Below are positions 1 through 28,572 of a DNA stretch of 28,572 bases, piece after piece (position 1 is the first letter of the stretch; the number at the start of each line of letters is the position of its first letter). The notes below the pieces were generated by a model. That model ran no database searches. It worked only from the letters and a program-made list of their open reading frames with translations, and was not told the DNA's origin. The position numbers were made by a program, and so were the translations under genes. Origin of the DNA: a virus. Location of the stretch: positions 1 through 28,572 of the IMG/VR virus record IMGVR_UViG_3300048061_000010; one strand, given 5' to 3'.

Positions 1-161
1 CATTAGAAGGATAAAGCCAAAATAAAACTTAAAGATTGTCTAAATGTTTTAAGCAACGGTTATAACAACCGATAAAAAAGCCTTAAAACCCTATAGAAAT
101 CAACGACCTGGAAAGAGAACAAAACAAGAACAAAAAGTGCCATGGGGGACAATTCGCACCC
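1..161. other. Non-coding right-end region beyond the terminase
   Basis: No convincing gene is seen here. On the minus strand a 27-codon hydrophobic frame begins with the ATG at 143-141 but has no ribosome binding site. A GGGG/CCCC hairpin (145-148 with 159-162) and a CGGTT-ATAAC-AACCG hairpin (56-70) are present, neither followed by a U-run in either direction. In T7-like genomes the DNA beyond the terminase gene leads into the terminal repeat, so this may be the approach to the genome end. Nothing in the window proves that. Confidence 0.4.
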
Positions 162-266
162 CTAGTATAGTGATACCCTCTCGGATTTTTTTACCAAAAT
201 CTTACGGATTAGCCTAAAGATTAGCAATGGTATGTAACCTAATAGTATTATCTCTGGTAATGTCAT
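162..266 (-). CDS. 34-aa small hydrophobic protein downstream of terminase (position of T7 gene 19.5)
   Basis: The 34-residue frame begins MTLPEIILLGYIPLLIFRL and ends with a basic tail (RKILVKKSERVSLY). An AAAGGAAG ribosome binding site lies just before the ATG, which is the main argument that it is translated. One hydrophobic segment (about residues 3-20) followed by Arg/Lys residues suggests a single-span membrane protein with a cytoplasmic basic end. It is the last ORF before the window edge and follows a promoter-like element, as T7 gene 19.5 follows phi-OR. I do not recognise a family. The assignment by position is an inference, and the frame is short enough to be chance. Confidence 0.45.
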   Translation of the reverse strand: MTLPEIILLGYIPLLIFRLIRKILVKKSERVSLY

Positions 267-374
267 GTACTTCCTTTCATAATGGTTAATGGGTGGGAAG
301 GTTTCATATTTAACCTACCTAAAGACACTTTATGGTAACATTAAGGTTACATATAGGTGACTTTCTACCCCCTA

Positions 375-395
375 GTTCTAATAGGGGTACTAATT
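375..395 (-). promoter_or_regulatory. Phage RNA polymerase promoter-like element 3 (phi-OR position)
   Basis: Read on the minus strand this is AATTAGTACCCCTATTAGAA followed by C. It shares AGTACCC-N-TATTAGAA with the elements at 9241-9261 and 24807-24827. It starts inside the terL stop codon and reads away from terL. Its 3' end (TAGAA) resembles the initiation region of the SP6 promoter, which would put +1 at 378. In T7 the promoter phi-OR sits in exactly this place, between gene 19 and gene 19.5. The promoter role is inferred from repetition and position. Confidence 0.6.
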
Positions 396-2066
396 AAACC
401 ACCTTGAGTTACTTGGCTTTCTACCTACTGCATTTTCCATAAATCTGTCTAAATCTTGTCTTAACAAGTCATTCTTATGCTCATTAAACGATAACTCCTG
501 GTCTCTGTCCATTCTCTCTACCCAGTAATTAACTGCAATAGATAAAGCGTCCAATTGGTCATCATGTCTAATAGAACCTTTGTCTTTAGTAATACGAGTC
601 ATTTGCTTAAACAATTGGTGGTCTAGGTCTAACTTAAAGTCATCCTTAATCAACTCTTGGCTAACAACTAGTCTATGTTGGTTCATAACAGGCTCTAGAG
701 TGTCTATAATACGTAATTCTTTCTGTTTTGAGTGTCTTACCTCCTCGATTGAACAAGGGTGTATACGAGCCATTATAGGCTTTAAAAGGGCTGTTGCCAT
801 TCCATCACCAAAGTTAGACTCAATTACTACATAGTTAACCTTTTGGTGTTTAGCTATTGTACTAAGCTCTTCAAGCGTACTGTCACTATAACCACCTATA
901 AGTCCACCACAAGCTGTTACGTATAAAATACCGTGAAGCATTTTAACTACAGCAAAGCCTGTTCTGTCAGCACCACGTCCTGCAGGGTCAATTGCCATAA
1001 CTGAACCTTCAAATGGTGCATATTCTTCGGACATATACATAGGTGCAACGTAATAGTCACCTTTAAGTCCGACATTAGGCAGCTCACTGTCTATATTCTT
1101 AATTTGGTCTGTAGAAGAAGCCCATTGTATCTTTGCAGGTGCTTCTTTCCACGTGGATAAACCAGATACGACAATTAAGTCGTTTAGTTTAAGTGGATAT
1201 TTCTCTAAATCACTTAGAGTTGTATCTAACATAAACTGTAATGCAAAACCACTACGACCATAAGAAGCTTGACGTTCCATTAAGTCTACTTCATCAAATC
1301 TTTGTGGGTCTGTAGGTTTACCTTCTAACTTTTTATCTTTCTTTAACGCTTCAGTTATTGTTGGTGCTAGTTTACTACCTAAATTAATCTGCTGCGTTGG
1401 TGTAGGATATAAAGCCGTCCATACTCTTGTTCGAAATCCTCTTTCTTCCAAGTCATTATACAAACTCATTTCTGTTTGAGGTGTACCTAGGAATACAATA
1501 CGTCCTACTTCAGGTTTGATGATAGCGTCAAATTCTTTTACGGTCTCACCTAGCCTGTCCCTCATTAATTGTGTTTGAGAGTTATTAGCTGACTCTACGT
1601 CATCTGCGATAATTAAATCGGCACGTGAACCAGTCAATTGCGATGTAACACCTAAAGATTTTACTGAAGGTGCGTGTGACGCTCTAGCCGGTGCAACATC
1701 AAAAGAAACTTTAGAATGACGTTGGTCATCCCTAGGTTTTAAGTGGTGTAACAAAGGCATTTCACTTATAAGTCTTTGTGTAAATGTACTAAAGTCATCT
1801 GCTCTGTTTTTACTAGCAGATACAACTAGAATATTTCTTTGAGGGTTAAGTAAAAGTTGATGACATACAAAAGCTGATGTAATCCAAGATTTACCTACTC
1901 CTCTAAAAGCTTCTATTACTATACGTTTAGAACCATTTTGCAGATAATCTGCTATATCGTATTGTATAGGTGTTGGATTGGGTAGATTTAAGTGTTGCCA
2001 AGCAAGATATAAAAAATTTTTAAAGTTTTTTACATTTGGCTCTATTTCTGGTGTTTTTCTATTCAT
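390..2066 (-). CDS. terL: Terminase large subunit (T7 gp19-like DNA packaging ATPase/nuclease)
   Basis: This motor protein translocates concatemeric DNA into the prohead through the portal and cuts it to unit length. The 558 residues are close to T7 gp19 (586). The ATPase domain shows a Walker A motif FRGVGKS (about residues 54-60) and a Walker B segment LIIADDVES (acidic D155-D156). The RNase H-fold nuclease domain shows AIDPAGRGADRTG (D360), VVIESNFGDG (E416) and RHDDQLDAL (about 500-508), supplying the expected acidic metal ligands. The start overlaps the stop of the upstream 90-aa gene by 8 bases. It is the last large gene on the minus strand, as in T7. Confidence 0.97.
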   Translation of the reverse strand: MNRKTPEIEPNVKNFKNFLYLAWQHLNLPNPTPIQYDIADYLQNGSKRIVIEAFRGVGKSWITSAFVCHQLLLNPQRNILVVSASKNRADDFSTFTQRLISEMPLLHHLKPRDDQRHSKVSFDVAPARASHAPSVKSLGVTSQLTGSRADLIIADDVESANNSQTQLMRDRLGETVKEFDAIIKPEVGRIVFLGTPQTEMSLYNDLEERGFRTRVWTALYPTPTQQINLGSKLAPTITEALKKDKKLEGKPTDPQRFDEVDLMERQASYGRSGFALQFMLDTTLSDLEKYPLKLNDLIVVSGLSTWKEAPAKIQWASSTDQIKNIDSELPNVGLKGDYYVAPMYMSEEYAPFEGSVMAIDPAGRGADRTGFAVVKMLHGILYVTACGGLIGGYSDSTLEELSTIAKHQKVNYVVIESNFGDGMATALLKPIMARIHPCSIEEVRHSKQKELRIIDTLEPVMNQHRLVVSQELIKDDFKLDLDHQLFKQMTRITKDKGSIRHDDQLDALSIAVNYWVERMDRDQELSFNEHKNDLLRQDLDRFMENAVGRKPSNSRWFN

Positions 2067-2331
2067 AATTAAACCAATTATAACAAGCGTAGACGGATAG
2101 ACCTAAATACATACACTCCATAAGAGTTCTTGGTTTGTCCTGGTCCTTATAGGATATCATAATCCATATAGTGCAAGATATTGCGCCTATAAACCATCCA
2201 AACCATTGTAATCGTAATATTGTACTAGATAATATTCCTACTGACATTGCAGCTAGAATAAATCCTATCCATCGTATGTTAGTTTTCGTCAAATGGTAAA
2301 TCGTCTGTGATACTATTCTTAGGTTGTTCAT
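2059..2331 (-). CDS. Small membrane protein between the terminase subunits
   Basis: The 90-aa frame has two or three hydrophobic segments (about residues 20-41, 43-61 and 70-86) separated by a charged loop, KDQDKPRTLMECMYLGLSV. It lies between terS and terL, where T7 carries lysis genes 18.5/18.7, but it lacks a spanin layout (one N-terminal span plus a long coiled coil, or a lipobox). The start is uncertain. The ATG at 2331 gives a 53-base overlap with terS and only a weak ribosome binding site. A TTG just upstream of the terS stop (about 2290) would give about 77 residues beginning MTKTNIRWIGF. Similar short membrane proteins with an 'R-LMEFMYL' segment occur in marine podoviruses as far as I recall. 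The function is unknown. Confidence 0.75.
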   Translation of the reverse strand: MNNLRIVSQTIYHLTKTNIRWIGFILAAMSVGILSSTILRLQWFGWFIGAISCTIWIMISYKDQDKPRTLMECMYLGLSVYACYNWFNYE

Positions 2332-2488
2332 CTACTTCTACTCCATAAGTTTTGCAAGTATCTAAACAAACCTTTAATTCACTAGCTGTTAACTTGTCTC
2401 CACTTGTTAACATCTCGTATGCTTTGTCTACTAAAAGTTTTGGTAGAACTTTAGTTTTCGCTTCAAACGAATTTGGTTTGTCAGACAT
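2279..2488 (-). CDS. terS: Terminase small subunit (T7 gp18-like), putative
   Basis: This 69-aa acidic soluble protein begins MSDKPNSFEAKTKVLPKLLV and contains a predicted helical centre (LVDKAYEMLTSGDKLTASELKVCLDTCKTYGVE). It ends in an acidic tail, DDLPFDEN. T7 gp18 is similarly small (89 aa) and lies between the holin and the large terminase, exactly this position. The ATG at 2488 was chosen because its A is also the last base of the upstream stop codon (TAATG), a junction repeated throughout this genome. A longer frame starting at TTG 2515 would overlap the upstream gene without a ribosome binding site. The small terminase would bind DNA and hand it to TerL. The assignment rests mainly on synteny and size. 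Confidence 0.7.
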   Translation of the reverse strand: MSDKPNSFEAKTKVLPKLLVDKAYEMLTSGDKLTASELKVCLDTCKTYGVEVDEQPKNSITDDLPFDEN

Positions 2489-2607
2489 TAGATTGCTAGT
2501 AATATTGCTGACCAAATAACAAAAGCTATGACTTTCTTTTTGTTATCTTTAGCCCAAGTTACAAAATGGTTTTTCCATTGTGTAAAAGTTTCTCCGTATA
2601 TTATCAT
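2488..2607 (-). CDS. 39-aa single-span membrane protein, candidate holin (T7 gp17.5 position)
   Basis: The 39 residues run from MIIYGETFTQWKNHFVTWAK through a basic DNKKKK-like hinge to a C-terminal hydrophobic segment, VIAFVIWSAILLAI (about residues 26-39). An AAGGAG ribosome binding site lies 6 bases before the ATG at 2607, and the stop overlaps the terS start as TAATG. The position directly upstream of terS matches the T7 gp17.5 holin (67 aa), so a membrane-permeabilising role is plausible. The protein is much shorter than known class II holins and has only one short span, so an accessory or antiholin role is equally possible. The frame itself is well supported. Confidence 0.7.
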   Translation of the reverse strand: MIIYGETFTQWKNHFVTWAKDNKKKVIAFVIWSAILLAI

Positions 2608-2616
2608 TTGTTCTCC

Positions 2617-2832
2617 TTATTCTAAAATTAATTTTTTAATTGATTTGCTGCCGTCAATATTTGACTCAAGTTCAGCCATTGACTTTATGCACTGGTACTG
2701 AATATTATTTCCTGTATTACTACGCATAGCAATTCTTTTTCCTTTTAAACATTCTGACATTGACGTTTGTATTCTAGCTTCATTAATCTCTCCGTTTACT
2801 ATCATAAGTAAAGCTATTACCAACTCTGTCAT
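2617..2832 (-). CDS. 71-aa protein with hydrophobic N-terminus and two cysteines
   Basis: The N-terminus (MTELVIALLMIVNGEINEAR) has a short hydrophobic stretch that could be a weak signal or anchor. The rest is polar, with two cysteines (C28 in SECLKGK, C48 in YQCIKS) spaced as in a disulphide pair. This suggests an exported or periplasm-facing protein. There is no lipobox, so it is not an obvious outer-membrane spanin. The start overlaps the upstream stop as TAATG at 2832. It lies in a run of six small genes between the adhesin and the terminase, where lysis functions are expected. I do not recognise a named family. Confidence 0.75.
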   Translation of the reverse strand: MTELVIALLMIVNGEINEARIQTSMSECLKGKRIAMRSNTGNNIQYQCIKSMAELESNIDGSKSIKKLILE

Positions 2833-3197
2833 TAATGTCCTCCGTTACCGTTTCTTCTTACTTTATCTTTTAATTCTTCTATATCAGCTAGTGCTTTATC
2901 TAACTGTTCTCTTAAAAATTCTATGTTGACTTTATTAGTCATGTTCATTTCTTGAGTTTCTTCCATTTTTTCTACGGACTTATATAAATCCTCAATTAAA
3001 AAATGTTGTTCCTGGTCCGTAGGAACTTGCTCAGATTTTTTTAACAAATCGTTTTCAAATAGTTCTCTTGAAGTTTCTAAACTTGTTAATCTTGCTGTAA
3101 CTTCTGTATATCCAAATACACCCATTGCTACTGCTATAACAATACCAATCATGTTTTTAATTGGCATAGCAACTGATGTGTTTTCTGAAATTTTCAT
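2832..3197 (-). CDS. Membrane-anchored coiled-coil protein, spanin-like candidate
   Basis: The 121-aa product has one N-terminal membrane segment (about residues 15-30, NMIGIVIAVAMGVFGY). A long charged region rich in Glu, Lys, Leu and Gln follows, with heptad character from about residue 35 to 112, then a basic, Gly-rich end (RRNGNGGH). One N-terminal span plus a periplasmic coiled coil is the layout of an inner-membrane spanin (Rz, T7 gp18.5). No embedded or overlapping lipoprotein gene, the usual o-spanin partner, is visible, so the spanin call is only a candidate. A structural anchor is the alternative. Both its start (3197) and its stop (2832) are TAATG junctions. Confidence 0.7.
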   Translation of the reverse strand: MKISENTSVAMPIKNMIGIVIAVAMGVFGYTEVTARLTSLETSRELFENDLLKKSEQVPTDQEQHFLIEDLYKSVEKMEETQEMNMTNKVNIEFLREQLDKALADIEELKDKVRRNGNGGH

Positions 3198-3583
3198 TAT
3201 TTCCTTTTCATTAAGTCAACACCTTTAAGACCATAAATTGAGCCAACTACTCCTATGAATAATCCCTGATACCAAAAAGGCATATTAGAAAAATACTCAA
3301 AGAAAATATCTAGTTTAGCACGTATGTTAGGGTCGTCAGAGAAAACAGAGTAAGCCAATAGAATAATAGGAATGGATATAAGAACCAAGACGAATTCATC
3401 TTTCCAACCATTATCATTACTAGCGATAACAGCTTTCTTATATTCGACTTCACCTTTGACCATCCTTTCTACATGGTTTCTCTCTGCTACTGCTTCGAGT
3501 TGCTTTGTTTCTTTTTTTGTTTGATAAATGTTTACTGCTGTTTTAGCACCAAACGTTAATAATTTTAATATTGGTAATCCCAT
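3197..3583 (-). CDS. 128-aa two-span membrane protein, holin-like candidate
   Basis: The first 60 residues are amphipathic and highly charged (YQTKKETKQLEAVAERNHVER). They are followed by WKDEF and a strong membrane segment (about 64-82), an acidic stretch, and a second span (about 104-121, containing YQGLFIGVVGSIYGLKG). The protein ends in VDLMKRK. The WKDEF-span-FWYQ-span pattern resembles 3TM/GTA-type holin families as I remember them, though no search could be run. It lies within the lysis-type block and is translationally coupled on both sides (TAATG at 3583 and 3197). Holin is the best guess. A baseplate or virion membrane protein remains possible. Confidence 0.72.
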   Translation of the reverse strand: MGLPILKLLTFGAKTAVNIYQTKKETKQLEAVAERNHVERMVKGEVEYKKAVIASNDNGWKDEFVLVLISIPIILLAYSVFSDDPNIRAKLDIFFEYFSNMPFWYQGLFIGVVGSIYGLKGVDLMKRK

Positions 3584-3819
3584 TATATATTCTCCACTTT
3601 AATTGCACGACATTCAAATTTAATAACTATTTTGTTTTCGTTAATATATTCTTTGTCCCATTCTAAATTTTCTTCTAATTGTTTAAATGTAGTTTGAGCA
3701 ACTGCATATCCATTCATGACGCAATCATAATGATTATTAAATTGATAACCTGCGTATGTATGAGAAGGACATTGTCCAGTATTCATGCTGCACATATACA
3801 GCACTAATAGATATTTCAT
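3583..3819 (-). CDS. 78-aa cysteine-containing exported protein
   Basis: The N-terminus MKYLLVLYMCSMNTGQC is a short signal-like hydrophobic stretch. Four cysteines (C10, C17, C33 and one near residue 71) suggest disulphides in the periplasm. LVLYMC only loosely resembles a lipobox, because the -1 residue is Met and not Gly, Ala or Ser. It is therefore a poor but not excluded o-spanin or lipoprotein candidate. The ATG overlaps the upstream stop as ATGA (3819/3816), and the stop forms a TAATG with the next gene. The family is not recognised. Confidence 0.72.
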   Translation of the reverse strand: MKYLLVLYMCSMNTGQCPSHTYAGYQFNNHYDCVMNGYAVAQTTFKQLEENLEWDKEYINENKIVIKFECRAIKVENI

Positions 3820-4055
3820 TTAAACTGAAAGAAACCTATAATTCCAACAATTAATGTTCCAATAGCAAGGATAACTTTAAGTCCACCCTTACCCATAGAA
3901 ACATCTTGTCTTAACGACTTAATTTCTCTTTTCATTTCATCTATGCTTTTAAGAATGTTATTCATTCGTTCAGCACAAAGTTTTTCATGTGATGAAAGTC
4001 TAACCCCAGTAGCGATTTCGCTAAATTCTTTTGGTGTAATCTTTTTTCTAGGCAT
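3816..4055 (-). CDS. 79-aa tail-anchored coiled-coil membrane protein
   Basis: The sequence begins with a basic stretch, MPRKKITPKEFSEIATGVRL. A helix with coiled-coil character follows (about 25-52, RMNNILKSIDEMKREIKSLR), then one C-terminal membrane segment (about 58-77, LKVILAIGTLIVGIIGFFQF). This helix-plus-C-terminal-anchor layout is like the haemolysin XhlA family found in phage lysis cassettes, but the similarity is only architectural. It is coupled to the adhesin gene by TAATG at 4055 and to the next gene by ATGA. It is the first of the small membrane genes and could be an accessory lysis protein. Confidence 0.7.
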   Translation of the reverse strand: MPRKKITPKEFSEIATGVRLSSHEKLCAERMNNILKSIDEMKREIKSLRQDVSMGKGGLKVILAIGTLIVGIIGFFQFK

Positions 4056-5881
4056 TATGAAATAGTTAAACTTGTTAAGTTTCCACTTGTATTTGTAGAA
4101 GTTAATCTAGTGTAAGAACCAGAATTACCTACTCTATAAAATACTAAACCATGCCCACCATCTTGACCCGCCGCAGGATATGATGAGTTTTCTCTACCAC
4201 CTAATCCATTTGTTCCATTACCAGAACCAAAAGAACTAAAGTTGTATGTAGTATACATAACATTTGCGTCTACACTATTATTAGTAGTACCACCATCATA
4301 ACCCCATACTGCTGTTCTAAATGTGTGTGATTGATAAGTAATTCCTGTTGCTGTAACTGAATTAAAAGCAGACGTACTATAGTTAGTAATACCACCTCTT
4401 ACAAAAGATGAACCTGCGCCTCCGCCGCCGCCACCCCAGTTATCACCATCATCTTGACCGCCGCCGCCACCGAAGAAACCTCCTCCTCCGCCGCCGCCAT
4501 TACCCCAATTGCTACAACTTGAACCATTACCACCTTGTAATGCTGAACCTGCTTGTCCGTTATTATTTGAACTTGAATCTGCTGTACCTGCAACACCACC
4601 ACCATTTTGTTGACCACCTTGACCACCTCTGTCACCACCATGTGAGTGAGTTGGTGTGTTATTACCTCTAGTACCATCGTTGCCTTCGCCAGTAGAGGAA
4701 TTTTCAATTTGTCCACCACCATTCTGCATAGCATCCTGATTTCCACCTGAACCATGTGGTCTACCTGCACCTCCACCACCACCACCTGCAATTATTAATG
4801 CGTTAGTTTGTGTGACTGCGTTAGCTGTAAATATTCCAGAAAAATCTCCACCTTCTCCAGAGGTGTCATTACTACCACCACCTCTACCATTACCACCATA
4901 GGCATTGACAGCACCACCAGAAGAACCACTTTGACCAGATTGACCATAATGACCAACATAAGTGTAAATAGTTGTTCCTAATTTTATTGCGTAAACAGCT
5001 TCTACGAATGAACCTGCACCACCTCTACCTTGAGCATTTAAACTTCCTTGATATGATGAAGATTGTCTACCTGCACCTCCACCACCTGCACCTAGTATTC
5101 CAAAATAAACATCTCTGTATGGGTCTATAATTATATTAAATGCTCTATCAGTTGTTTTGCTACCTGCTGTTGCTCTACCTGTAAATGAAACTGTTGTTGA
5201 ATTTGAAACATCTGTTGGGTTGCCAGATATTACACCTGAAGAACTATTTAATGATAATCCTGCACCTGTAATATTTGTTGCACCAGTTTCAGAATAAGAA
5301 ACTGTATCACCATCTGCGTCTGTTGCAGAAAGTGTTGCGTGTGTGCCTGTAGCTTGGTCTGAAATAGTTGCTACTGTTCCTGCTGATGTACTCCAACTTG
5401 GTGCATTGTCTACATTAATGTTATCTTCTAATACTGCTGATAATCCACTTTGTGAGATATATTTTACATCATAAGGTTCTTTAGAATTTTGAAAAGAACT
5501 TCTTGCTATAACTGCATCATAGTTTGAAGTATTTACAAATGTTGAAGTAGAAGCAGTTATTTCAGAACTGTCATTGGCAACAAATTTAATTGTGCCACCA
5601 GAAGTAAAGTTTGTTCCTGTCACTCTAATAGTAACATTACCACCAGTTGCAGTAGCTATTTCTGTAACATCTGTAGAAATAATTGTAGGTGTAGGTTCTA
5701 AAGTTGAAAAAGTACCACTAGCATTTCTTCCTTCAAAAAATCCTGTAGTAGTATTATATCGCCATTGACCTGTAGTAGAGCCACGCTGTGCTGTAGTACC
5801 TGAAGCTACTTTAGTACCCTCAGTACCAGTATCTACTATATCTTCAAATTTAAAGTCAGCTATATCTCTAGCTTTTGTCAT
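4055..5881 (-). CDS. Glycine-rich adhesin / tail fibre-associated receptor-binding protein
   Basis: This 608-aa protein is built of modules. Residues 1-62 are a tail-fibre type segment (GTTAQRGSTTGQWRYNTTTG). Residues about 63-158 look like an IPT/TIG fold (VTIRVTGTNFTSGGTIKFV). Residues about 158-252 look like a putative Ig or cadherin-like repeat (LSATDADGDTVSYSETG, LSLNSSSGVISGNPT). Residues about 258-608 are a glycine-rich domain with many runs such as GAGGGGAG and IIAGGGGGGAG. The glycine-rich part resembles the ALK/LTK-type glycine-rich fold and the polyglycine helices of phage gp38 adhesins. It should be displayed at the tail tip and bind the host surface. Frames seen on both strands over 4399-4791 are by-products of its GGN codons. 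Confidence 0.85.
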   Translation of the reverse strand: MTKARDIADFKFEDIVDTGTEGTKVASGTTAQRGSTTGQWRYNTTTGFFEGRNASGTFSTLEPTPTIISTDVTEIATATGGNVTIRVTGTNFTSGGTIKFVANDSSEITASTSTFVNTSNYDAVIARSSFQNSKEPYDVKYISQSGLSAVLEDNINVDNAPSWSTSAGTVATISDQATGTHATLSATDADGDTVSYSETGATNITGAGLSLNSSSGVISGNPTDVSNSTTVSFTGRATAGSKTTDRAFNIIIDPYRDVYFGILGAGGGGAGRQSSSYQGSLNAQGRGGAGSFVEAVYAIKLGTTIYTYVGHYGQSGQSGSSGGAVNAYGGNGRGGGSNDTSGEGGDFSGIFTANAVTQTNALIIAGGGGGGAGRPHGSGGNQDAMQNGGGQIENSSTGEGNDGTRGNNTPTHSHGGDRGGQGGQQNGGGVAGTADSSSNNNGQAGSALQGGNGSSCSNWGNGGGGGGGFFGGGGGQDDGDNWGGGGGGAGSSFVRGGITNYSTSAFNSVTATGITYQSHTFRTAVWGYDGGTTNNSVDANVMYTTYNFSSFGSGNGTNGLGGRENSSYPAAGQDGGHGLVFYRVGNSGSYTRLTSTNTSGNLTSLTIS

Positions 5882-5912
5882 TTTAGTTTTCTCCTACGAT
5901 TTTAATTATTTA

Positions 5913-6200
5913 TTAAAGAACTATTGTGTTAGCTTCATCTTCAGTTAATGCTTCACCTGCAATTAACTTTGCTTTAGCACTAGCTTTTAAATCTACTTTT
6001 GCGTCATCAGCAGTATCTAATTCATCTGCTTTTGTTTCAACATCTGCAAAAGTAAAAGTAAATGCTTTATCATCTTCAACATCAATATTATCTAAATCAG
6101 TTTGATTAGTAATAATATGAGAAAACGACCATCTTATTTCGCTATCTTGTTCTTTTGCTAATAAGTTTATTGCTTTTTGTATATTACTTTGTGTTGCCAT
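5913..6200 (-). CDS. 95-aa acidic protein of the tail fibre region
   Basis: The product is acidic and predicted mostly helical, with no membrane segment. It has an N-terminal MATQSNIQKAINLLAKEQ, an Asp-rich middle (NIDVEDDKAF) and a C-terminal AKAKLIAGEALTEDEANTIVL-type ending (residues 73-95). It lies between two fibre/adhesin genes with its own ribosome binding site, so it could be a fibre assembly chaperone or a small structural partner. I recall similar C-termini in marine phage proteins next to tail fibre genes but know of no proven function. Confidence 0.75.
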   Translation of the reverse strand: MATQSNIQKAINLLAKEQDSEIRWSFSHIITNQTDLDNIDVEDDKAFTFTFADVETKADELDTADDAKVDLKASAKAKLIAGEALTEDEANTIVL

Positions 6201-6209
6201 AATTTACTC

Positions 6210-7082
6210 CTATGCTTTTATTTCTGTTATTTTAAGGTAAGATATAGGTGCACAACCATGTGAACTACCCCCACTTGGATTAGCACCAATTATTAAATTG
6301 CTTGTACTATTTTCTGACCAAAAGCTAACTCTAAAATTTAGAGTAGTTGGTGTTCCAGTTGGTTTATAAATACCTTGAGCAGAAGATGGTTGAGCATAAT
6401 TATTATTTGTATTAACTGCTGTATCAAATCTCATGTGTGGGTATCTTGATAAATGGTCATTACTTCCCCACGAACTTTGTCCATTAGCTTGAACTATTGC
6501 AGTACCAGTTAATGTGCTTTTGTTATAAGCATTTACAAAAGAACCACTATCTTCTTGAACCTCTACTGAACCTGCAGGGTGGTTGTCGTGATTAGTATAT
6601 CCATTTACTTCCCATAAGAAATAATTATTTGCATCTGTAACTGTAACAGCAGTATTATATCTTGTCCAAATATAAGGATTTCTTCTTCTATCTCCTGCAT
6701 TAACTGCGTCTTGAAATGCGTTCATTGTTGTATTAACAACTTCTGTTGAAACTGTAGTCCAACTAGGATTAGCACCAGAGCCACCAGTTTGTAAAACTTG
6801 ACCACTTGTTCCTGCACCAAGTCTAGCGATTGCACTACCATTGTTATAGTAGATGTCGCCTTGTGCTGTACTTGAAATGTTTAGTAAGTCTGCGTCAGTA
6901 CCTTTTGAACTCATTATATTCCAGTAAGCTGTTGCGTTGCCTACTGCTTGATTTGAATGGGCTTGAATACAAACATAACTATTTCCACCTGATGAAACTA
7001 CATCATCAACAGCGTAGGTTGTGCTACTATTGTAAGCACCCTTCCAGTTAAATTTGATAGCACCCAGATTGATTGTTGCCAT
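6210..7082 (-). CDS. Second tail fibre-like protein with carbohydrate-binding-like N-terminus
   Basis: The 290-aa protein opens with NWKGAYNSSTTYAVDDVVSS...SYVCIQAH (residues about 12-45), a pattern seen in CBM5/12-like and fibre 'chitin-binding-like' modules: W-x-G-x-Y, Y-x-x-x-D-V-V, Y-x-C/A. A common fibre linker follows (DIYYNNGSAIARLGAGTSGQ, about 72-92). The C-terminal 170 residues hold aromatic- and Asn-rich beta-type sequence, ending ISYLKITEIKA. It follows the main fibre gene by 10 bases and begins with the same MA start. It probably contributes to receptor recognition as a distal fibre part. Confidence 0.8.
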   Translation of the reverse strand: MATINLGAIKFNWKGAYNSSTTYAVDDVVSSGGNSYVCIQAHSNQAVGNATAYWNIMSSKGTDADLLNISSTAQGDIYYNNGSAIARLGAGTSGQVLQTGGSGANPSWTTVSTEVVNTTMNAFQDAVNAGDRRRNPYIWTRYNTAVTVTDANNYFLWEVNGYTNHDNHPAGSVEVQEDSGSFVNAYNKSTLTGTAIVQANGQSSWGSNDHLSRYPHMRFDTAVNTNNNYAQPSSAQGIYKPTGTPTTLNFRVSFWSENSTSNLIIGANPSGGSSHGCAPISYLKITEIKA

Positions 7083-7092
7083 ATTTGTTTCC

Positions 7093-9222
7093 TTATATTG
7101 TTGATATTAAATTGCCATTTGTATTAATGCTAAAGACAAAGCCTGAAGCACTAAATAAAACATCATCAAAGTTGGCATATTGACTTTCGGTGATGTTATC
7201 TTGACCTTGATTGGTCGTAATATATCTAACTGCATTATTTGCAGGTGTTGGTGTGTTTGCTTGTCCACCCATATTTGAGTGAGACGAACAATAATAATAA
7301 AGTGTAGGTGTATCACTAGCTACAACGATTGTAACTTGTGTTGAAGAATTTACAGTAACACCTGTAGTGTAAGCATTTGAGTTATTACTATCTGTAGAAA
7401 ATCTAAATGGGTGTGATGCAGGGTGATTAAATATGTAAGTATTACCTTCGTATAATTCTAAAGTATCTTGTTGAACACCATCTATATAATATTTACCACC
7501 ACTATCTGTTACTGTTTTAACTAAAGTAGATGGATTGTAATATTTTTCAAAACCATAAACTTCTGCTGAAGAAGCATTAGAAAATTCTAATCCATTTGCT
7601 GAACTGTTCATAACAAGAGCTTGTCCTGCTGTACCAAATCCTGAAGGTGTATCTGTTAAATCTTTAATTGATATGTTAGCTAATTGGAATGTGCCGTAAG
7701 CAACAACCATTAAAATATCATTAACACTTGCACCACTTGCTAATACTACACTTGTACCTGAAGTTGCAGTAAAGTCAGCATTTGCTAATTTTACACCATT
7801 CAAATAACAATCTATAAACCCTGCGTCATACGCCAAAGTTTTTGAATTTGTATCTGCACCAGTAAATGTGGTTTGACCTGCTGTTGCAGTGTACTCAAAC
7901 CTGTTTGCTGTGCCATTGACTGTGCTACCTGCCGCAGCCCACCCAGAACTTTTGTAAACTTTAAGTTCATTTGCCGTAGAATCGAAATATAAATCTCCAA
8001 CATCATTATTTGATGAGGGCGCTGAACTTGCAATTCTGTATCTTTCTGCAAAAGAGTTTACTCCAGATAAATTTGAAGCAACACTATTAACGTTTGCAAT
8101 AGAACCACCAACATTATTTACGTTTGTTATTGAGCCTGCTACAGTCGTTACATTAGCGTTGTTGTTAGCAACTGAAGTAACATCCGAAGATATTCCTGCA
8201 ACTGTCGTAATGTTTGCTGAAATTGGTGCTAAAGTTGTAATGTTAGAATTTGCATTTGCAACTGTTGAAATATTTGTATTGTTTGCAGCTACAGTATTTA
8301 TATTTGTATTATTTCCTGCAACTGTATTTACATTAGCAATATTTGTAGCAACAGTGTTAATATTTGTAGCATTGGAAGCTAGTGTTCCTAAATTTGTTAT
8401 AGCCGCTAAAGTTTGAATGTCAGCACTATCTCCTGCAACAGTAGTTACATTTGATGATATTCCTGCTACAGTATTAACATTTGATATATTAGTACCAACA
8501 GTATTTACGTTAGCAATATTGTTTGAAACTGTGTCTATTTCTGAAGTTGTTTCTTGTAAGTCTAACGCCGCAGTTTCTATTTCTGAAACTGTTTCGTTTA
8601 AATCATTAGCTACTACAATTACTTTAGCAATATCTGAAGCCACTGTATTAACATTAGCTATGTTAGTTGCTACTGTATTAATGTTTGCAGAATTAGTTGC
8701 TACTGAAGTAACATTAGCCGAAATTCCTGCAACAGTAGTAACGTTTCCAGATATACCTGCTACTGTCGTAATGTTTGGTAAGTTGCTTGAAATAAATTGT
8801 TTGTTAACGCCATCAGTATTGTCTACTGGGTCTGCAACATTAGTAAGTCTTTTATTTTGTACATCCCATTGAAAATTTGCTGCGTTTAGTTTGATTACAT
8901 CGCCTGCGTCATCAATAGCTTCTTGTGACATAAAGAAAGCTTGATTTGAGTCAGTATCTAAATCGTTTTCAGTTAGAACTGAACCTGCCGCATAATCAAC
9001 TAATCTTGAAGTTTGACTTGTAGTTCTTCGTATTTCAATAGCACTTAAATTAGCCGGTGGTGAAGAAAATGTGATTTGAGTTCCTGCTGAGTTATAAGTG
9101 AAAGCAGTTGTAGCTACACCATTAATTGTTACAGTAATGTCAGCCTGGTCACGATATGAGAAACTTACTGCATATTGTGTGGTTGAACCATTTCCTGTGT
9201 ATCTTACAAATGAATTTGCCAT
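7093..9222 (-). CDS. Tail fibre protein (T7 gp17-type N-terminus) with repeats and a cupredoxin-like domain
   Basis: Residues 1 to about 150 carry the T7 tail fibre attachment domain (MANSFVRYTGNGSTTQYAVS, TENDLDTDSNQAFF, W-D-V-Q-N-K-R-L-T-N). Residues about 150-392 are tandem 10-11 residue units of the type N-[IV]-[NT]-T-V-A-x-N, probably a trimeric rod. Two fibre linker modules follow (GDLYFDSTANELKVYKSSGW, about 415-435; a 'FNGVKL'-like segment near 475-485). Residues about 575-660 form a cupredoxin-like module with HPASHPFRFST (H600, H604) and YYYCSSHSNMGG (C645, H648, M651). The gene is preceded by a promoter-like element and an AAAGGAG site. T7 gp17 (553 aa) is shorter, and the extra length is the repeat rod. 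Confidence 0.93.
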   Translation of the reverse strand: MANSFVRYTGNGSTTQYAVSFSYRDQADITVTINGVATTAFTYNSAGTQITFSSPPANLSAIEIRRTTSQTSRLVDYAAGSVLTENDLDTDSNQAFFMSQEAIDDAGDVIKLNAANFQWDVQNKRLTNVADPVDNTDGVNKQFISSNLPNITTVAGISGNVTTVAGISANVTSVATNSANINTVATNIANVNTVASDIAKVIVVANDLNETVSEIETAALDLQETTSEIDTVSNNIANVNTVGTNISNVNTVAGISSNVTTVAGDSADIQTLAAITNLGTLASNATNINTVATNIANVNTVAGNNTNINTVAANNTNISTVANANSNITTLAPISANITTVAGISSDVTSVANNNANVTTVAGSITNVNNVGGSIANVNSVASNLSGVNSFAERYRIASSAPSSNNDVGDLYFDSTANELKVYKSSGWAAAGSTVNGTANRFEYTATAGQTTFTGADTNSKTLAYDAGFIDCYLNGVKLANADFTATSGTSVVLASGASVNDILMVVAYGTFQLANISIKDLTDTPSGFGTAGQALVMNSSANGLEFSNASSAEVYGFEKYYNPSTLVKTVTDSGGKYYIDGVQQDTLELYEGNTYIFNHPASHPFRFSTDSNNSNAYTTGVTVNSSTQVTIVVASDTPTLYYYCSSHSNMGGQANTPTPANNAVRYITTNQGQDNITESQYANFDDVLFSASGFVFSINTNGNLISTI
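8045..8775 (-). repeat. Repeat tract coding the fibre rod
   Basis: About 240 codons encode imperfect 10-11 residue units (e.g. NINTVATNIAN, NVTTVAGISSD), roughly two dozen copies. At DNA level they recur as ACTGTATTAACATT- and GCAACTGTCGTAATG-type blocks when read on the plus strand. The conserved Val-Ala and Asn positions suggest a stacked beta or coiled rod in a fibre trimer. The repeats keep the plus strand open as well (8159-8872), which produces false ORFs there. Confidence 0.85.
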
Positions 9223-9240
9223 TTATACACTCCTTTTCTT

Positions 9241-9261
9241 CTTCTAATATGGGTACTTATT
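9241..9261 (-). promoter_or_regulatory. Phage RNA polymerase promoter-like element 2 (phi-17 position)
   Basis: Read on the minus strand it contains AGTACCCATATTAGAAG, the same 17 bases as the element at 24807-24827. It fills the 42-base gap between the gp16 C-terminal gene and the tail fibre gene. By comparison with SP6 (C-A at -7/-6 and TAGAAG at -2 to +4), +1 would be at 9244, giving a 22-base leader with the AAAGGAG ribosome binding site of the fibre gene. T7 has promoter phi-17 at this place. Confidence 0.72.
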
Positions 9262-9264
9262 GTT

Positions 9265-11925
9265 TTAATTTGCGTCTGTTTGACGGTTCTCTGGTAAATG
9301 ACTAGTCAATGCTCTTAGAAAGTTTTGTAATCCCCATAAGTTTTGATAAGGGAGTATTCCTATAGCTTTCTGTCCGTCTGCTTGAGAGAACGTTCTTTCT
9401 GGATTAAACGTAGATTGCGATATTGCTTTCATAGTTGGTATAAACTTTTGAAATATTAAAGAGTACGTTGGGTTTCCAGTTATTATGTTAGTATCAAGTC
9501 CACTAGTTCTATATCCAAATATAGGATTATCACTAAACATACTATTAACCGTGTTAGCACCTATTGGTAATATAGAAGCAAACGCAGCTCTTTGAAATGC
9601 TGCCTTCGCAATTGTTTCTGGATTTAATCTTCTATCATAAAATTCTTTTTGATTTGGGTGTGCTAATCCAACAACTGAAGTTTGAGCTGCAAACATCATT
9701 CCACCCCATAACATTGAGTTCATAAATTGGTCAAACACAATAGCGTCTCTCATCTTTAAACCATACAAAAATTGTTTAGCCCAAGATGTAAACATAAAAC
9801 TTCTAAACTGATATGCTATTTGACCTAAGTGTCCGTCTGCATTCATTCCAATAGATTTTAAATATCCAAAGTATGCTCTTTCACCTATATCAGCTTGTTG
9901 TACAACTCTATGAGCAATTCTTCTCATAGCCATAATATATGTTGCTCTAGTTTCACTAGCCCATTTATCGAAATTTGTTCTTGCTATTTTTGTACCTAAT
10001 TCTCCATCTACAAATTTTGTATGAGTTTTAAATTCGTTTAAAATTTTCTTTAACATTGTAGGACTAATTCCTGCGTCATTCATTCTTGCTTCAATCTGTT
10101 TGTCTGACATTCTATTTTTACCAAAACGCATTTTACTAAAAGGTACAACACCTTTTCCCATTGCGTGTTTTGCAAAGTTTTGTGTCATTTGAGAAACAGT
10201 TACAATTTGCATTGCAGACGTACTCATAAATTGTCCAGACCAAGTGTTAGTAAATCTGTTTAATTGGTCTAATCTATTTTCTGCTGTAGTTACAGCGTCC
10301 GGTGCCATATCACTTCCAAAGTCATCTAATCTATTTGTAACTTGTTGAATAACTGAGTGATTACCTACACCACCTAAAGTTTCATCTATTTCTTTTATAA
10401 ATTCATCTGAACGTTCACCGTTTTCTAAACGTTTCATCATTCTTCTTAATTCTGGAATATTTTCCATTGCAGCTTTCCAACCAACAAGTCCAGTAAGGTT
10501 TCCCATCTCTGACATATTGGCAGAACCTACTTGGTTCATAACCCTTGAATAATTTAATTTACGAATAAAACGACCTGCTGTTGCACCTGGACTTGCAGGG
10601 TCAAGTGCTAATGGTCTACCTTTAATAAAATCATAAGCCATATCTAAAGCGTCTAATTCATTTTCCATTCTCCACTTAGCCAATCTACCTTTCCATCCAG
10701 GTTTATTAATTTGACTAGTGTCATAATCTTTTACTATTTCATCTCTTAATCTTACAAAATCGCCATGAGATTTAATTCCTTTGTGTGCTAAAGCTACATC
10801 ACCCATTGCACTATGTGTATAATTTAAAAATAATCCTTCAGCATTATTTTCTAATAAATCTGAAAAGTTTGTTTTACCGTCAGTAAAACCTTCATTAAAT
10901 CTAATTCTTCTTTTTAAATAAGACGCACCACCTTCTGTAGTTTGACCTGGTTTAACTTTAAATATTTTATTAATCATATTATCAATTTCATCAGGCTTCA
11001 TGTTTGTGTGGTCTCTTAAAGCACTTCTTAATGTTTCTCTTTTTTGCATAGAAGTAACAATAAAATCTAAATTAACTCCACCTCTAGAAAATCTTGAACG
11101 TCCTACTATATCAATCAAATTTTCTGCAATAGTAACTTTTTGTGCTTGAGTTAAAGGTTTTTGTTTTCTTCCTTTAAGCATAACCTCATCAGCGTCATTC
11201 ATAGCTTTAACTAAAAAGTTTGTAAGATATGATTTTCCTCCTGGTGTTGATAAAATTTTATCGTATTTAATTGGACTGTGTACTCTGTTTAAATAATTAA
11301 GATTATCTGCAATATTTTCAGCACCTTGGACTCCAGTTATTTTAAGCATTTGTAATTGTTCATTTAACATTTTAGCTTGTGTGTCAGCCATTTTTTGAAT
11401 TAATTCTCTGCTTTTTTCTGTAGCATATCCAATTTCATTTAATGCAATAGTTTCACCTCTAATTCTTCTACCTACTAAATCATTAAAAACATTTCTAACT
11501 CTTAAATTATTAAATCCTGGTCCACCAAAAAGTCCTTTATATTGTCCTAAACTTTTTTGTTCCATTAACCATTGTTTACCTAAAGATGTGTGAGCAATAT
11601 TATATAACATAATTTGTCTATCTACATTCATGTCTTTAACTTCTGAGACTGTAGTTTCTCTTGTGTAAGCAATGTCACCTTTTTTAGGTGTAGCGTCTCT
11701 AACTAATAGATTTCCCATTTTTCTCATTTTGTTACTCATGGTTGAAGCCATGGCAGCATGAAAATCAAATTTTATCATTCTTGCAAAAGATTCAGGTGTT
11801 AAATCAGCGTCTCGTAAAATATTAAATTCAAACATTTTACCTCTGACATATTCATTTGCAGTATTTATATCTTCAAATGTTATTGAGTCAGTAGCTTCAT
11901 TCCAGTTACATACTTTTTTTCCCAT
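9265..11925 (-). CDS. Internal virion protein, C-terminal part of a gp16 equivalent
   Basis: The 886-aa product is rich in long amphipathic helices. The region from about residue 585 to 790 (AMGKGVVPFSKMRF, RMSDKQIEARMNDAGI, GQIAYQFRSFMFTSWAKQF, MLWGGMMFAAQTSVVGLA) is of the type found in the C-terminal half of T7 gp16. In T7 that protein is ejected with the DNA and forms the channel into the host cytoplasm. It has no lysozyme motif itself; that lies in the preceding gene. The ATG shares its A with the stop of that gene (TAATG at 11925), so the two are coupled. The combined length (1511 aa) compares with 1318 aa for T7 gp16. Confidence 0.85.
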   Translation of the reverse strand: MGKKVCNWNEATDSITFEDINTANEYVRGKMFEFNILRDADLTPESFARMIKFDFHAAMASTMSNKMRKMGNLLVRDATPKKGDIAYTRETTVSEVKDMNVDRQIMLYNIAHTSLGKQWLMEQKSLGQYKGLFGGPGFNNLRVRNVFNDLVGRRIRGETIALNEIGYATEKSRELIQKMADTQAKMLNEQLQMLKITGVQGAENIADNLNYLNRVHSPIKYDKILSTPGGKSYLTNFLVKAMNDADEVMLKGRKQKPLTQAQKVTIAENLIDIVGRSRFSRGGVNLDFIVTSMQKRETLRSALRDHTNMKPDEIDNMINKIFKVKPGQTTEGGASYLKRRIRFNEGFTDGKTNFSDLLENNAEGLFLNYTHSAMGDVALAHKGIKSHGDFVRLRDEIVKDYDTSQINKPGWKGRLAKWRMENELDALDMAYDFIKGRPLALDPASPGATAGRFIRKLNYSRVMNQVGSANMSEMGNLTGLVGWKAAMENIPELRRMMKRLENGERSDEFIKEIDETLGGVGNHSVIQQVTNRLDDFGSDMAPDAVTTAENRLDQLNRFTNTWSGQFMSTSAMQIVTVSQMTQNFAKHAMGKGVVPFSKMRFGKNRMSDKQIEARMNDAGISPTMLKKILNEFKTHTKFVDGELGTKIARTNFDKWASETRATYIMAMRRIAHRVVQQADIGERAYFGYLKSIGMNADGHLGQIAYQFRSFMFTSWAKQFLYGLKMRDAIVFDQFMNSMLWGGMMFAAQTSVVGLAHPNQKEFYDRRLNPETIAKAAFQRAAFASILPIGANTVNSMFSDNPIFGYRTSGLDTNIITGNPTYSLIFQKFIPTMKAISQSTFNPERTFSQADGQKAIGILPYQNLWGLQNFLRALTSHLPENRQTDAN

Positions 11926-13802
11926 TATTTACATTTCCTTACTTCGACTGTTCCGTCTTTATTAACTTGCATAATTACTTCATCATCTCCGTTGTTTGTT
12001 CTGTTTAATGCTATTTCAAATCTACCGTCTTTTCTTTTAGTTGTAGCCAATGCCATGTCATAAGTTTCATTGTACACATCATCAAAAACTCTAGTTCCAT
12101 CTGCTTTTACAGGATTAGGATTATCTGGTGTAACTAACGGTGTACCTCCTTTTGAAGGATTTGGATTTTTAGGGTCAGGTGGATTTAATTTTGCATTTTG
12201 TTCATCTAATCCATCTTTATACATCTTAGTAAAACTATCTGATTTAACTCTTGGTTTTTTAATACCAAATAAACCACCTAAAAATGCACCAGTAAGTATA
12301 CCGTGCATAACATCATCAACATCTAAGTCTGGTCTTTGAGAAGCTAGATAACCTTCAATAACTCCAAACGAAGCTCCACCGGCTATACCTCTTTTTAATA
12401 TTCGACCAACTCTTCCCATTTTTTGTAAAACTACTACTGGCGCTAATAAACCTTCTGAACCTATGATTGCTGCATAAGCCATTGGGTCTGTAAACGCAGC
12501 CAATAATCTTTTCATTGTTCCAGAGAATTGACCATCAGAATAAATTCTTTCTTCCATTTCTAAATGTTCTAAAAGCTGAGACCTAATTTGCATTGCGTGT
12601 GCTTCACTGTGTGCATAAGCAAATTCTTCTCTAAAATTATCTGGTAAACCTTCAGTGTATCTATCTAAATTTTCTTGAGTTAAAACAAAGTCTGGGTCTG
12701 GTTTTAATTTTTCAATACTAAACTGTTCCCATAAATTTGTTCCCATCCATTCTTGTTGATAGGCTGCACCTTGTTCTTCTAACCAGGTGTATTTGTTTTC
12801 TAATTCTTTAGCAGTTGTTTCTTGTTTTTGTTCTAAATAAAGTAAATCTTCTTTGTCATAGGGACGTGTATAATCTATATCCCACATTTGTGGGGCTTCT
12901 AATGAGTCGATAAAATCTTTTGCAACGATACTTTCATTTTGTTTTTCTTCTTCTGACCTAGTAGAAGGCAATACATATTCAGTTACACTGTTTGCTACAT
13001 TACTAACTGTGTCCGTAATAGCGTCAAACGTTTCTGCACCTAAAGCATTGTCTACTTCGTTTGCAACAATTTCTGTTTTAGCTTCATCATCTATGTATGG
13101 ATTAAGCATAATTTCTGGAATTGTGCCATCCATTTTTAAAGCGTCTGCTTTTAACTGATTATCAATTAGACTTGTGTCAGTTTTTTTTAGCGATGCGCTG
13201 TGCATATTAGAAGCACTGTCAATAACAAAAGAACTTCCATCCGAATAATTATAATTTATTGCTGTTTGTTTTCCTTCAACAACGGAATCATTTACATTAA
13301 AATTATTTATTGTATTAATTCCTAATTCTTGAGCTGCAATATTATACCAATCTATTCTTCTATTAATTAAACCATTTAAAATACCTTTTTGTCCTGTTTT
13401 AGGGTCATTAGCTAAAACTATATCTAAAGTATTTTTTAATGCTGCTTCATAATCTCCATTAACTAAATCTCTTTTAAAACCTGGAAATAATTTTCCTGCA
13501 TTATAATATTGGTCAGAAGCTATCATTTTCATAGAGTTCGGAAGACTATTCCAAGTTTCTTCACCTATGTCTTTTTTCATTTGTTCAGCATTGTAAAGAA
13601 CAATTTGTCTAGCTAAATCTTTGTCTGACATTTCGTCAGCATTTAAGTTATTAAAACTTAAAAAGTTTTTTAGACCATCAGCTATTTGTGTAATACCATA
13701 ACCTCTAGTTCCTCCTCCACCTTCTATAGCGACTTTTCTACCTTCCGTGCCTTCGTGTTCGGCAAGTTTTTCAATTAAAAAGTCAACCCATTCTTCATTC
13801 AT
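11925..13802 (-). CDS. Internal virion protein with N-terminal lysozyme-like domain (N-terminal part of a gp16 equivalent)
   Basis: Residues 1 to about 160 look like a phage lysozyme-type domain: AEHEGTEGRKVAIEGGGGTR followed by GYGIT, then LFPGFKRDLVNGDYEAA and GLINRRIDWYNIAAQ. The Glu of HEG (E17) and the GxTxGYGxT-like loop fit the GH24 lysozyme pattern. This is unlike the SLT-type domain of T7 gp16 but would do the same job, cutting peptidoglycan during DNA ejection. A linker follows, then a helical region and a hydrophobic stretch (about 445-525, AYAAIIGSEGLLAPVVVL and GILTGAFLGGLFGI), possibly membrane-inserting. A ribosome binding site lies inside the end of the upstream gene. The C-terminus ends naturally (VEVRKCK), with no sign of a frameshift into the next gene. 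Confidence 0.85.
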   Translation of the reverse strand: MNEEWVDFLIEKLAEHEGTEGRKVAIEGGGGTRGYGITQIADGLKNFLSFNNLNADEMSDKDLARQIVLYNAEQMKKDIGEETWNSLPNSMKMIASDQYYNAGKLFPGFKRDLVNGDYEAALKNTLDIVLANDPKTGQKGILNGLINRRIDWYNIAAQELGINTINNFNVNDSVVEGKQTAINYNYSDGSSFVIDSASNMHSASLKKTDTSLIDNQLKADALKMDGTIPEIMLNPYIDDEAKTEIVANEVDNALGAETFDAITDTVSNVANSVTEYVLPSTRSEEEKQNESIVAKDFIDSLEAPQMWDIDYTRPYDKEDLLYLEQKQETTAKELENKYTWLEEQGAAYQQEWMGTNLWEQFSIEKLKPDPDFVLTQENLDRYTEGLPDNFREEFAYAHSEAHAMQIRSQLLEHLEMEERIYSDGQFSGTMKRLLAAFTDPMAYAAIIGSEGLLAPVVVLQKMGRVGRILKRGIAGGASFGVIEGYLASQRPDLDVDDVMHGILTGAFLGGLFGIKKPRVKSDSFTKMYKDGLDEQNAKLNPPDPKNPNPSKGGTPLVTPDNPNPVKADGTRVFDDVYNETYDMALATTKRKDGRFEIALNRTNNGDDEVIMQVNKDGTVEVRKCK

Positions 13803-13804
13803 GT

Positions 13805-16093
13805 TTATTTATCCTTCTTGTTTACTTTTGATTGAACATCTAAATTTAATTCTTTCATCATTTCAGAGTTCTTTAAAATAATGTTTAAATCTTTTTTATT
13901 CAATTTGGACTCAGCTAACTTACCATCATCCATAATAAAATCTTTTGTACTTAACACTACAAAGTCTCCATCTGGTGTAGTTACAGGTAAACCATTGTCT
14001 TTTTCTGTTAAGACAAAGAACCCACTTTTAAATGGTCTCATAACTAAATCTTTAGCGTAGTGTTTTAATTGTCCAGATTCATTTGCTTTAAACGGATTAA
14101 ATGCACCTTCTTCAAAGAAACTATCAAGTCTTCCTTCATCTTTGTATTTATCCATCCAAACTTTTGCGAATTGTTTAGCAACATATCTACTGTTTTCTGT
14201 AAATGTTTGACGTGAAACATTTGGAAAAGATGAATTGTTAACCATAACTCCATCAATTAAAGTATGTCTAGAAACAACTTCTTCAATTCCATATTTAACT
14301 GCGTCTTCTAATTTCATTGAACCAGACTTGTACATTGTCATGGCAGTCATAATGGCTCTTTGCTGTAGCATACTCATGTTAACATCTTCCCATCTAAACC
14401 TTCTATTTTCAGCTACTAAAAACTCTGATTCATCTTCAGCATTAATAAAATAAAGACCACTAAAAGGACTGTCTAATGTCATTTCATCAAACCATCCATT
14501 GAAACTATCAGTTATGCTTTCTGTAATTTTTGCTTTATCTAAAGCTTTGTCTGCATGATTAAATGCAGGATTTGTTGTAGCTTCATAAGCTTTCATAATC
14601 GCAGCTTCTTTACCCATGTTAGTATTACGCATAAGATTATCTACTGCTGTATAAAATGAAGCTTCTTCTGTTGATAAATATTTACCTGGAATTTTTCCAC
14701 CGTAGTTTAAATTAAGTTTTCTAAAACGTTCTAATCCTCTTTCAAAAATATTAATTCCATCTGGGTCTAGTGTATCTGCATTACCTGCTACTTTAATTAC
14801 ATTAAGAGAAGTAAATCCCATTGATAATTCATTTTTCCATGTAGGATGTGTTAAACCGTTTGAGTCTAACATTTTTGATGTAAGCTGAAATAAACCCATT
14901 TCTGCGTATTCTTTAGGAACATCACCGTCTGCAACTTGTTGATTAATTAAAGGTCTAGCATATTGTGTAGACCAAAGAACAATTGCGTCAGCCATGTCTT
15001 CATCACTTAATCCAACTTTTACTTCACCACTTTTATTTACATAGGTAACTTCATCTTTTTTATAAGCATGACCTTTACTAATTAAATCCATAGCAATAGC
15101 CATTTTACTTGAGCCTGCGACTTTACCTTTAATATTGTCAATAATTTTTGTAGCTTGTTCTTGTGTTTTAGGTGTTCTTAAATAAGAAGGTAAATCTTTT
15201 TTACTTCCTCTTTTCATTGTAAGATAAGTAACAATGTCGTCTAACATTCCAGGGTCAGTAATTAAACCAGTGTCTTGTAAGTCAACGACTTGTTCAAAAT
15301 AATTTAATACTTGTTTGTTCCATTCATCTTTATTTATAAATTTTTCATTAACAACTTTATCTGTTCTTAACTTTTCTAAATCTTGTACTCTACTTGATGA
15401 ATGAAAGATTGTTTCTTTTTCTGAGCCACCTGGTCCTACAGCTTTTTCTTCAGACCATGCACCACCTTGTTCCCAAGATTTAGCAATAATTTGAAAAGCT
15501 GAAGCATTAGTTTGTCTGTTAAGTTGTAAACCTTTTGCTATTGATTGTTTTTCTTCTAATTGCAATCTCATTTGGTTCATAGAGTCAGTGTATGCTCTAG
15601 TGTAAGATTTATCTTGTGTACTTAAATCTCTTATAGGATTACCTGTAGGCTCATTATTTTCATTAACTGATTGAAATAAGCTATCTATATTTAGATTAGC
15701 CATAGCGTCACCTTTTTCATCACCACCAGTTATGTTGTTAACTTTAGTTTGAACTAAGTTAAAATCTTCAATAGCGTGTGATAAACCAAAATTAGAATTT
15801 ACAACGGCTTGAGTGTAGTAACCTTTTAAGTTAGCAACTCTAGGGTCATTGTTATCAATTAACTTTTTGATTTCATCTGGGTCTGTAATACCTTGTGCTT
15901 TTAAATTATCAAAAACATCTTGTGCTTCGTTTTGTTGTTCTGTTTTATAATTGTCAGTAAACTTGGCAAAAGATTTATTAAAGTTTTTTAGCGAATTTGA
16001 AATTTGATTTAGTTCACTATCTTTAGCTTCTCTAGGTCTACCTGTTGAAGTTCTTTGATAATATACTGGTTTGTATTGTGATTCGTATGCCAT
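13805..16093 (-). CDS. Internal virion protein, gp15-like
   Basis: The 762-aa product matches T7 gp15 (747 aa) in length and position, between the gp14-like and gp16-like genes. It starts MAYESQYKPVYYQRTSTGRP, is mostly helical and hydrophilic (NSLKNFNKSFAKFTDNYKTEQQ near residue 35), and has no signal peptide. In T7, gp15 stacks in the internal core and forms the periplasmic part of the ejection channel. The ATG at 16093 overlaps the gp14 stop as TAATG. The call rests on synteny, length and composition. No catalytic motif is expected or seen. Confidence 0.85.
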   Translation of the reverse strand: MAYESQYKPVYYQRTSTGRPREAKDSELNQISNSLKNFNKSFAKFTDNYKTEQQNEAQDVFDNLKAQGITDPDEIKKLIDNNDPRVANLKGYYTQAVVNSNFGLSHAIEDFNLVQTKVNNITGGDEKGDAMANLNIDSLFQSVNENNEPTGNPIRDLSTQDKSYTRAYTDSMNQMRLQLEEKQSIAKGLQLNRQTNASAFQIIAKSWEQGGAWSEEKAVGPGGSEKETIFHSSSRVQDLEKLRTDKVVNEKFINKDEWNKQVLNYFEQVVDLQDTGLITDPGMLDDIVTYLTMKRGSKKDLPSYLRTPKTQEQATKIIDNIKGKVAGSSKMAIAMDLISKGHAYKKDEVTYVNKSGEVKVGLSDEDMADAIVLWSTQYARPLINQQVADGDVPKEYAEMGLFQLTSKMLDSNGLTHPTWKNELSMGFTSLNVIKVAGNADTLDPDGINIFERGLERFRKLNLNYGGKIPGKYLSTEEASFYTAVDNLMRNTNMGKEAAIMKAYEATTNPAFNHADKALDKAKITESITDSFNGWFDEMTLDSPFSGLYFINAEDESEFLVAENRRFRWEDVNMSMLQQRAIMTAMTMYKSGSMKLEDAVKYGIEEVVSRHTLIDGVMVNNSSFPNVSRQTFTENSRYVAKQFAKVWMDKYKDEGRLDSFFEEGAFNPFKANESGQLKHYAKDLVMRPFKSGFFVLTEKDNGLPVTTPDGDFVVLSTKDFIMDDGKLAESKLNKKDLNIILKNSEMMKELNLDVQSKVNKKDK

Positions 16094-16629
16094 TATGGTG
16101 CGTCTCCTACTTTAACTCCTGAGTCTGATTTAAAATATTTTCTATCTGGGTTACTTCCATATTCAGTTGCGCCACCAGCAATGTTAATTGCTAATGCCAT
16201 ATCACTTGGCATTACTGGTACTGGAAGATTGTTAATTGTATTTGCGTATGAAGCATAAGCTTCGTTTTCTTGTCTGTTAAATGAAATCATGTCTTTAGTA
16301 AACGCCATGTTAACATCCATAAAGTCTTTGTCTGTGTCTGTTCCTACGTCTTTATAAATTGCTGTAGCGTTACCAACATTAAGTGCCAATTGTTTTGACA
16401 TTTCTGCAATCTTTTCAATTTTGATTGCGTGTTTTTCTGCTGACTTTTCTTTTGCTGCGTTAATTTTATTGTTATCTATTTGTCCGTAGTCATCAAACAA
16501 AGCCGCACTCGCGGCATTTTTAGCATGAAAGTTTGAAACAGAAGTTCTATATGCAGCATCTTTTTTAGCGTTATGGTCGGCTACTGAACTAACCACATTT
16601 AAAGCAAATTGCGCTTCTGCTGTACACAT
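16093..16629 (-). CDS. Internal virion protein, gp14-like
   Basis: The 178-aa product is close in length to T7 gp14 (196 aa). It begins MCTAEAQFALNVVSSVADHN and has long Ala/Lys/Asn-rich helices (KINAAKEKSAEKHAIKIEKI), as in gp14-family core proteins that form the outer-membrane part of the ejection channel. An AAGGAG ribosome binding site precedes the ATG. It lies between the gp13-like and gp15-like genes and is coupled to the latter. Confidence 0.85.
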   Translation of the reverse strand: MCTAEAQFALNVVSSVADHNAKKDAAYRTSVSNFHAKNAASAALFDDYGQIDNNKINAAKEKSAEKHAIKIEKIAEMSKQLALNVGNATAIYKDVGTDTDKDFMDVNMAFTKDMISFNRQENEAYASYANTINNLPVPVMPSDMALAINIAGGATEYGSNPDRKYFKSDSGVKVGDAP

Positions 16630-16630
16630 A

Positions 16631-17101
16631 TTATTTTAACTCCTTCATTACTAATATAAAATTTAATTTTTCATGTCCGTAGGGTAACTTTTTCTTTGGT
16701 TCAAATCCTAAAAACTGTAACCACTTTAAAGTTTCCCAATTCCGTTCATCTACAAAATTGTAAAGATACTTATAACCTTTACCCATTTCGTTTACCCAAT
16801 GAGGACATTCTTTTAAAAATTGTCTTACATGGTTTCTTAATTGGTCGCTTGATAACATCCAAGCTACACCATAATCTTTTTCATAGGCACATGGGGTTGA
16901 CCCAAACATACCAATAACACCTTCTTCTTTTGTTCCTAAGATTGAGTAGTTTCTTGCGCCTTCATAAGTAAAGGGAAGAACTAATGCCTTTAATGGACTT
17001 AGGTTGTCCGAAGCTTTAATCTCACGTCTATCTGCTAAACGCATTTTTGGTGCTAAGTCGATACAATCATTAATGACTGCTTCTCTTACGCATTTTTCCA
17101 T
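16631..17101 (-). CDS. gp13-like protein, GNAT acyltransferase-type fold
   Basis: The start was placed at the ATG at 17101 (MEKCVREAVINDCIDLAPKM), 1 base after the stop of tail tubular protein B and preceded by AAGGATGT. A longer in-frame start at 17140 would overlap that gene by 38 bases. The 156-aa product has a GNAT-like order: an N-terminal 'AVINDCIDLAPKMRLADRRE' helix, a strand around VIGMFGSTPC and AYEKDYGVAWML, and a C-terminal VDERNWETLKWLQFLGFEP, the typical end of acetyltransferases (N..a..wl..lGF). T7 gp13 (138 aa) occupies the same slot and is needed for virion maturation. Whether acyl-CoA is bound is unknown. Confidence 0.82.
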   Translation of the reverse strand: MEKCVREAVINDCIDLAPKMRLADRREIKASDNLSPLKALVLPFTYEGARNYSILGTKEEGVIGMFGSTPCAYEKDYGVAWMLSSDQLRNHVRQFLKECPHWVNEMGKGYKYLYNFVDERNWETLKWLQFLGFEPKKKLPYGHEKLNFILVMKELK

Positions 17102-17102
17102 A

Positions 17103-19595
17103 TTACATCCTTCTATTTCTTCTATGATAAAATCCTTCAATTTCTGCTGATATAAAGTGACAAGGTAAGTGTGAACTTGAAATTAACTTACACACAAATC
17201 CTGTGTTTTTACTTTGTATTGGAATAGTAAATGTACCACTTGCAATGTTAGGAACTCCAACTACTGATGAAGCTGAGTTAATAACATTTCCTGTCATTTC
17301 ATAACTAGTTAAACTTCTACCTTCTGGTAAAACTGTTGCTTTAAAAAATCCACTATCTTGAAAGTCAACATTTAAAGTTCTAATTTGGTATCTTCCAGAA
17401 GTTATTGCTACAGCACCAGTAGAGCCTTGTTCTCTTACATATGGTTTAGAAAACTCATATAAAGATTCAAAAGCAGTACCAAAAATACAAGATGTATGAT
17501 TACCTTGAACTATAACTGTAGTTCCACTTTGACTATCAATTGTTAAGTCAGCACCATTAGTTGCGTCTATAGCCATTAATGTTTGGTTGTGTTCATACGG
17601 AATTGTAAATGTAGTTTTATTTGTTGTGCTGCTGTAACTTCCAGTTAATATTGCTGTTTGCATATCAACATTAATTGGAAAGTTTAAAGAATTAAAATTA
17701 GGATTTCTTAAATCTATTTTTAATAATTTTAAATTTCTGTTTTCATTTGCTAATATGTAAATAAAACTATCGTAAGCTTCTGCTGAAATTATTTGCATAT
17801 TACTAAATGTAAATTTGGACCAGGCTGATTGTACTTTTTTATCAGCATCCCAAAAATATTTATAAACAAACATTGTGTTTGCATTTGTAGCTGTAACGTC
17901 TGAACTTGCTGTATATGGTGCTGTGTTAGTAGAGTCTAACGTGTCGTGACATAATACAACCATTGTATCTTCAATGTTGTTTGAAACAATTTTGTATGCG
18001 TTGTTAGGAATTAATGTGTTAACTCCAATTGTAATATCTAAACCATCATTTGTTAATGTATCATCATCTGCAAAGTATTCTGTAATTGCAGTTTTATCAT
18101 TTCTGTTTTGTGCAAAGTAAACAAATTTACCTGCCGCTTTAGGTTCAACTTTAGTGTCATGTGCAAACGTACTTGTTTTAGAAAGTACGGCTGTAGTTGG
18201 TGTAATACTATCACCAGAAGATTCTAGTATGTATTGTGACTCTGCTGAGAATAATAAAAGTTGTTCGTTAAAATCTATAGAGTTATAAAGTTTGTTTACA
18301 GTAGTACCACTAGCTGCAATATCAATAGGGTCAGTATCTAATACATCTGTTCCTGTTGTTGCATAGAAATTATAATACTCACCGTTTTCTGTCATAATTA
18401 AATTTTGTCCAGAAATAATTCCAAATCTATTTTGAAAGAAAGTTAAGTTTTGTATTTTTTGTCCAACAAAACTTGGTGCAGGATTAGTTGTTTCATCACC
18501 TGCTACTCTGTCAGTGTAAGTTTGTTGTGCAAAAGTAAATGTACCGTTGTTGTTATTAACTAATGCGTGTGGCATTGTAGAATTGTCTAAACCAAGTTTT
18601 ACTCCTGGTCCTACAGTTTCTTTCCAAACACCGTTAGATATAAATTTTACATAATAATCTGAAAGTGTGTCACCTTCTTCACCAGTAATTTGAATAATCA
18701 TATTTGGTTTTGCGTAGTAAGGTAAATCTGTAAAATCTTGTATAGCGTCTTTTATTGCATACATAGCTTGGTTACCAAAACCGTCTGTAGTTTCAATTCC
18801 AAAAGTCCCACTACTAGCTGTAAGATAAATAGTGTTACCGTATTGTGTGCTAGTAAACGTTCCTGTAATTCCAGAATAGTTTGCTAATCCTTGTGACGTA
18901 CTTAGTGTTGCGCCAGTATCAGTTCTAATTGTTTTAAATCCAATTCCGTCTGCACTACTAGACCAGTGTGAAGACGCAGTTCCATATAATAATATATGTG
19001 CAATCTTTTCTGTATCTCTAAATTTACCATCTGTTGAAGCGTCATTACCAGTAGGCATTTGAAATAATACTTCTATTGGGTATGACCAAGTTGAATGATT
19101 TAAAGTAACACTATACTGTCTACCGTATTGTGAACTTTTAACATAAACTAAAGCTTCTTGTACCTTTGCTGCTGTTGTAGAAGAATTTTCTGCTACAGTT
19201 TTTTGTGCGTTAGATACAAATGAATAGTCAGCAATGTTTGTAAATTTAAAATCTTCTAAAGGATTTGTTGAAGTTAAGTAAGAAGTACCATTGGGAGTAG
19301 AAACAGTTTTTTCAACACCTGCTAAATCAAAAACTTTAACACCTTGATTGTAAAATATAGCAACATACTGATTACTACTATCTCTATTAATCCATTGTAC
19401 TGCGCAATTATTTGGTATTGCTTGGTTAGATATTAAGTTAGCAACAAACTGAGTTCCTGCTCTTTTAGATAATCCGTCTATAATGTTTGACTGAAAGTTT
19501 ACTTGGTTCTCAGCTTGAGATACATTTCTTTGAACTGCATTCTGCTGACTAATACCATTAATAAGATTTGGAATTGACTGCGATATAACTGCCAT
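17103..19595 (-). CDS. Tail tubular protein B (T7 gp12-like nozzle protein)
   Basis: The N-terminal segment (VISQSIPNLINGISQQNAVQ, then NIIDGLSKRAGTQFVANL) is the signature of T7 gp12-type nozzle proteins (P-S-L-I-x-G-V-S-Q-Q ... V-x-G-L-x-K-R-P). At 830 aa it compares with 794 aa in T7. Six copies form the tail nozzle below the gp11 ring and bind the fibres. The remainder is beta-rich, with segments such as QNLTFFQNRFGIISGQNLIMTENGEYYNF conserved in the family (quoted here as residues about 385-415 with R, G and N-x-x-x-S-x-x-G positions). It starts 3 bases after the gp11-like gene. Confidence 0.96.
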   Translation of the reverse strand: MAVISQSIPNLINGISQQNAVQRNVSQAENQVNFQSNIIDGLSKRAGTQFVANLISNQAIPNNCAVQWINRDSSNQYVAIFYNQGVKVFDLAGVEKTVSTPNGTSYLTSTNPLEDFKFTNIADYSFVSNAQKTVAENSSTTAAKVQEALVYVKSSQYGRQYSVTLNHSTWSYPIEVLFQMPTGNDASTDGKFRDTEKIAHILLYGTASSHWSSSADGIGFKTIRTDTGATLSTSQGLANYSGITGTFTSTQYGNTIYLTASSGTFGIETTDGFGNQAMYAIKDAIQDFTDLPYYAKPNMIIQITGEEGDTLSDYYVKFISNGVWKETVGPGVKLGLDNSTMPHALVNNNNGTFTFAQQTYTDRVAGDETTNPAPSFVGQKIQNLTFFQNRFGIISGQNLIMTENGEYYNFYATTGTDVLDTDPIDIAASGTTVNKLYNSIDFNEQLLLFSAESQYILESSGDSITPTTAVLSKTSTFAHDTKVEPKAAGKFVYFAQNRNDKTAITEYFADDDTLTNDGLDITIGVNTLIPNNAYKIVSNNIEDTMVVLCHDTLDSTNTAPYTASSDVTATNANTMFVYKYFWDADKKVQSAWSKFTFSNMQIISAEAYDSFIYILANENRNLKLLKIDLRNPNFNSLNFPINVDMQTAILTGSYSSTTNKTTFTIPYEHNQTLMAIDATNGADLTIDSQSGTTVIVQGNHTSCIFGTAFESLYEFSKPYVREQGSTGAVAITSGRYQIRTLNVDFQDSGFFKATVLPEGRSLTSYEMTGNVINSASSVVGVPNIASGTFTIPIQSKNTGFVCKLISSSHLPCHFISAEIEGFYHRRNRRM

Positions 19596-19598
19596 TGT

Positions 19599-20210
19599 CT
19601 AACTCCTTGATGAACGTTTATTGCCACGGTTAGTAATATAATTCATATTGTATTCATCTTTAAGAATATTAGCGTCCATTGCTCTTGAGTCAGCTTGTTC
19701 AAACTGTACGTGGGCTTCTTGTTCATCTATGTTTGCTAGTTTAACTAATTCACTTGCACCAATATATCGAGCTGCGAAACGTCTTGACGCTTTAACTACA
19801 ATATATCTTCTTGCATATTCTGGAAGATGTTCAAATTGTTGTACTAAAACTTTGTCTATTTGTGGGTCTTGGGTAAATACATCTGTATGATTTTTTAAGT
19901 CATATAAAAAACCGTTACGAATAGTGTATTGATATAAATATTGATAAGGTCTAGACGCTTCTGCTTGTACACAGTTAGAGTCTAGAGGAACTTTATTGTC
20001 TGAGTCCCTTGCTTGTGTAACTTCAAATTCTCTATTAAAAAACCATCCTTGTGACTGAACACTCATAGAAGTTTCATCTAAAATATTCTTAGCGACAGCT
20101 ACGTCTGTTCCAATATTTCCTGTAATAGAACTGACTGGGGCTTCCCCTATAAAACTTAGCATAGTATTAATTGCAATAAGTTCCGTTGTCGGTGTAATTT
20201 GTGTTGTCAT
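19599..20210 (-). CDS. Tail tubular protein A (T7 gp11-like adaptor)
   Basis: The 203-aa product shows the gp11 signature: ELIAINTMLSFIGEAPVSSI (residues 10-29), VAVAKNILDETSMSVQSQGW and FFNREFE. T7 gp11 (196 aa) forms the dodecameric gatekeeper ring between portal and nozzle. A long AAAAAAGG ribosome binding tract precedes the ATG at 20210. It is the first gene after the terminator that follows the capsid gene. Confidence 0.96.
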   Translation of the reverse strand: MTTQITPTTELIAINTMLSFIGEAPVSSITGNIGTDVAVAKNILDETSMSVQSQGWFFNREFEVTQARDSDNKVPLDSNCVQAEASRPYQYLYQYTIRNGFLYDLKNHTDVFTQDPQIDKVLVQQFEHLPEYARRYIVVKASRRFAARYIGASELVKLANIDEQEAHVQFEQADSRAMDANILKDEYNMNYITNRGNKRSSRS

Positions 20211-20223
20211 GATTTTCCTTTTT

Positions 20224-20263
20224 TAAATTAAAGTAGGGGAGTCAGTCTCCCTCATCCCCTACT
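20224..20263 (-). terminator. Intrinsic terminator after the capsid gene (T7 T-phi position)
   Basis: On the minus strand a perfect 9-bp stem, AGTAGGGGA / TCCCCTACT (20263-20255 with 20240-20232), encloses a 14-base loop and is followed by TTAATTTAAAA. A second pairing inside the same sequence (GGGAG/CTCCC) is mutually exclusive with the main stem. T7 carries its only late terminator, T-phi, immediately after gene 10, where it lets a fraction of polymerases pass. The imperfect U-run fits partial read-through. Confidence 0.82.
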
Positions 20264-20293
20264 CCTATATAGTATAAATAAGCCTAATGAATA

Positions 20294-21274
20294 TTAAGCG
20301 TCTTTAATTCCTACTGCACTTTCTGGTCTTAATACACCATGTCCCATAGCGTATTTAGCAACCATTAAAGTACCTTGTCTTCTAATGTCGTATTCCATTT
20401 CAGTAGCTAAATCCATTAACTTAACAGTTCCAACTGCTGATGGGTGACAAACTAAACCTTCGAAGTTAGTCAAGTTTACAGCTTGTGGGTTTGAACCACC
20501 TTGAGTAGCTGAACCTTGGTCAACACCTGAGTTTACGTTTGAAGCAACAAAGTGAGGAACAGCAATTAATCTGATACCTGCAATTTGTAATACCCTTCCT
20601 GAAGCTACACCACCGTTAGCACCACCACTGAAGTCAACATTGACTGCGTTTGTAGCGTTTGCTAATTTGTAGTACATTTCAGGTTTTAAGAAACAAACTC
20701 TACCGTCAGCCGGTACATATTTATTGTCTAACGTTTTCGCTGCATCGAACAATGAATCTATCATTGCGTTTGCAGACGTTGCCGCAGTTGCAGAAGCGAT
20801 ACCAGTATTTAGTAATACTGTACCTGCATCTCCACCAGTAACATTAGCAGTAGTCGTTAGAGCTGCTTGACCGATTGTTTGTAGAACGTGTTTATCTTTT
20901 TGGAAAGCTAATGCTCTTCCAATTTCTGTGCTGTACGAGCTTCGTACATCCCAGTGATTCTTAGCTTCTTCAATGTTTGAAAGAAAAGCTGAAGAAATTA
21001 AAAGGTCATTAATTGTAATAACCTTTTCGTTGTGGTTCACATCAGAACCAAGTATTTCTGCACCAGGTGTGTGGTAAGCCGCAGTAGTTCTACCCATTAC
21101 AGGGAACGTTGCAGATTTACCATTACTGATACTTCTTACTGAATCAGCGCCTTGTGTTTTACTCGCTCTGTCGAATGAAGTAATAACTTCACCGGCAAAA
21201 ACTTTTAAAAACAATGCGTCTTCTGAACCAGAAGCGTTTACTCGTCCAATGGAAGCCGGATTTGCGTTTGACAT
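20294..21274 (-). CDS. Major capsid protein (T7 gp10A-like)
   Basis: The 326-aa product is close to T7 gp10A (345 aa). The N-terminal region has the family features: LFLKVFAGEVITSFDRAS (about residues 22-39), RSISNGKSATFPVMGRTTA (about 47-65) and AYHTPGAEILG. A central segment (about 113-130, SYSTEIGRALAFQKDKHV) follows, and the C-terminus holds MEYDIRRQGTLMVAKYAMGH. A strong AAAGGAG site lies 6 bases before the ATG. The gene follows a 143-base structured leader and precedes a terminator, both consistent with the high and separately tuned expression of a capsid gene. No gp10B-type frameshift product is evident: the next frame after the stop runs into the terminator. Confidence 0.96.
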   Translation of the reverse strand: MSNANPASIGRVNASGSEDALFLKVFAGEVITSFDRASKTQGADSVRSISNGKSATFPVMGRTTAAYHTPGAEILGSDVNHNEKVITINDLLISSAFLSNIEEAKNHWDVRSSYSTEIGRALAFQKDKHVLQTIGQAALTTTANVTGGDAGTVLLNTGIASATAATSANAMIDSLFDAAKTLDNKYVPADGRVCFLKPEMYYKLANATNAVNVDFSGGANGGVASGRVLQIAGIRLIAVPHFVASNVNSGVDQGSATQGGSNPQAVNLTNFEGLVCHPSAVGTVKLMDLATEMEYDIRRQGTLMVAKYAMGHGVLRPESAVGIKDA

Positions 21275-21345
21275 AATTGTCTCCTTTTTCTATTGTTATT
21301 GTTTAAAAAGCTTTCACAAATTTCAAGTATGTTTCACAAGATTGT

Positions 21346-21415
21346 CGTTCCTCAGAACGGTCAAGTTAATGGACTTTAACTTTGTGTTAGCAGTTGCTAC
21401 CTAAATAGGTAACAC
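21346..21415 (-). promoter_or_regulatory. Structured leader of the capsid gene (three successive hairpins)
   Basis: The non-coding gap 21275-21417 folds on the minus strand into three compact elements. The first is a three-way junction: GTGTT/AACAC closing stem at 21415-21411 and 21388-21384, with arms at 21410-21399 and 21398-21389. The second is a 7-bp hairpin, AAGTTAA/TTAACTT (21382-21363). The third is a 5-bp hairpin, CGTTC-TGAG-GAACG (21359-21346). None is followed by a U-run, so they are not terminators. Downstream, the octamer TTGTGAAA occurs twice before the ribosome binding site. Processing or mRNA-stabilising structures are the likely role. Confidence 0.6.
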
Positions 21416-21417
21416 AA

Positions 21418-21564
21418 CTATGATTTAGCAGTTTTCGCAGCTCGTTTAAATTGTGCTGCTGTAGGTCTGCCTTTTGTACCTGCTGTTCGCATTTTCTCAC
21501 CTGAACCTGCTTTGATTCTAGCACGTTTTTTGTGAATGTTTGCATAGAGTCCGTTTTTTGCCAT
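21418..21564 (-). CDS. 48-aa basic protein upstream of the capsid gene
   Basis: This gene is short and easily missed. The product begins MAKNGLYANIHKKRARIKAG and continues with SGEKMRTAGTKGRPTAAQFKRAAKTAKS (28 residues ending the protein, given here only as its composition: Lys/Arg/Ala/Gly-rich). It lies 11 bases beyond the stop of the 78-aa gene and is followed by the capsid leader. I recall near-identical small proteins beside capsid genes in cyanophages and pelagiphages, always as 'hypothetical'. The strong positive charge suggests binding to nucleic acid or to the acidic scaffold or capsid interior. The function is unknown. Confidence 0.82.
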   Translation of the reverse strand: MAKNGLYANIHKKRARIKAGSGEKMRTAGTKGRPTAAQFKRAAKTAKS

Positions 21565-21575
21565 GTTAATACCTC

Positions 21576-21812
21576 TTATTTTTTGGTTTTGGTTTCGGTT
21601 TTGGTTTCGGTTTTGGTTTGTACGCCATTTATTATTTTCTCCAATTTTTCTAAATTATCTTTTGCGCAAGTTAGTTTTTGAAAACGCTCATCTAATACTT
21701 TTAATAAATCATCATGTTCACCAATACCTACTGGCTTCTGTAAATAAATATCTATAATAGATGAGTGTTCAGCTATACGAGCTTCATACAATTTTTTTAA
21801 AGCTAGTAACAT
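21576..21812 (-). CDS. 78-aa helical protein with Lys-Thr-Glu-Thr repeat tail
   Basis: Residues 1-62 are predicted helical, with no membrane segment (MLLALKKLYEARIAEHSSII, then DDLLKVLDERFQKLTCAKDN). The last 13 residues are a low-complexity TKTETKTETKTKK tail, encoded by three 12-bp tandem units. It is coupled to the scaffold gene by TAATG at 21812, so it is made with the scaffold and just upstream of the capsid gene. It may be a head assembly or decoration factor. The family is not recognised. Confidence 0.78.
   Translation of the reverse strand: MLLALKKLYEARIAEHSSIIDIYLQKPVGIGEHDDLLKVLDERFQKLTCAKDNLEKLEKIINGVQTKTETKTETKTKK
21585..21620 (-). repeat. Three tandem 12-bp units in the 78-aa gene
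   Basis: On the plus strand the unit GGTTTTGGTTTC occurs twice exactly (21585-21596, 21597-21608) and once with the last base changed to G (21609-21620). Each unit codes for Glu/Gln-Thr-Lys-Thr on the minus strand. Copy number could vary between relatives by slippage without breaking the frame. Confidence 0.9.
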
Positions 21813-22582
21813 TACAGTTCACTGTTCTTTAATTTAGCTTGTACGTCTGCTCTGTAAGCATTGTCTGAAGTATATCTTGCGTCAGACATTGCTGCTGTAA
21901 CTTCAGCCCAAGAACGATAACCAGGTGCATTACTTGTACTTGGTCTGTTCCCAGTTTGTAAATTAGGTTCAACACCTTCAGCATTTTTAAATCTAGCATT
22001 CAATCCTGCAATTGCTAATTTAGTTGCTTCAATGTCTTTACCATTTACTGTTGTGTTATAAGCGTTTATTTCTGCTTCACTTAAATTGTCTGAAGCCCAA
22101 GTCATCATATTATTATAAGACTCTGCGCCACCTACTTCTTGTTTAAGTGTATTAGAAGTTTGTTGAGCAATAGCTTCTTGACCTTTAATAAAAGCGTCTA
22201 CGTAATCTCTAGGTATTCCTGCTTTTTCTAAAGCGTCATAAGATTTATCAGCTAATTGCCCACCGTCATTATATTCTTGTTGAAGAGAAGACATATCTAA
22301 CCCTGCATTTTCTACAGCTTTTTCTGCTTTATCAATTGACAAGTCAGCGTCATCTTTTTTAGTCTCTTCTTTGTTAGGTTCTGAGTCTTTATTATTATTA
22401 TCTTGAGACTGTCCTAATTTGTTTTCAAGTTCGCCATAGGCTTTAGCCATGTCTTCAGCGTTCTTAAATTTTTCTGGTAACCACTCAGGTCTACTTTCAT
22501 TTTCAAAAGTTTTATCTTGAGCAGTATCTATTGGTTTATCAGAAGTTGTTTCAGCTTCTTTTATTTCTACTTTTTCTACCAT
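21812..22582 (-). CDS. Capsid assembly scaffolding protein (T7 gp9-like)
   Basis: The 256-aa acidic, helical protein contains RPEWLPEKFKNAEDMAKAYGELENKLG (about residues 31-57; key positions P-E-W-L-P-E-K-F, A-K-A-Y-x-E-L-E), the hallmark of podovirus scaffold proteins. A long acidic linker (KDSEPNKEETKKDDADLSID) follows, then a C-terminal helical domain ending QAKLKNSEL. It guides capsid protein into proheads and then leaves. T7 gp9 (307 aa) lies in the same place, between portal and capsid genes. Confidence 0.93.
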   Translation of the reverse strand: MVEKVEIKEAETTSDKPIDTAQDKTFENESRPEWLPEKFKNAEDMAKAYGELENKLGQSQDNNNKDSEPNKEETKKDDADLSIDKAEKAVENAGLDMSSLQQEYNDGGQLADKSYDALEKAGIPRDYVDAFIKGQEAIAQQTSNTLKQEVGGAESYNNMMTWASDNLSEAEINAYNTTVNGKDIEATKLAIAGLNARFKNAEGVEPNLQTGNRPSTSNAPGYRSWAEVTAAMSDARYTSDNAYRADVQAKLKNSEL

Positions 22583-22588
22583 TGTTTA

Positions 22589-24148
22589 TTATCCTTGAGG
22601 TTTTGTAACGTTGTCAGCAACTTTAGGTGCAACAGCTTGTGCTGTGTCCATCATTTGTTGTTGTTGCTGCATTTGCATTTGTTGTTCTTGTTCTGCTTGT
22701 AGTTGTTCAGGAGACTTAATTAAGTTCTCAGTTTCAATTCCATGACCTGTTGCTAATCTTTCAATTAAATCACCTATGTTTAATAATTGAACTGCTTGAG
22801 GATTCATTTGTGCTAACTGTCCTATTTCACCTACAAACTCTCTTAGTTTCTGTAAGTCATTCCCTCTACCTAGTGCTTCAACACCAGTTATAATAGTTGG
22901 TCTTACAGAACCTTTTGGAAGTTTTGGTATTTCGTTTTTACTTCCCATTCTTGTCATAAGAAGAGCGACTAAAGGTAATTGTAATTCTTGTGATAATAAA
23001 GAATAAATTCCACCCATAGCAGTCTCAAGTTCATTAGCCATATATCTAATTTCTTGAGCCGTAACTCTTTCTGCTTGACGTTGAATTGCTGTGTTAAGTA
23101 GGAAAGCGTATGCTAGTCTTTCTTCAAGTCTACCAATTGATTTCTCTACTGTTTGTAAATCATAAAATTTCTCTGCTTGTAATACTGATACATCGTCTCT
23201 ACTTCCAGAAATAATGTCACCGTTTCTAGATTTTGCAATGTCCATTTTCTTTGTAGTAGAATTAGGTTTTACTAAGAAAACCATTTTAGCTGACGCAGCG
23301 GCACTTTCTACAAGCGCTTGAGATAATCCCTCAAGGCTCTTCAAGTCACCGATAAATTCTTCAACGTAACTTCTTCCATAGCTTTCAGAATCTACACGTA
23401 CCATTCTTAATGCTAACCATGGAAGTTGGTCTGCGTTGTGTTCACCAACAGATGAAGGTATTTTAATTCCTTTAACTTCTTGGCATACATAAAATTTCTT
23501 ATCACCTAGTTTGTAAATATGTGTATACAAGTCACAATGAGTTTCAGCTTTTGCATCTTCTTTGCTCATCATTTGTAATACTTGTTCTCTAACTTCTTCA
23601 TCTAGTCCTAAGACTGATACAGTTTCTTTTACAACTATTTCTAATAAGTTTCCTTCACCGTCTCTTTTACATACATATTGATTAAGGGGAAATACTCTCA
23701 TACTTCCTTCTTTAGGCATATGACATAAAACATTTCCACCAACAATTAGATGTTTGATAGCTTCAAATATTGGAACTCTTATTGCAAGTGACTCAATCTT
23801 ACCCATAACGTCCCGTTCAATTTTTGCTAATGATTTTTCAATTAACGTTTTAAGTTCTGGTTGTTCTTGTACTTGCTCTTTAGCTTTGCCTTGTATCGCT
23901 AATCTAAAAAATGGTTGATTGGGGGGAAGTAATAATAGTAAGAGTTTACTAGCTAAGTTATTGACACCTCTACTTCCAACTGATTGGAAGGGGCTATAAA
24001 AATCTTGTGAAGGGGTATGTGAATTTTCAGGAATTAGAGTAGGTATCGTCAATTCAGAACACTGTCTTCCACGATTTAAAAAGTGTTCTCTTTGTTCAGA
24101 CAGAGAATTGTATCGGCTTTCTGCCGTGTTATGTAAATTATCTGCCAT
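22589..24148 (-). CDS. Portal / head-tail connector protein (T7 gp8-like)
   Basis: The 519-aa product compares with T7 gp8 (536 aa). Family segments are visible: SRYNSLSEQREHFLNRGRQC (about 11-30), SRGVNNLASKLLLLLLPPNQ PFFRL (about 59-83), GNVLCHMPKEGSMRVFPLNQ and GRSYVEEFIGDLKSLEGLSQ. The tail RVTAQEIRYMANELE (about 360-375) is the conserved stem/wing region. The C-terminal 40 residues are a Gln/Met-rich tract (EQEQQMQMQQQQQMM), as in many marine podovirus portals. Twelve copies form the DNA channel at one capsid vertex and dock terminase. Confidence 0.96.
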   Translation of the reverse strand: MADNLHNTAESRYNSLSEQREHFLNRGRQCSELTIPTLIPENSHTPSQDFYSPFQSVGSRGVNNLASKLLLLLLPPNQPFFRLAIQGKAKEQVQEQPELKTLIEKSLAKIERDVMGKIESLAIRVPIFEAIKHLIVGGNVLCHMPKEGSMRVFPLNQYVCKRDGEGNLLEIVVKETVSVLGLDEEVREQVLQMMSKEDAKAETHCDLYTHIYKLGDKKFYVCQEVKGIKIPSSVGEHNADQLPWLALRMVRVDSESYGRSYVEEFIGDLKSLEGLSQALVESAAASAKMVFLVKPNSTTKKMDIAKSRNGDIISGSRDDVSVLQAEKFYDLQTVEKSIGRLEERLAYAFLLNTAIQRQAERVTAQEIRYMANELETAMGGIYSLLSQELQLPLVALLMTRMGSKNEIPKLPKGSVRPTIITGVEALGRGNDLQKLREFVGEIGQLAQMNPQAVQLLNIGDLIERLATGHGIETENLIKSPEQLQAEQEQQMQMQQQQQMMDTAQAVAPKVADNVTKPQG

Positions 24149-24158
24149 TGTAAATTAC

Positions 24159-24368
24159 CTATATAATTGTTTGCGAACTACCAGGGATGTTTAAATCCGT
24201 TTGCATACCTATTGTTCCTTTTTTCGATTTCTTCTTCTTTGCTATTTCCATAGCGTCTTCAGAAGCTAGTTCGATAGTAGGTGCTAATTCATCGCCTGAT
24301 GAAACGGCTTGTCTTACTGGCGTAACAGTTTCTTGTACTGGTGGGTTTCTACTTCCTCCTACACACAT
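24159..24368 (-). CDS. 69-aa protein upstream of portal, T7 gp7.3-like candidate
   Basis: The protein begins MCVGGSRNPPVQETVTPVRQ, has a Lys-rich stretch (AKKKKSKKGT) and ends TDLNIPGSSQTII. The overall plan (small, disordered, basic middle, hydrophobic Asn/Gly/Ile end) is like T7 gp7.3 and relatives, small virion tail-associated proteins encoded just before the portal. The similarity is one of layout and position only. It shares its Met-Cys start and Gly/Ser-rich opening with the next gene upstream. Confidence 0.72.
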   Translation of the reverse strand: MCVGGSRNPPVQETVTPVRQAVSSGDELAPTIELASEDAMEIAKKKKSKKGTIGMQTDLNIPGSSQTII

Positions 24369-24383
24369 AGTTATTTCCTTCCT

Positions 24384-24593
24384 TTAATAAGTTGGTATTG
24401 TTAAATCACTAGATTGTGATGTAGTCACATCCGAAGATTGTGATACACTACTTTTCTTTTCTGGTTTCTTCACCGGAGTTTTATCTATCTCTGGTGGATT
24501 GTCTTTTGGATTCATAATATTCCCATCGACATATTTAATATTAGGGTCAGGTCTTGTAACTACAGGTGCTTGTTTTGTTGATGAAAAACACAT
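24384..24593 (-). CDS. 69-aa disordered protein (MCFSSTK...) upstream of portal
   Basis: The sequence begins MCFSSTKQAPVVTRPDPNIK, is Pro/Lys/Ser-rich throughout and ends in two SQSSD repeats (VSQSSDVTTSQSSDLTIPTY). No membrane segment or fold is evident. Its Met-Cys opening and its length match the following gene, suggesting a small virion or head-completion protein such as the T7 6.7/7.3 group. A ribosome binding tract precedes the ATG (GGAGATAACT). The function is unknown. Confidence 0.7.
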   Translation of the reverse strand: MCFSSTKQAPVVTRPDPNIKYVDGNIMNPKDNPPEIDKTPVKKPEKKSSVSQSSDVTTSQSSDLTIPTY

Positions 24594-24602
24594 AGTTATC
24601 TC

Positions 24603-24797
24603 CTATCCTAATAAATTTTCTTCGTTACGTTTCTTTAATTCAATTAACCAATTGACTACACTTCTTTGTCCTGCCTTAAACCAAACAGTTCTCTCACTGT
24701 CTTTTAAGTCAGCACTTTTTTCTGGAAATACTTTGTCTAAAGTTTTAACAAGTTCTTCCACCGTGTAAGGTAATTGAATGTCGTCTAATGGGTTCAT
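24603..24797 (-). CDS. 64-aa protein, first gene behind the head-operon promoter
   Basis: The acidic N-terminal half (MNPLDDIQLPYTVEELVKTL) is followed by a helical DSERTVWFKAGQRSVVNWLI segment and KKRNEENLLG. The VWFKAGQRSVVNWL pattern is like a short conserved region I recall in T7-like phage head-region proteins, without a known role. The ATG lies 13 bases after the predicted +1 of the promoter-like element, with AAGGA in that leader. T7 gene 6.5/6.7 occupies the same position. Confidence 0.75.
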   Translation of the reverse strand: MNPLDDIQLPYTVEELVKTLDKVFPEKSADLKDSERTVWFKAGQRSVVNWLIELKKRNEENLLG

Positions 24798-24806
24798 ATC
24801 TTTTTC

Positions 24807-24827
24807 CTTCTAATATGGGTACTATTA
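24807..24827 (-). promoter_or_regulatory. Phage RNA polymerase promoter-like element 1 (phi-6.5 position)
   Basis: Read on the minus strand it contains TAATAGTACCCATATTAGAA then G. It begins inside the nrdB stop codon and reads into the 64-aa gene. The 17 bases AGTACCCATATTAGAAG are identical to the element before the tail fibre gene. Predicted +1 is the G at 24810, by comparison with SP6 (TATAGAAG). It sits at the border between nucleotide metabolism and head genes, as phi-6.5 does in T7. Confidence 0.72.
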
Positions 24828-25775
24828 GCCCCACAAATCTCCTGTCATACTTCCTTTTGTGTATTCAGTAGCACGATTTTCAAAGAAATTTGTATGTTCT
24901 ACGCCATTTAAAACCCAATCAAGCCAAGGCAATGGGTTATCTTTGACAGCAAAATTAGGTTTTAATCCTAATTGTAATAGTCTTCTGTCAGCTATATGTC
25001 GTATGTATTGTTTAATTTGGTTTGGCTCAATACCTTCTACACCACCTTGTTCAAAGGCTAAGTCTATAAATTTATCTTCTAATGATACCATGTCTCTTGC
25101 AACATCGTATAAAGTTTTCTTAAATTCATCATTCCAAATATGTTTGTTCTCATCTATTAAAGCATGAAATAATTTTATCATGTTATCAACGTGATGACTT
25201 TCATCTCTTATGGACCAGGTAACTATCTGACACATACCTTTCATTTTACCAAATCTTTGAAAGTTTAATAACATTACAAAAGAAGCAAAGAGCTGCAATC
25301 CTTCTCCGAATGCTGAGAACGTTGCAAGTTCTCTAGCCATACCTTCAACACCTTCACCTTTACTTCTAAAAAGATAATCATGTTTGTCTGACATAGCTTT
25401 GTATTCTTGAAATGCTTTGTACTCTGTGTCTGGTAAACCAATTGTGTCATTTAATAATGAATATGAATGTGCGTGATTAGCTTCACTTGTTGCAATAGAA
25501 GATAACATCATTCTAATTTCTGGTGGTTTAAATTTAGGAATATAATTATCAAGGTACGCTTGAGCAATGTCGACATCACCTTGCGTAAAGAACTTTAATA
25601 TTTGTGTTATTAAATTCTTTTCCTTAGTGCTTAATCTTTCATTCCAATCTCGTACATCTTCTGCTAGTGAAACTTCACTTGGTAACCAATGCATTTTTTG
25701 TTGTTGGTCGTAAGCTTCGAAAGCCCACGGATATTGAAACGGTTTGTAATATTCCCTTGCTTTTAATAAACTCAT
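24825..25775 (-). CDS. nrdB: Ribonucleotide reductase class Ia small (radical) subunit
   Basis: The 316-aa subunit houses the di-iron site and tyrosyl radical that starts reduction of ribonucleotides by NrdA. All ligands can be seen: D67 (FFTQGD), E98 and H101 (SEANH), E158 (FGEGLQLF), and E192 and H195 (RDESHH). The radical Tyr is at 105 (HAHSY), spaced from H101 as in E. coli Y122 from H118, so it is a normal Tyr-radical enzyme. The C-terminus (EYTKGSMTGDLWG) is the tail that should dock into NrdA. The ATG overlaps the preceding 55-aa gene by 4 bases (ATGA). The phage makes dNTPs from host RNA pools with it. Confidence 0.97.
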   Translation of the reverse strand: MSLLKAREYYKPFQYPWAFEAYDQQQKMHWLPSEVSLAEDVRDWNERLSTKEKNLITQILKFFTQGDVDIAQAYLDNYIPKFKPPEIRMMLSSIATSEANHAHSYSLLNDTIGLPDTEYKAFQEYKAMSDKHDYLFRSKGEGVEGMARELATFSAFGEGLQLFASFVMLLNFQRFGKMKGMCQIVTWSIRDESHHVDNMIKLFHALIDENKHIWNDEFKKTLYDVARDMVSLEDKFIDLAFEQGGVEGIEPNQIKQYIRHIADRRLLQLGLKPNFAVKDNPLPWLDWVLNGVEHTNFFENRATEYTKGSMTGDLWG

Positions 25776-25939
25776 CCTAGTAGTTCTATCCCTTCTATTA
25801 AAATAATTATTGCTAACTCTACAGCTAAAACCGTATGGTAAACTGTCCAGAGTACACTTTGTTTGTCTTTCTTTTTATGACACCCACAACATTTCTTTTT
25901 TGGTTTGTTGAAGTTGTCAAATATACTGCTGTCTGTCAT
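25772..25939 (-). CDS. 55-aa CxxCH membrane protein between the nrd genes
   Basis: This gene is short and easily missed. The N-terminal half is polar (MTDSSIFDNFNKPKKK), then CCGCHKKKDK gives Cys17, Cys18, Cys20 and His21. A membrane segment follows (about 30-53, WTVYHTVLAVELAIIILIEG). ATGA overlaps at both ends (25939 with the previous gene, 25775 with nrdB) place it firmly in the nrd transcript. The Cys/His cluster could bind zinc or iron, or act as a thiol pair. It is too short for a glutaredoxin. The basic flank before the span suggests the Cys/His part is cytoplasmic, which argues against covalent haem. The family is not recognised. Confidence 0.72.
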   Translation of the reverse strand: MTDSSIFDNFNKPKKKCCGCHKKKDKQSVLWTVYHTVLAVELAIIILIEGIELLG

Positions 25940-26103
25940 TTTCCTTGTCCTCTATTTTTCAATTGCTTTCTATTCCTTCCTTGTCTTTTCTTTTTATTCA
26001 TCATACTTGTGCTTGGTCTTCCACCAATGCTAGTCTTTTTATATTTAGACCTAGTCTCATGTGCTACGTCATTTGATAATAAATTATTTTTCTTCTTTGC
26101 CAT
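25936..26103 (-). CDS. 55-aa strongly basic protein downstream of nrdA
   Basis: This gene is short and easily missed. The protein begins MAKKKNNLLSNDVAHETRSK, contains KYKKTSIGGRPSTS and ends KQLKNRGQGK, with about 20 Lys/Arg in 55 residues and no acidic cluster. It looks like a small nucleic-acid-binding protein. I recall relatives with R-x-K-K-T-S-I-G and a final RGQG-[KR] in marine T7-like phages and cyanophages, uncharacterised. Its ATG shares an A with the nrdA stop (TAATG at 26103), and its stop overlaps the next gene. Confidence 0.78.
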   Translation of the reverse strand: MAKKKNNLLSNDVAHETRSKYKKTSIGGRPSTSMMNKKKRQGRNRKQLKNRGQGK

Positions 26104-27857
26104 TAAGCTTCACAAGCTAGACACTCTTCTGCGTCTGGTCTAACTTTCCTTTCTATCTTAGTTGAAATTATTTCTGCTCTTTTAATTGCTTCTGAACGAC
26201 AGTAATAAAGAGTCTTTAATTTTTTCTTCCATGCTGAAAGATGAAGCATATGTAAATCTTTAATGTTAACATCCGCAGGTACAAAAATGTTTAAGCTTTG
26301 AGACTGACAAATAAATTCTTGTCTGTCAGCAGCCAAGTCAACAATCCATCTTTGGTCTATTTCAATAGCTGTAGCAAATACATCTTTTTCCCAATCAGAT
26401 AATTCTTTTAAATGTCTTACCGAACCTCTTTTAGATACAATACTTTTCCATGTCTCTTCATTGTCTATATCTTTTTCTTTAAGTAGTTTTTCTAAGTATT
26501 TATTTTTCATTAAAAAAGTACCACTCATAGTTTTCTGACTATAAACATTTGCTCTTACTGGTTCGATGGAAGGACTAGTGCTACCACAAATAATACTGCT
26601 ACTTGCGTTTGGTGCGATTGCCAATAAATGTGCATTACGTAAACCAGTGCCTTCCATGTCTGGTGCTTCACCTCTTTCTTCAGCGAGTCTACGTGAAGTT
26701 TCTAGTGCTTGTTTTTTTATGTTTCTAAATATAGATAAGTTTTGTCCTTTAGCTAAAGCACTTGCGAAAGGTATGTTTTTACTTTGGAGATACGAATGGA
26801 AACCCATTGTCCCCAATCCAATACTACGTTCACGCATAGCAGAATACTTAGCACGGTGTAAACTATCACTAGCGTTATTAATAAAATACTCCAAGACATT
26901 ATCGAGAAACCTAACCACGTCAGGTATGAAATTATTGTCTTCTTTCCATTCATCATATTTTTCTAAGTTAAGTGAAGACAAACAACACACGGCTGTTCGT
27001 TCTTCGTTTGTTGGTAATGTAATTTCACTACATAAATTTGAGTGATGTACTTTTAATCCAATTTTCTTCTGAGACTCCGGCAAAGACTTTTGGACTGTGT
27101 CAATGAAACAGACGTAAGGTTCACCAGTCGCCACTCTAGTCTCAAGAATTTTTTGCCATAATTTTTTAGCAGAGACTTTTCTAACCACTCGTTTTGTATG
27201 TGGGTCAATAAGTTCCCAAGTATCATCGGCACTAGGGTCAGTAGTGCAATTGTCAATAACAGACATAAATTTATCAGTAACATTAATACCATGATGAAGG
27301 TTGAGACATTTACGATGAACGTCCCCACCACTAGGTTTACGCATTTCGATAAACTCTTCAATTTCTGGATGGGATATATCTTGATATGCTGCATAACTTC
27401 CTCTTCTTGTTTTACCTTGAGAGAACGCCAACATTTCTGAGTCAACAATGTGCATGAATGGAATTGAGCCAGTAGATATTGAGCCACCAGAAGTTGATGT
27501 TCCGTCACTTCTTATGTGTCCCCAATGTCCACCGATTCCTCCACCCACTGTAGCTAACCAAGCGTTCTCTGTGTAGTGTTCTGTCAATCCAACTCGACTG
27601 TCTGGAACATAATTAAGGAAGCACGAAATAGGCATTCCTCTTTTAGTTCCTCCATTAGTCAGAATAGGAGTAGAAAACATAAACCATAGATTAGAAGCGT
27701 AAGAATATATTCTATCAGCCATAGCAGAATCATCTGAAAATATTTTAGATACTCTATAGAATGCTTCTTGAGGACTTTGCTCTTCCTCTGTTAAATATCT
27801 ATCTTTTAATATTCTCAAACCTGCGTCTGATAATAATGAGTCCTTACTATAATCCAT
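26103..27857 (-). CDS. nrdA: Ribonucleotide reductase class Ia large (catalytic) subunit, no ATP-cone
   Basis: This subunit reduces ribonucleoside diphosphates to deoxy forms with NrdB. Catalytic residues are in place: C79 (PISCFLN) and C291 (AVCCLSSLNL) as the redox pair, and N274, C276 and E278 (SNLCSE) as the thiyl-radical centre. The radical-relay tyrosines are in KTLYYC near the C-terminus, and the C-terminal shuttle pair is C579/C582 (ECLACEA). PNASSS (about 415) forms part of the phosphate site. At 584 aa it is about 180 shorter than E. coli NrdA (761). The N-terminal ATP-cone that gives dATP inhibition is absent: the protein begins near the first helices of the catalytic domain. An AGGAAAC ribosome binding site precedes the ATG. 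Confidence 0.97.
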   Translation of the reverse strand: MDYSKDSLLSDAGLRILKDRYLTEEEQSPQEAFYRVSKIFSDDSAMADRIYSYASNLWFMFSTPILTNGGTKRGMPISCFLNYVPDSRVGLTEHYTENAWLATVGGGIGGHWGHIRSDGTSTSGGSISTGSIPFMHIVDSEMLAFSQGKTRRGSYAAYQDISHPEIEEFIEMRKPSGGDVHRKCLNLHHGINVTDKFMSVIDNCTTDPSADDTWELIDPHTKRVVRKVSAKKLWQKILETRVATGEPYVCFIDTVQKSLPESQKKIGLKVHHSNLCSEITLPTNEERTAVCCLSSLNLEKYDEWKEDNNFIPDVVRFLDNVLEYFINNASDSLHRAKYSAMRERSIGLGTMGFHSYLQSKNIPFASALAKGQNLSIFRNIKKQALETSRRLAEERGEAPDMEGTGLRNAHLLAIAPNASSSIICGSTSPSIEPVRANVYSQKTMSGTFLMKNKYLEKLLKEKDIDNEETWKSIVSKRGSVRHLKELSDWEKDVFATAIEIDQRWIVDLAADRQEFICQSQSLNIFVPADVNIKDLHMLHLSAWKKKLKTLYYCRSEAIKRAEIISTKIERKVRPDAEECLACEA

Positions 27858-27865
27858 GTTGTTTC

Positions 27866-28075
27866 CTATTCCTTATTCTTGAGTTGTTTATTAATAATAA
27901 AATCTATGTACTGTTTAGCTTTCAATAAATCTTGAACACCGTTTTTCTTTTTGTGTCTCAATAAATATTTAATTACGTTGCCAGTACAAAAATCTAAATT
28001 GTTAGCAATTATAAAATCAATTGGTTCAATCTTATGTTGCGTGTAGTGAGGTGGTTCTTTAATTAAATCTGCCAT
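27866..28075 (-). CDS. DUF3310 protein (family of the T7 gp1.7 nucleotide kinase)
   Basis: The 69-aa protein shows the complete DUF3310 pattern: PPHYTQHKIEPIDFI (residues 8-22), NLDFCTGNVIKYLLRHKKKN (about 26-45) and DLLKAKQYIDFII. Key residues are H10-Y11, the E-x-I-D pair, G-N-x-I-K-Y and R-H-K. In T7 gp1.7 this domain converts dTMP/dGMP to the diphosphates, so a nucleotide-kinase-related role fits its place between the exonuclease and ribonucleotide reductase genes. Activity of the minimal form alone is not established. It overlaps the exonuclease gene by 13 bases. Confidence 0.87.
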   Translation of the reverse strand: MADLIKEPPHYTQHKIEPIDFIIANNLDFCTGNVIKYLLRHKKKNGVQDLLKAKQYIDFIINKQLKNKE

Positions 28076-28572
28076 CTAGTCACCTCACCAGTCTTTTTGT
28101 TGTATTCACCGTGTCTTAAAATTCTAGCAACTTGAGCTTGTTGAAAAGCGTCATGTTCTAGTAAGCCTTCTTTGGCATATGCTTTGACAACTAGTTCCCA
28201 CTGTTCTTTAAGTGGTAACTTTTTATCTTTAAGTATTTTTTGTGCTGTAACTTTTCCGATTTTTGGACAGCCAGAAAAATTGTCAACAGAATCTCCAGTC
28301 AATGTTTGTATTAAATGCCAGTGGTCACAATCTCTTTTAGAAAGTTTTTGTATTGTTCTACCGTCTTGAGAAAGTTTACCTGGAATTTGTCTAAGGTCTT
28401 TATCAAGTGAACAGATAATACGTTCTTCTTTCTTTTGTGGTTGTGTAGCTAGAATACCTAGAACATCATCTGCTTCTAAGTTTGGATAAATGATTGCGTC
28501 ATACTCATCAATTAACCATTTTCTAATTGCCCCTAATATTAAAGGTTTACGTTTCTCTTTACGATTATCCTT
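28063..28572 (-). CDS. 5'-3' exonuclease, T7 gp6-like (5' end outside window)
   Basis: The frame is open to the window edge, so the start is missing and 169 residues are visible. A start at 28302 (TTG) would cut through the domain and is wrong. FEN/5'-3' exonuclease motifs are present: NLEADDVLGI (acidic metal ligands), SLDKDLRQIPG, and LTGDSVDNFSGCPKIG, which combines the third acidic cluster with the helix-3-turn-helix DNA-binding loop. The C-terminal helix (KEGLLEHDAFQQAQVARIL, then RHGEYNKKTGEV) is typical of T7 gp6. The enzyme removes RNA primers and degrades host DNA to feed phage replication. Confidence 0.95.
   Translation of the reverse strand, partial: KDNRKEKRKPLILGAIRKWLIDEYDAIIYPNLEADDVLGILATQPQKKEERIICSLDKDLRQIPGKLSQDGRTIQKLSKRDCDHWHLIQTLTGDSVDNFSGCPKIGKVTAQKILKDKKLPLKEQWELVVKAYAKEGLLEHDAFQQAQVARILRHGEYNKKTGEVTRWQI

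Follow-up and report, generated by a model that had tools for sequence, protein, structure and literature searches.

A putative promoter element of phage-encoded T7-type RNA polymerases at five gene boundaries in pelagiphages, and its covariation with the polymerase specificity loop

In phage T7, residues N748 and Q758 of the RNA polymerase are the known contacts for promoter bases -11 and -8, and the phi2.5 promoter sequence has TATTAG. The T7 specificity loop reads bases -11 to -7 (PMC5937735), and phi2.5 is an ATP-initiating promoter (PMC7727699). LUZ100, a T7-like Pseudomonas phage with integrase and MarR genes, has eight mapped phage-specific promoters, phi1 to phi8, which are AATTACCACACAG.TATGGA-like, with C at -11 and D748 in the polymerase (PMC10134795), although in our comparison phi5 lacks the motif. 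EM1 RNAP, a T7-type polymerase derived from an elephant-dung metagenome and best matched by phage phiKDA1, was tested in vitro on the promoter TCAGAAGTCACACTATAA, with a CACTATAA core (PMC9596486). For pelagiphages, the open-licence literature covered by our search contained one promoter read by the phage's own polymerase, the published prediction AACTAATGCTCAATTTAGAGATA for HTVC031P (R20), and that paper regards promoter prediction as the limiting factor for new phage polymerases (PMC11475235).

The window analysed here, a 28,572-nucleotide stretch of viral DNA, is a pelagiphage fragment. It carries three copies of an element, AGTACCC[A/C]TATTAGAA, all at gene boundaries and all on the coding strand, which is the minus strand. 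An earlier note on this DNA had listed these copies and described two of them as sharing 17 identical bases, and both statements hold: two copies agree at 17/17 core positions and the third differs at 2 of the 17. The copies at 375 and 24807 overlap stop codons, while that at 9241 is intergenic. The copies, lettered by the sites defined below, and the adjoining genes are as follows.

24825..25775, minus strand: RNR beta-subunit gene, upstream of copy C (synteny with AP013541)
24807..24827, minus strand: copy C (T7 phi-6.5-like), TAATAGTACCCATATTAGAAG, starting in the RNR-beta stop codon TAA at 24825-24827; predicted +1 is the A at 24811, 14 nt before the ATG of the next small gene
24603..24797, minus strand: small gene, 64 aa, directly downstream of copy C
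9265..11925, minus strand: internal virion protein gene, upstream of copy D (synteny with AP013541)
9241..9261, minus strand: copy D (T7 phi-17-like), AATAAGTACCCATATTAGAAG, between two genes; predicted +1 is the A at 9245, 23 nt before the tail-fibre ATG
7093..9222, minus strand: tail-fibre gene, downstream of copy D (synteny with AP013541)
390..2066, minus strand: terminase large subunit gene, upstream of copy E (synteny with AP013541)
375..395, minus strand: copy E (T7 phi-OR-like), AATTAGTACCCCTATTAGAAC, overlapping the terminase stop codon TAG at 390-392; predicted +1 is the A at 379
340..379, minus strand: first 40 nt of the predicted E transcript (AGAACTAGGGGGTAGAAAGTCACCTATAT...), resembling the copy A leader in relatives

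Allowing up to three mismatches, the window contains 4 matches to the element against 0.11 expected, a number reached in 0 of 100 shuffles; the fourth match lies at 23761, inside the ORF at 22589-24148. The exact pattern AGTACCCNTATTAGAA occurs three times on the minus strand and not at all on the plus strand or as the reversed control.

The earlier note had suggested searching related phages, and had named beforehand a motif not conserved at the same positions as the result that would speak against it. In six complete relatives we found the element five times per genome, at the same five gene boundaries in each: upstream of the RNA polymerase gene (site A), between that gene and ssb (B), after RNR-beta (C), before the tail fibre (D) and after the terminase (E). 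The set of three is thus that of the window, which contains C, D and E; the set in complete relatives is five. A looser pattern gave one extra match in AP013541, ACCAAATTAGAA, inside a gene. Sites C, D and E are equivalent in position to T7 phi-6.5, phi-17 and phi-OR, as the earlier note had proposed. MarR and integrase genes lie directly upstream of site A in the relatives. All complete relatives examined encode a cognate T7-type polymerase (in the unannotated AP013541 by tblastn only), and from these we infer that the window phage, whose polymerase region lies outside the record, encodes one too.

Across 62 polymerase loci the element occurs 113 times on the coding strand and never on the other. 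It is present at site A in 41 of 43 loci and at site B in 48 of 55; of the 7 missed at B, 2 are also missed at A and 5 carry a TATATGA variant at B, which is found at A as well in the two such loci whose contig includes the upstream region. The remaining two, L001 and L024, do have the element but were tallied as 'other' owing to their polymerase frames. The element was found at site E in 41/41 loci (terminase identity at least 84%) and at site C in 40/40 (RNR-beta identity at least 82%), counts that cover only loci above these cut-offs and use a pattern to which the TATATGA variant was added later (it accounts for 5 loci at E and 4 at C). At site D, 7 of 11 loci have the element ahead of the tail fibre, the other 4 being other promoter classes or LUZ100, and in further contigs it follows the internal virion gene in 3/3. 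The contigs in all these counts are related to each other, and a few are duplicate isolates. Several near-identical copies before middle and late genes, on the coding strand only, are what T7-type promoters present.

Stems can often be drawn at the 5' ends of the A and E leaders, but fold z-scores are near zero, with means of -0.7 for A (n=19) and -0.3 for E (n=14) against -0.6 for B (n=21) and 0.0 for C/D (n=16), so that a 5' hairpin there is possible but unsupported.

The sequence of the element varies between clades. The note had singled out an AGTACC upstream half; AGTA is not invariant, being AGGC, AGAC or GGTT in the HTVC120P group, where bases -10 and -9 also differ between sites of one genome. 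In the window's clade the constant bases are G at -11 and CCC; next comes TATTAGA or, within a single subclade, TATATGA, a change seen at A, B, C and E together. Other pelagiphage clades have their own version at the same spots, and site B shows nine distinct -11 to -6 sequences, leaving out the K/K variant GTTCCC and an odd copy in L050. In HTVC200P/119P the loop residues aligned to 756-758 are absent and site B has GATACA. A de novo search for repeated 11-mers in HTVC109P and HTVC019P was uninformative, and a generic scan for more strong windows elsewhere in the loci gave mostly noise, save for some same-class matches on the coding strand.

We scanned 815 polymerase columns for covariation with the promoter bases, with promoter choice blind to -11 to -8. 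The column of T7 N748 ranked first for base -11 and that of Q758 first for base -8. In the window's clade both aligned residues are K, with G at -11 and C at -8. Five outside phages (T7, T3, SP6, KP32 and LUZ100) fit at -11, with N, R or K accompanying G and D accompanying C. Thus bases within -11 to -7 match loop residues such as 748 and 758, as in T7-type promoters, with exceptions. The -8 rule fails in L050 and in SP6 and KP32, where the 758-equivalent is K and -8 is A. The -11 rule is not strict either: the HTVC019P class (R748) has G at -11 at site B but C at site C in 4/4 loci, and HTVC019P itself has C at site D as well. The T7 Q754 column ranked first for -10 at site B, but within single genomes of the HTVC120P group -10 and -9 change from site to site, so this covariation is not general. 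The top-ranking column for -9 and -6 was 120P 696, no known T7 contact. Constancy at -7 and -6 is partly built in, because the site score favours C at -7 and A or C at -6; 9 of 200 site choices were ties. Ten K/K loci with automatic picks of AAAACC (7) or ATGTCC (3) were given GTTCCC or GTACCC, read from the DNA, before the scan, and the five TATATGA loci were assigned GTACCC manually. The scan covered L050, retained as an exception, but not L221 (no credible site), three loci with too little sequence beyond the polymerase, or L012, L217 and L229, which stand nearest to LUZ100.

On a tree built without the loop, -11 agrees in 4/4 independent pairs, while for -8 two pairs agree and two are without difference; four pairs are too few for a sign test to reach 0.05. 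The tree took in 36 of 46 representatives together with L229 and L012, whose promoters were set by hand and which sit on long branches in uncertain places.

At the level of sequence, then, the bases of the element change in concert across the sites of a genome, and from clade to clade they change along with the polymerase specificity loop. Because the sites are conserved, the changes are joint and the 748 and 758 columns rank first, we consider the element almost certainly to be the promoter of the phage-encoded T7-type single-subunit RNA polymerase. The earlier note's reading, a class of promoters served by the phage's own polymerase, is supported by the same spots being kept in relatives. 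We also lean, with rather modest confidence, towards treating the clades as a natural catalogue of pelagiphage promoter specificities, with base -11 linked to the residue at T7 position 748 and base -8 to that at 758: K or R at 748 with G, and D, E, Q or C with C, the late sites of the R748 class excepted; at 758, K with C, A with A, M with G, and Q with G or T.

The promoters could be real while the recognition code mostly records shared ancestry and joint exchange of polymerase and promoter, single residue-base pairs having little mechanistic meaning. K748/K758 with GTxCCC is common to two large clades and may be ancestral, only four independent -11 changes are available, and the -11 rule breaks down at the late sites of the R748 class. 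Ancestry is the same for all 815 columns, yet the two columns known as T7 contacts rank first for their own bases; the polymerases of L056 (class K/M) and L063 (class D/Q) share 774 of 819 aligned residues (94.5%), yet loop and promoter differ; and -8 is the same at B and C in 25/25 loci (20 of them K/K). We regard this account as unlikely. Far less probable is an operator or other protein-binding site, for example for a MarR-like regulator near the polymerase gene, or a replication or packaging signal. MarR and integrase genes do adjoin A on its upstream side, and some members of the HTVC120P group have copy A within a perfect 8-bp inverted repeat (ATTGGTTC/GAACCAAT); among 120P-type loci, 7 of 23 distinct A windows (1.7% in shuffled sequence) and 6 of 25 distinct B windows (3.2%) have arms of at least 7. 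These repeats, however, vary in sequence and place between interrelated windows, and in 019P-type loci they number 2/35 (A) and 0/24 (B), at or below the shuffled level; a MarR-operator palindrome at A was rejected, as it is found in a subset only. The element is strictly directional, is present also at B, C and D, and covaries with specificity-loop columns. A conserved ribosome-binding or leader RNA element of late transcripts is exceedingly improbable. The likely Shine-Dalgarno region does overlap AGAAGGA at C and, at D, the nearby AAGGAG, but conservation continues for about 12 bases further upstream and can reach into the preceding stop codon, no start codon adjoins copies A and E, and the loop covariation again stands against it.

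Taking the element as a promoter, its register is probably one base off that of the note. The covariation of the N748 and Q758 columns and the analogy with ATP-initiating phi2.5 place +1 at the A after TATT in TATTAG (379, 9245 and 24811), not at the next G, and the CA that the note put at -7/-6 would therefore move to -6/-5. The specificity loop would read the major groove as in T7, the K aligned to 748 pairing with G at -11 and that aligned to 758 with C at -8; TATT would melt, and transcription would start at the A (or next G) of AGAA. From copy A the polymerase would amplify its own transcription; replication genes would be driven from copy B and late structural genes from copies C and D; transcription from copy E would run towards the genome end, like that from T7 phi-OR.

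The note had called the element SP6-related. In appearance this stands: the SP6 promoter, seen in SP6 DNA as GGTGACACTATAGAAG, shares G at -11, T at -10 and C at -7, and the loop, compared in relatives' polymerases, has R-V-K where SP6 has R-V-R. Membership in the SP6 promoter group was rejected. The HTVC120P polymerase, with nearness judged by identity only, is closer to LUZ100 (36.1%), T3 (33.8%) and T7 (32.6%) than to SP6 (28.5%, without the first 36 SP6 residues). Against the SP6 core GGTGACACTATAG, the element shares G-11 T-10, C-7 and TAT at -4 to -2 and differs at -12, -9, -8 (C for A), -6 (C for A), -1 and +1, plus -5 in copies C and D. T3 has D748 with C at -11 and -10, like the acidic-residue pelagiphage classes and unlike the K748 with G-11 T-10 of the window's clade. 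T7 resembles the element in register, start region and reading of -11 to -7 by the specificity loop (PMC5937735), but has GACT at -11 to -8 where GTAC stands here, and here there are five promoters per genome. LUZ100 phi1, phi2/3 and phi8 correspond to sites A, B and E, and C at -7 is common to both (PMC10134795). In the present register, the EM1 promoter has GT at -11/-10 (PMC9596486).

HTVC031P is a pelagiphage with a K/K loop like that of the window's clade. Its published 23-mer occurs once in the genome, at 33805, inside a lectin-domain gene, while sites A, B, C and D of this genome all carry the element described here, its own B element being AAAGTACCCATAGTAGA. The published prediction appears misplaced, and the element offers a testable replacement.

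The element would provide a transcription map for HTVC019P-type pelagiphages of the window's clade, and through its covariation with the loop, natural variants can test recognition rules known from T7, T3 and SP6. Polymerases that are 94.5% identical differ in predicted specificity; if the catalogue is true, the promoter of an uncultured phage in this group would therefore be largely readable from its polymerase gene, and the group would hold many possibly orthogonal polymerase-promoter pairs.

As the earlier note reported, a 21-base element occurs three times in the window, always on the coding strand. This is the minus strand, and the copies are far more numerous than expected by chance. We matched these copies to a five-site set (A to E) found in complete relatives:

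24807, coding strand: site C, after the RNR-beta gene
9241, coding strand: site D, before the tail fibre gene
375, coding strand: site E, after the terminase gene

The window is a 28.6-kb fragment that runs, in transcription order, from replication and nucleotide genes to the terminase, and the phage polymerase gene does lie outside it, as supposed. Positions 1-25000 matched 36 phage records by megablast (33 Pelagibacter phages and three uncultured), led by AP013541 (Sieqvirus S42C7) at 90.2% and then HTVC120P at 76.7%. AP013541 has an unannotated polymerase gene that is divided between the two ends of the record; joining them leaves the two parts in different frames.

Three copies is the correct count for the window, but complete relatives carry five. 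In all six (AP013541, HTVC120P, HTVC134P, AP013545, HTVC309P and Bylgja), CCCNTATTAGAA is present five times per genome on the coding strand, at A (ahead of the polymerase gene), B (between that gene and ssb), C, D and E; a looser pattern gave one extra, in-gene match in AP013541. The search of related phages that the earlier note proposed thus found the element kept at the same gene boundaries. Across 62 polymerase loci (716 kb, including a few duplicate records), CCCNTATTAGA had 113 matches on the coding strand and 0 on the other; site A carried it in 41 of 43 loci, site B in 48 of 55. The element followed the terminase gene in 41 of 41 loci with a terminase at least 84% identical to that of the window, and RNR-beta in 40 of 40 (at least 82% identity). 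It preceded the tail fibre gene in 7 of 11 loci, the other four being three genomes of another promoter class and LUZ100, and did so in 3 of 3 additional contigs.

Five related loci (L133, L134, L141, L142 and L143) lack the pattern at B because AGTACCCCTATATGAA stands there instead, as it does at A in both TATATGA loci whose upstream region is covered. The change recurs at C and E of the same subclade (L133, L134, L141, L142, L143, L251, L257 and L320, over sites A, B, C and E), and a single contig, comprising L133 and L251, has the TATATGA version at all four sites. A trans-acting reader is a better account of this parallel change than chance or coding constraint.

To relate promoter to polymerase, we chose one site B per locus, for 200 loci, by a score blind to -11 to -8 that favours C at -7 and A or C at -6 (9 of 200 were ties); 10 automatic picks were replaced after reading the DNA, and the five TATATGA loci were entered from their own sites. 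After 199 loci had been condensed to 46 representatives, mutual information was computed over 815 polymerase columns. The column of T7 N748 ranked first of 815 for -11, and that of T7 Q758 first of 815 for -8; in T7, N748 contacts -10/-11 and Q758 contacts -8 (PMC5937735). The Q754 column ranked first for -10 at site B, a signal we do not rely on because, in the HTVC120P group, sites of a single genome differ at -10. HTVC120P residue 696, which is not a known contact, was the first-ranked column for both -9 and -6.

On a tree of 38 rows built without the loop, -11 changed at least four times and the residue class at 748 changed in the same direction in 4 of 4 independent pairs, while for -8 two pairs agree and two do not differ; neither count can reach significance. 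The five outside phages compared fit at 748/-11 (T7 has N with G, T3 and LUZ100 D with C, SP6 R with G and KP32 K with G); SP6 and KP32 break the pelagiphage rule for -8. Within genomes, B and C share the same -8 in 25 of 25 loci (20 of them with K at both 748 and 758) and the same -11 in 21 of 25. The four discordant loci, all from the HTVC019P class with R748, have G-11 at site B and C-11 at site C, and the HTVC019P copy at D also has C-11, so the -11 rule holds as a tendency only.

We place +1 at the A of TATT|AG, because only then do the covarying bases land on T7 -11 and -8; in the window, this predicts transcription starts at 379, 9245 and 24811. The start sequence of T7 phi2.5 is TATTAG. 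That promoter initiates with ATP (PMC7727699). The TATATGA variant has T at the +1 place, so the start may instead be the next G.

Other pelagiphage clades have predicted promoters with different letters in the same places.

Predicted promoter versions in other clades (L-numbers are related loci)
AAGTxCCC...: HTVC109P, 031P, 168P
AAAGTTACACTATTAG: HTVC019P, 022P, 131P, 304P, Ran
AAAGTTGCACTATTAG: HTVC105P, L056
AAAGTTTCCCTATTAG: HTVC021P, L058
AAACCTGCACTATTAG: L063, L064, L066
AAACCTGCCCTATTAG: L071
AAACTTACACTTATAG: L069
AAAGTTCCACTTATGA: HTVC041P

HTVC019P has C-11 at late promoters C (17070) and D (31032) but G-11 both at B (7343) and in a copy at the left end (336), which may reflect a division into middle and late promoters; nothing within four mismatches precedes its polymerase gene. 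In the Votkovvirus polymerases of HTVC200P and HTVC119P (L218, L219), the part of the loop that would align to T7 756-758 is missing; GATACACATATAGA follows the polymerase gene in both.

No description of these promoters was found in the accessible text of open-licence PubMed Central literature. PMC11475235 predicts a 23-mer promoter for the HTVC031P polymerase (R20) and reports all 16 polymerases with <30% DNA-binding-domain identity to T7 as inactive. That 23-mer is present once in HTVC031P, at 33805, within a lectin-domain gene and not at a gene boundary. The syntenic element lies at:

2716: site A
5227: site B
15030: site C
29784: site D

A weaker match (four mismatches) at 40147 is inside the last annotated gene and is at most a tentative candidate for E; two more four-mismatch matches, at 15323 and 19838, are also within genes.

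The A and E copies share about 30 nt downstream (GGGG..AAGTC.CCT-like; window 340-379, and the A leaders of AP013541, HTVC120P and others), which B, C and D do not, suggesting a common leader function. At site A of HTVC120P (4269-4292), a perfect 8-bp inverted repeat, ATTGGTTC/GAACCAAT, is centred on the polymerase-gene promoter. This possible repressor site occurs in part of the HTVC120P group only, with MarR and integrase genes nearby.

The description 'SP6-related' holds for the loop motif and G-11 T-10; the whole HTVC120P polymerase is nearer to T7, T3 and LUZ100 (32.6-36.1% identity) than to SP6 (28.5%). LUZ100 has its own promoter sequence, AATTACCACACAG..., and its sites include ones that coincide with A, B and E; its promoters were mapped by ONT-cappable-seq, and its authors' motif recovered three of the eight (PMC10134795).

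We conclude that the copies are a real set of predicted phage polymerase promoters. As predicted from sequence, what had been proposed as a new promoter class belongs to a known kind of promoter and forms a new class by its specificity, with an unusually clear natural covariation between polymerase loop and putative promoter.

Follow-up and report, generated by a model that had tools for sequence, protein, structure and literature searches.

A conserved membrane-helix gene of pelagiphage nrd operons and its relatives in other marine phages

Gene content of the pelagiphage nrd locus

The window, by which we mean the whole stretch of DNA analyzed here, is a 28.6-kb pelagiphage fragment from an IMG/VR record. 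It is close to the uncultured phage MedDCM-OCT-S42-C7 (Sieqvirus), with which it shares 89.6% DNA identity across the locus, as well as to HTVC019P-type pelagiphages. The minus strand carries, in order, genes for an exonuclease, a DUF3310 protein, nrdA, a basic protein (BAS), a membrane protein (TM) and nrdB, the last four forming a single overlapping chain. The features are as follows.

nrdA: 26103..27857, minus strand, 584 aa; class I ribonucleotide reductase large subunit
BAS: 25936..26103, minus strand; 55-aa basic protein
TM: 25772..25939, minus strand; 55-aa protein with one membrane span, conserved nrd-operon gene
nrdB: 24825..25775, minus strand, 316 aa; class I reductase small subunit
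C17-C18-G19-C20-H21 of TM: 25877..25891, minus strand; local variant, not conserved
Conserved TM helix, residues 29-53 (VLWTVYHTVLAVELAIIILIEGIEL): 25781..25855, minus strand; from alignments and conservation counts

The four genes lie where the first-pass annotation had placed them, and the overlaps it had reported were confirmed: the nrdA/BAS junction has one base in common (TAATG), and the BAS/TM and TM/nrdB junctions overlap by 4 bases each (ATGA). That annotation had also taken the overlaps to tie the two small genes to the reductase. As a sign of a special link they are weak, since overlaps of 1 or 4 bases occur at about 11 of 32 window junctions, 8 of them outside nrd (counted on the ORF list); they represent the normal packing of this phage, so that being "coupled" by itself says little.

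NrdA matched Pfam PF02867 (E 2.9e-116, 389.6 bits) and PF00317 over the family cut-offs, as well as PHROG 84, and its best solved relative was 6dqw_A (E 6e-119). The Pfam matches covered the all-alpha and barrel domains only, with no separate match to an N-terminal ATP-cone, and the C-terminal tail carries a CxxC (ECLACEA). NrdB matched PF00268, the ferritin-like small subunit, over the cut-off (E 1.2e-73, 248.4 bits), with 9dws_A as its best solved relative (E 7e-107); metal ligands and a radical tyrosine were read from its sequence (E-x2-H-x3-Y in SEANHAHSY, FGEGLQLF, DESHH). We assign nrdA and nrdB to class I ribonucleotide reductase (RNR) on these matches.

BAS and TM are both real genes under purifying selection, with median dN/dS values of 0.28 and 0.23, respectively, versus 0.10 for nrdB. 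Their described features were borne out: BAS is very basic (18 K+R versus 2 D+E), and TM has C17, C18, C20 and H21 followed by a hydrophobic span, over which AlphaFold predicted a single helix (residues 26-54; pLDDT block means 86-94 over the span). The window TM matched no PHROG or Pfam family, and Pfam, PHROG and PDB profile searches gave nothing convincing as a named family for this protein. Some members of the WxWYHT group described below weakly matched PHROG 26168 and 35006 (best E 0.0013 and 7.8e-05), neither of which has a function attached. The search for a host homologue of TM found none, the one distant match being on a Verrucomicrobia MAG contig.

BAS, which has the motif KKTSIGxxPS...MNKxKR...GQGK, was not supported as an nrd gene. 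Its relatives were present in 64 loci with nrd, belonging to a few close pelagiphage lineages, and widely away from nrd too (48 loci). In Fussvirus/Stopavirus they are located between the scaffold and capsid genes, and in nrd-less podoviruses near terminase. Thirteen of 30 BAS relatives matched phrog_17967 (best E 8.8e-07), a family with no function attached; the window BAS was below threshold. We read BAS as a small, basic and unrelated gene, inserted between nrdA and nrdB in one pelagiphage lineage.

TM in pelagiphage nrd operons

To avoid selection by the TM motif, loci were taken by NrdB alone (n=80). TM was present in 65 of them; the remaining 15 comprised 12 complete nrdA-nrdB junctions without TM and 3 that were cut off. 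TM in PELAGIPHAGES was found between nrdA and nrdB in 16/16 cultured or fosmid pelagiphages (HTVC019P, Bylgja and MedDCM types), where it is mostly annotated as a hypothetical protein, and the order in cultured phages is nrdA-(BAS)-TM-nrdB. TM is thus a genuine member of the pelagiphage nrd operon. The HTVC019P (AGE60601.1), HTVC022P (P022_gp23, between nrdA and nrdB) and HTVC109P (P109_gp25) proteins have the same place, the same helix and mostly the same ATGA overlap with nrdB; unlike the window TM, several proteins of this kind from cultured pelagiphages, those of HTVC019P and HTVC022P among them, lack the cysteines, and all are annotated merely as hypothetical. In Kolga EXVC016S and HTVC115P, nrdA and nrdB adjoin but TM is missing, nor was it found elsewhere in their records. 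A 32-aa hydrophobic ORF lies at the nrdA/nrdB junction of Kolga EXVC016S. When mapped on a 102-row NrdB tree (88 rows with TM, 11 without), the TM label changed 5 times, compared with 13.3 for shuffled labels, in a sample drawn partly from TM searches, indicating that TM is stably inherited with few losses. A tblastn search with TM in GenBank phages was almost blind, the low-complexity filter probably masking the helix, and synteny was therefore read from individual loci.

The HTVC022P nrdAB genes are described as middle-stage genes in PMC12753301; the gene that separates them goes unmentioned in its main text. Homing endonucleases occur at the nrdA/nrdB junction in T5-like phages (PMC3326045), and have been reported at the same junction for Campylobacter phages. 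No literature report of a small membrane gene at this junction was found.

Conservation of TM was concentrated in its helix. The conserved motif W-x2-Y-H-T-x-L-A-x-E-L-x5-I-E-x2-E-L lies on one helical face, and in 45 distinct NrdB-anchored TM sequences ten positions were invariant (W31, Y34, H35, L38, E41, L42, I48, E49, E52 and L53; window numbering), with T36 and A39 kept in 41/45. Helix conservation had a period of 100 degrees per residue (permutation p 0.00065), as expected if one helical face is kept. The pN/pS of TM was 0.43 in the N-terminus versus 0.28 in the helix core, and N-termini were swapped wholesale among relatives (MTDSSIFD..., MNYPPIKSFGF..., MDGKKPDVIQVEYDDKK...) while the helix stayed constant. 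It is mainly because of this combination of a kept helix and a variable N-terminus that we assign the function to the helix; an enzyme anchor or a metal helper would show the reverse conservation.

The first-pass annotation had suggested that the Cys/His cluster makes TM a redox or metal helper of the reductase. In the 45 distinct NrdB-anchored sequences, any cysteine preceded the helix in 20, CxC in 19, CxCH in 7 and CCxCH in 6, and CCxCH occurred in 8 of 113 distinct nrd-locus TM sequences. With the cysteines not conserved and the helix invariant, a Cys/His metal or redox site was rejected. A c-type cytochrome (CxxCH) was rejected as well: the first cysteine is often Y, most relatives have no cysteine, and CCGCH sits in the basic N-terminal part, which by the positive-inside rule is on the cytosolic side, while the outer side is required. 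The suggestion had also drawn on the lack of a visible glutaredoxin gene; the window being a 28.6-kb fragment, absence there proves nothing for the whole genome. The annotation of the complete HTVC019P genome lists no glutaredoxin gene. The E. coli nrdAB-yfaE operon resembles the window in having a small gene beside nrdA/nrdB in the same transcription direction. YfaE is a soluble ferredoxin, whereas TM is a membrane helix with no conserved cysteine.

Relatives of TM and their gene neighborhoods

DNA motif scans were run with W-x2-Y-H-T-x-L-A-x-E-L and W(V/I)WYHT, for which we report on the matches listed, and with WH(I/V)YHT, for which the set is complete; the motif residues are fixed by the search, so in these sets they are no evidence of conservation. 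Many further viruses were among the matches listed for the first motif, and the same helix was found in unrelated marine phages, both T7-like and T4-like. Each TM-bearing record tested had one TM copy.

RNR genes were present, or the locus belonged to one RNR-bearing pelagiphage subgroup, in 19/77 WH(I/V)YHT loci (6/38 distinct cores), and 58/77 were away from RNR, although many contigs are fragments and a locus without RNR is not a genome without RNR. Among the matches listed for the WxWYHT group, RNR lay within 500 bases in 10/134 loci and did not in about 124. Seven of these ten listed loci belong to a single divergent nrdA/nrdB lineage (L375, L437, L448, L455, L463, L465 and L490). Class II NrdJ adjoins TM in L319 and L320, the order in L319 being ThyX-like, NrdJ, TM; in L451 it is nrdA, nrdB, a 41-aa ORF, TM and a glutaredoxin-like gene. 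Compared with 6.4 expected from random same-locus genes, the 10/134 adjacent loci among the matches listed represent an excess (P 0.037) that is suggestive only, as the loci are not independent and several are short and related. Two large TM-bearing records (201 kb and 322 kb) had no match to PF00268 or PF02867, and in phage C48C1 TM is 17 kb away from nrdB. With most wide-family loci lacking RNR nearby and these two records lacking a class I/II match, TM was not retained as an RNR-dedicated accessory.

The frequent neighbors were UvsY, a UvsW-type helicase, primase, an SbcD-like nuclease, dNMP kinase, thymidylate synthase, GTP cyclohydrolase and RNR, further ones being late sigma factor, phosphoribosyl transferase and QueE-like genes. 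Head closure, capsid, endolysin and amidase genes also occurred, and no consistent single neighbor was found for the wider TM family in these loci, which are related and overlap between searches. Near-identical TM helices were found both inside an nrd operon (L145) and at places distant from nrd genes (L146, L151). In the wider family, homologues are mostly away from nrd genes, contrary to the first-pass proposal; the tie to the nrd locus holds for pelagiphages and recurs beside RNR genes in other lineages.

Possible roles of TM

We tentatively favor, with doubt slightly outweighing belief, the reading that TM acts in the membrane, as an accessory of phage DNA synthesis or of host takeover working through helix docking, and not as a soluble-side metal or redox helper of the reductase. 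The single transmembrane helix would be the working part, and its conserved face (W, Y, H, L, E, L, I, E, E) may dock onto another membrane helix, most likely of a conserved host inner-membrane protein or of a second TM copy; the short cytosolic part before the helix would be variable and replaceable. In pelagiphages, TM is probably made together with nrdA/nrdB in the middle, DNA-synthesis phase, and in other marine phages it sits in replication, recombination or nucleotide-metabolism clusters, or sometimes near lysis or head genes. The repeated nucleotide and replication gene neighbors suggest a role in the DNA-synthesis phase, and the same helix in many unrelated marine phages suggests that it probably acts in the host membrane and not as a metal helper. 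TM may adjoin RNR on account of a shared role in phage DNA synthesis; the above-expected adjacency nevertheless leaves room for a direct RNR role and counts against this reading, as does the search for a host homologue, which found none.

Such a direct role would be that of a membrane anchor or adaptor holding the phage RNR or dNTP-synthesis complex where phage DNA is made, an idea comparable to the phi29 membrane protein p16.7. It draws on the fixed position between nrdA and nrdB in pelagiphages, and on TM adjoining divergent nrdA/nrdB (L375, L465, L490), NrdJ (L319, L320) and the nrdA-nrdB-TM-glutaredoxin arrangement of L451; NrdB of the L375 lineage is on a very long branch from pelagiphage NrdB, so the TM-RNR pairing would be old or have arisen more than once. 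However, an anchor should keep its cytosolic enzyme-binding part and vary its helix, the opposite of what was observed, and the 58/77 WH(I/V)YHT and about 124/134 WxWYHT loci away from RNR (the latter among the matches listed), the 201-kb and 322-kb TM records without a class I/II RNR match, and pelagiphage relatives with nrdA-nrdB and no TM all speak against it. Direct anchoring may occur, but the pattern of conservation suits it poorly, and we regard it as decidedly unlikely. The very diverse neighbors of the wider family, and the near-identical helices in the nrd operon (L145) and off nrd (L146, L151), would instead be expected if TM is functionally unlinked to the reductase, a host-takeover gene at a tolerated junction that was kept by descent and operon timing. 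Other small genes do occupy the same junction (the 32-aa ORF of Kolga EXVC016S; homing endonucleases of T5-like phages, PMC3326045), yet TM adjoins class I and class II RNR genes repeatedly, in separate lineages, and this is against the account, which we consider unlikely.

A lysis protein, holin or pinholin-like, would suit a small protein with one span and charged residues. In the nrd-less podoviruses L342, L395 and L404, TM is flanked on one side by a small membrane gene (relative of window 3197-3583) and on the other by an amidase; it is near lysozyme in L035 and L063, and lysozyme follows it in some T4-like phages (L432, L501, L354). Such lysis-cassette placement concerns few nrd-less phages and not pelagiphages, in which TM sits with nrd genes described as middle-stage in PMC12753301, far from the terminase-proximal region; most TM members have no adjoining lysis gene, and we find a lysis function improbable. 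That some TM genes adjoin endolysin or amidase genes is compatible with lysis, and counts against the docking reading.

Least probable of the roles considered is that of a heme or electron-transfer helix, two copies of which would hold a b-type heme through the invariant His and supply electrons for DNA-precursor synthesis. The comparison is with PsbF (cytochrome b559 beta), which has one span and, at the same spacing as in the WxWYHT group, RW-x3-HT. The wide-family profile aligned RW-x3-H-T-(I/L) with the heme-His segment of PsbF (hhalign P 0.00095), all 250 control membrane ORFs scored less well, and RNR of both classes and glutaredoxin are among the TM neighbors. PsbF was, however, chosen by eye; the alignment spans 19 residues at an hhalign probability of just 22%, the pelagiphage profile alone gave P 0.018 and PsbE P 0.39, and there was no Pfam match to PsbF at E 1. 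The pelagiphage TM has no R before the W, and no photosystem II link was seen. Electron-carrying helices of this kind, if real, would explain why TM is found time and again beside RNR of class I and class II. It would be a long shot to extend this to a family of tiny cytochrome-like or electron-carrying helices common to marine phages, each with the invariant His of W-x2-Y-H-T and each passing reducing power taken from the host membrane to phage DNA-precursor synthesis.

Pelagiphages are among the most abundant viruses of the ocean, and TM is a gene of their nrd operon that is kept nearly throughout and has so far been listed merely as hypothetical. On the reading that TM acts in the membrane by helix docking, a strictly conserved helix in T7-like and T4-like marine phages would point to a common membrane target in very different hosts. 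Identifying that target would offer fresh insight into the way in which phages link DNA synthesis with the host membrane.

Other proteins encoded in the window

Two membrane proteins and a T7 gp13-like protein are encoded in the window:
2059-2331, minus strand, 90-aa membrane protein, adjoining the terminase gene
3197-3583, minus strand, 128-aa membrane protein (phrog_2524, function unknown)
16631-17140, minus strand, T7 gp13-like ORF (phrog_308, internal virion protein)

The 90-aa protein gave a weak PnuC-like match (phrog_1880, E 1.4e-05), with a Pfam score below the cut-off. Proteins similar to the 128-aa protein were found in podoviruses lacking nrd genes (L342, L395, and L404), encoded directly upstream of the one-span membrane protein TM and an amidase. 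The TTG start called for the gp13-like ORF falls within the last part of the gene before it (17103-19595).

Gene neighborhoods of nrdA, nrdB, and TM relatives

In Kolga EXVC016S, a pelagiphage siphovirus without TM, the nrdA-nrdB gap is occupied by another hydrophobic ORF, distinct from TM:
L309 (Kolga EXVC016S) 2970-3068, minus strand, 32-aa hydrophobic ORF, MGWFEKLLIGLLGGYLGYVFILALINTICDCI

Genes adjoining TM relatives, members of the wider family, in other phage loci included the following:
L315 11804-12241, S-adenosylmethionine decarboxylase gene
L372 5417-5869, S-adenosylmethionine decarboxylase gene
L447 1197-1514, HesB/IscA-looking protein, upstream neighbor
L451 604-4706, minus strand, single run of nrdA, nrdB, a 41-aa ORF, the TM relative, and a glutaredoxin-like gene

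L315 and L372 belong to large phages, and an S-adenosylmethionine decarboxylase gene was also present upstream of nrdA in several pelagiphages (HTVC109P, HTVC201P, and Eistla). In the PHROG scan, the nearest label for the HesB/IscA-looking protein may be 'ferrochelatase'. In L451, nrdA and nrdB encode products of 783 and 368 aa, respectively, and the TM relative and the glutaredoxin-like gene overlap by 4 bases.
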